Assembly: GCA_029263015.1 (NCBI GenBank)
Contig: JAJCYI010000194.1
Span: 1 to 62,753, forward strand
Reading direction: 5' to 3'
Length of the DNA: 62,753 nt
DNA from: Saprospiraceae bacterium
GTDB lineage: Bacteria; Bacteroidota; Bacteroidia; Chitinophagales; Saprospiraceae
The position numbers were made by a program, and so were the translations under genes. Positions 1-62,753 of the stretch are shown piece after piece (the stretch's first letter is position 1; each line of letters opens with the position of its first letter). Below the pieces are notes generated by a model. The model was not told the origin of the DNA, did no database searches, and saw only the letters and a program-made list of their open reading frames with translations.

Positions 1-74
1 TGTTGTTCATTTTGAATTTTTAAATTTTAATGCCGGGGTTAATGGTAGGGTTTTGATAAATATTTAGAGATAGC

Positions 75-150
75 CCTGTCTGGTTGTTTTATTTCTATAT
101 GTTGGATAAAGTACTTTCTCCAACATATAGAAATAAAACAACCTGACAGG
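75..150. repeat. 76-bp near-perfect palindrome
   Basis: The two 38-base halves pair at 36 of 38 positions around a centre between 112 and 113; the mismatches are 81/144 and 107/118. It begins CCTGTCTGGTTG and ends with the near reverse complement. It lies 25 bases past the stop of the minus-strand peroxiredoxin gene, so it may end that transcript. Its arms are far longer than a normal intrinsic terminator and there is no clear T-run, so a mobile palindromic unit or cruciform is as likely. Confidence 0.8.
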
Positions 151-175
151 TCCAAGTAATGATAATCATCATCAA

Positions 176-808
176 TTACTTCGGCTGTGCCGTGTATCTC
201 AAATATGGTTTCACCTCCTCATAACCTGCTGGAAATTTCTCCTCTAATTCATGTGCTGGGATAGCTGGGTCAATAATCACCTTCCCCCCTTGTTCCCAGT
301 TGGCTGGGGTCACTACATCGAAGTTGTCATTCAATTGCAAAGCATCGAGCACTCTTAAAATTTCGTCAAAATTCCTTCCGACGGAGGCTGGATAGGTTAG
401 CGTCAGTTTTATTTTTTTATCAGGCCCGATGATGAAAACCGAACGGATTGTGAAGTTCTCGTTTGAATTGTGGTGGATCATCCCGTACAGTTCCGCAATT
501 TCTTTTTTATCGTCTGCAATAATGGGGAAGTTGATTTTCACCTGCATGGTTTCTTCGATTTCTTTGACCCAAGCCTGGTGGGTTGCCAGGTCATCTACAC
601 TCAGCGCCAGGGTTTTTACATTCCTCGTGGTAAATTCACCTTTAAGGTTGGCCACCATTCCCAGTTCAGTGGTACACACCGGCGTGTAATCTTCGGGGTG
701 GGAAAACAACAGCCCCCAACTATCACCCAACCATTCATAAAAATCAATGATCCCATGCGTAGTAGCTGCGGTAAAATTTGGAGCGGTATCACCTAAGTTT
801 ATTCTCAT
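176..808 (-). CDS. 1-Cys peroxiredoxin (Prx6 type)
   Basis: Thiol peroxidase predicted to reduce hydrogen peroxide and organic hydroperoxides in the cytoplasm. The 210-residue protein has the Prx6 active-site sequence HPEDYTPVCTTELG with peroxidatic Cys45. No other cysteine is present, so it should be a true 1-Cys enzyme that needs an external thiol or ascorbate-like reductant. Length and the C-terminal extension after residue 160 match the Prx6 group rather than the shorter 2-Cys AhpC group. It is transcribed divergently from the sigma54 activator at 898; the short space between them carries a perfect 24-bp palindrome 12 bases before this ATG, a good candidate operator. The 76-bp palindrome follows its stop codon. 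Confidence 0.95.
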   Translation of the reverse strand: MRINLGDTAPNFTAATTHGIIDFYEWLGDSWGLLFSHPEDYTPVCTTELGMVANLKGEFTTRNVKTLALSVDDLATHQAWVKEIEETMQVKINFPIIADDKKEIAELYGMIHHNSNENFTIRSVFIIGPDKKIKLTLTYPASVGRNFDEILRVLDALQLNDNFDVVTPANWEQGGKVIIDPAIPAHELEEKFPAGYEEVKPYLRYTAQPK

Positions 809-820
809 TGTGGTTTGGAT

Positions 821-844
821 TTATGTTGTTTTAAAACAACATAA
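821..844. promoter_or_regulatory. Perfect 24-bp palindrome between divergent genes, candidate operator
   Basis: TTATGTTGTTTT is followed directly by its exact reverse complement. It sits 12 bases upstream of the peroxiredoxin ATG and 53 bases before the activator ATG. The ATGTTGT/ACAACAT half-sites match those of the MarR-type operator at 9486-9503, with a spacing of 6 instead of 4. Binding by a dimeric regulator is inference. Confidence 0.55.
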
Positions 845-897
845 GTTTTTGTAAAAATAAAATTATTAATAGTTTTAGAAAATTTAATCAACATTAA

Positions 898-2829
898 ATG
901 CCGAGTCAAATTAATAAGGAGTGGCAAAACGAATGGGCTGAAACTGCTTTGGCCAATTCGTCGATCCCAGTTTTATGGCTTTCCCAGGAAGCCCGCATCA
1001 TCAGGTTTAACCAAGTATCGGAAACTGCCTTTGGCTATGATTCGGATACCTTGCAATCATCATCTTTGTTCGACCTGGATGAACAATTGACGAAAAAGGC
1101 CTGGAAGGCGAATTGGGCTACATTATCAAAACAAAAATCCTTGGTGATCGAATCGCAATTAAACACCAAGAAAGGTCGATCCATTCCTGTAGAATTGAAC
1201 TTTACCCTGATAGAAATTGGCACCTTCGATCTTTGTTGTGTATTGGTCAGGGATATATCGAAGAGGAAGGATTCCGCTACAAAGCTTAAAGAAGCCAACC
1301 TTCTTTTGGATATGATCGTCAAAGAACGTTCGGAAAGTTCGAAAATGACCGTTGATGCCCTGAAAAGCCGACAGCAGGCTTTTGTGAAGCTACAAAAGTT
1401 GGAAAGGAGGAACCAATTGATATTGGATTCAGCAGGGGAAGGAATCTATGGCCTGGACAACCAGGGACATACCACTTTTGCAAATGAAGCCGCAGCTAAA
1501 ATGATAGGTTGGCAACTAGAAGATTTAGTGGGAAAACCCCAACACGCTATCCTGCACCATACCAAGCCAGATGGTTCACCGTATGACGCAAAGGACTGCC
1601 CTATTTATGCGGCTTTTAAAGATGGGAAAACCCACACCGTTAATGATGAGGTATTTTGGCGGAAAGACGGTTCCTGCTTTCCGGTCGAATACACCAGTAC
1701 GCCCATCAAAAATGAAAATGGTGAAATGTTGGGAGCAGTGGTCATCTTCAGAGACATAACCCAACGAAAAGAAGCCGAACGAGCACTGCAGGAAGCCAAC
1801 GCGGATTTGCAACATGCACTGACCGAAGTAGAAGAATTGAAAATCCAGTTGGAAGAGGAGAACAAATATTTGCAACAGGAAATAAAACTCTCCCACAACT
1901 TCGAGGAAATCATCAGCCAAAGTAAAAAATTCAAAAAAGTGCTGACGCAGGTTGAGCAAGTAGCTGCTACCGATGCCACCGTCATGATTTTGGGAGAGTC
2001 CGGTACCGGTAAAGAACTGATTGCGCGAGGAGTCCACAACCTAAGCCGTCGAAAAAACCGGGCTTTGGTAAAAGTGAATTGCGCCACCCTGCCTGCCAAT
2101 TTGATTGAAAGCGAATTGTTTGGGCACGAAAGGGGCGCCTTTACGGGGGCGCTCAACAAAAGGATCGGTCGTTTTGAACTGGCCAATGAGGGCACCATCT
2201 TTTTGGATGAAATTGGAGAACTCCCCATTGATTTACAATCCAAGCTGCTCCGTGTCCTCCAGGAAGGGGAGTTTGAGCGATTGGGATCTGCCCGCACCAT
2301 CTCCATTAATGTGAGGGTAATTGCTGCCACCAACCGCGACCTTCCCGAAGAAATAGGTAAAGGGACATTTCGGGAAGACCTGTATTATCGGCTAAATGTT
2401 TTTCCCATCTATGTGATTCCGCTCCGACAAAGGCGGGAGGATGTCCCTTTATTGGTCCGCCATTTTTTATCAAAAAACGAAATCCGGCTCGGGAAAAAGG
2501 TTGGGATGGTCACCAAAAAAACAATGGAAGATTTGATGAACTATCCCTGGCCTGGCAATGTCCGGGAACTCGAAAATGTCATCGAACGGGCGGCCATCAT
2601 CAGCTCCGGCGATAAATTGGAACTCGGCGACTCCCTTTTCAGAAAAGACGTGCCTTCCAAAAAGCGGAAAATATCCACGCTGGAAGAAAACGAGCGCAGC
2701 CATATTTTAAAAGCATTGGAGTTTACCAATTGGAAAGTGAGCGGGGAAAGGGGCGCTGCCAAGTTATTGGGCATGAAAAGGACGACGCTTGAAGCGAGGA
2801 TGAAGAAGTTGGATATACAGCGGCCTTGA
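898..2829 (+). CDS. PAS-PAS sigma54-dependent transcriptional activator
   Basis: Enhancer-binding protein predicted to use ATP hydrolysis to open sigma54-RNA polymerase complexes. Order of parts in 643 residues: PAS at about 20-130, linker, PAS at about 172-292, coiled coil about 292-335, AAA+ domain with Walker A GESGTGKE (366-373), the sigma54-contact loop GAFTGA (413-418) and Walker B FLDEIGE (435-441), then a Fis-type helix-turn-helix near 605-640 ([19 protein letters not shown]). There is no receiver domain, so it probably senses a ligand, redox state or partner through its PAS domains. The last ~410 bp are duplicated at about 3606-4018, and a decayed third copy lies at 7216-7408. Its targets are not evident. 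Confidence 0.93.
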
Positions 2830-2944
2830 AGACGAGACTGTTCAACTATGTCAAAAATTAATGAGAAGGCTGCATCAGGCATTACCCTAAACGGGCAGAT
2901 AGTTTTAGCCTTTTCAAAACATTTCTTTTCTGCAATTATTTTAT

Positions 2945-2952
2945 TATTTTTG
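2945..2952 (+). promoter_or_regulatory. Bacteroidota -7 box (TATTTTTG) before the toxin-antitoxin pair
   Basis: TATTTTTG is an exact match to the TAnnTTTG consensus and lies 18 bases before the antitoxin ATG. No convincing -33 TTTG is present at the right distance, so this rests on one element only. Confidence 0.35.
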
Positions 2953-2970
2953 AAAAAATAAAATTTAGAT

Positions 2971-3207
2971 ATGAGTACCGTAACTTTAGAAATACAAAAT
3001 GAGAAAGATTTACTTTTGGTTTTGCAACTCGCTGAAAGATTGGGCTTGAAACTGATAAAAAAAGAGGTGTCAAAACAAAATGATTTAGAATTGGCAAAAC
3101 ATGTCGCTATTATCCAAAAAGGTATCGAAATGCCCAAAAACAAAATACAATCTATGCTTACTTCTATTGAGGCAGATAGAAATGACCGCCAATTACCCAT
3201 GAGATAA
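2971..3207 (+). CDS. Small antitoxin-like protein upstream of a PIN toxin
   Basis: A 78-residue charged protein starting MSTVTLEIQNEKDLL. I do not recognise a DNA-binding fold with certainty. Its size, its position 2 bases before a PIN-domain gene, and the start resembling Bacteroidota antitoxins that pair with PIN RNases support an antitoxin role: it would wrap the toxin and repress the shared promoter. The pair sits between the full sigma54 activator and a duplicate of that activator's 3' end, which suggests it arrived with a rearrangement. The local sequence is AT-rich compared with the activator. Confidence 0.75.
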   Translation: MSTVTLEIQNEKDLLLVLQLAERLGLKLIKKEVSKQNDLELAKHVAIIQKGIEMPKNKIQSMLTSIEADRNDRQLPMR

Positions 3208-3209
3208 TT

Positions 3210-3572
3210 ATGAAATTATTAGACTCCAATATCCTGATATACAGCGCAGGCCCTCAATTTACCCACCTGAAAAAATTAGTCTCTGACCCTGATAATTTTG
3301 TTTCTGCCATTTCAAAAGTTGAAGTATTAGGCTTTAACGGACTGTCTGCACAAGAGCAAACCTATTTCAACAGCATTTTCCAAATCCTGCAAGTTTTGGA
3401 AGTGGATGAGCAAACTATTGAAAAGGCAATAGAAATTCGCAAAAAGAAAAGAATAAAACTTGGCGATGCTTTGATTGCTGCAACTGCTTTAGTCCATGAT
3501 CTCGAATTGAATACCCGAAATGTGGGCGACTTTAATAATATCAATGGATTGAAATTGGCAAATCCTATGTAG
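3210..3572 (+). CDS. PIN-domain ribonuclease toxin (VapC-like)
   Basis: Predicted Mg2+-dependent endoribonuclease toxin of 120 residues, within the normal PIN size. The acidic residues of the fold are visible: Asp5 in LLDSN, Glu38 in SKVEVLG, Asp86 in KLGDALIAATAL, and Asp107 in TRNVGDF. It follows the antitoxin gene by two bases, so the two are co-transcribed and probably translationally coupled. VapC toxins typically cut tRNA or rRNA; the target here cannot be read from the sequence. About 35 bases after its stop, a second copy of the sigma54 activator 3' end begins. Confidence 0.88.
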   Translation: MKLLDSNILIYSAGPQFTHLKKLVSDPDNFVSAISKVEVLGFNGLSAQEQTYFNSIFQILQVLEVDEQTIEKAIEIRKKKRIKLGDALIAATALVHDLELNTRNVGDFNNINGLKLANPM

Positions 3573-3605
3573 GTACAACATAATATCTTTCCCGTCCTTG
3601 TCTCC

Positions 3606-4018
3606 CACTCCGGGAAAGACGGGAGGATGTCCCTTTATTGGTCTGCCATTTTTTATCAAAAAACGAAATTCGGTTCGGGAAAAAGGTTGGGATGGTCACC
3701 AAAAAAACAATGGAAGATTTGATGAACTATCCCTGGCCTGGCAATGTGAGGGAACTCGAAAATGTCATCGAGCGGGCAGCCATCATCAGCTCCGGCGATA
3801 AATTGGAACTCGGCGACTCCCTTTTCAGAAAAGACGTGCCTTCCAAAAAACGGAAAATAACCACGCTGGAAGAAAACGAGCACAGCCATATTTTAAAAGC
3901 ATTGGAGTTTACCAATTGGAAAGTGAGCGGGAAAAGGGGCGCTGCCAAGTTATTGGGCATGAAAAGGACAACGCTTGAAGCGAGGATGAAGAAGTTGGAG
4001 ATACAGCGGCCTTGAAGG
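3606..4018 (+). pseudogene. Duplicate 3' end of the sigma54 activator
   Basis: From about 3606 to 4018 the DNA matches 2420-2832 at a constant offset of 1186 bases, without gaps. It encodes the last part of the AAA+ domain and the Fis helix-turn-helix (an open frame of 125 codons from 3638). The protein differs from the parent at only about six positions (for example RLGKK/RFGKK, ERSH/EHSH, LDIQRP/LEIQRP). It lacks PAS domains, Walker A and the GAFTGA loop, so it cannot activate sigma54 promoters. If expressed it could act as a free DNA-binding competitor. Most likely it is a relic of duplication or of recombination between paralogues. Confidence 0.88.
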
Positions 4019-4043
4019 TTCTTGTATCAATGAAAAAAATGTC

Positions 4044-5801
4044 ATGAAAAAAATATTGATTTTACCTTATCATCTGGATGCTTCTCTAAAAGACCTCGAC
4101 TACCTGTCTGAAGGAATTCTCGAAGAACTCATATCCTTGATTTCTTCCATCCCGGATTTCAAGACGACCTCTCGTACCACCAGCTTTTATCTTAAAAATA
4201 ATCCTATACCATTAAATGAGATCAAAGAACGCTTTAATGTTGATGTGGTCGTGGAAGGCAATGTCAAAAAAAAAGCTGGCGTTTATTTGATTTCCACCCG
4301 CTTGTTTGAAACAACTACGGAAGAGCTGATTTTAAATACGCAGTCTCCCTTCCCTTTGGACAAGTGGACGCAACCTTTGGACGAACTGTTAAACGAAGTA
4401 TTGCTTGCCATTAATGGAACGCCGCCCCCTTCAACAACCATACAAAAGGATATTTCAAAAGCGCGGGAACTGTATCAAAGAGGGCTTTATCATTGGCACC
4501 GGTACAGCTATGAAGAAATGCAATTGGCCATTGGATATTTTAAAAAATCAATCAAAGAAAATGACTCCTTTGCTTTGCCTTATGCTGCCATGGCAGACTG
4601 CTACAGTGTAATCGGAACAATGGGGTTTGACCATCCGGTAAAAACATTTAAGCTGGCAAAAGAGGCCGTAAAAAAAGCATTGGTATTAAATAATAAACGT
4701 TCAGAATCTTATGTCTCGGCAGCTTTTGTAAATATTTTTTATGAAAGAGACTATGACAGGGCTAAAATCAATTTGGAACAAGCACTTAAATTGAATAAGG
4801 ATAATGTGGAGGCTCACCATGTTTTAGCCATATATTATATTCATAAAGGTGATCTTCGAAATGCAGAAAAACATTCTGCCAATACTATTAAATTGGACCC
4901 CTTTGCTTTACCTCATTATACCATGATGATCAGGATCAACCATTACCAAAAGAAATTTCTACTGGCAATGGATTTTATCAATGCTGCGCTGAGTATAGAC
5001 ATACATTCTGTGCCGTTGATTGAATTAAGAGGTTACACTCATTTATATTTAGGTGCCACAGAATCTGCGATCGAAGATTTTGCAACCTGCATAAAAAAAG
5101 ATCATACCAATCCGATCTACTTGGCCAATTTGGCATATTCCTATTCCAAAGCGAGTTTCCATCAAGAGAGCCGTGAAATCGAACAACGGGTTTATGACTT
5201 GAATATAAAAAAAGACACCGGCATTTTCGACTACGCACTGGCCATCATTAAATTGGGCCAGTCAGATTATAAAGCATTTTTCAAACACCTGAAAAAAACC
5301 GTTGATTTTAATTTAGGGATAGTATCGGGAAACCTGATGTCTGATACGATATTTAGCGAAATAAGAAAGGACGCCAGATTTCAGGAATTAATGCAGCAAT
5401 GCAATCTCATTGTTCAAAAACAAACTTATAGAAAAAACCGGAAGCCAAGCGATATAGTGAACCTCACCACCAATACATCGGAAACACTTTCTTTTGATCC
5501 CCAGGATTTGTCGTTTATTGAAAGCAGTGACAATTACTCCACGATCCATTGGCACGAATCGGGTGTCCTGCAAAACAAAATACTCCGTGCTACCCTAAAA
5601 AATATAGAAGACCAATTGGCATCATTTGATTATATACTTCGCTGCCATAAGTCATTTATCATCAATATGAATGAAGAGTTAATCATAACGGGAAACGCAA
5701 AAGGGCACTTTTTTGAAAGCCCTTACCTACCTGTCCGGATTCCCATTTCAAGGTCAAAGAGTAAATTAATGAAAGACCTTTTTAAATCCAGGCGGAAATA
5801 G
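4044..5801 (+). CDS. TPR protein with C-terminal LytTR DNA-binding domain
   Basis: Predicted one-component transcriptional regulator of 585 residues. The N-terminal ~115 residues resemble the TolB-like domain that often precedes TPRs in adenylate-cyclase-type signalling proteins (LPYHL..DLDYLSEGILEELISLLxx-like start, then FNVDVVVEGNVKKK). Residues ~145-450 form TPR helices (for example ARELYQRGLYHW, LPYAAMADCYSVIG, VEAHHVLAIYYIHKG). The end, ~470-585, is a LytTR domain (FIESSDNYSTIHW, LRCHKSFIINM, PYLPVRIPISRS). No receiver or membrane segment is present. An earlier ATG at 4030 runs into a stop, so 4044 is the start. It lies right after the duplicated activator tail. Confidence 0.88.
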   Translation: MKKILILPYHLDASLKDLDYLSEGILEELISLISSIPDFKTTSRTTSFYLKNNPIPLNEIKERFNVDVVVEGNVKKKAGVYLISTRLFETTTEELILNTQSPFPLDKWTQPLDELLNEVLLAINGTPPPSTTIQKDISKARELYQRGLYHWHRYSYEEMQLAIGYFKKSIKENDSFALPYAAMADCYSVIGTMGFDHPVKTFKLAKEAVKKALVLNNKRSESYVSAAFVNIFYERDYDRAKINLEQALKLNKDNVEAHHVLAIYYIHKGDLRNAEKHSANTIKLDPFALPHYTMMIRINHYQKKFLLAMDFINAALSIDIHSVPLIELRGYTHLYLGATESAIEDFATCIKKDHTNPIYLANLAYSYSKASFHQESREIEQRVYDLNIKKDTGIFDYALAIIKLGQSDYKAFFKHLKKTVDFNLGIVSGNLMSDTIFSEIRKDARFQELMQQCNLIVQKQTYRKNRKPSDIVNLTTNTSETLSFDPQDLSFIESSDNYSTIHWHESGVLQNKILRATLKNIEDQLASFDYILRCHKSFIINMNEELIITGNAKGHFFESPYLPVRIPISRSKSKLMKDLFKSRRK

Positions 5802-5890
5802 AATTTAGCCTTCCCATTCGCCACATTCTTCCCGTTCGCCACATTCCCTTTCCCTTTATTCCTGATAAGTTCCCATTGCCGACATAGACC

Positions 5891-6019
5891 ATGGTTCGGC
5901 TAAATACCCCTATACATTTGAGTCATCATTTAGAGGTTGTCAGGGATTTAGCTTCTGAAGATTCCTCTTTTATTTTAGGGGAAGAGATAATTGCAGATGG
6001 AGGCGCTATCAATCTTTAA
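5891..6019 (+). pseudogene. C-terminal remnant of a short-chain dehydrogenase (SDR)
   Basis: A 42-codon frame ends in DLASEDSSFILGEEIIADGG-AINL before its stop. This is the typical end of a classical SDR (ASxxSSFxTGxxxxVDGG). Nothing upstream continues the fold: no Rossmann TGxxxGxG or YxxxK motif is present in any frame of this gap. It is a leftover of a deleted gene and supports the view that 2.8-7.4 kb has been repeatedly rearranged. Confidence 0.6.
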
Positions 6020-6079
6020 TTAGGCAGATTAAACTCATTGACTACCGCTTATGTCTTCACTAAAAAACTGAAACCGGTT

Positions 6080-6225
6080 GGGTGTATTTCAAAATGTCGG
6101 TAGTACTTCCCCCAGTGTCTGACGCCTCTCAGGGCGTCTGACACTTATGCCCGAGTTAGGTGTCGGACGCCCTACGAGGCGACGGACACCCGGGGCAAAC
6201 GAAACCAACATTTTGAAATACACCC
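6080..6225. mobile_element. Palindromic MITE-like element, copy 1 (divergent interior)
   Basis: 146 bp bounded by 22-bp inverted ends: GGGTGTATTTCAAAATGTCG at 6080 and its near complement ending at 6225 (one mismatch). The interior consists of two related hairpins built on GTGTCTGACGCC and GTGTCGGACGCC, so the whole unit is close to one large palindrome. The 8 bases either side are AACCGGTT and AACCGGGA, a probable degenerate 8-bp target duplication. It shares its ends with the elements at 21276 and 24852 but not their interior. It carries no coding frame. Confidence 0.8.
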
Positions 6226-6292
6226 AACCGGGAAGTAATTATTTGACTGCTACTAAAATCAATTATTCACAAATTTAAAAATTAATTTAATT

Positions 6293-7135
6293 ATGAAAAT
6301 TTTAAAATCAATGGATTTAATTAAGTCCACATTAACCTCAATTGTATTTACATTGTTGAGTACAGCGTCCCTCTTTGGCCAGTCTTATTCATCGATAGAT
6401 GTAAATGATAACATGAAATCAAAAAAAGACTGTGCATCGGTTTGTGCTGACCATGTAAAAACAGCCAAAGTACTTTTCCAAAAAGACAAGGTGTACGAAA
6501 TCGTTTTCTTCTCTATAACCGAAGGAAAAGAAAATCAGATTTTTGAAAAATACCTGCCAAATGCAGCTCCCTACTTTGAGAAATATGGCGTGAAGACCAT
6601 CGGTATGTTCAAGGTAGAAGAATCCCGTTCTGAAGTATTGCAGTCTCAAATGGTTGGCATCTTCGAATGGTCCAGCTACCAAGCGAAAGAAAACCTGGAA
6701 GCAGATAAAGGCTTTCAAAAAGTAGCCAAACTACGCGATGGTGGTTTCTCTTTTTTCAAAGGTGGCTGGTTTGCAACTCCCGAAGATAAAGAGGTGGTCT
6801 TTTCTTCAAACAAAGTTTACGAATTGGCAGGGGCGACCCTTCATCCTACAGAAGAAGCCCAAGCTTCCATAGCTAAATACTTTGAAGTTTCGGAACCGAT
6901 CAAGAGAAACTATGGAGGAACCTATCCCGAATTTTTGGTAAATCTGAATCCAACAGATTCCAAAGGCACTTCTACTTATTCTAATGATATGCAGTTTATC
7001 GTAGAATGGGACAGCATAGATGATAATACCAAGTTATTTGCGGACGAAGACTTTAAAACGAAAGCAGCACCACTGATGATGGCGGCTCTTGCCAAAGCAG
7101 ATTTCGTATTTGCGAAGTATGTTTTTAGCGAATAA
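6293..7135 (+). CDS. Exported protein with two dimeric alpha/beta-barrel-like halves
   Basis: A 280-residue protein with a signal peptide (hydrophobic stretch to about residue 30, cleavage near LFGQS). The mature part has two related halves beginning KVYEIVFFSI (~66) and KVYELAGATL (~180), each with the pattern of DUF1330/NIPSNAP-like ferredoxin-fold barrels (FEKYGVKTIGMFKVEES..., FIVEWDSIDD...FKTKAAPLMMAALAKADFVF). Such domains bind small molecules or haem-like ligands, and some are monooxygenases. No catalytic residue can be named here. It stands alone between the MITE-like element and a hairpin, and may respond to the AraC regulator downstream. Confidence 0.65.
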   Translation: MKILKSMDLIKSTLTSIVFTLLSTASLFGQSYSSIDVNDNMKSKKDCASVCADHVKTAKVLFQKDKVYEIVFFSITEGKENQIFEKYLPNAAPYFEKYGVKTIGMFKVEESRSEVLQSQMVGIFEWSSYQAKENLEADKGFQKVAKLRDGGFSFFKGGWFATPEDKEVVFSSNKVYELAGATLHPTEEAQASIAKYFEVSEPIKRNYGGTYPEFLVNLNPTDSKGTSTYSNDMQFIVEWDSIDDNTKLFADEDFKTKAAPLMMAALAKADFVFAKYVFSE

Positions 7136-7164
7136 AATTTAGTCTGAGTAACTTGTTTATAATT

Positions 7165-7202
7165 GAAGTGGGTTGAAACATAAATTCGTTTCAACCCACT
7201 TC
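7165..7202 (+). terminator. Hairpin after the exported two-barrel gene
   Basis: Arms GAAGTGGGTTGAAAC and its exact complement (15 bp) with an 8-base loop, 29 bases after the stop. No T-run follows, so it is a transcript-end or stability hairpin rather than a classical terminator. Confidence 0.6.
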
Positions 7203-7215
7203 TAAGTAACAGGCC

Positions 7216-7408
7216 ACTTGCTTTTCAGAAAAGACGGCACTCTCAAAAAGAGGAAAATGACTACGCTGGATGAAAACGAGAACAGTCATATTTCGAAAGC
7301 ATGGAGTTCACCAATTGGAATGTGAGTGCGGAGAAGGGGCTACAAAATTGTTGGAATAAAACAAACTACTTTGAAAGCGTAGATGAAAAATTGGATATAT
7401 TGCGACCA
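7216..7408 (+). pseudogene. Decayed third copy of the sigma54 activator 3' end
   Basis: The stretch from CTTTTCAGAAAAGACG to TTGGATATATTGCGACC aligns with the last ~190 bases of the activator (2632-2825), but with several small deletions and frame changes. Its 60-codon frame at 7301 (MEFTNWNVSAEKG...) is an out-of-register echo of [13 protein letters not shown]. It ends immediately before the AraC-type gene, just as the intact duplicate ends before the TPR-LytTR gene. Confidence 0.75.
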
Positions 7409-7433
7409 ATATTAATTTCTAATAATCAATATC

Positions 7434-8288
7434 GTGATAATAGAGCACCGCACCATAAATTTATTTGGAAAAAAAGTTTTTGAAAAGGCGGTAGTCACTC
7501 CACCTTTCAAAAACCTTAATCCGCTTCCCAACGAGGCCTGTTTTTTATATGTACTGGAAGGAGGTAATAATTCTTATTCGGAAGAAGAGCATATCGTTCT
7601 TCATCAGGACGAAGCTGTTTTAATGAAGTGTGGAAACTATATGTATGATGGAATCGCGGATAATACTACCGGTAGATGCGGAATTATAGCAATTCATTTC
7701 CATCCTGAGGTATTGGAAAAAATTTATAAAAAGGAGATTCCTGCTTTTTTGAAAAAAAAAGAGCCCTTCCCGTTTCGGGCCAATATGGTTGCGGTAAAAT
7801 CTGAAATCCTAATTAATAAATACATCGAAAGCCTACTCTTTTATTTCGAAAACCCAAGCCTGGTGAATGAAGAGTTATTGATTTTAAAATTTAAAGAAAT
7901 CATTCTTTTATTGTTAAATACTAATGATGCGTCTGCCATTATCGAAATTATGCATAATCTTTTTTCGCCAAAATCCTTTTCTCTAAAGCAGATGGTGGAA
8001 GCGCATATTTTTTCACCCATCACCATTCCAGACCTAGCTCAATTAACAAACAACAGCTTGTCTTCATTTAAGCGCGAGTTTAAAAAAATATATCATGACA
8101 GCCCAGCCAATTACCTCAAAATCAGGCGATTGGAAAAAGCTGCAGAATTATTAATCGTATCAAACGAATCCGTAAGTTCCATAGCTTATGATTGCCAATT
8201 TAATGACATCGCTCATTTCTCTAATTCTTTCAAAACCAAATATGATTGCTCTCCTACCCAATATCGTTTGGACCAATCTCACAAATAA
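7434..8288 (+). CDS. AraC-family transcriptional regulator
   Basis: 284 residues. The N-terminal ~150 form a cupin-like sensor region (FLYVLEGGNNSYSEEEHIVLHQDEAVLMKCGNY split over a few strands). The C-terminal ~100 form the paired helix-turn-helix of AraC/XylS (ITIPDLAQLTNNSLSSFKREFKK, then SVSSIAYDCQFNDIAHFSNSFKTKYDCSPTQYR). It probably binds a small ligand and activates a neighbour, most simply the NmrA-like gene 112 bases downstream. The start at 7434 falls just after the decayed activator fragment, so its original promoter may have been replaced. Confidence 0.9.
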   Translation: MIIEHRTINLFGKKVFEKAVVTPPFKNLNPLPNEACFLYVLEGGNNSYSEEEHIVLHQDEAVLMKCGNYMYDGIADNTTGRCGIIAIHFHPEVLEKIYKKEIPAFLKKKEPFPFRANMVAVKSEILINKYIESLLFYFENPSLVNEELLILKFKEIILLLLNTNDASAIIEIMHNLFSPKSFSLKQMVEAHIFSPITIPDLAQLTNNSLSSFKREFKKIYHDSPANYLKIRRLEKAAELLIVSNESVSSIAYDCQFNDIAHFSNSFKTKYDCSPTQYRLDQSHK

Positions 8289-8326
8289 TTGAACGAATTC
8301 TAAAATAGACTCCCTTCCCACAGGTT

Positions 8327-8334
8327 TAATTTTG
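8327..8334 (+). promoter_or_regulatory. -7 box TAATTTTG before the NmrA-like gene
   Basis: Exact match to TAnnTTTG, 65 bases before the ATG at 8400 and inside the gap after the AraC gene. No -33 element is found at the usual distance, which would suit activator-dependent transcription, but this is a weak signal. Confidence 0.35.
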
Positions 8335-8399
8335 CATTGTAATCATTTGGAAAAGCTTTAAAGCTGTTTCAATATTTATCATCATTAAAATCTGTAAAA

Positions 8400-9458
8400 A
8401 TGAAACCTAAAATTTTAATTACCGCAGCAAATGGGAATACTGGCTATCCAGCCGCATTAGAACTTTTAAAAATGAATTTCCCTGTCCGGGCGTTTGTGAG
8501 AAATCCAAATTCGGCAAAAGCAAAAGACTTACGGCAAAAAGGAGCTGAAATATTTATTGGAAATATTGAGGACATTAGAGATGTAAGAAAAGCATTGGAA
8601 GGCGTTGACAGAGCTTATTTCGTACCAACCTATCCCAATGTTTTGTTCCAGGGAGAAACTTTCGCAACAGCACTTGAAGAAGCCAAAACAAAACATGTTG
8701 TAATTGTTACTCAATGGCTTTCATCAAACACACACCCATCCATTTATACTAAAGAACATTGGCTCGTTGACCAAGCCTTTAAAAGATTAACAAATACGAA
8801 TGTTACTTTTTTGAATCCTGGTCTTTTTGGTTTTATCTATTTCATGACACCAGAGCCACTGACTCAATTTGGAATGTTGCCTGATTTTGGGGACAATGCA
8901 CCTCCGTCCAGTGAAGATATTGGCCTGGTAGCTGCTCACATTCTGAAAGCACCCGAAGCCCACATTGACAAAACTTATCGGATAACCGGGCGCGAAGTAC
9001 TAACCGCCGATCAGATGGCTACAGTCATTGGAAAAGTAATAGGCAGGAACGTGAAAGCTACCATACTTCCTGAAAAGATAATTTCCAAAGTGCTAAGAGC
9101 CTCTGGGGTCACTCAAATGGACAGTTCCCAGGTAAGATATTATGTTCGGGAAGGCTACAAAGGAACTTGGACTATAAACGCACCTACGGATGTGGTAAAA
9201 GATATAGTTGGAAAAGAAGCGGATGATTTTGAAACGATTGCCAGAAGGTATTTGAATTCTCAGCCTATTGCTAAACAAACGCTGGCTAATAAAATCAAAG
9301 CCATTTTCTTCATGATGAAAGCAATGCTATTACCAGCCTGGGATATGGAAAAATTTGAAGAGGAAAGGGGTTTTCCTAATTTTCAAAATATGGTTTTTTC
9401 CTCTGAATCTAATGAATGGCGAAAGGAGCATAATGTTTCACAATTAGAGGAGGTGTAA
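8400..9458 (+). CDS. NmrA-like NAD(P)-binding oxidoreductase (atypical SDR)
   Basis: 352 residues. The nucleotide-binding loop of atypical SDR/NmrA proteins is at the N-terminus (ILITAANGNTGYPAALELL), followed by RAFVRNPNSAKA, where Arg suggests NADP preference, and the long substrate region typical of the family. The SDR Tyr-Lys pair is not evident, as usual for NmrA-like proteins, so it may be a quinone or azo reductase, an isoflavone-reductase relative, or a redox sensor. It follows the AraC regulator and precedes the MarR regulator, so it probably belongs to the xenobiotic or stress response group of this region. Confidence 0.82.
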   Translation: MKPKILITAANGNTGYPAALELLKMNFPVRAFVRNPNSAKAKDLRQKGAEIFIGNIEDIRDVRKALEGVDRAYFVPTYPNVLFQGETFATALEEAKTKHVVIVTQWLSSNTHPSIYTKEHWLVDQAFKRLTNTNVTFLNPGLFGFIYFMTPEPLTQFGMLPDFGDNAPPSSEDIGLVAAHILKAPEAHIDKTYRITGREVLTADQMATVIGKVIGRNVKATILPEKIISKVLRASGVTQMDSSQVRYYVREGYKGTWTINAPTDVVKDIVGKEADDFETIARRYLNSQPIAKQTLANKIKAIFFMMKAMLLPAWDMEKFEEERGFPNFQNMVFSSESNEWRKEHNVSQLEEV

Positions 9459-9485
9459 TGATTGGATTAAAAAAAATTATCTCTA

Positions 9486-9503
9486 ATGTTGTATGTACAA
9501 CAT
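9486..9503 (+). promoter_or_regulatory. Palindromic operator for the MarR regulator
   Basis: ATGTTGTATGTACAACAT: perfect 8-base half-sites around a 2-base centre. It covers a possible -33 TTG (9489-9491); CACCTTTG at 9512-9519 is a 7/8 match to the -7 box, 20 bases later. A bound repressor would block the promoter, which fits autoregulation by the MarR gene that follows. The same site, slightly degenerate, recurs before the MMPL gene. Confidence 0.65.
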
Positions 9504-9526
9504 AAATGGTGCACCTTTGTGCTATT

Positions 9527-9964
9527 ATGAATGAAAAACATAAGAAAATAAATTTTAAAAACATCAATCCTGTGATGTGTGCCGGAACCAAGATCAAGCA
9601 ATTGGGAAGGGTGATAGAGAAGTTTTATGCCCAGCCTCTGAAAGAGGCTGGGGTTACATTAAGCCAGACTTCTATATTGTTTTTAATTGGGAAATTCCAG
9701 ACCCTATCGCAAAGTGAGGTTGGCAAGATTCGCAACCTGGAGCGTTCCACAGTTACGAGAGATTTGCAAAGATTGGTTGACCGGAACTATGTTCACAAGA
9801 CGCCCCACCCTGTCAGTCCGATCTTAGAACTGACAGAGGAAGGAAAAGTTTTTGTGGAAACCCTTGCGCCAATTTGGCAGCAAGCACAAGACGAGGCCAT
9901 GAATTATTTGGGAGAAGAAGGCCAGCAGGCTATGAACATTTTGGCTTCTTTGTTAAAAAGGTAG
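9527..9964 (+). CDS. MarR-family transcriptional regulator
   Basis: A winged-helix dimer of about 145 residues. The fold is visible as CAGTKIKQLGRVIEKFYAQ (dimer helix), LSQTSILFLIGKF, SQSEVGKIRNLERSTVTRDLQRL (recognition helix) and the wing VDRNYVHKTPHP. The ATG at 9506 lies only two bases after the operator; I prefer 9527 (MNEKHKK), which leaves a short or absent leader after the probable promoter. It likely represses itself and the exporter operon downstream, and responds to a hydrophobic or phenolic ligand as many MarR proteins do. The two matching palindromes support this. Confidence 0.9.
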   Translation: MNEKHKKINFKNINPVMCAGTKIKQLGRVIEKFYAQPLKEAGVTLSQTSILFLIGKFQTLSQSEVGKIRNLERSTVTRDLQRLVDRNYVHKTPHPVSPILELTEEGKVFVETLAPIWQQAQDEAMNYLGEEGQQAMNILASLLKR

Positions 9965-9983
9965 TTCATTTTTTTTCATCATT

Positions 9984-10001
9984 ATGTTGTATATGCAACT
10001 T
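9984..10001 (+). promoter_or_regulatory. Second MarR-type operator, before the MMPL gene
   Basis: ATGTTGTATATGCAACTT: the left half is identical to the site at 9486 and the right half matches 6 of 8. It ends 14 bases before the MMPL ATG and 20 bases after the MarR stop. Suggests that the regulator also controls the exporter directly. Confidence 0.6.
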
Positions 10002-10015
10002 AAATTTATTTCATC

Positions 10016-12394
10016 ATGAATTCTATTAATTTTTTTCAGTGGGTCACTCGCAACCACAAATTCATCGTTGGCCTAAGCATTTTAGCTATTATAGCGGTTG
10101 GATCTTTTCTTCCAAAAATGGTTAAAGACACCACCTCCACCGCTTTTGTCCATCCCGAAAATCCAGTTCTGATCTATCGGGACAAAGTCAAAGAGACTTT
10201 TGGGTTAAAAGACCCTTTGGTAGTCGGCGTTTATCATCCAGTCTCCATATACAATGAAGAAAGTTTAATGCTAATTTCAAAAATTAGCGAGCAACTGCAA
10301 ACCATAGAAGGCATTGATCCTGACCAAATCAGAAGTATTGCGACAGAGAATAACATTGAAGGGACTTTTGACGGAATGGAGGTGGAGGTTTTTTATGAAG
10401 TAGATATAATGGATTCCGAAACGCCAGGAAAAGTCAAGGCAGCTTTGGAAGGTTTTGATTTATATCAGGGCAGTTTAGTTTCCAAAGATGGAAAGGTAGC
10501 TCTGATCATTGCCGAAGTGCTGGAAATAGAAGGGCAAAACAATACAGGAACCAAGGCCTATAAAAACATCCTTGCTCTTGTAGAGGAAATAAATGCAGGC
10601 GAAAACGAAATCCATGTTGCTGGCGAAGGTGCCATCAGTGATTACCTCACTTCGTACATTGATACCGATGCCCAGCGACTAAATCCAATGGCCGCACTGA
10701 TTATCACTTTGATCTTGATATTGGCCTACCGAACATTCAGTGGTGCATTTATCCCAAATCTTGTGGTAGGAGGCACAGTCATCATCACGCTGGGCTCCAT
10801 GGCTGGATTTGGTGTACCATTTTACGTGATCACCAATGCTTTACCTGTGGTGTTGATCGCCATTGCAGTAGCGGATTCCATTCATATTTTTGGACAGTAT
10901 TATGAAGAAGCCAGAGATCATCCAAATATGAGTCAGAAAGAGTTGGTGGTAAAGTCCATGTCTACCATTTTTCGTCCCGTAACTGTTACTACCTTAACGA
11001 CTATTGCAGGTTTTCTAGGGATTGCCTTTTCTTCAAATATGCCCCCTTTCAATCGGTTTGGCCTATTTGCAGCAATTGGTGTCTTTGCCGCCTACCTGCT
11101 TTCCATCTTGGTCATCCCGTCAGTTTTGATGCTTTTTAAACCCAAATCCAGCAAGGCACTGGGAAAGAAAGATTCGAAACCTGATTTTTTCAGCCGGTTA
11201 ATGGATCGATTGGGAGACTTTGTAATGGCTAAACCTAAAGTAATTGTCTTTTCGGGTATCGCAGTAGTCCTCGTGGGAATAATTGGATCCCTTAAGTTAG
11301 AAGTCAATTATGCCCCGATCCGAAACTTTAGACAGACCGAACCGATCGTCTTGGCTGACAACTTGGTGAACGAGCATTCCGACGGGACTTCCTTTCTCGA
11401 CATTGTGGTAGAAACACCGGAAATAGATGGATTGTACCAACCGGGTAATCTGAAAAAAATGGAGGCTTTGCAAGAATGGGTTACTACTTTGCCCCATGTC
11501 CAAGGCAGTACTTCCATTGTAGATTTAATCAAAAAAATGAATCGTTCATTAAATGAGAATCAAAAAGAATTCTATACAGTGCCTGAAAATGAAATGCTGG
11601 TAGCCCAGGAATTTCTATTATATTCTGCCAGCGGTGAACCTACTGATTTCGAAAATTTTGTGGATTACGATTACCAGGTGGCCAATATTCGGGTGGCCAT
11701 GAATAGCCCTTTGTTTCAAGATAAAAAAGTGGTCGTACAGGAAATCCAAAACTATTTGGATACACAGTTTAATGATGAAAATATAAAGGCTACGCTTAGT
11801 GGCAATGTTACCCTTGATTATGAGTGGCTGAAAAGTCTAGGCTACAATCATTTCCTTGGGATGGGGATTGCCTTATTGTTAATCATAATAGTTGCTTCGC
11901 TCAGTTTTAGATCTTTAGCTGCAGGTATTTTTACTGTTGTTCCAGTCACCATTTCCATTTTATTGATTTATGCGGTGATGGGTTTTGGTAACATGTGGTT
12001 GGATATTGGAACCACCATGTTTGCGGCCATTGCCATAGGAGCTGGAGTTGATTTCGCGGTGCATACGGTAGATCGCCTCATTTTCTTCATGAAAGATAAA
12101 GGGCTGGAAATACACCAGGCTATGCGGGAATTTTACAAGTCAACCGGACGAGCACTGCTTTTCAACCTGCTTGCCCTCGCACTTGGATTCGGCGTATTAG
12201 TAACAAGCATTGTTCCGCCGCTGGTGAATTTTGGAGCCTTGGTCGCCATAGCCGTTTCCACCTGTTTCATTGCCAGCATGACCTTACTGCCCGCTATGAT
12301 TTACCTGATCCGACCTGATTTCACTAAAGCAACTCAACAATTCGATTCCGTAATAAAAGAAGAGAAAATCCCAGCAGAAATACTGGTTCACTAA
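10016..12394 (+). CDS. MMPL/RND-family exporter (COG1033 type)
   Basis: 792-residue inner-membrane transporter with two MMPL halves. One transmembrane helix (~14-34) is followed by a periplasmic domain and a helix cluster (~225-390, including VLIAIAVADSIHIFGQYYEEA). Another helix at ~410, a second periplasmic loop and a second cluster (~615-770, including GAGVDFAVHTVDRL) follow. The paired acidic residues in the fourth helix of each half (AVADSIH, GAGVDFAVH) fit proton coupling. COG1033 proteins move lipids, hopanoids or other hydrophobic molecules. The LolA-like protein and the barrel protein encoded next could carry the cargo across periplasm and outer membrane. Regulated by the adjacent MarR through the operator in front of it. 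Confidence 0.9.
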   Translation: MNSINFFQWVTRNHKFIVGLSILAIIAVGSFLPKMVKDTTSTAFVHPENPVLIYRDKVKETFGLKDPLVVGVYHPVSIYNEESLMLISKISEQLQTIEGIDPDQIRSIATENNIEGTFDGMEVEVFYEVDIMDSETPGKVKAALEGFDLYQGSLVSKDGKVALIIAEVLEIEGQNNTGTKAYKNILALVEEINAGENEIHVAGEGAISDYLTSYIDTDAQRLNPMAALIITLILILAYRTFSGAFIPNLVVGGTVIITLGSMAGFGVPFYVITNALPVVLIAIAVADSIHIFGQYYEEARDHPNMSQKELVVKSMSTIFRPVTVTTLTTIAGFLGIAFSSNMPPFNRFGLFAAIGVFAAYLLSILVIPSVLMLFKPKSSKALGKKDSKPDFFSRLMDRLGDFVMAKPKVIVFSGIAVVLVGIIGSLKLEVNYAPIRNFRQTEPIVLADNLVNEHSDGTSFLDIVVETPEIDGLYQPGNLKKMEALQEWVTTLPHVQGSTSIVDLIKKMNRSLNENQKEFYTVPENEMLVAQEFLLYSASGEPTDFENFVDYDYQVANIRVAMNSPLFQDKKVVVQEIQNYLDTQFNDENIKATLSGNVTLDYEWLKSLGYNHFLGMGIALLLIIIVASLSFRSLAAGIFTVVPVTISILLIYAVMGFGNMWLDIGTTMFAAIAIGAGVDFAVHTVDRLIFFMKDKGLEIHQAMREFYKSTGRALLFNLLALALGFGVLVTSIVPPLVNFGALVAIAVSTCFIASMTLLPAMIYLIRPDFTKATQQFDSVIKEEKIPAEILVH

Positions 12395-12477
12395 TTATTC
12401 AACTATAGGCTTTATTCAGGAAATGACAAACGTCCATCAGGAACCATCTACAATAAAGTCTACTAAAATTTCAAATC

Positions 12478-13284
12478 ATGAAAACGACCTATTGGTTTAT
12501 CGCAGCAAGCCTACTCGTGGCTTTATTTTTCCAAAACGGAACAGCACAAAATCTTCCAAGTGCAGCCACCATCGTCCAAAAAACCCACGACCGCAATGAT
12601 GGAGATTGGGTTTCACAAGACCTAACTTTTGAGCTGATTGACAGGAGGGGTAAAAAGCGGGTCAATCTTACCCGCTCTTTCCGGAAAGATTACGGGGAAG
12701 AAGAAAGGCAATCGATTTTTTACCAAAGTCCTTCCAATGTAAAAGGAACCTCCTTTCTGACTTATGATTATCCAGAAAATGGCCGAGACGATGATCAATG
12801 GTTATATCTACCGGCTTTGAGAAAAACCCGCCGGATATCCGCATCGAACAAAGGTGATTATTTTCTGGGAACAGACCTGACTTATGAAGACATCAAATTA
12901 GGGCCAAAACTTTCGAGATACGATTACCATTACACGGTAACTGGCACAGCCGAAGTGGATGGGCATAAGACCTACCTCATCGAAGGAATACCAAAAACTG
13001 AAAAACTGAAAAAAGAGCTTGGCTATGGTAAAATACAGGCTTGGGTAGATACAGACATTTGGATGATAAGAAAAGCGGAATATTGGGACGTCGCAGGCAA
13101 TCATTTGAAATCCCTGGAGGTGAAAGACATTGAAAAAATCCAAGGTATCTGGACGGCTCAAAACCTGTATCTGATAAATCACAAGACCCGTCACCAAACT
13201 TGGTTGCGATTTACCAATATAGACTACAAGACCATCGTGGAAGATGACACTTTCACAGAGGAAGCATTGGTGAACGGATTGTAG
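12478..13284 (+). CDS. LolA-like outer membrane lipoprotein-sorting family protein
   Basis: 268 residues with a signal peptide ending near GTAQ (residue 24). The mature part fits the LolA_like/COG2834 family: ATIVQKTHDRNDGDWVSQDLTFEL, RSFRKDYGEEERQSIFYQSP, GTSFLTYDYPE..DDQWLYLPALRKTRRIS, SNKGDYFLGTDLTYEDI. The half-barrel fold of this family holds hydrophobic ligands. It is not LolA itself, as members of this group sit in MMPL operons. It begins 83 bases after the MMPL stop and is followed by a DUF1302-like gene. I infer a periplasmic shuttle for the MMPL cargo. Confidence 0.85.
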   Translation: MKTTYWFIAASLLVALFFQNGTAQNLPSAATIVQKTHDRNDGDWVSQDLTFELIDRRGKKRVNLTRSFRKDYGEEERQSIFYQSPSNVKGTSFLTYDYPENGRDDDQWLYLPALRKTRRISASNKGDYFLGTDLTYEDIKLGPKLSRYDYHYTVTGTAEVDGHKTYLIEGIPKTEKLKKELGYGKIQAWVDTDIWMIRKAEYWDVAGNHLKSLEVKDIEKIQGIWTAQNLYLINHKTRHQTWLRFTNIDYKTIVEDDTFTEEALVNGL

Positions 13285-13293
13285 TTACTATTT

Positions 13294-13318
13294 ATCCGGT
13301 GGCGAATCGCCACCGGAT
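13294..13318 (+). other. Intercistronic GC-rich hairpin
   Basis: ATCCGGTGGCGA and its exact complement, with a one-base gap at the tip, in the 77-base gap between the LolA-like and barrel genes. A T-rich but interrupted tail follows. Probably an mRNA-processing or partial-termination hairpin within the operon. Confidence 0.6.
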
Positions 13319-13361
13319 TCTTTCCTCCTCTTTTGTTTAACCAACTTAATAATCTACTATC

Positions 13362-14726
13362 ATGAAATCCACTTTGCCTATTTTGTTCACAGGACTATTT
13401 TTACTCGTTGTCATCTTCAATAAATCCTTCGGTCAGGAAAGACCAATTAAAAAAAATTGGAGAGATAACCTTTCTTTCAGCATGGTAGCGGAGACCGATT
13501 TTTCTTATGAATATAAAAACAATCGGTTGCAAAAAGCAGAATTTATTTTAAACCCGGAATGGCAATATAAATTCAATAAAAACATCAAACTGGTTGGTAT
13601 CGGACGCTGGTACATGGATGCCACTGATAATCTGGAGCCAGGTAAACCTATTCAAAAGTCAGCCACTTCCGTCCTTGACAGAAGGTCGTTTGGGGGAGAT
13701 CGCATGGAATTGGAACTGCGTGAGTTTTATCTTCACAGTCGGATTAAAAAAATAAAAATGCATTTAAGGGTTGGGAAACAACAGATCGTTTGGGGTGAAA
13801 CAGATGGATTGAAATTGCTGGATGTGGTCAACCCACAATATTTCCGAGAATTTGTGCTGGATGAATTTGAAGATAGCCGAATACCGTTATGGTCGGTCAA
13901 AGCTGACTTCTCCATTGGCAACTGGAAAGCACAATTGGTTTGGGTCCCCGATCAGACCTATCATGTTTTACCGGATTTTTCTGCTCCTTTTTTTCCTGGG
14001 AGTTTAGTTCCCAACCCACCCCCAGGTGTTGAGATCAAATTCAACCAGGCCAAGCGTCCCAGTAACTGGATTACGGACTCAGACATTGGACTGAAATTAT
14101 CGGCTTTTTTAGGAGGTTGGGACCTAACTTTTAATTATTTTTTCCATTATGAAGACCTGCCTGTCCTTTACCAACAATTGGAATTTCCAAACGGAGAAGG
14201 TCCGGCAGTGGTTAAAGTCAACCCAAATTACGAGCGGCAACACCTGGCAGGTATGACTTTTAACAAGCCAGTAGGCAATCTCACTTTACGGGGAGAATTG
14301 GCCTATACTTTTGATCGGCATTTCAGTACAACAGACAAAACTTACGAGGATGGCATTACCCAAAGCGACAACCTTCAGGTTGCTTTGGGTTTGGACTACA
14401 TCACGGGAGAGTGGTTCTTCAGTCCACAGGTTTTTAATAATTATTTGATCCGGAAAGTACAGGCATATAATCGAGACCGGCATGAAATCAATACCTCATT
14501 ATTAGTAAGTAGAGAATTTCTAAGCGACAGTTTTAAATCAGAAATTCTATGGGTACAAAATCTCAATAAAGGTGATGGAATGTTGCGTCCGAAACTGACT
14601 TATTGGTTGAAAAGCAACCTAGAGTTATTCCTTAGCTCGGATATTTTCTATGGCAATGAAGAAGGCTTGTTTGGACAATTTCAGGAAAGGTCAAGAATTT
14701 CCACGGGACTGGTTTTAGGAATTTAG
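13362..14726 (+). CDS. DUF1302-like outer membrane beta-barrel protein
   Basis: 454 residues with a signal peptide (MKSTLPILFTGLFLLVVIFN to ...SFGQ). The body is rich in alternating aromatic strands (FSMVAETDFSYEYKNNR, LRVGKQQIVWGETDGLKLLDVVNPQYFREF, and the ending RSRISTGLVLGI). The RVGKQ..VWGETDG..LLDVVNP segment is characteristic of DUF1302/alginate-export-like barrels. It is the last gene of the MarR-MMPL-LolA-like unit and should be the outer-membrane part of the export path, or a porin for a related substrate. A strong hairpin lies about 145 bases downstream. Confidence 0.78.
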   Translation: MKSTLPILFTGLFLLVVIFNKSFGQERPIKKNWRDNLSFSMVAETDFSYEYKNNRLQKAEFILNPEWQYKFNKNIKLVGIGRWYMDATDNLEPGKPIQKSATSVLDRRSFGGDRMELELREFYLHSRIKKIKMHLRVGKQQIVWGETDGLKLLDVVNPQYFREFVLDEFEDSRIPLWSVKADFSIGNWKAQLVWVPDQTYHVLPDFSAPFFPGSLVPNPPPGVEIKFNQAKRPSNWITDSDIGLKLSAFLGGWDLTFNYFFHYEDLPVLYQQLEFPNGEGPAVVKVNPNYERQHLAGMTFNKPVGNLTLRGELAYTFDRHFSTTDKTYEDGITQSDNLQVALGLDYITGEWFFSPQVFNNYLIRKVQAYNRDRHEINTSLLVSREFLSDSFKSEILWVQNLNKGDGMLRPKLTYWLKSNLELFLSSDIFYGNEEGLFGQFQERSRISTGLVLGI

Positions 14727-14870
14727 GATCGAGTAAAAACCAACCAATCCAAACTTTTCCTTACTCATTCCCAAGCTTGATATAAGTAGTTGTTCCTACC
14801 TTGAAAGAATCAAACATTTACTCAATTGGACATTGCTTTATTTCGACTACAGTTTTGAGCCCTAAAACAG

Positions 14871-14911
14871 TTGCCAATATTTTAGCATTTTGCCAAAATA
14901 TTGGCAATTTA
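14871..14911 (+). terminator. Terminator in the gap after the exporter operon
   Basis: TTGCCAATATTTT and its exact complement (13 bp) with an 11-base loop, followed by a T-rich tail. It lies in the 320-base gap 14727-15046; the rest of that gap shows no gene, only AT-rich sequence that probably holds the AhpD-like promoter. Confidence 0.65.
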
Positions 14912-15046
14912 TTATTTTAAAACTATGTTTTCATTATTCATATTAGATTGATTATCAATTAATTAAATTCAATTTTTTGGTTTGGCACGCCGATTGACTA
15001 AGGATTAGTGTAATCAATTATATTTTTCACTAAAATTTAAAATAAT

Positions 15047-15601
15047 ATGAAAGCGCTAAAAGCATTGAGTAATGAACAAGCAAGTGTCCAAACAAAAGAA
15101 ATCTTCAGCAACATCAAACAGAAAGTCGGGCGGGTTCCAAACCTTTATGCTGCCATCGGCAACTCATCGAACCTTCTTGCAGGATTCCTTCAATTTAGTG
15201 AAACCTTGAAAAAAGGAGTCTTTTCAGCAAAAGAACGGGAAGCCATTGACTTGGCTATTTCACAGGTCAACAATTGCGCATATTGCCTTTCGGCACATAC
15301 TGCATTGGGAAAAATGGCAGGCTTTACCGAAAAAGAAACATTGCAAATCCGGGATGGCAGTATTGAAGACAACAAACTAAATACGCTAACCAATTTGGCA
15401 AAAGAAATCACTGAAAACCGGGGCAATGCTACTCCTGAAACGATTGAACGATTTTTTGCAGTGGGTTACAACGCAACTGCATTTGCCGAATTGATCGGAA
15501 TGGTTGCATTGAGAAGCATCGCCAATTATGTCTTTAGCAATGGCGATTTTGAAATTGATTTTCCAAAAGCTAAATACATTGAAGAGGTCGAGGCTGCATA
15601 A
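15047..15601 (+). CDS. AhpD-like alkylhydroperoxidase / carboxymuconolactone decarboxylase family protein
   Basis: 184-residue helical protein with the AhpD-type redox centre Cys77-x-x-Cys80 and His84 (NNCAYCLSAHTALGK). The Glu of the proton relay is probably in EREAIDLAISQ just before it. The length and single CMD domain fit the uncharacterised peroxidase-related (TIGR01926-like) group rather than true AhpD, which is paired with AhpC. It probably reduces organic peroxides with electrons from a thiol carrier. It opens the stress-related run up to 19.5 kb. Confidence 0.88.
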   Translation: MKALKALSNEQASVQTKEIFSNIKQKVGRVPNLYAAIGNSSNLLAGFLQFSETLKKGVFSAKEREAIDLAISQVNNCAYCLSAHTALGKMAGFTEKETLQIRDGSIEDNKLNTLTNLAKEITENRGNATPETIERFFAVGYNATAFAELIGMVALRSIANYVFSNGDFEIDFPKAKYIEEVEAA

Positions 15602-15761
15602 AAAGCCGTCTTTTTTAATTCCTAAATTTATTCAAAAAAACAAGCTGGAAGTATTCGGAATATTCGCTTCAGTCCAAAGCTGATGCAATGACGGTGTTTT
15701 GTCATGAAACAATCATTCTGAATACTACCCATCATTTCACAACCAACAAAATTTAATTAAA

Positions 15762-16793
15762 ATGAAAAACATAAAAAATTTATTCCTCATCGGATTCGCA
15801 ATTTTCACCACTTATTCAATAATAGCTCAAACGGCTACACCTATTTTAGAAATGGACGACCTCACTGCAAGTGTTTCGGTCGAAGAACCACAACAATTTG
15901 AAGTAACCTATAAGGCAGCCGTTCGTGCGAGTTATCCCACGCTTCATAAGACCATTAAAGTAAATGGAGTCGATATATTTTACCGGGAAGCTGGCCCTAA
16001 AGATGCTCCCACTATTTTGTTATTGCACGGGTATCCGACTTCTTCTCATATGTTTCGAAACCTGATTGAAAATTTGTCAGATTCGTATCATCTATTAGCT
16101 CCTGATTATCCAGGATATGGCAACAGCGAGCAACCAGCGATGGCAGAATTCGATTATACTTTCGATAATATGGCCTTAATTGTTGAGGGTTTTCTCGAAA
16201 AAATGGATGTCAAAAAATACAGCATATACCTCATGGATTATGGTGCACCAATAGGTTATAGAATTGCAGCAAAATACCCGAAAAGGGTGCAGTCGCTTAT
16301 TGTGCAAAATGGCAATGCTTATGACGAAGGTCTGCGTGATTTTTGGATTCCTATAAAAAAGTATTGGAATGATTACACCATAGAAAATGGAAAAGCACTG
16401 GAAGGATTTCATGCGCCCGACGGATTGAAATGGCAATATACACACGGGGTGCAAAATGTAGAGACGATAAGCCCTGACAATTGGAAAATTGATTTACAAC
16501 ATTTGACCAGAGCAGAAAATCCAGAAATTCAATTGGCCATGTTTTATGACTACCGAACCAATGTCCCATTATATCCAAGCTGGCAAGAATACTTCCGGAC
16601 TTACCAACCACCAACATTAATCGTCTGGGGACAAAATGATTATATATTTCCTGCTGAAGGTGCCTATCCTTATAAAAAGGATTTAAAAAATATTGAATTT
16701 CACTTATTGGATACAGGACATTTTGCACTAGAAGAAAAAGGGGATACAATAGCTGAATTAATTAGGAATTTTTTAAACGAACAAATTAATTAA
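15762..16793 (+). CDS. Exported alpha/beta hydrolase with Asp nucleophile (dehalogenase/epoxide hydrolase-like)
   Basis: 343 residues with a signal peptide (to about residue 23, IIAQ). The fold is clear: oxyanion HGYPTS (89-94), DYPGYGNS (115-122), nucleophile Asp159 in YLMDYGAPIG, acid Asp293 in WGQNDYIF and base His320 in DTGHFALEE. An aspartate nucleophile in this context points to haloalkane or fluoroacetate dehalogenases and epoxide hydrolases rather than esterases. Export to the periplasm is unusual for that group. Its signal peptide and 5' leader closely resemble those of the isochorismatase-like gene 68 bases downstream, so the two probably act together on an extracellular compound. 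Confidence 0.88.
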   Translation: MKNIKNLFLIGFAIFTTYSIIAQTATPILEMDDLTASVSVEEPQQFEVTYKAAVRASYPTLHKTIKVNGVDIFYREAGPKDAPTILLLHGYPTSSHMFRNLIENLSDSYHLLAPDYPGYGNSEQPAMAEFDYTFDNMALIVEGFLEKMDVKKYSIYLMDYGAPIGYRIAAKYPKRVQSLIVQNGNAYDEGLRDFWIPIKKYWNDYTIENGKALEGFHAPDGLKWQYTHGVQNVETISPDNWKIDLQHLTRAENPEIQLAMFYDYRTNVPLYPSWQEYFRTYQPPTLIVWGQNDYIFPAEGAYPYKKDLKNIEFHLLDTGHFALEEKGDTIAELIRNFLNEQIN

Positions 16794-16860
16794 ATCCTAT
16801 TTAATTTTTTTCTAAAAAACCAAAAGAAGATTTAATCATCATCATTAAAATTCAATTAAA

Positions 16861-17616
16861 ATGAAAAATATAAAAAATATATTCATCCTGTCATTCGTCA
16901 TTTTTGCCACACAAGTTTCAATCGCTCAATTGCCCGATCCAGGTTTTGTGATTGACAACACGACAGCCATTGTCATCACCGATCCTCAAAATGATTTTTT
17001 AAGTCCTGATGGCGTAACTTGGGGACTGGTTGGCGAAAGCGTCAAAACAAATGGTACGGTCGGAAATCTGGAAACGCTGTTTAAACTGGCAAAAGAAAAC
17101 GGGATACCTGTTTTTATTTCTCCGCACTATTATTACCAACACGATCACAACTGGAAGTTTGAGGGAGCGCTGGAAGCTGCGATGCACGCCATGGGCATGT
17201 TTGACCGGGGCGACCAGTTGAATAAAGAAGGTTTTGAAGGATCAGGAGCAGATTGGCTCGAACGTTACAAGCAATACATTAAACAAGATTATGTGACGGT
17301 ATCAGGACCTCATAAAGTATTTGGACCAGAGCAAAATGACTTGAGCCTGCAATTGCGCAAACAAAGAATTGACAAAGTTATCCTTGCTGGAATGTCTGGA
17401 AACCTTTGTGTGGAAGCACATATGCGGGAACTGATGGAAGACGGATTTGAAGTTGCCGTGGTCGGTGACGCAACTGCTTCCGCCATTATCCCAGGCTTGG
17501 ACGGCAATCTGGCTGCACAGACCAATTTTAGGTTTATTGCTAGTCATGTTTATAAAACAGCAGATGTGGCAGGTGCAATTGCAAAAGCCAAGACGGAAGG
17601 TACTTTGAAAAAATGA
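16861..17616 (+). CDS. Exported isochorismatase-family cysteine hydrolase
   Basis: 251 residues: signal peptide to about residue 23 (SIAQ), then a cysteine-hydrolase domain with Asp41 (VITDPQNDF), Lys152 (SGPHKVF) and Cys183 (MSGNLCVEAHMRELM), the full catalytic triad of the family. Members hydrolyse isochorismate, nicotinamide, N-carbamoyl amines or similar amides; secreted forms in Bacteroidota have no assigned substrate. The signal peptide MKNIKNIFILSFVIFA... is nearly the same as that of the hydrolase upstream, as is the AAAATTYAATTAAA leader, which suggests co-expression or shared origin. Confidence 0.88.
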   Translation: MKNIKNIFILSFVIFATQVSIAQLPDPGFVIDNTTAIVITDPQNDFLSPDGVTWGLVGESVKTNGTVGNLETLFKLAKENGIPVFISPHYYYQHDHNWKFEGALEAAMHAMGMFDRGDQLNKEGFEGSGADWLERYKQYIKQDYVTVSGPHKVFGPEQNDLSLQLRKQRIDKVILAGMSGNLCVEAHMRELMEDGFEVAVVGDATASAIIPGLDGNLAAQTNFRFIASHVYKTADVAGAIAKAKTEGTLKK

Positions 17617-17626
17617 TATCGCGGTT

Positions 17627-17821
17627 AATTTAGGAGGTAACTTAAAGTTAAGTAGTCGAGGTTAAATAATTTCCGCTTTTATCGGCTGCTTTTTCCGAAT
17701 AGCTGTGTTATAAATTTTGAACGTAGCTTGGCTATGCTAAAAATTTTTGCCTTGCTCTTCAAAAAAATAAACTCGCTAAAAACTGGAAACTATTTAAACT
17801 CGACTACTTACCTCCTAAATT
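17627..17821. repeat. Palindromic element of the TAAGTAG/GCCTTG family, copy 1
   Basis: 195 bp filling most of the gap before osmC-like gene. Outer ends AATTTAGGAGGTAA and its complement, then TAAGTAGTCGAG.TTAAATA arms on both sides; the left arm carries an 11-base insertion. The interior holds GTAGCTTGGCTATGCTAAAA followed by TTTTTGCCTTG. The same interior and arms recur at 38394 (inverted), 62614 and, more diverged, 47023. No coding frame. Confidence 0.8.
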
Positions 17822-17842
17822 GGCGCCTAAAAAAATAATATC

Positions 17843-18268
17843 ATGCATAGCGTAAAAACAAAATGGGTTGATAAAATGGCTTTTGATAGCCAAATAGATA
17901 ACCACACTGTTCGAATAGACACCAATGGATTAATAGGAGATGATTCAGGACCAAGCCCAAAGAAATTACTATTATCTTCATTGGCTGGATGTACCGGAAT
18001 GGACGTCGTATCTTTATTGAAAAAAATGCGGGTTTCTGTTTCTGGATTTGAGATGGACATCGAAGCCGATTTAACAGAAGAACATCCAAAAATTTATTCT
18101 GAAATAAGATTGGTTTACCGTTTTTATGGAACAGGCCTGAATAAAGAAAAGGTAGAAAAAGCAGTACGGCTTTCACAAGAAAAATATTGTGGCGTTAGTG
18201 CCATGCTAAGAAAAAACAGTCCTTTAAATTACAGCATCGAGTATGTAGAAAAATCGGTAACTGTTTAA
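17843..18268 (+). CDS. OsmC-family peroxiredoxin-like protein
   Basis: 141 residues, the normal OsmC/Ohr size. The two conserved cysteines appear in SSLAGCTGMDVVSLL and QEKYCGVSAML; these form the peroxidatic/resolving pair that reduces organic hydroperoxides, with dihydrolipoamide as the usual reductant. The GxxxGPSPKKLLLSSLAGC start is typical of the OsmC rather than Ohr branch. It lies in the stress-gene run between the isochorismatase-like and DUF1348 genes and is followed by its own terminator. Confidence 0.92.
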   Translation: MHSVKTKWVDKMAFDSQIDNHTVRIDTNGLIGDDSGPSPKKLLLSSLAGCTGMDVVSLLKKMRVSVSGFEMDIEADLTEEHPKIYSEIRLVYRFYGTGLNKEKVEKAVRLSQEKYCGVSAMLRKNSPLNYSIEYVEKSVTV

Positions 18269-18281
18269 AAAATATTATTAC

Positions 18282-18318
18282 TTTAATCATGGTGATTTTT
18301 AAGATCACCATGATTAAA
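18282..18318 (+). terminator. Terminator after the OsmC-like gene
   Basis: TTTAATCATGGTGAT and its exact complement (15 bp) with a 7-base T-rich loop, 13 bases after the stop and followed by TTTTC. Confidence 0.75.
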
Positions 18319-18352
18319 TTTTCAGTAATTTCAATTGTCACAAATCAATATC

Positions 18353-18763
18353 ATGGAAAAAAAATACCCAATCCCCCCTTTCACAGAGGAAACAGCAAAA
18401 CAAAAAATCCAAGCGGCAGAAAATGCCTGGAATTCTAAAAACCCTGAAAAAATCGCGTTGGCCTATACAGAAGATTCTGAATGGCGAAACCGCTCTGAGT
18501 TCGTTAACGGGCGCGCAGAAATCATTTCTTTTCTACAAGGCAAATGGGAAAAAGAATTGGATTACAAATTGAAAAAAACGTACTGGGCGCACACCGAAAA
18601 TAGGATTGCAGTAAGGTTTGAATACGAATGGCGCGATGAATCCGGTCAATGGTACAGAGCTTATGGAAATGAAAACTGGGAATTTGACAAAAATGGGTTG
18701 ATGAAAAAGAGGTTTGCCAGTATCAACGACCTACCGATTAAAGATTCGGAAAGGAGATTGTAA
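18353..18763 (+). CDS. DUF1348 family NTF2-like protein
   Basis: 136 residues from the ATG at 18353 ([10 protein letters not shown]); a TTG at 18335 would add six residues but has no support. Matches DUF1348, a nuclear-transport-factor-2-like cone fold: [72 protein letters not shown] and the ending [11 protein letters not shown]. Enzymatic role unknown. DUF1348 genes are often found near flavin-binding and detoxification genes, as here with the PNPOx-like gene that follows. Confidence 0.9.
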
Positions 18764-18863
18764 ATGGAAACTTAAAGTGACAACTTTTAGAATGGTATCA
18801 CTTTTAATCGGCACAAAAAGCCAATATCTCTGAATTGGCCAAAGAATCATAAAAAATTGAATT

Positions 18864-19484
18864 ATGAATTATCCTAAATTGGCATTTACAGATGCTATCA
18901 AAAAATTGCAAGAGCAGCATGGAAGCCGAAATAATTACGACAGGATGGAACGGTATTCTTCCACAGAAGGGCTAACATCAAGGGAAATAAATATGATAGC
19001 AGCACGCAACAGTTTTTATATGGCTTCTTTTGGGAAAAATGGTTTCCCATATATCCAGCATCGGGGTGGGCCAAAAGGTTTTCTGAAAGTTCTGGATGCA
19101 CAATCCCTTGCATTTCTCGACTTCAAAGGAAATATGCAATACATCTCTGTTGGCAATATCAAAACAGATAATAAGATCGCCCTCATAATGGTCGATTATC
19201 CCGCAAAAGCCCGCCTGAAAATCTATGCGGAAGCTGAAGTGGTTTCCTTGCAGGAAAATCCTGACCTTGAGAAAAAATTAAAAATAGAGGGGTACAATTA
19301 CCGACCAGAAAGGATCATGCTTTTCCATGTCAAGGCCTTTGACTGGAATTGCCCCCAGCACATTACACCGCGTTATACCGTAGAAGAAATCGAAGAAGTC
19401 TTTGCCCCGCAAAAGGCATATATTGAAACCCTAGAGCAGGAAGTAAAAAATCTAAAAAGACGTCTTGTTATCGATGGGCAATAA
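18864..19484 (+). CDS. Pyridoxamine 5'-phosphate oxidase-like flavin-binding protein
   Basis: 206 residues with the split-barrel FMN-binding fold: FYMASFGKNGFPYIQHRGGP (strand and phosphate-binding region), FLDFKGNMQYISVGNI and KIALIMVDYPAKARLKIYAEA. A short coiled coil (APQKAYIETLEQEVKNLKRR) closes it and may aid oligomerisation. It is not PdxH: the PLP-binding residues are absent. More likely it reduces or senses small oxidants using FMN. It is the last gene of the plus-strand stress run. Confidence 0.87.
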   Translation: MNYPKLAFTDAIKKLQEQHGSRNNYDRMERYSSTEGLTSREINMIAARNSFYMASFGKNGFPYIQHRGGPKGFLKVLDAQSLAFLDFKGNMQYISVGNIKTDNKIALIMVDYPAKARLKIYAEAEVVSLQENPDLEKKLKIEGYNYRPERIMLFHVKAFDWNCPQHITPRYTVEEIEEVFAPQKAYIETLEQEVKNLKRRLVIDGQ

Positions 19485-19556
19485 TCTTGTTTATAATTAA
19501 ATTTTGCGGTTCTAAAAGTTTTATTCTTTGACAATTTTCGTGGCATACAATACTTA

Positions 19557-19637
19557 ATTAACCACAGAGAACACAGGGAGACACAGGGAAAGTTTTCTAT
19601 TTCTGCCTCAGTGCTCTCTGTGTCCCCCGTGGTTAAC
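19557..19637. repeat. Widespread ACCACAGAG-type extragenic palindrome
   Basis: TTAACCACAGAGAACACAGG at the left pairs imperfectly with CTCTGTGTCCCCCGTGGTTAA at the right. This ACCACAGAG/CACAGAG palindrome is known from many unrelated bacterial genomes. It lies between the convergent PNPOx-like and GH20 genes and could end both transcripts. Confidence 0.75.
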
Positions 19638-19673
19638 GATTCCAACAAATTTGCAGTGAGAAAACCACCACTA

Positions 19674-21233
19674 CTATTCCGCCCAAGGCACGGACTTCGA
19701 GCGGTAAAAACCGATTTCCATCGCATCCATTCGTTCCGCAAATTGCCCCAATCTAATTTTATAGGTTTCCCAATCCCTCACGGTGGCAGGCGACCAGCCT
19801 ATCTCCGCATATCCCAGTAAACGAGGGAAAACCAAGTATTCGATGTCGTCCATATTGGTGACCGTTTCACTCCAGAGCGGAGCCTCGATGCCGATGATGT
19901 TTTCTTTTTCGATACCGGGGAACAGGGTCGCCGGATCCCAAATATAACCAGTGTCCACTTCAATGTAAGCGGCCCAGTGAAGCCCAATTCTACTTGTGGA
20001 ATCGTATTGCATATCGAGATAAGATTTGGTGGCGGGCGACATGATGAGCTTCGCTCCTTTTCCGACCGCTTCCTTGGCAAAATCGGCATTGTTCCAAAGC
20101 TGCACTAGGTTATTGGCGCCAATCTCTGCCTGCGCCGTTTCATCCCAGCCGATCATTATTTTGCCATGTGATTCCACGATTTCCTTGGCCCTGTTCACAA
20201 ATGGCAGGTAATCCTCCTTTTTTGTGGCGTGCGATTCGTCACCACCGATGTGGATATATGGCCCAGGCGTAAGTGCCGCAAGTTCACTTACCACATCGTC
20301 GATGAACTGGTAAGTAATTTCCTTGCTGGTACAAAAAGAACTGAATCCGACTTCCGTACCTGTGTAAAGCTCCGTGGCTTTGCCGTCACAGTTAAGTTCG
20401 GGGTATGAGGCCAACGCCGCATTGGTGTGGCCAGGCATGTCAATTTCAGGGATGATAGTAATGAATCGATCCTGTGCATATTTCACGATGTCGGCGTATT
20501 CTTCTTGTGTATAAAAACCACCTTCTCCACCTCCCACTTCAGTGCTTCCGCCGTGGGTCGTCAAGTTGGGCCATTTCTTGATTTCGATGCGCCAGCCTTG
20601 GTCATCGGAGAGGTGTAGGTGGAACACGTTCATTTTGAAAGCAGCCATCAAATCAATGTAGCGCTTCACATCTCCCACACTGAAAAAATGCCGGGAAACA
20701 TCCAGCATGGACCCTCGGAAAGAATAAGTCGGAAAGTCCTTTATTGTGCCAGAAGCCAATTTCCAAAGGCCAGCTTGCTTTTCGCCCGATTCAATGCTGG
20801 CAGGCAACAATTGCAGCACGGTCTGGATAGCATAAAACAGGCCTGCGGGTTGGTTCGCTGTAATGTTCACACCATTTTTTGAAATGGCCAATTCGTATCC
20901 TTCATTGCTCAGTTCTGCGTTGTCGCCAGAAAGAGAAAGATAAATATATCGCTTAGAAGGTGCTTTGTCCACTGTCTTAACGGCCAGTTCAAAACCAGTT
21001 GCAGGGGCCAACTTATCGGCCAGGTACTGCCCCACATTTTCCAAACCTTCTTGCACACAAACAACCGTTCGATCTGTCAATTCAAAAGAAGTGCCCGTGG
21101 CTTCCACAGATACCGGTTGTGGGATGAGAGGAGCCTGTGTCAGATCCGTCGGGGCTTCTGGTGGTTGGCAGGAGAAAAGGAAAGTGACGAGGACTGTGGC
21201 GAGACAAAAAAAAGTGAGCTTGAGTATTTGCAT
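19674..21233 (-). CDS. Lipoprotein beta-N-acetylhexosaminidase (GH20)
   Basis: 519 residues: lipobox at FLFSC22, GH20 N-terminal domain (to ~165), then the catalytic TIM barrel starting FRGSMLDVSRHFF. The catalytic Asp332-Glu333 pair is in HIGGDES, preceded by PEIDMPGHT (262-270) and MNVFHLHLSDDQGWRIEIK. It removes terminal GlcNAc/GalNAc from chitin fragments, peptidoglycan pieces or glycans by substrate-assisted catalysis, and acts in the periplasm or on the cell surface. Length fits single-domain GH20 enzymes. Separated from glycerate kinase by a MITE-like element, so probably transcribed alone. Confidence 0.94.
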   Translation of the reverse strand: MQILKLTFFCLATVLVTFLFSCQPPEAPTDLTQAPLIPQPVSVEATGTSFELTDRTVVCVQEGLENVGQYLADKLAPATGFELAVKTVDKAPSKRYIYLSLSGDNAELSNEGYELAISKNGVNITANQPAGLFYAIQTVLQLLPASIESGEKQAGLWKLASGTIKDFPTYSFRGSMLDVSRHFFSVGDVKRYIDLMAAFKMNVFHLHLSDDQGWRIEIKKWPNLTTHGGSTEVGGGEGGFYTQEEYADIVKYAQDRFITIIPEIDMPGHTNAALASYPELNCDGKATELYTGTEVGFSSFCTSKEITYQFIDDVVSELAALTPGPYIHIGGDESHATKKEDYLPFVNRAKEIVESHGKIMIGWDETAQAEIGANNLVQLWNNADFAKEAVGKGAKLIMSPATKSYLDMQYDSTSRIGLHWAAYIEVDTGYIWDPATLFPGIEKENIIGIEAPLWSETVTNMDDIEYLVFPRLLGYAEIGWSPATVRDWETYKIRLGQFAERMDAMEIGFYRSKSVPWAE

Positions 21234-21275
21234 TTGTTTGTTGTTTTAATTAGAAAACCAAAAGTCATCAAAATT

Positions 21276-21389
21276 GGGTGTATTTCAAAATGTCGGTGGA
21301 AACGTAGGCCGGATTTCCCAATCCGCCCTGTTCACAGCCGGATTGGGAAATCCGGCCTACCTTCTTAACCGACATTTTGAAATGCACCC
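21276..21389. mobile_element. Palindromic MITE-like element, copy 2, with 8-bp target duplication
   Basis: 114 bp with 22-bp inverted ends (GGGTGTATTTCAAAATGTCG... at 21276; complement ending 21389 with one change). The interior is a long hairpin, GTAGGCCGGATTTCCCAATC and its complement around a short loop. Both sides carry the same 8 bases, TCAAAATT (21268-21275 and 21390-21397). Nearly identical, in inverted orientation, to copy 3 at 24852: apart from one loop base and one end base they agree. Confidence 0.9.
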
Positions 21390-21391
21390 TC

Positions 21392-21451
21392 AAAATTTCC
21401 AAACTTGACGAGATGAAATTCCAAAATTGACGAGATGAAATTCCAAAATTT
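21392..21451. repeat. Short tandem repeat (~22 bp unit)
   Basis: About 2.7 copies of AAATTCCAAAATTGACGAGATG lie between the MITE-like element and the glycerate kinase stop. Function unknown; probably replication slippage. Confidence 0.65.
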
Positions 21452-21452
21452 G

Positions 21453-22568
21453 TCAAATCTGGTGCATCATTTCAAACACCAACCCCTCCAAGCGCTCCTC
21501 AGCCTCAGTCATCGCTTGTTCCAAGGTTACGCCTTCTGTCATTATTTCTGCCCAATAATCAATGCCCATTGCTTTTAATGTTTCTTCCTCAACTTCTAAT
21601 TTTCCACATACTACAGCGACTGGAATTCCTTTTTTTCGGCAGACTTTGGCAACACCTTCCACCAATTTGCCTTTACTCGTTTGATAGTCAAGCTGGCCTT
21701 CTCCAGTGATGACCAAATCAATATCTGAAAGTTGTTTTTGGAAGGCGCTTATTTCCATGATCATTTCGATACCGGACTGGATGGAAGCACCGAGAAAAGC
21801 GACAGCTCCTGCACCCAATCCTCCTGCTGCTCCACCACCTTTTATATTTGAAATGTCTTTGCCAATATCCCTTTTTATTATTTTGCTAAATTGTCGAAGT
21901 CCATTGTCCAATAATTGCACGGCATCATCGCCAGCGCCTTTTTGTGGGGCATAAATATGGGCAGCACCGTCCTTTCCATACAGGACGTTTTTCACATCGC
22001 AAACTACCGTTATATTGATTTTATTTGGGTCAAATTTTAATTCACTTTTGTCAATGGAATATACTGCAATTAAATTTTTTCCTATTGGTTTTAACTGTTC
22101 TTTTTCATTATTCAAAAAATTATACCCCAGTGCTGCGGCCATTCCCATTCCAGCATCATTGGTTGCGCTTCCACCAATAAAAAGGAATATATTTTTCACG
22201 CCTTTTTCTATGGCGTCGAGCATCATTTCGCCAGTGCCATAAGTAGTGGTAAAAAGACAATTCCGTTCTTTATTATTTAATAATTCAAGTCCCGATGCAG
22301 TTGCCATTTCAATTAAAGCAGTGTCTTTGTTTTTTTTGTAAAATGCCTGCACAGGGCGAAAAAGCGGGTCATTGACGGTGAGATAAATCGTTTCTAAATC
22401 GAGTGTGTTTCCAAGAATTTCGAGCGTTCCTTCTCCTCCATCGGATAGGGGGTGCAGGATCGTTTCGATGGCTGGGTCGTATTTATTAATACCTTTTTGA
22501 ATAGCCCGGCAAACTTCTGTTGCAGTTAATGAACCTTTGAATTTATCAGGTGCAATGAGGATTTTCAT
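21453..22568 (-). CDS. glxK: Glycerate kinase (GlxK/GarK type)
   Basis: 371 residues, the full length of the GlxK/GarK family, starting with the family hallmark MKILIAPDKFKGSLTA. Other matches: HPLSDGGEGTLEIL, LFIGGSATNDAGMGMAAALGY, GGGAAGGLGAGAVAFLGA and DLVITGEGQLDYQTSKGK. It phosphorylates D-glycerate to 2-phosphoglycerate (some members 3-phosphoglycerate) to feed glycolysis. The start codon overlaps the stop of the FG-GAP gene upstream by ATGA, so translation of the two is coupled. No glyoxylate or tartronate genes lie nearby, so the pathway source of glycerate is not shown. Confidence 0.95.
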   Translation of the reverse strand: MKILIAPDKFKGSLTATEVCRAIQKGINKYDPAIETILHPLSDGGEGTLEILGNTLDLETIYLTVNDPLFRPVQAFYKKNKDTALIEMATASGLELLNNKERNCLFTTTYGTGEMMLDAIEKGVKNIFLFIGGSATNDAGMGMAAALGYNFLNNEKEQLKPIGKNLIAVYSIDKSELKFDPNKINITVVCDVKNVLYGKDGAAHIYAPQKGAGDDAVQLLDNGLRQFSKIIKRDIGKDISNIKGGGAAGGLGAGAVAFLGASIQSGIEMIMEISAFQKQLSDIDLVITGEGQLDYQTSKGKLVEGVAKVCRKKGIPVAVVCGKLEVEEETLKAMGIDYWAEIMTEGVTLEQAMTEAEERLEGLVFEMMHQI

Positions 22569-24820
22569 TTTGACAAAATCACCTTTTTAATTATTACCTG
22601 GTTTTCTTTTTTCAGCTTAATAAAATAAATGCCAGAAATATTACCTGTCAAATCTATTGATGTCGAATTCTGCATATTTTTTTCAAAATAAATTATTTTT
22701 CCATAAATATCAAAGATGGACAATTCTGAGTCTTCAGCATTTTCAATATTAATCACACCCGATGTCGGGTTAGGGTATATTGTAATTAATTTTTTTTGAG
22801 GAATTGCCCGCTCTTTAGAATCAACCAAACCATCCACAGTTATAGAAGATTGAAAAAGAGTTAGTCCGCCCCGGTCATTTCCGACCATCGCATCCATGTA
22901 ATTACTTCCATTAATATTGGCGAAAGAAATACGGGATATACTACCTTCTCTAATTTCACCAAAATATTCATCCAATAGCTCAAAAGCACCTTCACCTAAA
23001 CTGTCAACATCTATTTTATAGCGCTTCAACCAACCTCTGAACGAGCCAGAAACAATAAACACTTCATTATCAAAATCCAAAACGACAGGCTGGCTATACC
23101 CGACAGTAGCCCCCACCGATTGTGTATTTATTTTTCCAAAATAATCATTATTTGGCGACTCTTCTACAATAGGGTGAAAGTCTGGATTACTTGCTGTTCC
23201 AATATTTGGAAAATAATTTACGGTCCCTTTTAACTCTCCAATAATTAAATCTGGCAATCCATCTTTATTTATATCGTGGATAAAGGGAGTTGAATATTTT
23301 CCTACATTTATTTCTTTCCAATTAAATTGAAAATTATTGAATTGCATGGTATTTCCTGGCCCAGCTATATTTTCAGCATAATGAACATTTCCATTAAATT
23401 TGCCCAATAACAGGTCATCGTCACCGTCATCATCCATATCGCCAAAAGTTGGTGACATAGCATTTATGGCAGGGAAATATTGCCCAAGCCCAAGCCAATC
23501 CTCATCAACCAATTCAAATACGGGTGAGCTGACAGAGCCTATGTTTATTAACAAATACAAGGAAGCCGCACCCATTCCCTCTGCCCAGGCATCCTTATTG
23601 CCGACCACGATATCAATCAGGTTATCGGCATTTACATCTACAAAAACGGGATTTGCACCTGTGCCAAAATCAAGCATCCCATCTGCCAGGAAATCTTTTT
23701 TAATAAAGTTAAATTCAGGGAACTCATCACTGCCTGAATTTTCATAATACCAGGCAGTTTGAATATCTGGTGATGTCCAAATCTGGTTTGGTGAAACAAT
23801 TAGGTCTCGGGCATTATCCTTATTTATATCCAGAAAAAAAGTAGCTGGAAAATAAGGAATGTTTATTGGGTCATTATAGGAAGGAAAAATAGCATCCTGC
23901 TCTGTTACCCAAGCGGCATTTTCATTTCCGTTGTTTTTACCAAAAATAATATTAGGACTGATTAAATCGCCATATAAAATTTCTTTGTCGCCATCTGCGT
24001 CTGCATCAAAAAAATTAAGCGCCGTGCCTCCATGCGGGTTGTTTCGGTCAAATGCATCTTCGGGATCATCATAAAATACGCACATATTTGGATCGAGGCT
24101 CAGTGACAACGACTGAGTATCAGGCAATATTCCAAATCGTCCCCAACAATCGTCTGACCATTCAAATAGAAGCGTGTCAGTAGAAAAATTATTTTCGAGG
24201 GAAATATTTTTGTAAAAAGAGATTTTGTTCCCACCCTGGCCTATTGTCAAAATATCCAAGTCACCGTCGCCATCAACATCATTGATGGCAGGATAATCCA
24301 AATGCAACCAAATCCTTATTTGATCTATTATTTCACCGTTGTCCACATAAGGAATTATGTCATGTGAATATTCTGGAAAAGCAATGCGGTCATATTTCAA
24401 AAAACCATTTTCCAATGAAGCTTTATATACTTTTAAACCAACTTGGTATTCATCATGTGAACTGGCAAATAAATCAGGAAGTCCATCATTGTTAAAATCG
24501 CGCATCAACACAAAATCGCGGACTTCTGGGAAATTTTTCAGCCAATACCGAGAATATTGATAATGGATCGAACCAGGCGAGTTATCTATATTGATAAATG
24601 ACAAATGCACATTACCGTTCCTGTCAAATGCATAAAGATCTTTCACCCCGTCATGGTTAATGTCAAACAATGCCCACTGAGGAGCATTCATCCCGCCTGT
24701 CCAAGGGTTCGACAACTGCTGCCCGTTTTTAAATACCGGCACCTCCATATAATTAAATACTTGCCCGTTTAAAGTATAATTAACAAGCAGTATAAAAAAT
24801 ATGGAAACAGAACATTTCAT
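22565..24820 (-). CDS. Secreted FG-GAP/VCBS repeat protein with T9SS type A sorting domain
   Basis: About 751 residues from the ATG at 24820 (signal peptide MKCSVSIFFILLVNYTLNGQ). Upstream reading through the MITE-like element would give a 60-residue false extension. The body is an FG-GAP beta-propeller with Ca-binding loops such as DINHDGVKD, DFNNDGLPD, DVDGDGDLD and DMDDDGDDD. The last ~80 residues (TIYPNPTSGVINIEN... GIYFIKLKKENQVIIKKVIL) are a type A T9SS sorting domain. So it is secreted across the outer membrane and probably anchored at the surface, with an adhesive or ligand-binding role. ATGA overlap with glycerate kinase. Confidence 0.9.
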   Translation of the reverse strand: MKCSVSIFFILLVNYTLNGQVFNYMEVPVFKNGQQLSNPWTGGMNAPQWALFDINHDGVKDLYAFDRNGNVHLSFINIDNSPGSIHYQYSRYWLKNFPEVRDFVLMRDFNNDGLPDLFASSHDEYQVGLKVYKASLENGFLKYDRIAFPEYSHDIIPYVDNGEIIDQIRIWLHLDYPAINDVDGDGDLDILTIGQGGNKISFYKNISLENNFSTDTLLFEWSDDCWGRFGILPDTQSLSLSLDPNMCVFYDDPEDAFDRNNPHGGTALNFFDADADGDKEILYGDLISPNIIFGKNNGNENAAWVTEQDAIFPSYNDPINIPYFPATFFLDINKDNARDLIVSPNQIWTSPDIQTAWYYENSGSDEFPEFNFIKKDFLADGMLDFGTGANPVFVDVNADNLIDIVVGNKDAWAEGMGAASLYLLINIGSVSSPVFELVDEDWLGLGQYFPAINAMSPTFGDMDDDGDDDLLLGKFNGNVHYAENIAGPGNTMQFNNFQFNWKEINVGKYSTPFIHDINKDGLPDLIIGELKGTVNYFPNIGTASNPDFHPIVEESPNNDYFGKINTQSVGATVGYSQPVVLDFDNEVFIVSGSFRGWLKRYKIDVDSLGEGAFELLDEYFGEIREGSISRISFANINGSNYMDAMVGNDRGGLTLFQSSITVDGLVDSKERAIPQKKLITIYPNPTSGVINIENAEDSELSIFDIYGKIIYFEKNMQNSTSIDLTGNISGIYFIKLKKENQVIIKKVILSK

Positions 24821-24851
24821 GATTAAAAAAAGGGAGGGGGTTGATGATTTA

Positions 24852-24964
24852 GGGTGTATTTCAAAATGTCGGTAAGAAGGTAGGCCGGATTTCCCAATCC
24901 GGCTGTAAACAGGGCGGATTGGGAAATCCGGCCTACGTTTCCACCGACATTTTGAAATACACCC
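24852..24964. mobile_element. Palindromic MITE-like element, copy 3, with 8-bp target duplication
   Basis: 113 bp, nearly identical to copy 2 in reverse orientation. Perfect 22-bp inverted ends (24852-24873, 24943-24964). Flanked on both sides by ATGATTTA (24844-24851 and 24965-24972), a perfect 8-bp target duplication. It lies only 31 bases upstream of the FG-GAP gene's ATG, so it must affect, or provide part of, that gene's 5' region. Confidence 0.92.
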
Positions 24965-25014
24965 ATGATTTATGATTGATAATGAAAGATCATTTATCAA
25001 TCATAAATTAAAAA

Positions 25015-28000
25015 TTATTTCACAATAGTGACATCGCCTTTGAACACTTTTCGCGTCCCATCCACAAATTCGACTTCAGCAAAATAGGCGAACACGGCAG
25101 GATCGAGGATTTCCCCACGGTGCTTGCCGTCCCAACCAAAGGTAGGATCGTTGATCGGGAAATTGTAAAATTCATACAAGGACTCGCCCCACCTCGAAAA
25201 CACTTGGAGGGACAGCACTTTGGACACACTTTTCTGATCGCTGAAAATCATGAACACATCGTTGATACCATCGTTGTTTGGGCTAAAAGAATTTGGGATA
25301 TAAACATCCCTCCTTTGCCGGACTTCCACCAAAATATCCGCACTGGCTGTGCAATTATCGGCATTGCTGATGGTAAGGAAGTAAGTGGTTGAAACAAACG
25401 GTGAGGCTACCGGATTCTGGCAATCCATGCAACTGAGGGTCAGGTCTTCCTCCCAACTAAAAGTTAAAACGGCACTGGAATTCACGATGGGAAACAGTAC
25501 GACCGACTCGCCCAGGTCTATTTCAATATCGCCCTGGAAACCGAGCAGTAAATCTGCTGAATACTCCAAGAATACTGAATGAATGGAATCGCAACCATTT
25601 GATCCTGCAAAAGTCTGGGAATACACGCCAGGGGCAAAAACCTCCTGTCCAAAAATAATGGTGGAATTGCCCTCGCATATTTCTATGTCTTCGCTTGTCT
25701 CCATTATTGGGATCGGGTCGAATGCCGTGACTGTCACAACTGAATCGCAACCATTGGCCGCCACAAAAAAGAACTCTATGCTCGATCCTGGGTCTATTTC
25801 AAAGCCCTCGTAAAACAACAATTCACCTGCACAACCCTGCAAACTCACAGAACCGGTTACTGCTTGCAACTCATCTACCGTGACAGTAACGACGGAATCA
25901 CAACCGTTAAAAGCAGTAAGTACCACATCGGTGATCGTTCCTGCCAGTAAGGCTTGTCCGCTGTACATAACTGACTCGCCAACACAAGCCGACAGGCTCA
26001 ATGAAGAAGCCTGTTGCATCAATTCGACCACCGTGACCGTCAAAACAGAATCACACCCTTGAGTAGAAATAAAAGTAAATTCAGTGCTGCTTCCAGCCGC
26101 CAATTGTTGGCCATTGAATAAAGCATTCGTACCTGTACATGCTTCTAACTGTAAACTCCCAGTCACCGCCAGCAGTTCGTCCACGGTTACAGTGACGACT
26201 GAATCACAGCCATTCACCGCGGCAAGCGTGAATTCGGTGATACTGCCAGGCAGTAATGCCTGACCGTTGTACAGAGCCGTCGAACCCGTACAGGCCTGCA
26301 ATGTCAGCGGCGATGCAAAGTTCTCCAGTTCATTGACCGTGACGGTGACGATAGAGTCGCAGCCAGGTGGGGTCAAGAAATTAAAATCGGTGACTGTCCC
26401 TGTGGCGAGTGCCTGGCCGTTGTACATAGCGGTAGATCCCGCACAAGCTTCGAGTTCCACTTCCCCGGTCAGGATACCCGTTTCTTCAACGGTCACCGTC
26501 ACCACAGAATCGCAGCCATTTACCGAAGTAAAAGTAAAATCGGTAACTGTACCAGGGGCAAGGGCTTGCCCATCATAGTTAATAAACGTACCTGCACATG
26601 TCGCAAATTCAAGTTCTTCAAAAATCGTTTCGACTTCCGTTACCGTTACCGAAACAACTGAGTCACAGCCGTTTATAGCAGTCAGCGTAAAATCGATGGT
26701 CGTGCCAGGTGGCAACGGGACACCATTAAAAGTTATCGTAGCCCCCGTACATGCCTGCAATGCAAGCGGGGAGGCGTATGTTTCCAATTCTTCCACCAAA
26801 ACGGTCAAAACAGAATCGCAGCCTTGTGCGGAAACAAAAGTGAAATCGGTTACTGTTCCTGCCGCCAATTGCTGTCCGTTAAACGCTATTGTTTCGCCAG
26901 AACAGGCTTCCAGGATAAGTGATTCGACCACATCTAAAAGTTCAACCACCGAAACCGTCACCACGGAATCACAGCCATTGAGTGCTGACAGTGTAAAATC
27001 GGTAGTTGAGCCAGGTGCCAAGTCCTGGCCATTATAGCTAACTGTTGTTCCTGTACACGCCTGCAATTCAAGGGGTGAGGCGAAAATTTCCAATTCATTT
27101 ACGGTAACGGTCAAAATGGAATCACATCCTTGCGCAGTGACAAAATTGTACTCGGTAACGCTTCCTGCCAACAGGGATTCCCCATTGAAAAGGACAGATG
27201 TACCTGAGCAAGCTTCAAATTCCAAGCTTTCCTCAATCGCCACTACTTCTGTCACCGTCACCGTCACGATTGAATCACACCCATTTGCGGTTATGAAATT
27301 GAAATCAGTGACCGTTCCGGGTGCCAAAGGAAAATTATTATAAATAGCGTTTGTCCCCGTACACGCTTCCAATCCAATTGAAGTCGTAAAAACAGCCAGC
27401 TCTTCCACTTCAACCGTCACCACAGAATCGCAACCGTTGGTCGTCATAAAATTGAATGTGGTGCTGCTACCTGGGGGGAGGTTCTGTCCATTGTATGGGA
27501 CAGTCGTTCCTGTACAGGTCTGGAATTGCAACGTCATTGCATAGTTCGGCAATTCCTGCACCGTCACCGTTACCACAGAATCGCAACTATTGACAGCCGT
27601 GAAGGTAAATTCCGTTTCGCTGCCAGCAGGTAGGGGTTGACCGTTGTACATGGCGTTCGTGCCTTCACAGGCAGATAATTGCACAGCTGTTTCATAAATC
27701 TCCAACTCTATGACCGTTACGGTCAGCACCGAATCACAGCCATTGGCTGCGGTGAACATAAACTCCGTTTCGCTGCCAGGTGGGAGCAATTGGCCATTGT
27801 ATAATACACTATCGCCTTCGCAAGTACCCAACTCTACCATGCCACTGGCATGGGGAAGTTCAGCCACTTCCACGGTCACAATCGAATCGCAACCAAGAAT
27901 ATTCTCAAAAGTAAAAGTACTTGTCGAGCCGGCGGCCAACGGAATGTTGTTGAACAATACTGTTGTGCCTGCACATGCCTCCAAGTTTACGGTATCCGAG

Positions 28001-29196
28001 GTTGATTCGGCCACTTCCACTGTAATGGTATCACCAGCTAAGCCACATATACTGGTAGCTTGTACAACATAAATCATCGTGGTATCGGGGCTAACTTCCA
28101 AGTTATTTTCAGTGCTGCCGACTGGAATCCATTCCACCGTTTCGGCATTCAGGGGCAGGCTTTCCAAGAGGAGCGTATCTCCATTGCAAATCTGTTCTTC
28201 ATCGCCGTTCAAAATCTCAACGGAAGGCCCAGGCAGGAGGGTGACGGTGATTTCGGTACTATCTTCCCCACATTGATTGGAGGCCGTCGCTACATAAACC
28301 ATGGGCGAGGAAGTGGGCACATCTACGAGGAAAGTGCCAAAAGTCCCTGTCGGGCTCCACTCGACGAGCAATTCATTGGACGGGGACACTTCCATGATCA
28401 CGGGAAACCCTTCACACGCTTCTATTTCTTCTTCCAATGCAAAAATGGTTGGGAACGGGATCACTTCAACTGTAATGGTGAGGGAAAATTCTTCGCAGAT
28501 ATTACTTGCCGTCACAGTGTAATCGGTCGTGATGGTAGGTGCCACAATAATCGATTCACCCATCTGTCCACCTAGATCCCAGGTAATGTTTTCGGTCAAA
28601 TAATTAGGGATGACCGAGATTTCGACAGGTTCACCTGGGCATATGGGAATAACTGGCAGGGCTACAATAGAGGGGGGGAAGCAAGGGAATACACCTTCGT
28701 ACCTGTCAGGGCTGGCCGAGCATCCGCTGTTAGGGCAAGTGTTTGCTTCCTGCCCGCCGCCATCCCATTCAGTTGCTTGGCTACCCAACACAATGGTAAC
28801 CATGAAACTTTCATCTGCCGTTGAACTGCCTGGCTCTGCATCTACAAAAGGTACGGTAGGCCAATTTCCGGTTGGATTCCCCCAAGTGATATTGTTGGTT
28901 GAAACGACAGCATTGAGTGTCGTTCCATTATTACTGGTCAGACTGGGTGGACTGACACTAACAATGGGAGCATCCACATTCCAAAAAAAACCCCACGTGC
29001 TGCCACAATCAGTGGTAAAATCGCCAGCCACGAAAATGGTCATATTGACGGTAAAAGTCCCATCACCATTATCGGTATAACTATCAATGATGAACCCCGA
29101 CGTGTCGCAGGCAGAGAGCACACCAGGGTTGAACAAAAAAGCCAAGGCAAAAAACAGGAAAGTCAATCCTTTTTTCAAAAAGTAGTAAAGGTTCAT
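25015..29196 (-). CDS. Giant T9SS-secreted protein with sixteen 51-residue two-cysteine repeats
   Basis: 1393 residues. Signal peptide (to ~29), a domain of ~170 residues (DTSGFIIDSYTDNGDGTFTV...), and three Ig/PKD-like units of ~75 residues (about 176-398), each with a WxPxG/TxxYxVxAxxxC pattern. Then come sixteen units (403-~1212) of 51 residues with the pattern xxLxACxGxxxxYNGQxLxxGxxTxFxFxxxxGCDSVVTVTVxE, with two cysteines each (sixth residue and GCDS). The last ~170 residues hold a further Ig-like unit and a gliding-motility-type C-terminal (type B) T9SS signal beginning YIPNSFSPNNDGINDVF. Predicted to be an extended, disulfide-stapled surface stalk, adhesin-like. Exposed to expansion or contraction by recombination of its 153-bp units. 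Confidence 0.9.
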   Translation of the reverse strand: MNLYYFLKKGLTFLFFALAFLFNPGVLSACDTSGFIIDSYTDNGDGTFTVNMTIFVAGDFTTDCGSTWGFFWNVDAPIVSVSPPSLTSNNGTTLNAVVSTNNITWGNPTGNWPTVPFVDAEPGSSTADESFMVTIVLGSQATEWDGGGQEANTCPNSGCSASPDRYEGVFPCFPPSIVALPVIPICPGEPVEISVIPNYLTENITWDLGGQMGESIIVAPTITTDYTVTASNICEEFSLTITVEVIPFPTIFALEEEIEACEGFPVIMEVSPSNELLVEWSPTGTFGTFLVDVPTSSPMVYVATASNQCGEDSTEITVTLLPGPSVEILNGDEEQICNGDTLLLESLPLNAETVEWIPVGSTENNLEVSPDTTMIYVVQATSICGLAGDTITVEVAESTSDTVNLEACAGTTVLFNNIPLAAGSTSTFTFENILGCDSIVTVEVAELPHASGMVELGTCEGDSVLYNGQLLPPGSETEFMFTAANGCDSVLTVTVIELEIYETAVQLSACEGTNAMYNGQPLPAGSETEFTFTAVNSCDSVVTVTVQELPNYAMTLQFQTCTGTTVPYNGQNLPPGSSTTFNFMTTNGCDSVVTVEVEELAVFTTSIGLEACTGTNAIYNNFPLAPGTVTDFNFITANGCDSIVTVTVTEVVAIEESLEFEACSGTSVLFNGESLLAGSVTEYNFVTAQGCDSILTVTVNELEIFASPLELQACTGTTVSYNGQDLAPGSTTDFTLSALNGCDSVVTVSVVELLDVVESLILEACSGETIAFNGQQLAAGTVTDFTFVSAQGCDSVLTVLVEELETYASPLALQACTGATITFNGVPLPPGTTIDFTLTAINGCDSVVSVTVTEVETIFEELEFATCAGTFINYDGQALAPGTVTDFTFTSVNGCDSVVTVTVEETGILTGEVELEACAGSTAMYNGQALATGTVTDFNFLTPPGCDSIVTVTVNELENFASPLTLQACTGSTALYNGQALLPGSITEFTLAAVNGCDSVVTVTVDELLAVTGSLQLEACTGTNALFNGQQLAAGSSTEFTFISTQGCDSVLTVTVVELMQQASSLSLSACVGESVMYSGQALLAGTITDVVLTAFNGCDSVVTVTVDELQAVTGSVSLQGCAGELLFYEGFEIDPGSSIEFFFVAANGCDSVVTVTAFDPIPIMETSEDIEICEGNSTIIFGQEVFAPGVYSQTFAGSNGCDSIHSVFLEYSADLLLGFQGDIEIDLGESVVLFPIVNSSAVLTFSWEEDLTLSCMDCQNPVASPFVSTTYFLTISNADNCTASADILVEVRQRRDVYIPNSFSPNNDGINDVFMIFSDQKSVSKVLSLQVFSRWGESLYEFYNFPINDPTFGWDGKHRGEILDPAVFAYFAEVEFVDGTRKVFKGDVTIVK
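25561..27990 (-). repeat. Coding tandem array of 153-bp units (16 copies)
   Basis: DNA of the 51-residue repeats. Units 1-14 are spaced exactly 153 bp; unit 15 is one codon longer and unit 16 is the most diverged. The array is diverged enough at DNA level that no two neighbours look identical, so it is an old array rather than a recent amplification. Confidence 0.88.
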
Positions 29197-29371
29197 AGTT
29201 GAAGAAAGATTTTTGAAAGTTAGGCCAAACAGGTTTTACACTGGTTTAAACAAAATTCACCTAACAGGGGAGGCTTCTACAAGAAGGGGCATTGTCTTGA
29301 TTTGAAATGCTAAGGTAAGACGTTAAATGTATTTCCAAGAATTGAATTCAACGGAGTGTAAATTAGGGGAT

Positions 29372-29410
29372 AAAAAAAACCGCCTCCCGTGATCCGGGAA
29401 GCGGCAAAAA
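29372..29410 (-). terminator. Intrinsic terminator of the TonB receptor/lipoprotein operon
   Basis: On the minus strand GCCGCTTCCCG, a GATCA loop and CGGGAGGCGG are followed by a run of eight T. It lies 42 bases past the lipoprotein stop and before the giant gene's start, in an otherwise empty 255-base gap. Confidence 0.85.
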
Positions 29411-29451
29411 ATATCATTTAAGTAGTAAAATTATTGTTTCATTTCGATATA

Positions 29452-30555
29452 TTAAACTCTCACATAAGCTCCCCCCTGAAAGATTACATGCAAGCTTCTG
29501 ACTCCTGCGCCTGGTTCCCAAGTATCAAATGAAACCAGGTATTTCTGTCCTTCTACTTCAGGGAAGATCTCCAATAATCGGTTTCCAATTGAACTTAAGA
29601 TCTGATCATCGGACCATAACCCTATGTCGTAGTTTCCAAAGTTCCCCATACTCCCCGAGCCACTAGGGTTAGAACTTTCTGTAGCAGCTGCAATAGCCAC
29701 ATAATCATTTCCTGTAAGTGAATACTTAATTGTATTATCTGGAACCCATGTAGTACCATCGTGTCCCAATTGAAGTGAACGTTGCACTACATCCTGGAAG
29801 GGTTGCCATACTGCTCCGTCAAATTGGAATACTGCCATAAAATCAATAAAATGCCGTACATCATCACTATCTTTAAACGTATAAATAAAAACAGCGGTTC
29901 GGATGGTGCCTGCATCATCAAACAAGTAACGAGTACCAAGGAATTTGGCTATTCTCTCCCGGGCTTCAGTTCTACTATCGAAATTCGGAAAACTTTGCCC
30001 CATAAAAGTATAATCATCATCAGTAGGTACATAAGCATTGTACCATTTGCCTTCATAGTAGGTTAATTTACTAGTTAAAGTGCCTTCATCGGGGCAACCA
30101 AAGCAAAACCATTCATAAGTTAAAGTCACCAGGTCATTCGCTACAGGGCTGGGATGTTTGAATTCAACAGCGTCGAATATATCTCCCTGGCTGCTTAAGG
30201 TACCAAAGCTTTGTCCCAATGCGTCATAGTCATCAGGAGTTAGCTCAAATTCAAGTTCTTCATTGATCCGGATAGGATCAAAAACTTTGTATCTCACCAA
30301 AGCAGAAGAACCATCACCAATCTGAGGATGATTTTCTATCAAGATGTCTGGAATGAGCGTCTTAGCTTCGTCGTCACTATCAAAACTACCAAAAGTCTTA
30401 CCTACCAAATCATAGTCATCGTCAACAAGAGTAAGATCAAGGTCTGCAACTACTATATTAGGAACATCCAAAGTATCTAGTTCCGATTCCAGTGGGTCGC
30501 AGGATTGGATTATTGTAAGCACAATAATGACAGGAAGAATTTTTAAATATTTCAT
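29452..30555 (-). CDS. Lipoprotein with four internal DDY-type repeats
   Basis: 367 residues with a lipobox (IIQSC19). I do not recognise a named family. Four internal units start with similar motifs: LVDDDYDLVGKTFGSFDS (43-60), LTPDDYDALGQSFGTLSS (105-122), PTDDDYTFMGQSFPNFDS (177-194) and LTGNDYVAIA (280-289). Each is followed by a strand-rich stretch with an aromatic YxxF end. The gene lies 90 bases after the TonB receptor gene and before a strong terminator, so the two form an operon. By analogy with SusD-like and other surface lipoproteins, I infer a substrate-capturing partner of that receptor. Confidence 0.75.
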   Translation of the reverse strand: MKYLKILPVIIVLTIIQSCDPLESELDTLDVPNIVVADLDLTLVDDDYDLVGKTFGSFDSDDEAKTLIPDILIENHPQIGDGSSALVRYKVFDPIRINEELEFELTPDDYDALGQSFGTLSSQGDIFDAVEFKHPSPVANDLVTLTYEWFCFGCPDEGTLTSKLTYYEGKWYNAYVPTDDDYTFMGQSFPNFDSRTEARERIAKFLGTRYLFDDAGTIRTAVFIYTFKDSDDVRHFIDFMAVFQFDGAVWQPFQDVVQRSLQLGHDGTTWVPDNTIKYSLTGNDYVAIAAATESSNPSGSGSMGNFGNYDIGLWSDDQILSSIGNRLLEIFPEVEGQKYLVSFDTWEPGAGVRSLHVIFQGGAYVRV

Positions 30556-30645
30556 AATTTAAAATTATTATTTTTGAATTAGAGTTTATTCAGAAATTGT
30601 GAACTATGAATTTCCAATTCCTAATTTCGAATAAGGCCTATTGTT

Positions 30646-33183
30646 TTAGAACCTGATCTTAGCACCCAGGTTCCAGTTAGCTCCATAACCGTAAAAAACC
30701 CTGGATGAAAAAGCATCATGGCTGGTTCCGTCTTGAGCATCCATAACAAATTTCTCATCGGTTACATTATAGACGTTGGCATATAATGATGCATTAAAGC
30801 CAGACAGCTTAAAGTCATATGTAGCATTCAGGTCAAAAGTTCCAAATGCTGGGATCTTCCATGCCTCGATACCTTTGGCTGATTCATCACTACGATCAGT
30901 GGGATCGTAATTCGCATATAGATTGTCATAATAATTATAGTCGACCGATAACCTCAAGTCTTTCATTAACTTATAGCTAAGACCTGCCGCTATGGTGGTT
31001 TGAGCGGCATCTCCAACGTGCAAACCTGCTATGAAGGCGTCTACTTCACCTACTTGAGTATTTCCTTCAAAAATGCCGAGGTTTTCTAAGTTGTTTTCCC
31101 AGGTCCAGTCACCGATAGATGCCATTCCAGTTATGGTCAAACTACGGTTTGCTCTCCAAATCGCGTCTATCTCAAGCCCTTGATGCAGTGCATTTACACC
31201 TAAAATATTTGCCACTAATTCTTCTCCATTTGGGCCACTAAAGAAGTCTGTATAAGTTCTGTCTTCCCATAGCGTGCGGTACACATTAATATTAGCCGAA
31301 AAGCTTGGGTTTCTAAAACCATAGCCAAGCTCATAGCTTGTTATTTTCTGATTTTCAGCATTAATGTTAGGATCCTCGTTTGTAAAGTTCGGGAAAACAG
31401 CATCAAACCCAGGTGCTTTTTCAAAATATCCAATATTGGCAAAAAGGTTATGGTTGTTAGTTAGATTGTAGTTGGCTCCTCCTTTTACGCCAAATCCGAA
31501 AAAGTCAAAACCACCAACTTCTTGACCTGGATCCGAATTGAGGTTATTAAAAAAGTCAACCCTTTTATAACTTGTATTTGATGCATTGAGGGTTACAAAG
31601 GCGGCCAGTTTATCTTCGTTATATTCCATTTGCAAAAACCCACCAGCCCAGTTAACAATACCTTCGTTATGGTAATCAATTACGTCTCCAACCCTAGCGG
31701 CATGTACAGGGTCGTTAATATCATCATCATCCAACCAATACTTTGCACCTAATAAATCCGTGACTTCTCTGAAGTGTTCTCCCTTATAGTATCTTAAGTC
31801 AAGCCCTGCAAGAAAAGAAAAGCTGCCGATCTCTTTGGTGAAGGAAGAGAGTAAGCCATACCATTTATGGTCATTTCGGGAAGCTCTAAGAATGGAGACT
31901 GCACCAAAATCAATTACTGCTTGGTTTTCCTCTACAATCCGATCCAAGTCAACCAAACCATCTACCCGGTAATCGGCATTATTAAACTTATTATCGCCCA
32001 ATGTCCCACCACCACCACCAGTTCCTGTGGAGACGTAGGCAGAAGTGGACAATCGAGTAGAAGTGTTAATATTCCAATAGTGATTGATGCTGTACTGAGG
32101 CTTATAATAAAAATTGTCTTCAATATGAACGAGCTGTCCATTTTTATATCCCCAATCTGGATTGAACTTTATATCCCGATCACTATTTTCATAATCAACT
32201 AATAAGCTTTGGTCACCTCTCTGTCCATGTCTCTGTTTTGCACCAATTGCCGTAAAGGTAATTTCATGTTGATCATTAATTTTTTTGGCAATATTGGCGT
32301 AGTAAGCATAGGAAAGGAATTCAGTTCCGTCCACATAACCATCTCCCTGGGTCTTAGACCCATTAACGGTAAATGCCCATCCGTTCTCCGTTAATCCGGA
32401 AGAAAGGCTGAATCCTATCTTTGAATAAGCATCATTTCCCCCAGCGACATATACATGTCCACCTTTTTCAAAGTCGGTGGCTTTGGATATGATATTGATC
32501 GTTCCACCAATAGAAGGTACAGCAACTTTGGAAGCACCAAGACCTCTTTGCACCTGCATGATGCTGGTGACATCCGTCAATCCCGCCCAGTTTGACCAGA
32601 ATACACGACCGTTTTCCATATCGTTGACTGGGACGCCATTAATAAGAACGGCAACATTCTCTGAAGAAAAACCCCTCACATTAATTCGGCCATCCCCAAA
32701 TCCACCCCCTTCCTTGGTGGCATATACACCTGGAGTGGATTTCAAAATTTCTGGAAACTCCTGGCTCCCGATTTTCATTTCAATTTGCTCAGCCTTGAGG
32801 GTAGAAACTGCGACGGGAGTCCTGCGAGTGGTTGCCACCGAAGCGATTACCTTGACCTCCGAAAGGCCAATTGCGTTGCTAAGAAAGATTACATTTCCTA
32901 TGCTGGCATTTTCTCCTCTGCTGACTTCTACAGCAATTTCCTGAGTTTGATAGCCAATATAAGAAATCATAATTGTTTGTGAACCATCAGCAACATCATT
33001 AATAATAAACGAACCATCGAAGTCCGAAATAGAACCATTTGAAGTTCCTTTAATAATGACAGTTGCACCTAGAACAGGTTCACCTGTGTCACCATCCGTA
33101 AGTGTTCCACTTACTGTCCCTGTTTGGGCAAAAGCAAAAACGGTAACAGCACAGAATAAAAGTGAGGTAAAAATCCGTTTCAT
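30646..33183 (-). CDS. TonB-dependent outer membrane receptor with CarboxypepD-like N-domain
   Basis: 845 residues: signal peptide (to FAFAQ, ~20), a carboxypeptidase-regulatory-like domain (~22-105, GTVSGTLTDGDTGEPVLGATV), plug (~118-235, LKSTPGVYATKEGGG..RINVRGFSSENVAVLINGVPVND) and a 22-strand barrel ending in aromatic F (GAKIRF). Energised by TonB-ExbBD, it imports a scarce ligand. It is not a SusC: the length and the missing SusC-type signature suggest the FecA/CirA-like class used for siderophores, vitamins, peptides or metals. Substrate cannot be told; the four-repeat lipoprotein in the same operon is its likely partner. Confidence 0.92.
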   Translation of the reverse strand: MKRIFTSLLFCAVTVFAFAQTGTVSGTLTDGDTGEPVLGATVIIKGTSNGSISDFDGSFIINDVADGSQTIMISYIGYQTQEIAVEVSRGENASIGNVIFLSNAIGLSEVKVIASVATTRRTPVAVSTLKAEQIEMKIGSQEFPEILKSTPGVYATKEGGGFGDGRINVRGFSSENVAVLINGVPVNDMENGRVFWSNWAGLTDVTSIMQVQRGLGASKVAVPSIGGTINIISKATDFEKGGHVYVAGGNDAYSKIGFSLSSGLTENGWAFTVNGSKTQGDGYVDGTEFLSYAYYANIAKKINDQHEITFTAIGAKQRHGQRGDQSLLVDYENSDRDIKFNPDWGYKNGQLVHIEDNFYYKPQYSINHYWNINTSTRLSTSAYVSTGTGGGGGTLGDNKFNNADYRVDGLVDLDRIVEENQAVIDFGAVSILRASRNDHKWYGLLSSFTKEIGSFSFLAGLDLRYYKGEHFREVTDLLGAKYWLDDDDINDPVHAARVGDVIDYHNEGIVNWAGGFLQMEYNEDKLAAFVTLNASNTSYKRVDFFNNLNSDPGQEVGGFDFFGFGVKGGANYNLTNNHNLFANIGYFEKAPGFDAVFPNFTNEDPNINAENQKITSYELGYGFRNPSFSANINVYRTLWEDRTYTDFFSGPNGEELVANILGVNALHQGLEIDAIWRANRSLTITGMASIGDWTWENNLENLGIFEGNTQVGEVDAFIAGLHVGDAAQTTIAAGLSYKLMKDLRLSVDYNYYDNLYANYDPTDRSDESAKGIEAWKIPAFGTFDLNATYDFKLSGFNASLYANVYNVTDEKFVMDAQDGTSHDAFSSRVFYGYGANWNLGAKIRF

Positions 33184-33614
33184 AAATAATTAAGTTTAGT
33201 TGAGTAAATATGAGTCAGACCCATTAGCAGATGCTAAAGGATTTCTCTTGTAAAATTTTTCAAATTGGTGGTTTAAGAAAGTGCGTTATTCCTAGGCCAG
33301 TGGGGCTGTTAAGAAGGAATCGCGGTAAAAGTCGTTATCGGAAATAGAACGGGTAACCGTTGAAGGAAAGTAACATGAAGTACTTGTTCCATATGGCAAA
33401 TTTTTGTTAGCGCTTTATCAGTTAATGGGATTCTAATTTAAGCTTAAAAGCACGATTGAATTTGCGGGTTGTTTTTCGATTCTGATGCGAAGATATATAC
33501 AAAAGGTGGGTTGACCAAAAAAAGCCATGAAGAAGGGTTTAATTTTTTGTAAACCACAAATGAACCATTTATTATGCCCCAATGGATCTTTTGAAAGCAA
33601 GGGAAAACAAGAAA
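33184..33614. other. 431-base gap: TonB receptor leader, no gene seen
   Basis: No frame, repeat or RNA structure that I can support. On the minus strand TATCTTCG (33488-33495) is a 7/8 match to the -7 box, with TTTG 20 bases upstream (33516-33519). This would be a possible promoter for the receptor with a ~300-base leader. Confidence 0.4.
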
Positions 33615-35588
33615 TTATTCGACTTTTTTAAGCACGATCTGTTCTCCCAATTTCTCCACAAAAAGATCAAACAGCTCTTTCACAGATATGTATTCTTCTG
33701 GGTAAAACTTCAATTGTTTGATGGACAGGTTAATATTGACATTCAAATGCCCCAGTTCTTTTTCTTGGACAGCATACAAAAATGACCCACCCTTATTTGG
33801 CAAATAAATCCGCACACTTTCCGGTAGTTCCTCAACCACATAACCATCTGGCAGTTTGACGCTGATGCTATGCTGTTCCCGAATGCTGTATGGAAAATCA
33901 ACAGGGTAGTACCTTTCTTTTGCCTTAAACGGGCTTTCCGTAAATGCCGAATAGACCACAGGCGAAAAATACATGAGGTCTCCCGCTACCATTGCTGCCT
34001 GGCCAATCGTGAAATCGACCGTATCTTTGAACACCTTGCCGATGGTTTTGGCCTCGCCTGACTTCACCTCATCCACTTTTACATCTACATACTTTTGTTC
34101 CAACCGTTTTGTCCAATGTTTACCTTCTGGGCCGTTGATGTAATGTGCCCTTTCTGGGATCGCATTATATCCACTATATGCGCCCATCAAGTTACCTGAT
34201 AAGCTACCCTCTTCTGACAGGGAGAGGTCCACAAAAAAAGCATCCACACTTGAGCCTGGGGCCTTAATGTCCATCCACCCTTTTTCAAGATGCCATCCTC
34301 TGCTATTGAGCGCTTCCCCGTCAGGATAGCCAATTGGTCTCAATGGGTTCGTTGCATCCAAAAAATATGGTTTGCCGTCAATGTCGGCATAGATCAGCAT
34401 GTGGTTGAACTGATCTTGGATCGGAGACTCTTCGTACATTTTTCCGTGCGACCTTGTGCTCGTTAGCACAGGGTTCGCCTCAATTCCTGCCTCTCGTAGC
34501 AATACCAGCAGCATCAGGTTCACCTGTGCGCTGTTCCCTTGTCCTTTTTCATACAATTTTTTGAGTTTTTCGGCCCCTCCAGATATGGAATACCGCCCAT
34601 TCCAACTTATTCTTTCAGTAATGTAATTATATGCAAATACAGCCTTTTCATATTGGGTTGACAATTCTTGGAGGGCAGCGGAAAGGGGTTGGGTGATTTC
34701 TTTGAAATAACTTTTCTTCAAATAGTGGTGGCCAAAATATTCAGATGTTTCCAACTCTTTCTTGAAATTTTCCCAAGTATCGGTAACTTTTTCAACCCGG
34801 CCATCCAAATAACGTATTGCTGATAGTTGGAACCTAATCCTTGCTCGATAATCGTTCATTGTTGTGATGTACGACTCTGGCTGCATCGCTGGGGCATTTT
34901 CAAAAACAAAGTGCCCAGGCTTGATCGTACAGATACCGTTAATGCCCTCGAAAACTTTAAGATCTTTTTCATCTTTGGTAAGCGCCATGGCCTCATTGCC
35001 TTGAAAAAAATAAGAGTAATCCAATATGGCAGGGCTGTCCATTCTTATTTCACTATAGCGAACTGGAATGCCTTCTTGGAAAAACCAATCTTCAGGTTCG
35101 TAATAGCGGTCAGAAGTGATAAAATACGAATATTCTATAACACATCCCTCTTGCATTTTAGGGAAGGTGAAATTTGCAGAAGACCACCATTTATTTACCT
35201 TTTCGATAAAAACATCATTTTTGGTCAGGCTGGTCTTCGAGCCATCAGGCAAGAAAATGCACGCTTCGTCAAAAAAGAATCCCTCGCTTTTTTTATGGCT
35301 ATAATATGGAATGCTCACATCACCATAACTAAATCCTTTTTTGTTCAAAATCTTGATCCGGCGGTGGCGTTTTTTTCTAACCATAACCCTTCCATCGATG
35401 GTAATATCTACCGTCTCATAATCACACAGTACCACCGCTTCAGCAGACGTATCACGCTCATATACTTTCATGGACAGGTCATCTGGTGGGATAATTCCGA
35501 AATTGATCGGAGGTGTATAAACCCGTTGACCAAACAGGGTGAAACAAGGAAAGAAGATAACAAAAAAAAGAAGGGCAGGAAAGCGCAT
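33615..35588 (-). CDS. Exported DUF3857 / transglutaminase-like protein
   Basis: About 657 residues from the ATG at 35588 (MRFPALLFFVIFFPCFTLFG, a signal peptide); the ATG 36 bases upstream only adds a non-hydrophobic tail. DUF3857 domain spans ~50-230 (DITIDGRVMVRKKRHRRIKILNK split, EYSYFITSDRYYEPEDWFFQ). Then follows a transglutaminase-like core where the catalytic Cys position reads GQGNSAQVNLMLLVLLREAG, with no Cys. The His and Asp positions remain (FNHMLIYADIDGK, YFLDATNP). So it is probably a non-catalytic binding or scaffold protein of the periplasm or outer membrane, as many Bacteroidota homologues seem to be. Its role is unknown. Confidence 0.87.
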   Translation of the reverse strand: MRFPALLFFVIFFPCFTLFGQRVYTPPINFGIIPPDDLSMKVYERDTSAEAVVLCDYETVDITIDGRVMVRKKRHRRIKILNKKGFSYGDVSIPYYSHKKSEGFFFDEACIFLPDGSKTSLTKNDVFIEKVNKWWSSANFTFPKMQEGCVIEYSYFITSDRYYEPEDWFFQEGIPVRYSEIRMDSPAILDYSYFFQGNEAMALTKDEKDLKVFEGINGICTIKPGHFVFENAPAMQPESYITTMNDYRARIRFQLSAIRYLDGRVEKVTDTWENFKKELETSEYFGHHYLKKSYFKEITQPLSAALQELSTQYEKAVFAYNYITERISWNGRYSISGGAEKLKKLYEKGQGNSAQVNLMLLVLLREAGIEANPVLTSTRSHGKMYEESPIQDQFNHMLIYADIDGKPYFLDATNPLRPIGYPDGEALNSRGWHLEKGWMDIKAPGSSVDAFFVDLSLSEEGSLSGNLMGAYSGYNAIPERAHYINGPEGKHWTKRLEQKYVDVKVDEVKSGEAKTIGKVFKDTVDFTIGQAAMVAGDLMYFSPVVYSAFTESPFKAKERYYPVDFPYSIREQHSISVKLPDGYVVEELPESVRIYLPNKGGSFLYAVQEKELGHLNVNINLSIKQLKFYPEEYISVKELFDLFVEKLGEQIVLKKVE

Positions 35589-35674
35589 GTTGTTGATTTT
35601 TTGATGATAAATAATACGCTGCACCGAAGCGATGCAGCCAATAAATTGCGCCTAAAGGTAGGGAAATGTTTTTT

Positions 35675-35728
35675 GGTTCTTGGTTGCATAGTGCGTGGAC
35701 TTATTGCACAACGCCCTAACCAAGAACC
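35675..35728 (-). terminator. Hairpin between the PorE-like and DUF3857 genes
   Basis: GGTTCTTGGTT and its exact complement (11 bp) with a 32-base loop, downstream of the PorE-like stop. No T-run on the minus strand, so possibly a processing hairpin. Confidence 0.5.
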
Positions 35729-35756
35729 CAGAACCAAAAACTAAAAACCAAAAAAA

Positions 35757-37736
35757 TCACTGCTGCTCCAAAATGGTAAAGGCAGTCCGCCGATTCAATT
35801 GGTGCTCATCTTCACCGCAGCGGTTACAAAGGCAGTCAGCCTTGGGCAGGGACTCACCAAATCCTTTAGCCTGGAGGCGACCGGCTGGAATGCCCTGAGA
35901 TACGAGGTAGTCCACAGCAGATTGGGCGCGCTTTTGGCTGAGTTCTTCATTGTACTCATCATTGCCACGGCAATCGGTGTGGGAGGAAAGCTCGATGCGG
36001 ATAGAGGGGTTCAGTTCGAGGTTGCGAGCCAACTTGTTGAGCGTGGGTCGGGCATCGTCGCGGATGTTCGATTTGTCGAAGTCGTAATAAATGTCTTCGA
36101 GCACGATTTCCTTGTTGATGAATATGCGGTCGAGTTCCACCTCCACTTCAAAAGTCTGCACAGGGTTGTCGGGATCTTTGCCGATACCACGGGATGAGAA
36201 AGAAGTCTCGGAGGTCAAGTAGCCATCCTTTGAACCGAGGAAGTTGTAGTCAGTATCCTCTGCCATTTCAAAAGTAAAAAAACCATCTTCACCAATCGTA
36301 AACTCTTTGGGTTTCCCATCAAAAGTAACTTTCACCATCGAACCTGGTAGAGGTTTCCTGCCAAGTACTTTACTGTCTGGATTATCAGGATCAGCAAATA
36401 TTTTTTCAACCACATATCCTTCCAAGATAAGTTTGTATTCCGCCAATGGCACCGCCGGTTTTTCAGGTTCTGGTGGCGGTATGCGTTTTTCAAATTTGTA
36501 AATATCATCATTGCCCGTGCCATCGGGGCGGTTGGAAGTAAAATAACCGACTTGCAGCACCTCTCCAGCTTTCCGTCCACCTGCATCGACAATCAGCCCA
36601 AAATCATCAGAACCTGAATTGAGTGGCGGCTTCAAGTTTTTTACCGGCACCCAAGCCCCATTTGCCATTTGCCAAGTCTTGAAGATATCGAGTCCACCCA
36701 TGCCAGAATGGAAATCGGAAGAGAAATAAAGCGTGTCGCCATCGAACGATGGGAATTTTTCATTGCCAATGGTATTGATGCTGCGCCCCATCAACTTAGG
36801 TTCTCCCCAGCCATCGGCAGCGCGCTGGCTCACCCAAATGTCGTAGCCCCCCCACCCTTCATCGGAATTACAGGAGAAATACAACATCCCCCCATCAGCA
36901 GTAATGGCGGGATGACCATAGTTAATGCCTTTTTGCACGAAATTCAAAACCGCAGGGACCGTCCAATTATCCCCAGTGTATTTGCTCATCATGAGTTTGC
37001 AAAAATTGTCTTCTTTTTTATCGCCAAAACAACGGGTAAAATACATTTCAGTAAAATCCTTGTTGAATACGGCAGCGCCCTCATTATATGGTGTATTTAT
37101 TTGGTTATCAAACACTTCTACACTGCTTGTTTGCATGTCCGCAACAAAAAGGTCTGAGAAATCCCCGCCAGTCCAATTATAGGTATCATCACCAGTTGAT
37201 GCACTCCGGTCGGACGAAAAGACCAGTTGGCGATCTTTGTAAAGCGTGGGGGCATAATCGGCACCGTGGCTGTTAAAGTCAGTCGGCACCACAGAATAAG
37301 CCTTCGATTTTTCACCGGCCCAGCCCAAGGCTATTTTGCAAGCGGCGATCTCCCTACGGTATTCATAAGGGCTGCCGATTTCAATTCCCAGTTCTTTGAA
37401 TGCCTTCATGGCATCCACATATTGTTCCATGGCTTTCAGGCTAAAGGCATACTCTCGGAGCGCATCCACATCATAACCATTATCGTAAGCAATCTTGTAC
37501 CAATCAGCGGCAGATGCAGGCTTGTTCAGCATGCGGTAACTTTCACCGAGCAAGAATGCTTTTTTGCCTTTTTCGACCCTGCTTTTGGATTTTTTGTATT
37601 CTTTCTGGAGCATGTCCACGGCTACGGCATATTGTTTCCGTTCAAACGCAAAACCGCCATCTTTTACTTTTTGGGTATAAGTACAGGCACTTATCAAAAT
37701 GGCCAAAAGGAAACAAGAGGTAAGGATAGTTTTCAT
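35757..37736 (-). CDS. PorE-like OmpA-family lipoprotein (TPR, beta-propeller, CRD, OmpA)
   Basis: About 659 residues from ATG 37736. A lipobox (LISAC18) is followed by TPR helices to ~145 and a WD40-like/PD40 propeller (~150-420, for example YAPTLYKDRQLVFSSDRS, MYFTRCFG, LYFSSDFHSGMGGLDIF). A carboxypeptidase-regulatory-like domain follows (~435-525, LEGYVVE..KPLPGSMVKV), then an OmpA peptidoglycan-binding domain (~545-655, ELSSHTDCRGNDEYNEELSQKRA). This exact order matches PorE, the T9SS component thought to anchor the machine to peptidoglycan. Several T9SS substrates in this window make that role plausible, but other OmpA lipoproteins share parts of it. Confidence 0.85.
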   Translation of the reverse strand: MKTILTSCFLLAILISACTYTQKVKDGGFAFERKQYAVAVDMLQKEYKKSKSRVEKGKKAFLLGESYRMLNKPASAADWYKIAYDNGYDVDALREYAFSLKAMEQYVDAMKAFKELGIEIGSPYEYRREIAACKIALGWAGEKSKAYSVVPTDFNSHGADYAPTLYKDRQLVFSSDRSASTGDDTYNWTGGDFSDLFVADMQTSSVEVFDNQINTPYNEGAAVFNKDFTEMYFTRCFGDKKEDNFCKLMMSKYTGDNWTVPAVLNFVQKGINYGHPAITADGGMLYFSCNSDEGWGGYDIWVSQRAADGWGEPKLMGRSINTIGNEKFPSFDGDTLYFSSDFHSGMGGLDIFKTWQMANGAWVPVKNLKPPLNSGSDDFGLIVDAGGRKAGEVLQVGYFTSNRPDGTGNDDIYKFEKRIPPPEPEKPAVPLAEYKLILEGYVVEKIFADPDNPDSKVLGRKPLPGSMVKVTFDGKPKEFTIGEDGFFTFEMAEDTDYNFLGSKDGYLTSETSFSSRGIGKDPDNPVQTFEVEVELDRIFINKEIVLEDIYYDFDKSNIRDDARPTLNKLARNLELNPSIRIELSSHTDCRGNDEYNEELSQKRAQSAVDYLVSQGIPAGRLQAKGFGESLPKADCLCNRCGEDEHQLNRRTAFTILEQQ

Positions 37737-37910
37737 AAAATACACTGGGTTGGAGAATTGAAGGATTGGTTTTCCTTAAATGCCAATTTCAACTCTGTTT
37801 TATACTAATCCAAAAACGCTTCACTTAGAGGTTTGTTGCTGAAAGGCGGCTGTTCTATTGTCAACGATGGCATTTATTATGACTTACTTGGATTGCTATT
37901 GTCCCTAAAT

Positions 37911-37947
37911 AAAAACAGGCACAAGTATCTGAACCTGGGCCTGTTTT
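37911..37947 (-). terminator. Terminator of the Pmp3-type gene
   Basis: Minus strand: AAAACAGGCC...GGCCTGTTTTTATTT-like hairpin whose right arm runs into TTTTT, 15 bases after the stop at 37963. Confidence 0.65.
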
Positions 37948-37962
37948 AGATTTTTATTGATT

Positions 37963-38361
37963 TTATTTTTTCCCTAAAATAATGACAAGGGTGTAAATCA
38001 ACCCTGGCACATAAAACAATAGGGTAAGGAGCAATGAAAGCCAAAACCGTCTATTAATTTCATCTTCATAAAGGTACATGCCCAATGGTGGAATAAAAAT
38101 GGTAATGATTACCAATAGAAGGGTATCTTCGTCTGAAGCACCAGATTTGTAGTCCTTGATAGCACGTTTGATGCTTTTTTTCATTTCTTTCCTCTTGATC
38201 CTCCTTTCCTTCTTGCTCATTTTGTTCCAGTCTTCTTTGGTTTTTTTTACAAGCTCAGTTGGGTCATTTGCACTGGGCGAAGAGCTGGCAGAAACAGCGA
38301 ATGAATCAGTTGAAAATAGGCAGAAAGTCAGAAAGACCAGGGCGAGATAAAATTTATTCAT
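37963..38361 (-). CDS. YqaE/Pmp3-type small membrane protein with signal peptide and basic linker
   Basis: 132 residues: a signal peptide (to ~22, DSFAVS), a highly charged helix (~35-75, KKTKEDWNKMSKKERRIKRK), then two hydrophobic helices of the Pmp3/YqaE type (LLLVIITIFIPPLGMYLYED and FWLSLLLTLLFYVPGLIYTL). Classic Pmp3 is only ~55 residues and affects membrane potential under salt or cold stress; here it has a long exported front part. This longer form is common in Bacteroidota. The function is unknown beyond a likely inner-membrane stress role. Confidence 0.82.
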   Translation of the reverse strand: MNKFYLALVFLTFCLFSTDSFAVSASSSPSANDPTELVKKTKEDWNKMSKKERRIKRKEMKKSIKRAIKDYKSGASDEDTLLLVIITIFIPPLGMYLYEDEINRRFWLSLLLTLLFYVPGLIYTLVIILGKK

Positions 38362-38393
38362 AATATTGATTTTTTTTAGTGAAAAGTCATAAA

Positions 38394-38555
38394 TAAGTAG
38401 TCGAGCTTAAATACTTTCCAGTTTTTGTCGAGCTTATTTTTCTGAAGTACAAGGCAAAAAAAGTGAACATAGTGGTGCTATGCAAGCTTTTTTTAACGCC
38501 GCAATTCAGGAAAATAAGCCGAGAAAAGCGGAAATTATTTAACCTCGATTACTTA
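38394..38555. repeat. Palindromic element of the TAAGTAG/GCCTTG family, copy 2 (inverted)
   Basis: 162 bp. TAAGTAGTCGAGCTTAAATA at the left pairs with TATTTAACCTCGATTACTTA at the right. On the minus strand the interior reads GTTAAAAAAAGC, CATAGC, TTTTTTTGCCTTG, in the same order as copy 1. It lies in the 604-base gap upstream of the Pmp3-type gene. Confidence 0.8.
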
Positions 38556-38694
38556 AGTTGTCCGACTTACTTGGTTCAAATTTCAAAAGAACAAAAAAAA
38601 TACACTTTGCCAAAACTACCGGGTGTTTGAAACTTGAACCTATAGGGATTTACCACCTGAATCATTAGGCATCTTTCCTAAATAAATTTAAGGC

Positions 38695-38778
38695 ATGGAA
38701 ACAAGGATCTTTTTGTCAGATGATGCCTTTTTTGAAGGAATAGCCGAAGCTATTGCTGAAAAAAATAACGAAGTATGA
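38695..38778 (+). other. Small unassigned ORF (27 codons)
   Basis: METRIFLSDDAFFEGIAEAI-AEKNNEV, in the gap before the MATE gene. The start resembles the first residues of small Bacteroidota helix-turn-helix proteins, so it could be a remnant. The remainder of 38556-38965 shows nothing else I can support. Confidence 0.25.
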
Positions 38779-38965
38779 CGGAAAAAGACTGTTTAGCTGA
38801 CTTATAGTTATTTAGGAAAGATGTCTATTATTGTTAAAAGATGCATTTCAATCCAATTCTCCTCTTTTTTGAATAAATGCAATCTTAGGCATGCTGCCTT
38901 ATTGAATTGTTTCTTCGCTACCAACCAAGGCTACCTTGTAACTTCGCCCCATAAATCACCTCACG

Positions 38966-40264
38966 TTGAACAAAAAAATACTCCGGCTCGCCATTCCCAA
39001 CATCCTGAGCAACCTTTCCGTGCCACTCCTTTCTACCGTGGACACTGCACTGATGGGGCGACAGGAATCAGCAGCCTACATTGGTGGAGTCGCGATCGGT
39101 GCACTTATTTTCAATTTCATTTATTGGAGCTTTGGCTTTCTGCGCATGGGCACGACTGGCCTGACCGCCCAAGCAATGGGCGAGGGGAATAAGTCTTCCA
39201 TGGCCAATATTTTGGGCAGGGCAATAGTGACGGCAATAGCTGGGGCACTGATGGTTTTGTTACTGCAAATTCCGCTGGCAGAGTTGAGCTTTGGTCTGTT
39301 GGACGCAAGTGTTGAAGTGGAAGATTTGGCAAAAGAATATTTTTACATCCGCATCTGGGCGGCACCAGCCACCTTGGCATTATACGCTTTTATGGGCTGG
39401 TTTTTCGGGATACAAAATGCCATTTACCCACTCATTCTCACCATAGTCATAAATGTAGTCAACATCATCTGCAATATCTGGTTCGTCAATTACCTGGGCA
39501 TGAAAGCCGATGGGGTGGCCCTGGGCACAGTGATCGCACAGTACACAGGTGTGGCCGTTGCATTGGCCCTATTTCGCTACCGCTATTTCGATATGGTGAA
39601 ATACATGAGCCGTAAAATCATCTTTGAACTTGCGGCATTCCGCAGGTTCCTTGCGCTCAACCGCGATATTTTCTTCCGCACTTTTTGCCTCATTTTCGCT
39701 TTCGCTTTTTTTGACAACCAGTCTGCCGTGCAGGGTGATCTTGTTTTGGCAGTGAACAGTGTACTTCTGCAATTCGTCAACTGGATGTCTTACGGCATCG
39801 ATGGGTTTGCCTTTGCTACAGAAAGCTTGGTCGGAAAATATTTAGGTGCAAAAGATTGGCCCAACCTTAACAAGGCCCTGCGCCGTTCCTTCATCTGGGC
39901 AATGGGTTTTGCGGTCCTGTACAGTTTGTTTTTCTGGGTCGCCGGCGATTCATTGCTATACATTTTCACCGATCAGGAAAACATCATCAAAGTAGCTTCT
40001 GGCTTTTTGATCTGGATGGTGCTCTTCCCCATTTTTGCCACGCCAAGTTATATCTGGGACGGCATTTACATTGGGTTCACAGCCTCGGCAGCCATGCGAA
40101 ATGCAATGGTAGCGGCATTGATTATTTACCTGGCATTCTATTTTGCCCAACAATATTTTTTCGAGTGGGGAAACAATGGATTGTGGCTATCTCTATTGGT
40201 ATTCATGGCAGCAAGGGGAGGCGTACAATGGGTGGTTTACAACAAAACGATCAGGGTCGCTTGA
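38966..40264 (+). CDS. MATE-family multidrug efflux transporter
   Basis: 432 residues with twelve hydrophobic helices in two halves, typical of DinF-like MATE pumps: LAIPNILSNLSVPLLSTVDTALMG at the start (MATE helix 1-2), GTTGLTAQAMGEGN, and the second half from about 230. It exports cationic drugs or metabolites using Na+ or H+. The only start consistent with the conserved N-terminus is a TTG at 38966: an in-frame TAA lies ~30 bases upstream and no ATG or GTG intervenes. It converges with the LETM1-like gene and shares a terminator with it. Confidence 0.92.
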   Translation: MNKKILRLAIPNILSNLSVPLLSTVDTALMGRQESAAYIGGVAIGALIFNFIYWSFGFLRMGTTGLTAQAMGEGNKSSMANILGRAIVTAIAGALMVLLLQIPLAELSFGLLDASVEVEDLAKEYFYIRIWAAPATLALYAFMGWFFGIQNAIYPLILTIVINVVNIICNIWFVNYLGMKADGVALGTVIAQYTGVAVALALFRYRYFDMVKYMSRKIIFELAAFRRFLALNRDIFFRTFCLIFAFAFFDNQSAVQGDLVLAVNSVLLQFVNWMSYGIDGFAFATESLVGKYLGAKDWPNLNKALRRSFIWAMGFAVLYSLFFWVAGDSLLYIFTDQENIIKVASGFLIWMVLFPIFATPSYIWDGIYIGFTASAAMRNAMVAALIIYLAFYFAQQYFFEWGNNGLWLSLLVFMAARGGVQWVVYNKTIRVA

Positions 40265-40271
40265 TAAATTC

Positions 40272-40305
40272 AGAAGCGACGCTTTTTTAAAAAATCGTCG
40301 CTTCT
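40272..40305. terminator. Bidirectional terminator between MATE and LETM1-like genes
   Basis: AGAAGCGACG and its exact complement flank CTTTTTTAAAAAAT, giving a T-run on either strand. It reaches the last base of the LETM1-like stop codon. Confidence 0.75.
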
Positions 40306-40694
40306 CAAGTCACTGTTTCAGGCTTATCTTCAACCTCTTCTTCTTTTGCTTTCTCAAATACTTTCCTGAGCCTATGCGGCAGCAAACTGAATTTTTTGCC
40401 CAAAAACTTCTCTAGTGTAATGGCCAACAACACATAGCCCTGTGTTGCGCCAGGCATTGGAACGATTACGAATACGAAAAAAGGGAGTATCCTCGGAATA
40501 TCCTTTAGCTGTTTCATCGCCGCCTTCATCTCTTCTTCCGAAGGTCTTTCCGACACATCCCGCATCAACAAGAGACCCTGGCCTTGTTTCACAAAAGTAT
40601 TCACCATACGACGCGTCTCGATGCCTTCCATCACAAAGGCCCAAAGCATCAACTGGGGGTACTTGATAATTTTTTTTATACGTTTGAGCGGCAT
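40305..40694 (-). CDS. LETM1-like protein
   Basis: About 129 residues from the ATG at 40694 (MPLKRIKKII); an ATG 27 bases earlier is possible. The part LKDIPRILPFFVFVIVPMPG followed by VLLAITLEKFLGKKFSLLPHRLRKVF resembles the C-terminal ribosome-binding/membrane part of mitochondrial LETM1 (LLPF..F..VP ... LLP). Small LETM1-like proteins occur in Bacteroidota without known function. It has one hydrophobic segment and a charged tail. Converges with the MATE gene; a divergent or operon partner is not evident. Confidence 0.65.
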   Translation of the reverse strand: MPLKRIKKIIKYPQLMLWAFVMEGIETRRMVNTFVKQGQGLLLMRDVSERPSEEEMKAAMKQLKDIPRILPFFVFVIVPMPGATQGYVLLAITLEKFLGKKFSLLPHRLRKVFEKAKEEEVEDKPETVT

Positions 40695-40760
40695 GCTGTT
40701 CTCCTTGTTTTGATAGTACAAAGTAACAGCCTTTTTAGGTGGGATACTATTTTAATGGAG

Positions 40761-40820
40761 AATTGAGAAATTGGAAATTATTGACTACTGAGGTATTTTC
40801 AATTTCCTAATTTCTCAATT
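40761..40820 (-). terminator. Hairpin at the 3' end of the dipeptide epimerase gene
   Basis: AATTGAGAAATT-GGAAATT and AATTTCC-T-AATTTCTCAATT pair over about 19 bases with one bulge. The structure begins inside the last codons of the epimerase gene. Confidence 0.6.
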
Positions 40821-41834
40821 TCCATCATATCGAATGCCCAGTCCATTTCCTTCTGGCAACATAACTGCACCATCGGCCAAAACCTTGACCCCAGTAGCGG
40901 GATCACTTGCTAAAAGCAACGAGCCATCCATGTCCACATAATCCAAAAGGGGCAGCAACTGGGCAATCGCCGAACAACCGACGCTACTTTCCACCATGCA
41001 ACCAACCATCACCTTCAGTCCCAGGTTTTTAGCGTGCTCGATCATTCGGAGCGCAGGGGTGAGGCCACCACATTTCATCAGTTTGATGTTGATTCCGTGG
41101 AAATGATTGACACATTGGATCACCGAGGATTCGTCCACACAAGCTTCATCTGCAATCACTGGCAAGACAGAATTTTTGTACACTTCTTTCATGCCTTCCC
41201 AATCATCTGCTTTCAATGGCTGTTCAATAAACTCAACCCCTATATCTTTCATTATCTGAGAATTACGGATGGTTTCTTCCGCTGTCCAGGCGCAGTTGGC
41301 ATCGATACGAAAAACCGCTTTGGTGTGCTTGCGGAGTTCTTTGAGGATCGACATATCATCAGGTGTCCCAAGCTTGATTTTATAAATATCAAAACGGGTA
41401 GCCTTCAATTTTTTGATCATCTTCGCAATAGGGGCGATGCCCAAGGTGTAGCTCGTTTTTATGAGACTATTTGCATTAAGTTCCCAAATTTCGTGGCTGG
41501 GCTGATTGCAAATTTTACCGTAAAGATCGTGGGCAGCATTGTCGATGGCACATTGCAGAAAGGAGCTATTGCCAACATGCGGTTTCATGTACTTCCAAAA
41601 ATTAGAGGGATTGTCAAAAGCGTAGGCCTCGATGGGAGATTTGAGATCCTGTGCATGCAGGAGCATCTTATCCCGGTCAACACCATAATAACTATGTTCG
41701 GATGCTTCGCCGAAGCCTGTTTTGCCAGCCGCGGACAGGCCAACAATCAAAGCCCGCCGTTCAGCGTATGAATCGCGGGAAATGGTAAAAGCCTCTTTGA
41801 GCTGGAGGGTAATGGGGTGTATATCTATTTTCAC
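40815..41834 (-). CDS. L-Ala-D/L-Glu (dipeptide) epimerase, enolase superfamily
   Basis: About 339 residues from a GTG at 41834 (reading KIDIHPITLQLKEAF, the usual family start); an ATG at 41936 would add 34 residues with no family match. Catalytic residues of the MLE/dipeptide epimerase group are in place: Lys in YKIKLGTPD, Asp in FRIDANCAW, Glu in EFIEQPL, Asp-Glu in VIADEAC and Lys in INIKLMKCGG, with the DMDGSLLLASDPATG end. It converts L-Ala-D-Glu from peptidoglycan recycling to L-Ala-L-Glu so that peptidases can use it. No other recycling genes are next to it. Confidence 0.9.
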   Translation of the reverse strand: MKIDIHPITLQLKEAFTISRDSYAERRALIVGLSAAGKTGFGEASEHSYYGVDRDKMLLHAQDLKSPIEAYAFDNPSNFWKYMKPHVGNSSFLQCAIDNAAHDLYGKICNQPSHEIWELNANSLIKTSYTLGIAPIAKMIKKLKATRFDIYKIKLGTPDDMSILKELRKHTKAVFRIDANCAWTAEETIRNSQIMKDIGVEFIEQPLKADDWEGMKEVYKNSVLPVIADEACVDESSVIQCVNHFHGINIKLMKCGGLTPALRMIEHAKNLGLKVMVGCMVESSVGCSAIAQLLPLLDYVDMDGSLLLASDPATGVKVLADGAVMLPEGNGLGIRYDGN

Positions 41835-41936
41835 TGGAGTATAATTTGACGAGGGTTTACGGTTTGGGACAAGTTCTGTTACAGTCGAAATGTTAAGGGC
41901 TTGTGCTAGTAATAAGTAAACGAAGTGAAAATCCAA

Positions 41937-42307
41937 AGTAGAGAAAAAGAACGAATATCAGGCGAAAAGGGCATCATTGCGCAAGTCATTTTTTGGTGTT
42001 GAGTGCTTGAGGATACAGCCTGAAATCTACCTTCTTCTTTTTGCGAATAAGCAGCACATGATTCTGTTTGAGCGTTCAAATTGTAGTTTTGTCAACCATC
42101 TATTTGTTTAACATACGGTGGGAAATAGACAAGTACAAAAAATAATCAGCTTTCTTTTTGGTGATCCCAATTGTATTTCGCAGTTTTACCACATAGTGTA
42201 TTATACACGTTTACTTTCCTGAAAAACGCAACTATTTTGTTCTTCCCCATTTCATTTCCGAAATCGAATTTTTTTTAAGCTATTTTTTCAACTAAACTCA
42301 ATAATGT
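41937..42307. other. Gap upstream of susC: promoter region
   Basis: No gene seen. TAGTTTTG (42084-42091, plus strand) is an exact -7 consensus, though without a well-spaced -33. GTGTATTATACAC (42196-42208) is a perfect 13-bp palindrome and a possible operator. No sigma/anti-sigma pair, which often accompanies SusC genes, is present in this region. Confidence 0.4.
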
Positions 42308-45265
42308 ATGAAACCCAAGTTCGACTATCTTACCAAGTGCCTTTTACTCTTTATACTGGCAATAGGCATAAGCAGTTTTGCCCAGGCTCAACGTACCATC
42401 TCAGGTATTGTGACTGATGGTGATACTGGCGATCCTCTTATCGGAGCGAACATCCTCGTTATCGGTACTAGTTCCGGTACTATTACCGAGCTAGATGGAA
42501 CCTACTCTTTACAAGTCCCGGCCAATGCTGCCGAGCTGGAGTTTACTTACACAGGTTATGGTGCACTGCGTGTCACCATAGGTGCTTCAAACGTGATTGA
42601 TGTTAATTTAACTTCTGGAGAACTACTTGAGCAAGTAGTAGTTGTCGGATATGGCACAGTCAAGAAAAAAGACTTGACCGGTTCCATTACTTCTGTTAAA
42701 GAAGAAGATTTCAACAAGGGTGTCAATACTTCGCCTGATCAGTTGATCCAAGGAAAAGTGGCCGGTGTCCAGGTTATCAACAACAGTGGGGCACCAGGCA
42801 GTGAAGCCACTGTCCGGATCAGGGGGAACTCTTCCGTCCGTGCAGGCAGCCGACCTTTGTATGTAGTTGATGGCGTGCCGCTCGACGGTGGTTCAGCAAG
42901 GCCATCTGTTGAAATCGAAGAATCGGGGGATGCACCAGGATCCAACCCATTGACCTTTATCAATTCAAACGACATCGCTTCCATCGAAGTGTTGAAAGAC
43001 GCTTCGGCCACCGCCATTTATGGTTCAAGGGGCGCAAACGGTGTCATTATCATCACCACTAAAAAAGGTAAATCGGGGGCTCCAAGCATTAACTTTGGCG
43101 TAACAGTTGGCGTCAGCTCTGTCCTTGAAGAATACGACATCCTAAACGGCGACGAATACCGTCAGTCATTGAGTGATTATGGCCTGACAAATGGGGACTT
43201 TGGGGGCGATGTGGATGCCCAGGATGCAATCCTTCAAACAGGTATCACTCAAAATTATAATTTCTCCATTGGAGGAGGCAGTGACAAAGGCAACTACCGC
43301 ATATCGGCTGGCTACCTCGACCAAGAAGGGATTGCGATTGGAAGCCGTTTGAAAAAATATACGGCTGGCATAACCAGTTCCTATAAATTTCTGGACGACA
43401 GGCTGGGCATTGATTTCAATTTACTGACTGGACACACCACTGAAGATATTGCTCCAGTATCCTCCAATGCAGGCTTTACTGGCAGCTTGATTGGACAGGC
43501 TCTGCAATGGAATCCGACCAAACCGCTCCGCAATAGCGATGGTTCGCTGAACATTGAACTCGGCTCCACTACCATCAATCCGCTTGCCATGAGCGAGGCT
43601 TATTCGGACGCTGCTGATGTCACCAATATCATTGGGAGTATTTCCCCTTCTTTCAAACTAACTGATGGACTGGTATACCGTTTCAGGTATGGCATCAACT
43701 ACAACGAGGGAACTAGGAGAACCCAGATTGCATCGTGGATCAACGTAAATAATGTAGAAGGAAGAGGCTGGGCCAACTACGCCAATAACATCCTCACGAC
43801 CCAGCAGTTTACCCATACCCTGAGCTACAATGCCGATATATCATCCGCTGTGTCTCTCAATGCAGTGGCTGGGTACGAATATCAGAAATTTGACAACAAA
43901 GGTATTAGTATTTCTGCGTTTGAGTTCTTGACTGACGATATTGATTTTACAAATATCCTCCAAAATTCATCTGCCAGCAGCAGAAAAATATCTTCATTTG
44001 CAAACCCTATATCTGAGTTGCAATCCTTTTTTGGACGTGCCAATTTCAACATCAGGGACAAATATCTGGTTACCGCTACAGTAAGGGCTGATGGCTCAAG
44101 TAAATTTGGTGAAAATAATGAATATGGTGTTTTCCCATCAGTTGCTGTTGCCTGGAACCTGACCAATGAAGATTTTGTTGGCAACGACTTGTTCGACCAA
44201 TTGAAACTTCGTGTTGGCTGGGGTCAAACAGGCAACCAGGAATTTCCGGCGGGTGCTGCCCAGGAGCGTTTCAAACTAGATGACAACGGAAGTTTGAGAC
44301 AGGAAAACGTTGCCAACCCTGACCTACAGTGGGAGACTTCTACCACGATCAATGTAGGGGTAGATTTTGCACTTTTTGATTATAAACTGTCCGGTTCTAT
44401 TGAATATTTCAACAAAACGGATGAAGATCTTTTGTTCCAATTCCAAGCCATTGTACCGGCACCTGACACCAAGTACTGGGTCAACCTACCCGGCCAAGTG
44501 GTCAATTCGGGAATAGAGTTAGCCCTGAATGCTTTCTTGTATGACAATGCCGATTTGACTTGGCAAGTTGGTATCAATGCGGCCTTCTTAAATAACGAAT
44601 TGGAGGATTATACAGGCCCTACTTTGCTTGCTGGTCAATTATTTGGACAGGGTAGCTCCGGAGCTACTTCACAACGATTTGAAACTGGTCAGCCGTTGAA
44701 TGCTTTCTTCCTCAGGGAATGGAACGGCATTGGTGCAGATGGTTTTGACGACCTGACCGATGAAGGTAACACCTTATTCTTCAGCGGCGACCCTAACCCT
44801 GACGTCCTGTTGGGTATTAGCACTAACCTTACTTACGGTAATTGGAACATTGGACTGAACTTCAACGGTGCATACGGGAACCAGATCTTTAACAATACTA
44901 AGATGTCTGTCATTCCAATTACCAATCTTGGTACAAGGAACATCGATGCCAGCTTGGTGGGCAATGCTGTCCAGGAAAACAAGGCCAATTCTATCAAGCC
45001 TTCAACTAGGTATTTGGAGGACGGTGATTATCTGAAACTTTCAAATGCAACTTTGTCTTATGATTTAGGGGCCATTGGTAATACTATTAAGAATGTAAGG
45101 ATTTCTATAACTGGTCAGAACCTGCTGGTCTTTACCGATTATTCAGGATTTGACCCAGAGGTGAATACCGTCAATAATTTTGAAGGAATACCTTCATTTG
45201 GTATTGAATATACACCTTACCCTTCAGCACGTACATTCTTGTTTGGTGTTAATTTTTCATTTTAA
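42308..45265 (+). CDS. SusC/RagA-family TonB-linked outer membrane transporter
   Basis: 985 residues: signal peptide to ~28 (FAQAQ), CarboxypepD-like domain (~29-115, RTISGIVTDGDTGDPLIGAN), SusC signature (EQVVVVGYGTVKKKDLTGSI), plug (~120-250, VRIRGNSSVRAGSRPLYVVDGVP; DASATAIYGSRGANGVIIIT) and barrel ending in FLFGVNFSF. It forms the channel that imports glycans, peptides or other oligomers gathered by the lipoprotein SusD encoded next. There is no glycosidase gene in the cluster, so the substrate is not predictable; the CRTAC1 lipoproteins downstream are the only other partners. Confidence 0.96.
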   Translation: MKPKFDYLTKCLLLFILAIGISSFAQAQRTISGIVTDGDTGDPLIGANILVIGTSSGTITELDGTYSLQVPANAAELEFTYTGYGALRVTIGASNVIDVNLTSGELLEQVVVVGYGTVKKKDLTGSITSVKEEDFNKGVNTSPDQLIQGKVAGVQVINNSGAPGSEATVRIRGNSSVRAGSRPLYVVDGVPLDGGSARPSVEIEESGDAPGSNPLTFINSNDIASIEVLKDASATAIYGSRGANGVIIITTKKGKSGAPSINFGVTVGVSSVLEEYDILNGDEYRQSLSDYGLTNGDFGGDVDAQDAILQTGITQNYNFSIGGGSDKGNYRISAGYLDQEGIAIGSRLKKYTAGITSSYKFLDDRLGIDFNLLTGHTTEDIAPVSSNAGFTGSLIGQALQWNPTKPLRNSDGSLNIELGSTTINPLAMSEAYSDAADVTNIIGSISPSFKLTDGLVYRFRYGINYNEGTRRTQIASWINVNNVEGRGWANYANNILTTQQFTHTLSYNADISSAVSLNAVAGYEYQKFDNKGISISAFEFLTDDIDFTNILQNSSASSRKISSFANPISELQSFFGRANFNIRDKYLVTATVRADGSSKFGENNEYGVFPSVAVAWNLTNEDFVGNDLFDQLKLRVGWGQTGNQEFPAGAAQERFKLDDNGSLRQENVANPDLQWETSTTINVGVDFALFDYKLSGSIEYFNKTDEDLLFQFQAIVPAPDTKYWVNLPGQVVNSGIELALNAFLYDNADLTWQVGINAAFLNNELEDYTGPTLLAGQLFGQGSSGATSQRFETGQPLNAFFLREWNGIGADGFDDLTDEGNTLFFSGDPNPDVLLGISTNLTYGNWNIGLNFNGAYGNQIFNNTKMSVIPITNLGTRNIDASLVGNAVQENKANSIKPSTRYLEDGDYLKLSNATLSYDLGAIGNTIKNVRISITGQNLLVFTDYSGFDPEVNTVNNFEGIPSFGIEYTPYPSARTFLFGVNFSF

Positions 45266-45282
45266 TTAAAACGTGCCTAATG

Positions 45283-45322
45283 TGTGGTTTAATTTTTTGA
45301 GAATAAGGCAAAATAAACCACA
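45283..45322 (+). other. SusC-SusD intercistronic hairpin
   Basis: TGTGGTTTA and its complement TAAACCACA enclose a T-rich loop, 17 bases after the susC stop. Such a hairpin could reduce or stabilise transcripts between the two genes. Confidence 0.5.
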
Positions 45323-45439
45323 TGGTAATTGTAAAATGACAATAAAATGTAATAGTGCTGACCACTAGGATTTTACTTTACAAATCGTTCATTTTATTTT
45401 TTACCTTTACTTAATTATGTTTTATCAAAAAAATTTATA

Positions 45440-46945
45440 ATGAAATTTCTAAAAATATTTTTGCCACTGCTGTTTCTTGGCTTCTTTTCCTGTACCGACC
45501 TTGAGGAAGACCTCAGGGAGGACATCACAGGACAACAAGCTGAAGAGCTCGGTGATGTAGATGCCCTGTTAAAAGGGGCCTATGAAAGCCTCCGTGGCCC
45601 TTTTCAAGCACAAGAACAATTCTGGGCACTCCAAGAACTCACTACAGATGAAGCGATCCCTCCGACCAGGGGAGGTGATTGGGACGACAACGGCAAATGG
45701 AGAGCCATCCAGACCCAGACTATTGATGCAGAGCACGGTGACCAGACCAGCACCTTCAATAACTTGCTTCAGGTTGTGTTCAACGCTACCAATGTCCTGA
45801 CTTTCAATCCTTCTCCACAACAAGCTGCCGAAGCAAGGTTTCTCAGGGCTTTTGCCATGTTTGCAGTAGCCGATGGATGGGGTCAGGTGCCTTTCCGCGA
45901 GCCCGGTGAAAATTTGTTGCAGGCTCCCCAGGTTTTGAAAGGGAATGCCCCGCTTGAATTCATCATCAGCGAACTAAACGAAATCCTGAATGACTTGCCC
46001 GATGGCCCAGCCTCGATCGGCAACAAAGACGCTGCAAGGGTGCTGTTGATGAAAGCCCACCTCCACAATGGTGTATTTCCCAGTAGGGAGAGCCCTAAGT
46101 TCGATGCTGGTGATATGAACAAGGTCATAACCTTGGCAGATGATGTTATCAACAGCGGTCGCTACTCACTGTCCGTAAATTACTTTGACAACTTTGCACC
46201 AAACAACGATCAGATTTCCACGGAAAATATATTCACCAATGCAAACCAAGGTGGAGCGAGCAGTGGAAATGTGAGGTCGCGTTGGATGTCCACACTTCAC
46301 TATAACCAAAACCCAAGTGGATGGAACGGTTTTACCACCCTGGCTGACTTTTACGACAAATTTGAGGACGGTGATATCCGTAAGGACAACGAATATCCAG
46401 GGCTTACCGACGTATCCGGCATCCATGCTGGTTTCCTGATAGGCCAACAGTACGATCAGGATGGTACTGCATTGCAAGACCGGAATGGAGCTCCGCTCAT
46501 TTTTACCAGTGATGTCAGTTTAATCGAAACTGGAAACAACTTGGAGGTGACCGGTATCCGGGTCATCAAGTATGCACCTGATTACGTTAGTGGCGACAAT
46601 GCCGATAATGATTATGTTTTATTCCGCTATGGCGATGTTCTGCTTATGAAGGCGGAGGCTGCACTTAGAAATGGAGATGCAGGTACGGCCTTGACGGTGG
46701 TCAATGAATTGAGAGCCAACAGGGGCGCTCCTGCCCTGGCTTCCATCAACCTGGATGTCATGCTCGATGAAAGGGGACGTGAAATGTTCTGGGAAGGCTA
46801 CCGCCGCCAGGACTTGATCCGCTTTGGAAAATACCTGGATGCATGGCAAGAAAAGCCTGCTGGCTCTGCCACACAACTACTCCAGCCGATCCCAAATTCA
46901 GCTTTGGCGGTCAATCCGAACTTAGAACAGAACCCTGGTTATTAA
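45440..46945 (+). CDS. SusD/RagB-family surface lipoprotein
   Basis: 501 residues with lipobox FFSC18 and the SusD fold: AEARFLRAFAMFAVADGWGQVPFREPG (TPR-like helix of the family), FEDGDIRKDNEYPG, and the C-terminal DVLLMKAEAALRNGD..ALTVVNELRANRGAP and ERGREMFWEGYRRQDLIRFGKY signature. It forms the hinged lid of the SusC channel and binds substrate at the cell surface. A 174-base gap separates it from susC; it ends in a strong terminator. Confidence 0.95.
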   Translation: MKFLKIFLPLLFLGFFSCTDLEEDLREDITGQQAEELGDVDALLKGAYESLRGPFQAQEQFWALQELTTDEAIPPTRGGDWDDNGKWRAIQTQTIDAEHGDQTSTFNNLLQVVFNATNVLTFNPSPQQAAEARFLRAFAMFAVADGWGQVPFREPGENLLQAPQVLKGNAPLEFIISELNEILNDLPDGPASIGNKDAARVLLMKAHLHNGVFPSRESPKFDAGDMNKVITLADDVINSGRYSLSVNYFDNFAPNNDQISTENIFTNANQGGASSGNVRSRWMSTLHYNQNPSGWNGFTTLADFYDKFEDGDIRKDNEYPGLTDVSGIHAGFLIGQQYDQDGTALQDRNGAPLIFTSDVSLIETGNNLEVTGIRVIKYAPDYVSGDNADNDYVLFRYGDVLLMKAEAALRNGDAGTALTVVNELRANRGAPALASINLDVMLDERGREMFWEGYRRQDLIRFGKYLDAWQEKPAGSATQLLQPIPNSALAVNPNLEQNPGY

Positions 46946-46975
46946 TTGTTAATCAGGTTTTGAGCAAAATAATGA

Positions 46976-47006
46976 AAAGGCCACCCTGTTGGGGTGGCCT
47001 TTCTTT
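46976..47006 (+). terminator. Intrinsic terminator after susD
   Basis: AAAGGCCACCC and its complement GGGTGGCCTTT (11 bp) with a 5-base loop, followed by TCTTTG. It separates the SusCD unit from the CRTAC1-type genes, which may therefore need their own promoter. Confidence 0.85.
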
Positions 47007-47022
47007 GTAGTCTGAAAATCTA

Positions 47023-47184
47023 AGAGGTTGTTAGGAATTTTGGTTTCGAGTGAAAAATTGTCAATTTTTTGATGAGGCGAGGCAAAAAATTGAAAAATAG
47101 TGGGGCTATGTGACCAATTTTTTAACAAAGCATCATCAAATAAGTGGCAATATTTCGCCGGATGCAAAACTCCTAACAACCTCT
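47023..47184. repeat. Palindromic element, diverged member of the GCCTTG family (copy 3)
   Basis: 162 bp, the same length as copy 2, with different ends: AGAGGTTGTTAGGA and its exact complement. On the minus strand the interior still reads GTTAAAAAATTGG, CATAGC and ATTTTTTGCCTCG, in the order of the other copies. It lies between the susD terminator and the first CRTAC1-type gene. Confidence 0.7.
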
Positions 47185-47284
47185 AATTTGGCCAAGGTTG
47201 GATTTTTTAATGTAAATAGATTTCCAATCGGCCTATTTATTTTAGTTTTACAGGAGTTTCTTCAACAACATTGCCCTGATTTCT

Positions 47285-50200
47285 ATGAGATATTCTACCG
47301 CCATTTCGCTTCTGGTTTTCTTTGTATCTGGTTGTACATCCGATAAAAAACCTGCTCCTCTTTTTGAAAAAATACCCTCCGAATATTCTGGCATCCAGTT
47401 CACCAACCAAATCGAAAATACCAAAGAACTCAATATTTTTAATTACCGCAATTTTTACAACGGAGGCGGTGCCGCCATTGGCGATGTGAATAACGACGGC
47501 CTGCCGGACATCTATTTCACCGGCAACATGGTGAAAAATAAACTTTATCTTAATAAGGGGAATTTCCAGTTTGAAGACATTACTAAAAAAGTAGGGGTAG
47601 AAGGTTCTAAAACCTGGAGCACCGGCGTCGTCATGGTCGATATCAATCACGATGGCTGGCTCGACATCTATGTCTGCAATGCTGGTTATTTTAAAGGGGA
47701 TAACCAGAAAAACGAACTGTTTATCAACCAAGGCCTCCAACCGGGGGGTGAGTTTCCTACTTTCATGGAACAAGCAGCCGATTATAAGCTCGATGAAGCT
47801 GGCTATACCACCCACGCCGCATTCTTCGACTACGACAGCGACGGCGACCTTGATTGCTATATTCTCAACAACAGTTTCATGCCTGTCAACACCCTTAATT
47901 ATAGCAACAACCGGGAATTGTATGCATCTGATTGGCCGGTCAAAGATTTTCTCAAAGGAGGAGGAGATAAATTGATGCGGAATGATGGCGGAATATTTAC
48001 TGATGTCACAAAAGAAGCTGGCGTTTATGGCAGCTTGATCGGTTTTGGCCTGGGCATCACCGTCGGTGATGTAAACGGAGACCACCTGCCGGACATGTAC
48101 GTTTCAAATGATTTTTTTGAAAGGGATTACCTCTACATCAATCAGGGGGACGGGACTTTTACTGAAGAGATCGAAAACTGGATGGAACATCTCAGCCACG
48201 CCTCCATGGGGGCCGATATGGCAGATCTGAACAACGATGGCTTCCCCGAAATATTTGTCACCGAAATGCTCCCAAGTGATGAATACCGCTTGAAAACAAC
48301 AACCCAATTTGAAAATTACAGTACCTACCAATTAAAACAGGAGCGGGGATTTTACCACCAGTACATGCAGAATACCCTCCAGCTGAACAATAAGAACCGT
48401 TCTTTTTCCGAAATCGCGTTTTTTGCAGGCGTAGCTGCTTCCGACTGGAGCTGGGGCGCTCTCATGTTCGATGCCGACAACGACGGGCTTCGGGATATTT
48501 ACATCTGCAACGGCATTTACCAAGATGTAATCGATCAGGATTTTATCAATTTTTTTGCTGATGAAATAGTTCAGAAAATGGTGCTGACAGGAGAAAAAGA
48601 AGACATGGAATCCGTTATTTCAAAAATGCCTTCCAATCCTGTTCTCAATAAGGTTTTCCGCAATCGGGGAGATTTGACTTTTGAGGATGTCGGAGAAAAA
48701 TGGGGCATCACCACACCCTCCTTTTCCAATGGTGCTGCATACGGCGACCTCGATAACGACGGCGACCTCGATTTGGTGGTGAACAACCTCAACATGGAAT
48801 CTTTTATTTTTAAGAACAATGCCAATGCACTGGGAAACCATTATCTCGCCGTGCACCTGGAAGGGACTCCGATGAACCCTTTTGCCATCGGCGCTAAAGT
48901 TTTTGTTCATAAAAACGGTAAAAAACTCAATTCCCAACTTTTCCCAACGAGGGGTTTCCAATCTTCCATTGACTATAAAATGATCTTTGGCCTCGGGCAA
49001 TCAACAGCGGTAGATTCACTCGTAGTCATCTGGCCGGACAGGCAACGCTCCGTTGCTTATGCCCCCCCCATTGATACAACTATTTTAATAAAACACGAAA
49101 AGGCAACGGGTTTCGCCAACTCCAACATTTATGAATATAAAAACAGTGAAAAGGCAGTAGTGGAAGAAACCAAATCTCCCTTTGCGGCCCAAAAGGAAGA
49201 TTTTTTCATCGACTTTTACCAAGAAGGCCTGACCATGCGAATGGTGTCAAGGGAAGGCCCGAAGGCGGCCATTGCAGATGTGGATGGCGATGGCTTGGAG
49301 GATGTCTTTATAGGTGGGGCAAGTGGCCAGGTAGGGAAGTTGTACTTGCAAATTGGGCAGGGTTTTTCTGCGGCAAGCAGCCAAGCGTTTGAAAATGAAA
49401 TAGGATTTGAAGATACTGCTATTGCTTTCTTTGATGCCAACGGGGATAGCAGCCCAGACCTTTTCATCGGATCGGGAGGAAATAACAGCCCGGCCATTTC
49501 CAGACCCATGCAGGATAGAATTTATTTGAATGACGGAAAAGGGAATTTCACCCTCAGTCCGAGTTCACTGCCAGTTAATGGCTTCAACACTTCTGTTGCC
49601 GTACCCCTTGATTTCGATAACGACGGCGATATCGACCTATTTGTGGGAAGCAGGAGCGTGCCAGGTAAATACGGCTTGGCTCCGCCATGTTTTATTTATG
49701 AAAATGGTGGCGATGGGATATTTAAGAACGTGACGAAAAAAATAGCCTCAGAACTGCAAAGCCTCGGCATGGTGACGGACGCATTGCTATCCGACATCAC
49801 TGGCGATGGACAGGATGAACTCATCATCATAGGGGAGTGGATGGCGCCCCAGGTTTTTAAAACCGGAAAAGAAAAATTTGAAAAAATAGAAACCAACCTG
49901 AGCAATTTCCCTGGATGGTGGTACACCATCGAATCTGACGATGTGGACGATGACGGTGACATGGATTTCATCCTCGGCAACCGGGGCGAAAATTTTTACT
50001 TCACCGGCTCACCAGAACAACCCGCCAAACTCTGGGTCTCCGACTTCGACGACAACGGTACCGCTGAAAAAATAATCACCAGGACAATTAATGGCAAAGA
50101 CATGCCTATACCGCTGAAGAGAGAACTGACAGAACAGATTGTCAGCCTGAAAAAGAAATTCCTAAAACATGCCGAGTATGCCACTAAATCCATACAGGAC

Positions 50201-50641
50201 ATTTTTCCAGAAGAGGCTATGGAGAAAGCAAAGGTTTGGGAAGCTACCTATTTCCAATCGGCAGTGGCATTGAACGAGGGGAATGGCAATTTCACCATGA
50301 ACCCGTTGCCAAAAGAAGTACAGTTCTCCTGTGTCTGCGGTATCTACTGCAATGATCTGAACGGAGACGGGAAAAATGACCTGATGCTTGCAGGCAACGA
50401 CAGTGGTTTTATGCCACAGTTTTCTAAATTGGATGCCAGTTTTGGACATGTACTTTTAAATAAAGGCAAGGGAAATTTCAAACGGGTGGACAATCGTGAA
50501 TCAGGCTTTTATGTCCGAGGAGATGTAAAGCAACTTGTGGAGGTCAGCGTAAATGGGAAAAGCTATTTATTGGTAATGATAAACGATAAAAAACCAAAGT
50601 TCTTTTACCTGACTGGACTTGAGACCATAGATATTAGGTAA
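47285..50641 (+). CDS. CRTAC1/ASPIC-type FG-GAP lipoprotein
   Basis: 1118 residues, lipobox SGC17. Contains many VCBS/FG-GAP calcium loops (DVNNDGLPD, DINHDGWLD, DYDSDGDLD, DVNGDHLPD, DADNDGLRD, DLDNDGDLD), and the UnbV/ASPIC segment near 540-580 (GAKVFVHKNGKKLNSQLFPTR split, FQSSIDYKMIFGLG, DSLVVIWPDR). This set is the CRTAC1 type, which in Bacteroidota often follows SusC/SusD genes. It forms two propellers at the cell surface, probably carbohydrate or protein binding; an enzymatic activity is not evident. Paralogue of the next gene (about the same length and order). Confidence 0.9.
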   Translation: MRYSTAISLLVFFVSGCTSDKKPAPLFEKIPSEYSGIQFTNQIENTKELNIFNYRNFYNGGGAAIGDVNNDGLPDIYFTGNMVKNKLYLNKGNFQFEDITKKVGVEGSKTWSTGVVMVDINHDGWLDIYVCNAGYFKGDNQKNELFINQGLQPGGEFPTFMEQAADYKLDEAGYTTHAAFFDYDSDGDLDCYILNNSFMPVNTLNYSNNRELYASDWPVKDFLKGGGDKLMRNDGGIFTDVTKEAGVYGSLIGFGLGITVGDVNGDHLPDMYVSNDFFERDYLYINQGDGTFTEEIENWMEHLSHASMGADMADLNNDGFPEIFVTEMLPSDEYRLKTTTQFENYSTYQLKQERGFYHQYMQNTLQLNNKNRSFSEIAFFAGVAASDWSWGALMFDADNDGLRDIYICNGIYQDVIDQDFINFFADEIVQKMVLTGEKEDMESVISKMPSNPVLNKVFRNRGDLTFEDVGEKWGITTPSFSNGAAYGDLDNDGDLDLVVNNLNMESFIFKNNANALGNHYLAVHLEGTPMNPFAIGAKVFVHKNGKKLNSQLFPTRGFQSSIDYKMIFGLGQSTAVDSLVVIWPDRQRSVAYAPPIDTTILIKHEKATGFANSNIYEYKNSEKAVVEETKSPFAAQKEDFFIDFYQEGLTMRMVSREGPKAAIADVDGDGLEDVFIGGASGQVGKLYLQIGQGFSAASSQAFENEIGFEDTAIAFFDANGDSSPDLFIGSGGNNSPAISRPMQDRIYLNDGKGNFTLSPSSLPVNGFNTSVAVPLDFDNDGDIDLFVGSRSVPGKYGLAPPCFIYENGGDGIFKNVTKKIASELQSLGMVTDALLSDITGDGQDELIIIGEWMAPQVFKTGKEKFEKIETNLSNFPGWWYTIESDDVDDDGDMDFILGNRGENFYFTGSPEQPAKLWVSDFDDNGTAEKIITRTINGKDMPIPLKRELTEQIVSLKKKFLKHAEYATKSIQDIFPEEAMEKAKVWEATYFQSAVALNEGNGNFTMNPLPKEVQFSCVCGIYCNDLNGDGKNDLMLAGNDSGFMPQFSKLDASFGHVLLNKGKGNFKRVDNRESGFYVRGDVKQLVEVSVNGKSYLLVMINDKKPKFFYLTGLETIDIR

Positions 50642-50777
50642 TTTGATAAAAAATAATTTTATATATCACTGATAATCAATATAATCATCCAACTTGCTCG
50701 TCTAAAGTCTAACATGTATTGTCTCACGTCTACTCTGGATATTCAAAAGAAATAAAATTTCCGACTTCAAATAAAAT

Positions 50778-53700
50778 ATGAAAATAGAAAGTTTTTTGAT
50801 TGCCCTTCTGGTGCTACTATTTTTTGGATGTAGCAAGAACGAACAAACCCTACCTCAGTTTGAGCTTTTGCGAAAAGACGCCACTGGCCTCGAGTTCAAA
50901 AACACCCTAATGGAGAGTGTCGATTTTAATGCCCTGAACTATATGTACTACTACAACGGCGGTGGCGTGGGGGCTGGCGATTTCAACAAAGATGGTTTGG
51001 TGGATTTGTATTTCACCAGTAACATGGGTCCCAACAAATTATTCCTGAACCAGGGCAACCTCCAATTCAGGGACGTTACCGAACAAGCTCAATTAGAAGG
51101 AAGGGAAGGCTGGACAACCGGCGTTTCGGTCGTGGACATCAACAACGACGGCCTTTTGGATATTTACGTTGGCCAACTGGGTGATTACCAGACCATGAAG
51201 GGCCAAAATCAATTGTACGTATGTCTGGGGATCGAGGATGGAATTCCTGTTTTTGAAGACCGAGCCATACCTTACGGTCTTGACCTGATCGGCTTTTCCA
51301 CGCAAGCCACCTTTTTTGACTACGACCTCGACGGCGACCTCGACATGTACCAACTCAACTACTCCCTCCACCACAACGGCACTTTTGGCCAACGGAGGTC
51401 TTTTGCTGAAAAAGACCACCCGATGGCAGGCGACAAGCTGATGAGAAATGACAACGGAAAGTTTGTAAACGTCAGCCGTGAAGCAGGCATCCATAGTACC
51501 GTGATCGGATATGGGCTGGGAATAGCAACTGGGGATGTCAACCTGGACGGATGGCCGGATATTTACATCGGCAACGATTTCCACGAAAACGACTACCTCT
51601 ATATCAATCAAAAAGACGGCACTTTCAAAGAGGTATTGACCAGCCAGATGATGCACACCAGCCGCTTCTCCATGGGTGTGGACATGGCAGACATCAATAA
51701 TGATGGTTTTAGTGAAATCATTTCACTAGACATGATGCCCTATGACCCCTTTATCCTGAAAAGCTCACAGGGGGAAAATGAATTCAGTGTCTTTAATTTT
51801 AAACTGGGTTTTGGATATGCTCACCAGTATGCCCGGAACAATTTACAGTTGAACAACGGAGATGGTTCTTTCAGTGAAATTGGCCTGTTTGCCGGCGTTT
51901 ATGCCACCGACTGGTCATGGTCGTCCCTTTTTATGGACTTTGACAACGATGGCTACAAGGACCTTTTTGTTGGAAATGGCATTCCCCGCCGGATGAACGA
52001 CTTAGATTACATTAACTACCGCAAAGGCGACGAAAATTTCAAGTTCCGCACCAATAACAACCACATGATCGAGGAAAACCTGGAGGTGATAGCGAAGATG
52101 CCCAGGATAAAACTGCCCAACAAGTTTTTCAGGAATACCAAAAATCTAAAATTTCAGGACATCGGTGGTCAAATCAAGGGCGCTGTTGATACGTATTCCA
52201 ATGGCGCTGTATATGCCGACCTCGACAACGATGGCGACTTGGACATTGTGGTAAACAACATTGAGGACGAACCTTTTATTTATAAAAACCTGACGGTGGA
52301 AAATGGTGGAAAAAATCAAGATTACCTTTCCTTGCGTTTTGTTGGCCCCTTTGGCAATGTCAATGCAATCGGTGCGAAGGCCGTGGCCTTTAAAGGCATT
52401 GAGAAAATCATCTTTGAGCAATTTCCGGTCAGAGGATTTCAATCAAGTGTTGAGTTGGGGCTGCACATCGGCATCGGTGATTCTTCCAAAGTGGATTCGA
52501 TTCTCGTCATCTGGCCCGACCGGAGCTTTCAGCGCTTGGCAGATTTGAGTTTTAACAAAAAAAATGAAGTGGTATGGCAGAGGGGACTACCCCTGTTGGA
52601 TTTTGATGTTTTTAAACAAAATACAATACAAATAGCTGATTTTAAAGATGTTACGAATAAAACTTCCATTGATTTTAAACATAGTGAAAATCCGTTTATC
52701 GAATTTCACCGAGAGGGCCTGATCCCTCACATGGTCTCCAAGGAAGGGCCAGCATTGGCCGTTGGTGATGTGAACGGGGACGGGCTGGAGGATGTATTTT
52801 TCGGCGGCGCCAAGAATAGAAAAAGTGCGCTGTACCTGCAAAAACCGGACGGCACATTCTACCAAGACACACCTCATGCGATCTTACAGGACAGCCTATT
52901 CGAAGACGTGGATGCCGTTTTTGTTGATATTGAAAACGACGGTGACCTGGACCTCGTTATCGCTGCTGGGGGCAACGAATTCTGGGGCGAACAGGAAGCC
53001 ATGAAACAACGGGGCTTCCTCAACGATGGCCAGGGCAACTTCGAGCGGATGGTTTTTCCTGACATGTTTATGACGGCCTCGTGTGTACTCCCCGCCGACT
53101 TCAATAACGACGGGCTGGTTGACTTTTTCTTTGGGGCGAGGGCCTTGCCATGGAATTTTGGCATCACGCCCAATTCCGTGCTTCTGCAAAATAATGGTAA
53201 GGGCGGGTTTGAAAATGTAACCGAGAAGATCGGCGGCGGCATGAATGAGGTCGGCCTGGTGAAAAACGGTGTTTGGGCAGACATAGACGGCGACGGAGAC
53301 AGCGACCTGTTACTCGCCGTGGAATGGGAACCCATCACCATGTTCCTGAACGATGACGGGCATTTTGAAAAAACAACGGTGAACAACCTGTCTGGTTGGT
53401 GGAACTTTGTTTTGCCCCACGATTTTGACGGCGACGGCGATATGGACATACTTGCCGGGAATCTTGGGGGGAATTCGAGATTGAAACCCACTCCCGCCGA
53501 ACCTGTCCGTTTGTACGTCAACGACTTTGATGACAACGATCAGGTTGAACCCATCCTGACCTATTACCTGGATGGGCGGGAAATCCCCTTTGCCAATTAC
53601 AGCGAGCTGACCAAGCAACTCGTGCATTTGAAAAAGAAATACCTATATGCCAGGGATTTTGCAGCAGCTTCTATGGAGGATCTTTTTGGAAAAGAAAAAC

Positions 53701-54110
53701 TCGGAAATGCGGTGGTCAGGGAGGCGAACACTTTTCATAGCATGTATTTCGAGAATACAGGAAATATGAAATTCAAGTCTCATCCCCTGCCTGACCGATT
53801 ACAATTTTCGACTTTGAACGCTGCCCAATTGGCCGATGTAAACAACGATGGTAAAATGGAAATCCTGCTCGGTGGCAATTTTTACGATAGTAACATAGCA
53901 ATGGGTCGGTATGATGCAGGAGGAGGACATGTACTGAGCATTTCAAAAAATGGTCAAATGGAAGTTTACCCGCTCGGCGATGTAAAGGTGAAAGAGCAGG
54001 TCAGGCGAATTGAACCTGTAAAAATTGGCGATGACATTTATTTTATTTTTGGGAAAAACGATGCTGACACACAGGTGATTTTACCAATTTTCCAAAAGGG
54101 TGAGAATTAA
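50778..54110 (+). CDS. Second CRTAC1/ASPIC-type FG-GAP lipoprotein
   Basis: 1110 residues, lipobox FFGC18. Same plan as the preceding gene: FG-GAP loops (DFNKDGLVD, DINNDGLLD, DYDLDGDLD, DFDNDGYKD, DLDNDGDLD), then the ASPIC segment (GAKAVAFKGIEKIIFEQFPV split, FQSSVELGLHIGIGDSSKVDSILVIWPDR) and a second propeller. The two share motif order throughout but are clearly diverged, an old tandem duplication. No frame or structure is evident in the 136-base gap between them. Its 3' end, including the stop, lies inside a long hairpin shared with the convergent gene. Confidence 0.9.
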   Translation: MKIESFLIALLVLLFFGCSKNEQTLPQFELLRKDATGLEFKNTLMESVDFNALNYMYYYNGGGVGAGDFNKDGLVDLYFTSNMGPNKLFLNQGNLQFRDVTEQAQLEGREGWTTGVSVVDINNDGLLDIYVGQLGDYQTMKGQNQLYVCLGIEDGIPVFEDRAIPYGLDLIGFSTQATFFDYDLDGDLDMYQLNYSLHHNGTFGQRRSFAEKDHPMAGDKLMRNDNGKFVNVSREAGIHSTVIGYGLGIATGDVNLDGWPDIYIGNDFHENDYLYINQKDGTFKEVLTSQMMHTSRFSMGVDMADINNDGFSEIISLDMMPYDPFILKSSQGENEFSVFNFKLGFGYAHQYARNNLQLNNGDGSFSEIGLFAGVYATDWSWSSLFMDFDNDGYKDLFVGNGIPRRMNDLDYINYRKGDENFKFRTNNNHMIEENLEVIAKMPRIKLPNKFFRNTKNLKFQDIGGQIKGAVDTYSNGAVYADLDNDGDLDIVVNNIEDEPFIYKNLTVENGGKNQDYLSLRFVGPFGNVNAIGAKAVAFKGIEKIIFEQFPVRGFQSSVELGLHIGIGDSSKVDSILVIWPDRSFQRLADLSFNKKNEVVWQRGLPLLDFDVFKQNTIQIADFKDVTNKTSIDFKHSENPFIEFHREGLIPHMVSKEGPALAVGDVNGDGLEDVFFGGAKNRKSALYLQKPDGTFYQDTPHAILQDSLFEDVDAVFVDIENDGDLDLVIAAGGNEFWGEQEAMKQRGFLNDGQGNFERMVFPDMFMTASCVLPADFNNDGLVDFFFGARALPWNFGITPNSVLLQNNGKGGFENVTEKIGGGMNEVGLVKNGVWADIDGDGDSDLLLAVEWEPITMFLNDDGHFEKTTVNNLSGWWNFVLPHDFDGDGDMDILAGNLGGNSRLKPTPAEPVRLYVNDFDDNDQVEPILTYYLDGREIPFANYSELTKQLVHLKKKYLYARDFAAASMEDLFGKEKLGNAVVREANTFHSMYFENTGNMKFKSHPLPDRLQFSTLNAAQLADVNNDGKMEILLGGNFYDSNIAMGRYDAGGGHVLSISKNGQMEVYPLGDVKVKEQVRRIEPVKIGDDIYFIFGKNDADTQVILPIFQKGEN

Positions 54111-54134
54111 TTCCCAACCTTTTGGAAAATTGGT
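54083..54134. terminator. Bidirectional hairpin between convergent genes, overlapping coding sequence
   Basis: ACCAATTTTCCAAAAGG and its exact 17-base complement flank an 18-base loop that contains the stop codon of the CRTAC1-type gene. A symmetric T-rich arm suits termination from both directions. Confidence 0.75.
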
Positions 54135-54136
54135 CA

Positions 54137-56689
54137 CTATTTCAAAACGGCCACCTCCCCAAAAAACAGTTCCCGTTTCCCATCAATGAACTCCATTTCC
54201 GCACGCCAGAGGAAAACACCAGAATCAGAATTTTGCCCCCGGCTTTGGCCATCCCACCCACTTTGGGCGTCGTTCAGGAAACTGCTGGCTGAGTGGAAAA
54301 GCTGACTGCCCCAGCGATCGGTAATGGTCAAGGAAAGGATTTCCCCGTTGTCAGGGCTTTGTAAATAAAAATAATCATTGATGCCATCCCCGTTGGGCGA
54401 AAACACATTTGGCGCATATACCCTCCTCGATTCTTCCACCACCAAGACGACAGAAGCAGAATCCACACATTCTTCATTGGACACAATAACGGAATAGATC
54501 GTACTCGACAAAGGCATTGCAACGGGACTCGGACATGATAGGCAGGACAAGGAGTTCCCCAAAGGGTCAGCCCACTCAAAATCGGGCGTGCCGCCCTGAT
54601 TGAGAACCAGGGGAGAAAGGACACTGCTTTCACCCTGATGAATTTCAATAGTAGCCTGTGGGATCGAAACCTCGACCCTCGCCCCTTCCGTCACCGTGTA
54701 GAAAACATAACTAGGCTCACAACCATCTAGAATAGTCAGCGTGTATTCGCCAGGTTCGACAACCACCAATTGCGCTTCCGTGGAACCGTCGCCCCATAAA
54801 TAACTATTCCCGTATTGCCTTCCATCCAGAAGAATGCTATTCTCCCTGCAAACCACTTTTTCGAGGTAAAGCGAGTCTGCGCCAACACCGAGCACTTGCA
54901 ATGCTGTGCTATCGAATGCAAATGTTTGGGGATCGTCGGACAAGCGGACAGGGCCGAGCAATAAAGGCAGATCGATGATTTCCGCCCTATTTTTATAAAC
55001 CCCGGGATCGACGTCCCCGACTTCGACAAGGAGGTCAATCGAATCAATCCCCGGGTTCATGGTCATCCCTTTTATGTATATCCCATTGGAAGGGAAAGAA
55101 GTCTTCACTGTTCCACCGAAAGGGTTTCTTACAACATCCAGAAAAAGGAATCCTTCTGGTAAGGTATCAACGAATCCGAACCCTTCCCGTTTGATGCCGG
55201 TGTCATTTTGAATATAAAAGCGGTATATCAGGGTATTGCACGCAAAAATGGAATCAGGGATTAGGGAGTGGAACATTTCAATGGTAAAAGGGCAAGAAGC
55301 GTAAGTTATGTCATAGCTGACAAAAACGGTCTGGCAACCACTGACAGCATCAAGGGTATAAACCCCCCCTTCAGATACAATGAGTTGGGGTTCCGTTGTG
55401 CCGTTGTTCCATAAAAGGTTGTTCCCCAAGTTTCCCACATCCAAAAGCATCGTTTCACCAATGCATAAAAGCTGGTTGTAAAAAAGACTGTCCTCCTCAA
55501 TTCGGTTGACCTTAACCGAAGTCGGGTCGTTAAAAAATATTGAACCCGGATTGTCGGACAAGCTAGTATTTCCGAGGCTTTCTGGCAGGTTTTTCAAGAT
55601 GGCCTGGCTTGGGTAGTTGTCCCCAGCAATGTCACCCACTTCCACCTGAATGGGGAAACTTTTGACCCCGGGGGTAATGCTCATATCCTTCATGCGGAAA
55701 ATGCTAGGGGGCGTCGAGGTGTCAACGATTCCGCCGAATGGGTTTTGTGAAATTCCCAGAATTGTAAACCCTTGCGGAAGTTCATGTTCCAGTTCAATTC
55801 CTGTCCATGTTTCCCCCGACCTATTGGCTATGTTATAAGTATAGGTTATTTCACTGCAGGGGAAAGTGACCTCAGGATCGGCAACGATATTGATTTCAAC
55901 GCCCCAAGGACAGGAGGCAACATCGGCCACGTTAATGACCGGCCCTGTGGTCCGCATGGTTTCCTCTCCGGTGCTTTTGTCTACCGTAAACAATCCGGCG
56001 ACCACCCCAAAAATAGTCGTTCCAATAGCGAACATGTTGCCAAAGGCGTCGAAATAAATGCCCATTATTTCGTTCTCCGGCTTGGTGACCTGGAATGAAG
56101 TGACAGAGCCGCTGGTTAGGTTTATCAGAACCATGCTCCGGTCGTTTGTGTCATACCCATACAGATTGCCTGTGACGGGATCGAATGCAATATCGGAAAT
56201 ATCCGTACCGCTGTTGAAATTGAAACTTTCCGCGGCATAGTTGGGATCCTCCAGGTCTATTTTCACCAACACTAGGTCGCCCCCCCCCCCGGCTGAACCG
56301 ATGGCCACCAAAAAATGGCCATCAGGGGTGACATCCCCAGCGAAGTAATAAAGTCCACCCTGGAGGCCCGGATTGCCCAGGTCTTCCAATGTTCCATCAG
56401 CGTCCAATTTATAGAGGTTGTGGTTAGCAGGGTCAAGGCCGTATAAAAAGTTGTCCGTGCTCCTAAAACCAAGCGCATCGATTTGCACTCCAGGAAAGTC
56501 ATTAATGGTATTATTGTCTACGGATTGGTTCGCATTGATCTGTAATTCCACCAATTCATCTGAACCGTTCAGTACCATGAACACCTGGCCTTCGCATGAA
56601 AAAGGAGCCTGACAATTGGCTGTCCAACAGAAAAGGGACAAGACCATCTGGAACGAAAAAGCAGCCTTCATAAAATTGAGCACAGACAT
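54137..56689 (-). CDS. T9SS-secreted protein with DUF11-like repeats and gliding-type C-terminal domain
   Basis: 850 residues. Signal peptide (start ATG 56689, or 56671 giving MKAAFSFQMVLSLFCW). An N-terminal part reads like a beta-propeller that reports on text-like values (LVELQINANQ, LYGLDPANHNLYKLDADG, NLYGYDTNDRSMVLI). Two DUF11/isopeptide-like units follow (VTFPCSEITYTYNIANRSG; ACNTLIYRFYIQNDTG), each with a following EVGD and LWNNGTTEPQLIV/LWGDGSTEAQLVV module. The end (YAPNVFSPNGDGINDYFYLQ ... ELFFGEVAVLK) is a type B T9SS signal. Contains an uninterrupted run of eleven G codon bases near residue 133. Surface adhesin-like; exact role unknown. Confidence 0.88.
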   Translation of the reverse strand: MSVLNFMKAAFSFQMVLSLFCWTANCQAPFSCEGQVFMVLNGSDELVELQINANQSVDNNTINDFPGVQIDALGFRSTDNFLYGLDPANHNLYKLDADGTLEDLGNPGLQGGLYYFAGDVTPDGHFLVAIGSAGGGGDLVLVKIDLEDPNYAAESFNFNSGTDISDIAFDPVTGNLYGYDTNDRSMVLINLTSGSVTSFQVTKPENEIMGIYFDAFGNMFAIGTTIFGVVAGLFTVDKSTGEETMRTTGPVINVADVASCPWGVEINIVADPEVTFPCSEITYTYNIANRSGETWTGIELEHELPQGFTILGISQNPFGGIVDTSTPPSIFRMKDMSITPGVKSFPIQVEVGDIAGDNYPSQAILKNLPESLGNTSLSDNPGSIFFNDPTSVKVNRIEEDSLFYNQLLCIGETMLLDVGNLGNNLLWNNGTTEPQLIVSEGGVYTLDAVSGCQTVFVSYDITYASCPFTIEMFHSLIPDSIFACNTLIYRFYIQNDTGIKREGFGFVDTLPEGFLFLDVVRNPFGGTVKTSFPSNGIYIKGMTMNPGIDSIDLLVEVGDVDPGVYKNRAEIIDLPLLLGPVRLSDDPQTFAFDSTALQVLGVGADSLYLEKVVCRENSILLDGRQYGNSYLWGDGSTEAQLVVVEPGEYTLTILDGCEPSYVFYTVTEGARVEVSIPQATIEIHQGESSVLSPLVLNQGGTPDFEWADPLGNSLSCLSCPSPVAMPLSSTIYSVIVSNEECVDSASVVLVVEESRRVYAPNVFSPNGDGINDYFYLQSPDNGEILSLTITDRWGSQLFHSASSFLNDAQSGWDGQSRGQNSDSGVFLWRAEMEFIDGKRELFFGEVAVLK
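56280..56290 (-). repeat. G11 homopolymer in the coding sequence of the T9SS protein
   Basis: Eleven consecutive C on the plus strand (G on the coding strand) encode Gly-Gly-Gly-Gly near residue 133. The frame is intact at this length; a gain or loss of one base would truncate the protein within a few codons. A run of this length is typical of contingency (phase-variable) loci, and also of sequencing artefacts. Confidence 0.85.
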
Positions 56690-56898
56690 GATTGGGTTGA
56701 TTTTAACACTTACTTGTCTTTGGTAGCTTGTAAATTTATTGCTTTTTAGGCATGGTGGGAAATAATCAATACCATTTCTTAATATTTGTCAGGAAGGAAA
56801 TACTACTGTTTAGTATCGTGTAAACAATAAGTTATAAAAGTGTACGGTAGAGAACGGAATTATAGTCTTGTTCACAAATAAGAATTGAGGTTAGAGAA

Positions 56899-56931
56899 TA
56901 AAAAAAAACAACCTGCCCACTCGGGATTGTT
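56899..56931 (-). terminator. Terminator of the DUF368 gene
   Basis: Minus strand AACAATCC, a 10-base loop and GGTTGTT run into nine or more T. The hairpin begins at the stop codon itself. Confidence 0.75.
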
Positions 56932-57872
56932 CAACTTTCTTTCCCACCAAATCGCTCCAACATAAACACAACAGCGAACCCCACGACCATCAAACCAATC
57001 ACTGCCAAAAACTGCGGGTCGTTTCCATAGGGCAGATTGGCAGAAGCATCTAATCCAGCTAATTGCCCGGGCAGAATACTCCTGGTAAATTCCACGACTT
57101 CTTCCCCTTTGCTGTTGACCCTTCTCGACAAGACTTCTTGCCAGGGCCAAACGCGGTTGAGCGAGCCGATGAGGAATCCAGTCAACACTGCGAGGGTCAG
57201 GCTTTTATGGTTTTTGAAAGCCCAGTTCAAGAATTTTGAAAAGGAAAGGATGCCAACGATGCAGCCCATTGCAAAAGTGGCGATGAGGACAAAATCCAAT
57301 GCTTTGACCCCGCCGAGCACAATCCCGTACATGCCCATCAGCAGCAGGATAAAGCTGCCCGAAAGCCCTGGCAACAGCATCGCACAGATGGCGATCATTC
57401 CACTTACAAACACAAACCAAAGTGCTTCATTGCCATTTGCAGGAGCGGCAATGGTGACATAATAAGCAACTGCCGAACCGATGAGCAATGCCACTACATT
57501 GAGGATGTTCCAGTTGGATATTTGACGCCCCACATAAATGGCCGAGGCCAGGATCAACCCAAAGAAAAAGGCCCACAGTACGACTGGATGGTGTTCGATT
57601 AAAAAGGTAATGATGTTGATAAAAAGCAATATGCTCACAAACATTCCCGATGCAAGGGCTGCAAGGAAGTTGCCATCCACCTTTTGCCATCCACCTTTGA
57701 CGCCTTCTTTCTTTAGTGTTTTTAAAAGGTCTAAGTCAAAAGATTGCAAGGCTCCGATAAATCGCTCATAAATACCTGTAATAAATGCAATCGTGCCGCC
57801 AGACACGCCGGGAATAATCTCAGCAATGCCCATGGCCATGCCTCTGAAGAAAATGGGTAAGTAGTTTTTCAA
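56931..57872 (-). CDS. DUF368 family polyprenyl-phosphate transporter
   Basis: 313 residues, 8-10 hydrophobic helices, with the hallmark N-terminus GMAMGIAEIIPGVSGGTIAF and the later LPGLSGSFILLLMGMYG. DUF368 proteins (for example VCA0040 of Vibrio cholerae, PopT of Staphylococcus aureus) return undecaprenyl phosphate across the inner membrane for reuse in cell-wall and glycan synthesis. The two GxSG-type motifs repeat in each half, as expected for an inverted repeat fold. Stands alone on the minus strand with its own terminator. Confidence 0.9.
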   Translation of the reverse strand: MKNYLPIFFRGMAMGIAEIIPGVSGGTIAFITGIYERFIGALQSFDLDLLKTLKKEGVKGGWQKVDGNFLAALASGMFVSILLFINIITFLIEHHPVVLWAFFFGLILASAIYVGRQISNWNILNVVALLIGSAVAYYVTIAAPANGNEALWFVFVSGMIAICAMLLPGLSGSFILLLMGMYGIVLGGVKALDFVLIATFAMGCIVGILSFSKFLNWAFKNHKSLTLAVLTGFLIGSLNRVWPWQEVLSRRVNSKGEEVVEFTRSILPGQLAGLDASANLPYGNDPQFLAVIGLMVVGFAVVFMLERFGGKES

Positions 57873-57887
57873 GTTTTGAGTTTTTGA

Positions 57888-58078
57888 GAGGGGTCAGGGG
57901 AGAGGAGTCAGGGGTCAGAGGGTGAACAGTTTTTAATGAAAATATAAATCAAAATGAAAATGAAAATTTAACATAGGGTCTATTTTTGATTTTCATTTAT
58001 ATTTTCAATTCATAAAAAAAATCACATTAGTTTCCCCCAATTACTTCTGACCTCTGACCCCTCCAACCTGACTCCTAT
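57888..58078. repeat. Nested inverted repeats (GGGGTCAGG-type)
   Basis: GAGGGGTCAGGGGAGAGGAG at the left pairs imperfectly with CTCTGACCCCTCCAACCTGACTCC at the right; inside, AATGAAAATATAAATCAAAA pairs with TTTTGATTTTCATTTATATT. It fills the gap between the DUF368 and CDGSH genes. Possibly another palindromic element; only one copy is present here. Confidence 0.5.
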
Positions 58079-58503
58079 TATCCTTTAAATTCAATTTTCA
58101 CATGCGAGCCATCACAATATGGTTTATTGCTGGAAGCCCCGCACCTGCAAAATGCAGTGGTCTTGTTTTTTATTTCTTTGGTGCCGTCTTTGTGCGCTAC
58201 TTCCAATGTGCCGTAAACCAGTAATGGGCCGTTTTCCAGCACCTCGACAACTGTATTTATATTTTTGGTTTCCTCCTCCTCTTTCTCACCATTAATGTAA
58301 TAGCCCAAGGCACCGGAAGGGCATTGTTTTACCTGTGCAATCAATGCTTCCGCTGAAGCCGCATCTGCATTTATCCAAGGTTTTTCTTCTGGCCGGAATA
58401 CGTTGGGCAAGCCGGCTACACATTTGGCTGCATGGATGCACAGTTTTGGTTTCCAGACAACCGTGACTTCTCCGTTGGTGTATTCTTTGGTGATTTTTTT
58501 CAT
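58078..58503 (-). CDS. Fused divergent 4Fe-4S and CDGSH iron-sulfur protein
   Basis: 141 residues. The N-terminal half is a divergent mono-cluster ferredoxin (Cys22, Cys28, Cys61 in KLCIHAAKCVAG and VKQCPSGAL). The C-terminal half is a CDGSH zinc-finger-like [2Fe-2S] domain with Cys119, Cys121, Cys130 and His134 (FCRCGASSNKPYCDGSH), the mitoNEET ligand set. A small electron-transfer or redox-sensing protein in the cytoplasm. Only five bases separate it from the symporter gene upstream, so they are co-transcribed. Confidence 0.93.
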   Translation of the reverse strand: MKKITKEYTNGEVTVVWKPKLCIHAAKCVAGLPNVFRPEEKPWINADAASAEALIAQVKQCPSGALGYYINGEKEEEETKNINTVVEVLENGPLLVYGTLEVAHKDGTKEIKNKTTAFCRCGASSNKPYCDGSHVKIEFKG

Positions 58504-58508
58504 GATAT

Positions 58509-59696
58509 TTATTCTTTATTACTGATCTGATAATCAATTGTTTTGGTCCCGATCAAGTCCCCCCAAACGTTTATCATAGTCGTTGGGTAATCCCAAAAAC
58601 GATCCACCATTATATAAAGCCCCAAATAATAATCGGCATTTTCCAAGCCCAATAAATTAATCACCATTGTCATCATAATAATACCGCCAGATGGGATGCC
58701 GGCTGTGCCCGAGGAAGATAAAATTACAAAAATAAAAATCAGCACTTGTTGGTCGAAGGAAATATGCATACCTGCCATGGTGACGAACAGCATCGCCAGC
58801 AGCGCTTGATAGAGGGCGGAGCCATCCATATTCAAAGTAGCCCCCAAAGGCAGTACAAATGTGGTGGCCCGTTTGCTGACGCCAGCTTCTTCCAACACCT
58901 TAGTGGAAACCGGCAATGTCGCCGAGCTGGATGCCGTGGAAAAAGCAACGATCAATGCTTGCTTTGCTTCCATAAAAAATTTCCACGGATTGTATTTTCC
59001 AAATATTTTTAAAATAGCTGGCAAGGAGATGCAGGAATGTATAAAAAGGCCAATGGCTACAGCAATAAAGAAGGAAGTCAAGCTGGAAAACATTTCTTGG
59101 CTGAACCCAGAAATCGTGGTCCAGACCAAACTGAAAATACCCAGCGGAGCCATTTTCAAAATCCACCCCACTAAAATAATAATAGCTTCATAAACGGTAT
59201 CGGCCAATTCAACCAATTGAGCTTTCTTTTTAGCTGCCATGGTGGTGACTGCCATGCCCAGCATAATTGCAAAAACCACAATATGCAATATTTCCCCATT
59301 AGCAAGAGAGGCGAATATATTGCTGGGGAATATTTTTTCAATTAAGTTAAAATCTGTGTTCGCAGTGCCAGTTGTGGTTACATCAACATCATCCGAAAAA
59401 ATAAAGATATTAGCCATGATGAGACCCGTCATAACAGCCAAGGCAGAGGTGGAGAGGTAATATAAAAAGGTCTTCGTCCCCATTTGTTTCAAAGTCGCCA
59501 AGGAGGGCAATTTGGCAATAGCCAAAAAAAGCGACACCAAAATAATAGGCAGGATCAGCACTTTAAGAAGTGTCAAAAATATATCCCCTAAAAATTTAAA
59601 ATAAATAGAATAATCTGGCAAGATTATTCCAAAGGCAATGCCCAAAACTACGGCGATCAGGCTCGCTATTTCAAACCAGTTGTTTTTGTTTTGCAT
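58509..59696 (-). CDS. Dicarboxylate/amino acid:cation symporter (DAACS family)
   Basis: 395 residues with about eight helices and two re-entrant loops. The family signatures are present: the serine-rich loop AFSTASSSATLPVSTKVLEEAG, PLGATLNMDGSALYQ (the NMDGT-like substrate/Na+ site), and SSSGTAGIPSGGIIMMTMVI. It imports C4-dicarboxylates or acidic/neutral amino acids (GltP/GltT/DctA group) with H+ or Na+. A hairpin with a T-run lies 20 bases before its start, which suggests control in the leader. Confidence 0.93.
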   Translation of the reverse strand: MQNKNNWFEIASLIAVVLGIAFGIILPDYSIYFKFLGDIFLTLLKVLILPIILVSLFLAIAKLPSLATLKQMGTKTFLYYLSTSALAVMTGLIMANIFIFSDDVDVTTTGTANTDFNLIEKIFPSNIFASLANGEILHIVVFAIMLGMAVTTMAAKKKAQLVELADTVYEAIIILVGWILKMAPLGIFSLVWTTISGFSQEMFSSLTSFFIAVAIGLFIHSCISLPAILKIFGKYNPWKFFMEAKQALIVAFSTASSSATLPVSTKVLEEAGVSKRATTFVLPLGATLNMDGSALYQALLAMLFVTMAGMHISFDQQVLIFIFVILSSSGTAGIPSGGIIMMTMVINLLGLENADYYLGLYIMVDRFWDYPTTMINVWGDLIGTKTIDYQISNKE

Positions 59697-59715
59697 ACTT
59701 GAATTATAGGAAAAA

Positions 59716-59746
59716 GTCGTGTCAGTACTTTGAGTGCTGACACGAC
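59716..59746 (-). promoter_or_regulatory. Terminator-like hairpin in the symporter leader
   Basis: Minus strand GTCGTGTCAGCACT and its complement (14 bp, one G-T pair), followed by TTTTT, ends 20 bases before the symporter ATG. Either an attenuator or a second terminator for the DUF1015 gene upstream. Confidence 0.6.
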
Positions 59747-59818
59747 TAATATCTAATGGGGCGCAATATAACTTATAAATCGTGGGTTTCGCAAAAACGA
59801 CCGTATTCAGAAAACCAA

Positions 59819-59851
59819 AAAGGTGACACCTTTTGAAAAGGTGTCACCTTT
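59819..59851 (-). terminator. Terminator of the DUF1015 gene
   Basis: AAAGGTGACACCTTTT and its exact complement with one central base; on the minus strand TTTTT follows. Lies 47 bases past the stop. Confidence 0.75.
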
Positions 59852-59897
59852 GCCCCGCTCCGAAAACTAAAATTACGGGATCTGTCAAAAACCTAAC

Positions 59898-61148
59898 TTA
59901 TGCATCAACCAGGCTGTGAACAAACAAGCCGCTCCTGAGTTTCGGCTCAAACCAAGTGACCTTGGGTGGCATCAAAAGGTTATTATCAGAAATGTTGATG
60001 AGTTGTTTCATGCTGACCGGGAACATGGCAAAAGCAACTTTCATTTCACCGCTGTCCACCCGTTTTTCCAATTCTTCAAGGCCACGCATACCCCCAACAA
60101 AATCAATCCGCTTATCAGTCCGAAGGTCAACGATGTCCATAATTGGTTCCAGCACCCTTTTGGAAAGAATGGTCACATCTAATTCGCCGACAGGCGTACT
60201 GTCATAAGTGCCTGGCTTCGCTGTGAGTTGATACCATTTCTGGTCGAGGTACATGCCGAATACGTGCAGCTCATTAGGGCGGGATTTCCCTTCTTTTTCC
60301 ACAATCTCAAAATCTTTTGACAAGCGGCCCAGAAAATCCTTTGCAGACAGACCATTCAAATCTTTCACGACCCTATTATAATCAAGGATTTTCAATTGGT
60401 TATCAGGAAAAACAACTGCCATGAAATAATTATCCCGGTATCCATTCAAAGGTGATTTTGGTCTCGACTTTCTCAATTCTTCGCCAACCAAAGCCCCAGC
60501 AGCTGTGCGGTGATGGCCATCGGCCACATATATTTTTGGGACATCATCTTCAAACAATTTTTTGATGGATCGGATCAACTCTTTATCGTACACCGTCCAA
60601 AGTTTATGCTTGATCCCATCGTCCGCCGTAAAATTGTAATCAGGGTTTCCCTTTTTCACATAATCAACCAGTCGGTCAATGGAAGTCACTTGCGGATAGG
60701 AAAAGAAAACAGGCTCGTAATTTAGCTTACTGGCCCGGATGTGATTCTTACGGTCTTCCTCTTTGTCCGGACGGGTAAGTTCGTGTTTTTTTATCACGTT
60801 GCCGAAATAGTCATCAATGGCGCAGCAGCCAACCAAGCCGGTTTGTTCATGGCCGTTCATATTGAGCTGATAGACATAATAATTCTCTGAATCATCCTGC
60901 ACCATGACTCCTTCCTCTACCAACTTGTCAAAATTTTCTTTGCCCTTCTGGTAAATCTCCGGTGCATATTGGTCGTGATTGTCCGGAAAGTCTATTTCAG
61001 GCTTGATGACGTGGTAAAACGAGACTGGATTCCCCTCGCTTTCTTTCCTCGCTTCTTCCTTGTTCAAAACATCGTAAGGTTTAGAAGCGACTTCTTGGGC
61101 TTTTTCTTTAACTGGCCGGAAGGCCTTGAAAGGCATGAATGTGGACAT
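59898..61148 (-). CDS. DUF1015 family protein
   Basis: About 416 residues from ATG 61148 (MSTFMPFKAFRPV); the longer reading from 61193 would start within a hairpin and lacks family match. DUF1015 signatures: FKAFRPV..VASKPYDVLNKEEAR, FYHVIKPEIDFP, HELTRPDKEEDRKNHIRAS and ADGHHRTAAG. The function is unknown; in many bacteria it is next to serA/serC and has been linked to serine metabolism, but those genes are not here. It has a terminator after it and a hairpin in its leader. Confidence 0.9.
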   Translation of the reverse strand: MSTFMPFKAFRPVKEKAQEVASKPYDVLNKEEARKESEGNPVSFYHVIKPEIDFPDNHDQYAPEIYQKGKENFDKLVEEGVMVQDDSENYYVYQLNMNGHEQTGLVGCCAIDDYFGNVIKKHELTRPDKEEDRKNHIRASKLNYEPVFFSYPQVTSIDRLVDYVKKGNPDYNFTADDGIKHKLWTVYDKELIRSIKKLFEDDVPKIYVADGHHRTAAGALVGEELRKSRPKSPLNGYRDNYFMAVVFPDNQLKILDYNRVVKDLNGLSAKDFLGRLSKDFEIVEKEGKSRPNELHVFGMYLDQKWYQLTAKPGTYDSTPVGELDVTILSKRVLEPIMDIVDLRTDKRIDFVGGMRGLEELEKRVDSGEMKVAFAMFPVSMKQLINISDNNLLMPPKVTWFEPKLRSGLFVHSLVDA

Positions 61149-61178
61149 TACCGTTAAATTTGACTGGACATTATTCCA

Positions 61179-61219
61179 AAAAACAGGAAGCATTTTACCA
61201 ATGCTTCCTATCTGTTTTT
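61179..61219 (-). promoter_or_regulatory. Terminator-like hairpin in the DUF1015 leader
   Basis: Minus strand AGGAAGCATT, loop and AATGCTTCCT, followed by GTTTTTT, ends ~30 bases upstream of the DUF1015 ATG. The remaining gap 61220-61456 holds nothing I can name. Confidence 0.55.
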
Positions 61220-61456
61220 CTCATATTGAAAAAATCCTGGGACGATCTCCAAATAAAGTTATAATCTGTATTTCAAAAGGGGCAAAAGTAATATTTTCAA
61301 TGGTTTAGGTTAAATTTTACTTGTTAACATTAGTTTAATTATCAGGTATTTAGCAATGTTTTGTTCAGAAAATGACCATTGTCCTATCAAATCAGAGGAT
61401 GATTTCGAGGAACCAGTTCGCTATTTGGAAACAGCTCCACATTCATCATCTGTTGG

Positions 61457-61960
61457 TCAATTTGAATACAACAAACATTCCTCGCTCCCTTCTTTCATCC
61501 TTATTTTTTTGTAAAAAACTAGGCCAATCTTTTCAATAAGCCTGATAGAATGGGCATTCTGCTCCGAGGTAATGGCAAGAATGGTGCTTATTTGGAGTTG
61601 TTTTTTGGCAAACTCCAACGTGGCAAATGCCGCTTCATAGGCATATCCTTTCCCCTCGTATTTGGGCAAGAGCGCAAAACCAATATCCGGATCACTCAAG
61701 GTTTCCCGATTGACGAGACCACAAAGGCCAATGGGGGTACCTTCGCTTTTCAGCACCATTTTATAAAGCCCGTAGCCGTTTTCACGATAGCTTTTTATCA
61801 AGGAATTTTGGATGTAATGCTCCGCATCCGCAACACTCCGGATGCCCCGGTCACCGATGTATTTCAACCAAGTTGGCGTGTTCAACAAGGTATAAAAAAA
61901 GCCAGCATCTTCCATGTTGGCTTCTTCCAAGGTCAATCTTTCTGTTTCTAATATTTGCAT
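61457..61960 (-). CDS. GNAT-family N-acetyltransferase (RimJ/RimL-like)
   Basis: 167 residues. Starts ILETERLTLEEANMEDAGFFYTLLNTP, the usual front of RimL-like acetyltransferases. The acetyl-CoA region is LLPKYEGKGYAYEAAFATLEFA (Q/RxxGxG/A variant), followed by AITSEQNAHSIRLIEKIGL. It transfers acetyl to a protein N-terminus, amino acid or antibiotic; substrate unknown. The gap to the next gene is short (19 bases), so it may be co-transcribed with the NTF2-like gene. Confidence 0.9.
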   Translation of the reverse strand: MQILETERLTLEEANMEDAGFFYTLLNTPTWLKYIGDRGIRSVADAEHYIQNSLIKSYRENGYGLYKMVLKSEGTPIGLCGLVNRETLSDPDIGFALLPKYEGKGYAYEAAFATLEFAKKQLQISTILAITSEQNAHSIRLIEKIGLVFYKKIRMKEGSEECLLYSN

Positions 61961-61979
61961 TTATTCTCTTGCTTTATCG

Positions 61980-62397
61980 TCAATTATCGTCTTCCCAAAT
62001 AACTGATACAATTTTCCAGCCGTCCACCGTTTTGATCAATTGAAAAAATTTGGTACCAGTCTGTTCAAAAAAAATTCCATTCAGTATCCCGTCTTTTTTA
62101 TATTTACTAATCCGCTGTGCCATGTTTGATATTATTACTGTTCTTTCTGAAACCTCAATTTCTGAAAATTCTACCAAACTTCCATTTGTCAACAACGCTC
62201 TCCTCGGCTGGATAAATGATTTCAAATTGTAAACCTCTTCATCCAATCCCATTTTTTTTAATAATTATTCCTTCAGGAATAAAGAGATTATAAATGTTTT
62301 CTAAATCAGGGCTTGCATCATTTTTATTGGTGAATAAATTGAAAAATGAAGTGATTAAAAAATCAATTTGCGTCGTATCATTTTGTAGGTGGTTCAT
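61980..62397 (-). pseudogene. NTF2-like (DUF4440/SnoaL-type) gene with a frameshift at an A8 run
   Basis: The open frame of 90 codons from 62252 (MGLDEEVYNL...) looks like the second part of a cone-fold NTF2-like protein. The missing first part is present in another frame: an ATG at 62397 encodes MNHLQNDTTQIDFLITSFFN and goes on NLFTNKNDASPDLENIYNLF, up to IIIKK. The two join in frame if one base is removed from the run of eight A (plus strand T 62252-62259). So it is either a sequencing error, slippage-prone expression or a recent pseudogene. Intact length would be 138 residues, right for the family. Function unknown. Confidence 0.72.
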
Positions 62398-62406
62398 ATA
62401 TACTTT

Positions 62407-62613
62407 TTAGCAGTTCCGATATTTATCATGTAATCCAACCCCTTCCATAATCATAGGTATTATTTTATCCAACCTTTTCATTTTTGTATCCGCCCTTTTT
62501 GCCTCGGCAATATGCTCCGCAAATTCTCTTTTTTTAGACAACGTGAATTTACTGAATGCCGTTTCCAGCTCTTTATTTTCGGAAAGATATTTCAATAATT
62601 CTTCAGGAATAAT
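62407..62613 (-). pseudogene. C-terminal remnant of a YdeI/OmpD-associated family protein
   Basis: About 68 codons: IIPEELLKYLSENKELETAF then SKFTLSKKREFAEHIAEAKRADTKMKRLDKIIPMIMEG. This is the C-terminal helical domain of the YdeI/OmpD-associated (bacteriocin-protection-like) family, whose full members are ~190 residues. The frame meets a palindromic element at 62614 and there is no ATG; a TTG at 62595 is the only usable start. Insertion of the element (copy 4) appears to have removed or separated the N-terminal part. Confidence 0.65.
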
Positions 62614-62753
62614 TAAGTAGGTGAACTCAAATAATCGACACTTTTGGCGGCCTCTTTTTCCGCCATACTTTGTTAAAAAAAATGACCGTAGCTATGGCTA
62701 TGCTAATTTTTTTTGCCTTGTCTGACGAAAAAACCTGCCTGCCGGTAGGCAGG
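62614..62753. repeat. Palindromic element of the TAAGTAG/GCCTTG family, copy 4 (cut by window end)
   Basis: Starts TAAGTAGGTGAACTCAAATA and continues with CTTTTTCCG, TGTTAAAAAAAATG, GTAGCTATGGCTATGCTAAT and TTTTTTGCCTTG, colinear with copy 1 (17650-17760). It ends at the window edge in the palindrome CCTGCCTGCCGGTAGGCAGG (62734-62753), so the right arm cannot be seen. Confidence 0.72.

Follow-up and report, generated by a model that had tools for sequence, protein, structure and literature searches.

MITEs with 8-bp footprints that seem to carry REP palindromes of two families in a Saprospiraceae genome

How REP sequences spread is described as a central yet unresolved matter in the available part of the REPIN paper (PMC3116915). 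QMITE2 of Coxiella burnetii is a published precedent for a REP-bearing MITE, and no other MITE with a REP core was found in the accessible parts of the open-access literature. According to the portions available, the terminal inverted repeats of QMITE2 measure 23-29 bp and its direct repeats 7-11 bp; it has a GTAG REP in its core and folds very stably, and its short copies resemble REPs (PMC5896051; review PMC10969869). These short copies were interpreted by the authors as truncated MITEs (PMC5896051). The elements described here are likewise MITEs with inverted ends, direct repeats, a GTAG REP core and a stable fold. However, in the available text of PMC5896051 QMITE2 contains one REP family, the word 'RAYT' is absent and no mobilising IS is named, whereas here two REP families lie within one set of ends, there is a separate RAYT for each of them, and the genome also contains a full IS whose ends are almost the same.

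The loci also resemble REPINs and BIMEs with their RAYTs, as far as these are covered in the accessible parts of PMC3116915, PMC2817692, PMC3733652 and PMC6006769: inverted REP pairs form long hairpins, REP-A has GTAG feet, and matching REPs flank a tyrosine transposase gene. Unlike in those systems, the majority of REP-A units here are located within a DDE-type MITE that has target duplications, or next to one. In the ISMich2 group of the ISKra4 (p-MULT 4) family, a -1 frameshift joins the two ORFs that encode the Mutator-like DDE transposase, and the family is recorded in Bacteroidetes (PMC3942029, available part). A target duplication length for the ISMich2 group was not found in that part, and the word 'mite' is absent from the ISKra4 family text. 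In the parts of the open-access literature that were read, no link of the ISKra4 family with MITEs was found.

The window, i.e. the whole stretch of DNA analysed, comprises 62,753 nucleotides of a Saprospiraceae bacterium. Three elements with shared inverted ends had been proposed in it, and their coordinates proved exact. The 20-bp end matched six times in the window at ≤3 mismatches, forming three inverted pairs, and 0 of 100 shuffles gave any. The features are as follows.

6080..6225, plus strand: MITE copy 1, type B, 146 bp (sequence inspection, end matching, genome pairing, copy comparison)
6072..6079, no strand: left target duplication of copy 1, AACCGGTT (6/8 matches to the right copy)
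6226..6233, no strand: right target duplication of copy 1, AACCGGGA (flank comparison)
6080..6099, plus strand: left inverted end of copy 1 (0 mismatches to the 20-mer)
6206..6225, minus strand: right inverted end of copy 1 (1 mismatch to the 20-mer)
6115..6144, plus strand: REP-B hairpin 1 of copy 1, GTGTCTGACGCC...GGCGTCTGACAC (REP-B pattern)
6159..6190, minus strand: REP-B hairpin 2 of copy 1 (REP-B pattern)
21276..21389, plus strand: MITE copy 2, type A, 114 bp (sequence inspection, end matching, genome pairing, copy comparison)
21268..21275, no strand: left target duplication of copy 2, TCAAAATT (perfect)
21390..21397, no strand: right target duplication of copy 2, TCAAAATT (perfect)
21276..21295, plus strand: left inverted end of copy 2 (0 mismatches to the 20-mer)
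21370..21389, minus strand: right inverted end of copy 2 (1 mismatch to the 20-mer)
21304..21325, plus strand: REP-A unit of copy 2, GTAGGCCGGATTTCCCAATCCG (REP-A pattern)
21339..21360, minus strand: inverted REP-A unit of copy 2 (REP-A pattern)
24852..24964, plus strand: MITE copy 3, type A, 113 bp (both ends equal the 20-mer without mismatch)
24844..24851, no strand: left target duplication of copy 3, ATGATTTA (perfect)
24965..24972, no strand: right target duplication of copy 3, ATGATTTA (perfect)
24852..24871, plus strand: left inverted end of copy 3 (0 mismatches to the 20-mer)
24945..24964, minus strand: right inverted end of copy 3 (0 mismatches to the 20-mer)
24880..24901, plus strand: REP-A unit of copy 3, GTAGGCCGGATTTCCCAATCCG (REP-A pattern)
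24915..24936, minus strand: inverted REP-A unit of copy 3 (REP-A pattern)

As claimed initially, two of the 8-bp direct repeats are perfect (8/8 for TCAAAATT/TCAAAATT and ATGATTTA/ATGATTTA) and the third agrees at 6/8 positions (AACCGGTT/AACCGGGA).

The initial annotation had read these elements as a MITE family with an 8-bp footprint and had suggested a genome search with the ends, tabulation of the flanks and a search for a full IS. Carried out in this way, the analysis bore out the family. Allowing ≤3 mismatches, the end matched 51 + 50 times in the whole genome, compared to 1 + 0 for a reversed-pattern control. In the genome stretches examined, at least 45 end pairs were found, namely 42 MITEs, one full IS (on contig C72) and two doubtful pairings (C139:111577 and C162:5036). 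The 42 paired MITEs are short and non-coding with terminal inverted repeats, and comprise 32 of ~113 bp (type A), 7 of ~146 bp (type B) and 3 of ~132 bp (type C). Duplications were counted in the 41 fully flanked MITEs, leaving aside the full IS, the two doubtful pairings and the C54 copy, where the contig ends within the left flank. Perfect duplications were observed in 29 of them at 8 bp (A 24/31, B 3/7, C 2/3), in one at 7 bp and in none at 9 bp. When the right flanks were shuffled 2000 times, a procedure that sometimes gives an element its own flank back, the mean was 0.73 perfect 8-bp duplications and the maximum 5. Copies without any duplication, which had been named in advance as evidence against the family, were few: 12 of the 41 are imperfect (3 with one mismatch, 4 with two and 5 with three or more). 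The duplication of the type B copy at C137 becomes perfect if the element start is moved one base later. The three elements of the window are members of a genome-wide family of ~40 small non-coding transposons with 8-base footprints.

Types A and B each have an inverted palindrome pair as core, from a different family in each type; both families also occur outside MITEs, each beside its own RAYT gene. In type A the pair consists of GTAG-tagged REP-A palindromes. The REP-A pattern matched 96 times in the genome and 0 times in the reversed control; 31 paired MITEs contain 59 of the units, a further 13 adjoin a single MITE end, and the other 24 lie elsewhere. A GTAG foot and its matching foot (as GTAG and CTA[CT]) surround the palindrome in 29 of 32 type A MITEs, and GTAG and C[TC]AC feet are also found at the flank of RAYT-A on C184. 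This gene (C184:66332-66997) has REP-A on both sides and no MITE end nearby. It matches NCBIfam REP_Tyr_transpos with E=9.1e-22, at 77.5 bits against a cut-off of 80, and gives weak matches to Pfam Y1_Tnp (20.6, cut-off 23) and to TnpA_REP in the PDB (E=0.015). With respect to the TnpA_REP subclass 2.4 motifs (NH[IFV]H and YIxNNP), NHIH is present and the second motif reads YTLNNP. Among 10 scanned loci of RAYT-A relatives, GTAG hairpin arrays were seen only in G014, and G003 had two isolated hairpins.

In type B the core is an inverted pair from the second family, REP-B, whose pattern matched 65 times in the genome and 0 times in the reversed control; the pairing at C139:111577 was counted for REP-B because it holds two matches. 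RAYT-B (C168:28255-28941) has REP-B pairs on both sides and no MITE end nearby. It matches REP_Tyr_transpos with E=2.3e-10, at 40.5 bits against the cut-off of 80; matches to Pfam Y1_Tnp or to the PDB were not obtained. As in TnpA_REP subclass 2.6, the atypical structures flanking RAYT-B recur elsewhere in the genome. Subclass 2.6 was considered and RAYT-B was not assigned to it, because in place of NH[LIV]H and YIH[QN]NP its motifs read NHFH and YIHHNV. The ends and not the content had been said to define the family, and this holds to a greater extent than had been recognised: the contents are REP palindromes of two other families. The REP nature of the interiors had been missed. The view that transposition, not hairpin amplification, produced the copies stands for the elements, whereas the inner hairpins also occur alone.

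Besides common ends, 8-bp duplications and 42 paired copies, this genome has a full IS whose ends are almost those of the MITEs and whose transposase gene spans two frames. The IS (C72:4109-5370, 1262 bp) was found once, and its ends differ from the MITE end by 1 and 2 mismatches over 22 bp. It has two open frames, one of 70 and one of 335 codons, with a -1 overlap at a run of nine A. ORF2 alone matches NCBIfam ISKra4 (NF033572) with E=1.8e-50, at 172 bits against a cut-off of 205, which agrees with the earlier guess of a DDE-type IS. Placement in the ISKra4 family and ISMich2 group is by transposase homology and by the two-ORF -1 frameshift layout, as described in the available part of PMC3942029. 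An IS from another genus of the same family (G116:C100; ends starting GGGTGTAT) has the same A9 layout and 37% protein identity to the C72 transposase. In both ISs the frameshift at the A9 run is predicted from overlapping frames. The target duplication of ~8 bp in these ISMich2-like ISs is perfect for G116:C100 (CATTTCAA/CATTTCAA) and absent for C72, where 6 of 8 flank bases differ.

On the sequence evidence, the elements are probably non-autonomous MITEs moved in trans by an ISKra4-family, ISMich2-like DDE transposase, with REP pairs captured and then spread. The C72 transposase would be the mobiliser. REP pairs would have been captured between IS ends at least twice, REP into MITE being the best reading of the direction, and would then have been copied as passengers. 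The DDE system may thereby be the main spreader of REP-A in this genome, and one kind of jumping DNA seems to carry another kind. Judged by the footprints, a large share of the genome's REPs moved as passengers of DDE-type MITEs, so that the number of REP copies is not necessarily a measure of RAYT activity. A further warning is that a MITE core can be the recognition site of another mobile element. For the carrier there is one candidate transposase in the genome and for the cargo there are two, so that each can be studied on its own. The long hairpin probably has an effect on local transcripts, as a putative terminator, attenuator or RNA stabiliser.

Sister genomes G007, G009 and G010 contain elements that share the MITE ends and have other cores. 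In the stretches examined, all 23 paired elements <300 bp have an 8- or 9-bp duplication with ≤2 mismatches; pairings of 1154 and 414 bp, outside this limit, have none. Several ends in these genomes are without partner. The G010 elements share genus, ends and 8-9-bp duplications with the MITEs described here. They differ in that 16 of 19 measure 90-92 bp and lack a REP-A or REP-B core; in the one copy folded, the core folds weakly.

The rival explanations overlap, and the probabilities attached to them do not sum to one. A possible, though somewhat unlikely, alternative is that these are true MITEs mobilised by a transposase other than that of C72, e.g. a lost IS with exact GTCG ends. The 1-2 differing positions in the C72 ends and its missing duplication are in line with this, and a closer autonomous partner could be lost or unassembled in a genome of 245 contigs. 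Moreover, at E ≤ 0.001 nothing in G007, G009 and G010 matched the C72 transposase, so that the mobiliser is gone there or another transposase acted. Against this alternative, the CTTCG/TTTCG end variants are common to C72, type C MITEs and G010 elements. A second ISKra4-like gene (C139:48451-49479) was rejected as mobiliser; it looks like a separate IS because it sits between a different inverted repeat (18/20 matches, starting GGGCGCAACAGCG, ends GGGCGCAACAGCGATC) with partly matching flanks (GACGGCTAT/GACGGCAAG).

It is distinctly unlikely that the palindrome belongs to the MITE itself as its core and that free REPs are MITEs stripped of their ends. Worn ends do occur outside paired MITEs, at C233:6406 and C219:2934, in addition to the 13 REP-A units beside a single end. 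Likewise, 10 of 65 REP-B matches adjoin one MITE end and 6 of 43 others have an end-like stretch within 130 bp (1% level per side). Yet 22 of the 24 REP-A units elsewhere were tested for MITE ends, and apart from 2 clear worn and 2 weak cases they were similar to random sequence. Two unrelated palindromes within one end set, each flanking its own REP transposase away from any MITE end, also argue against an own core, as do the weakly folding 90-92 bp elements of G010 and the RAYT-A relative in G014, whose flanking GTAG palindromes differ from REP-A.

An extension of the preferred reading, capture by a DDE-type MITE, has to be regarded as a long shot: stacked systems in which the DDE MITE would be a general vehicle, taking up REP pairs from different tyrosine-transposase families time after time across the genus, with the nested pair still a live RAYT substrate, movable by the DDE or the single-strand REP route. 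Very improbable is a scenario in which a REP transposase put REP pairs into already spread MITEs, each REP-bearing MITE being a separate insertion. REPINs have been proposed to reach new sites by RAYTs (PMC3116915, available part), and on C44 one REP-A unit and a REP-B pair lie by one worn MITE end. However, the spacing between REP pair and ends, with its unequal linkers, is shared by the majority of the aligned type A copies, which would be expected of a composite that is copied whole, and no end pair of empty-element size (30-95 bp) was found in 187,861 bases of own-genome stretches. Palindromic cores are frequent in MITEs, but a coincidental likeness to REPs is effectively refuted by cores identical to RAYT-flanking REPs, with 96 REP-A (three bordering the REP transposase gene) and 65 REP-B matches against 0 in either control.

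Relatives of the C72 transposase were found at E ≤ 0.001 in 5 of 40 genomes, own genome included, and ISKra4-family genes in 6 of 149 genomes of the order, all under the profile cut-off. For a relative with 40% identity (G014:C103), convincing ends were not found. Phage records gave no match to the MITE, and the end pattern was absent from the viral contigs searched. In named genomes 24 stretches fitted a peptide pattern of the C72 transposase, and 0 of these were confirmed. Matches to this transposase were present in 46 plasmid records, all at <60% identity, with a maximum of 30.2% among the best 15 of 46. In the genome studied here, two type C MITEs lie ~1 kb from the ISKra4-like gene on C139.

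Three short non-coding elements sharing ~22-bp inverted ends (MITEs) had been claimed by the initial annotation, and all were verified on the sequence:

6080-6225, element 1, MITE with a type B core
21276-21389, element 2, MITE with a type A core
24852-24964, element 3, MITE with a type A core

The claim of common inverted ends held as well. The 20-bp end pattern gave six matches forming three inverted pairs in the window and none in shuffled sequence. The flanking repeats of 8 bp were again found perfect at two elements and 6/8 at the third. All window copies sit in gaps separating ORFs of the same direction. Element 1 precedes the ORF at 6293, one copy has a glycerate kinase gene on one side and a GH20 gene on the other, and one is flanked by two genes encoding type IX secretion tail domains. 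RNA folding yielded -88.1 kcal/mol (z -15.9) for element 3 and -91.9 kcal/mol (z -12.2) for element 1; a putative influence of these hairpins on local transcripts is plausible. Immediately right of element 2, a direct repeat of ~23 bp (TTGACGAGATGAAATTCCAAAAT) is present in two copies (21405-21450).

Across the own genome (6.95 Mb, 245 contigs), the 20-bp end had 51 + 50 matches at ≤3 mismatches, compared to 1 + 0 for the reversed pattern. Pairing inside stretches around the matches listed revealed at least 45 pairs, comprising 42 MITEs, one full IS and two doubtful cases. At least 16 ends were unpaired, several belonging to worn or cut copies.

Core types of the MITEs, copies among the matches listed
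Type A: 32 copies, 112-119 bp
Type B: 7 copies, 145-146 bp
Type C: 3 copies, 131-132 bp, AT-rich

Full flanks were available for 41 MITEs among these matches, and 29 of them are bounded by perfect 8-bp duplications; a perfect 7-bp repeat occurred once and a 9-bp repeat never, and 2000 shuffles of the right flanks gave at most five perfect 8-bp repeats. The duplications are rich in A and T: 75%, compared to 67% for the left flanks. A real MITE family with unusual cargo is well supported.

The full IS (C72:4109-5370, 1262 bp) carries ends with 1 and 2 mismatches to the 22-bp MITE end. Its open frames of 70 and 335 codons overlap at an A9 run in the -1 sense, which resembles the ISMich2 group of the ISKra4 family, where the available text of PMC3942029 names two ORFs with a -1 frameshift as a hallmark. 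ORF2 matched the NCBIfam ISKra4 transposase model below its cut-off of 205 (E=1.8e-50, 172 bits). An IS in another genome (G116:C100) has the same A9 layout and ends starting GGGTGTAT, and its 8-bp duplication, CATTTCAA, is perfect; its protein is 37% identical to its C72 relative over 303 aligned positions. The C72 IS lacks a duplication in its flanks and was found as a single copy. Of 149 genomes in the order, only 6 carried ISKra4-family genes, all scoring below the cut-off, and a search with the C72 transposase returned nothing at E ≤ 0.001 in G007, G009 and G010, three genomes holding elements with the MITE ends. Ends, footprint and family agree, and we infer that a C72-type transposase is the likely mobiliser, yet the missing duplication, single copy, rarity and sister genomes count against it. 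A transposase would bind the ~22-bp ends, excise or copy the MITE and insert it at cuts staggered by 8 bp, the core taking no active part. A second ISKra4-like gene (390-aa open frame) lies on C139 (L187 1133-2592). Inverted ends of its own (GGGCGCAACAGCG...) enclose it over ~1460 bp, and the flanks match in part. It appears to be a separate IS, and two type C MITEs lie ~1 kb off.

In type A, the core consists of an inverted palindrome pair (REP-A) with feet GTAG and CTAC, both kept in 29 of 32 copies. The REP-A pattern had 96 matches in the own genome at ≤1 mismatch (control, 0) and one in 12 other genomes, in G008. Within the own genome, 59 lie inside 31 paired MITEs, 13 adjoin a single MITE end and 24 are elsewhere. 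Three free units adjoin RAYT-A, a 221-aa gene for a REP-type tyrosine transposase (C184:66332-66997) with an NHIH motif. It matched the NCBIfam REP-associated tyrosine transposase model just below the cut-off of 80 (77.5 bits, E=9.1e-22) and TnpA_REP in the PDB weakly (E=0.015). For 2013, the available text of PMC3733652 places GTAG repeats in Proteobacteria, Cyanobacteria, Chloroflexi and the PVC group and lists Bacteroidetes for CGTC repeats only. PMC6006769, as far as its available text goes, describes REP transposases, abundant in Bacteroidetes, that are accompanied either by GTAG 'double foot' REPs, which the REP-A feet fit, or by atypical structures. Six further Y1 transposase genes in the own genome exceed the Pfam cut-off (C127:42714, C90:14865, C103:271, C167:21044, C229:27331, C12:370); none of these has a REP-A or REP-B match closer than 1 kb.

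Type B elements contain a different palindrome pair as core (REP-B), GGTGTCYGACGCC and its partner, with 65 matches in the own genome at ≤2 mismatches (control, 0): 12 in paired elements, including two from the doubtful pairing C139:111577, 10 adjoining one end and 43 elsewhere. REP-B pairs stand on both sides of RAYT-B (C168:28255-28941, 228 aa, NHFHF motif), which scored 40.5 bits (E=2.3e-10) against the NCBIfam REP transposase model, cut-off 80, and had no match in Pfam or PDB. Its motifs do not fit subclass 2.6 as given in the available text of PMC6006769, so it was left out of that subclass.

Free REP units might have arisen by loss of MITE ends. Clear end relics were found beside REP-A at C219:2934 and C233:6406 (p about 0.001-0.002) and weak ones at C219:2898 and C43 (p 0.046, about as expected from 22 tests). 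The remaining units among the 22 of 24 tested had flanks like random sequence; the two left over represent palindromes already included, read on the opposite strand. Among the 43 free REP-B, three with one side cut by a contig end, six had an end-like stretch (1% level per side, random control), or nine with one more mismatch. Capture of REPs by the MITE is favoured over such loss, because two unrelated palindromes are enclosed by common ends, and each also borders its own RAYT with no MITE end there. At least two entries of REP pairs into the core would account for types A and B; copying of the composite as a single unit would then explain the near-constant REP spacing in MITE copies. On C44, REP-A (one unit) and REP-B (a pair) both lie next to a single worn MITE end.

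The combination of MITE and REP has a precedent in Coxiella QMITE2: according to the available text of PMC5896051, this MITE has repeats of 7-11 bp and its core contains a GTAG REP. Compared to QMITE2, the present family adds an IS with near-identical ends, one carrier holding two REP families, each having its own RAYT, and sister species in which common ends enclose other cores. At ≤2 mismatches the end pattern occurred in 6 of 40 genomes, including the own; G001 and G012 had a single match each and no partner end. Stretches around matches in G007, G009 and G010 contained 23 paired elements <300 bp, each bounded by a duplication of 8 or 9 bp with no more than 2 mismatches. In G010, 16 of 19 are 90-92 bp long, and the core of one, folded alone, reached -13.3 kcal/mol, whereas the window's three cores gave -47 to -62. 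By eye, other palindromic cores are present in the four G007/G009 elements and, in G010, in those of 125 and 137 bp; variants of one such core are also clustered elsewhere in G007 and G009. On G010:C248 (L139 31-150), the right end of another copy halts exactly 8 bp left of a 92-bp element (59-150), indicating one spacer common to both and tandem insertion where the contig begins.

Three loci in two species carry a small GIY-YIG nuclease gene flanked on either side by TGCCG[CT]AGGCAA-type palindromes:

L268 248-616 (G009:C20), GIY-YIG locus
L269 561-1028 (G007:C17), GIY-YIG locus
L271 2676-3047 (G007:C115), GIY-YIG locus

The G009 copy encodes 122 aa (Pfam GIY-YIG, E=7e-13). These loci look like a REP-type unit around a GIY-YIG gene in place of a RAYT. 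Two MITEs with the window family's ends, L134 521-669 (G007:C54) and L136 521-666 (G009:C34), have as core a variant (GGCCGYAGGCCANCTGCG) of these palindromes, and cargo capture may thus extend to a third repeat system. This MITE family's end, over 21 bp, is likewise present in two Prevotellaceae MAGs and one Saprospiraceae MAG (L167 227-247, L175 6308-6328, L174 7543-7563); in L174 a degenerate inverted partner end with 7 mismatches follows ~170 bp further.
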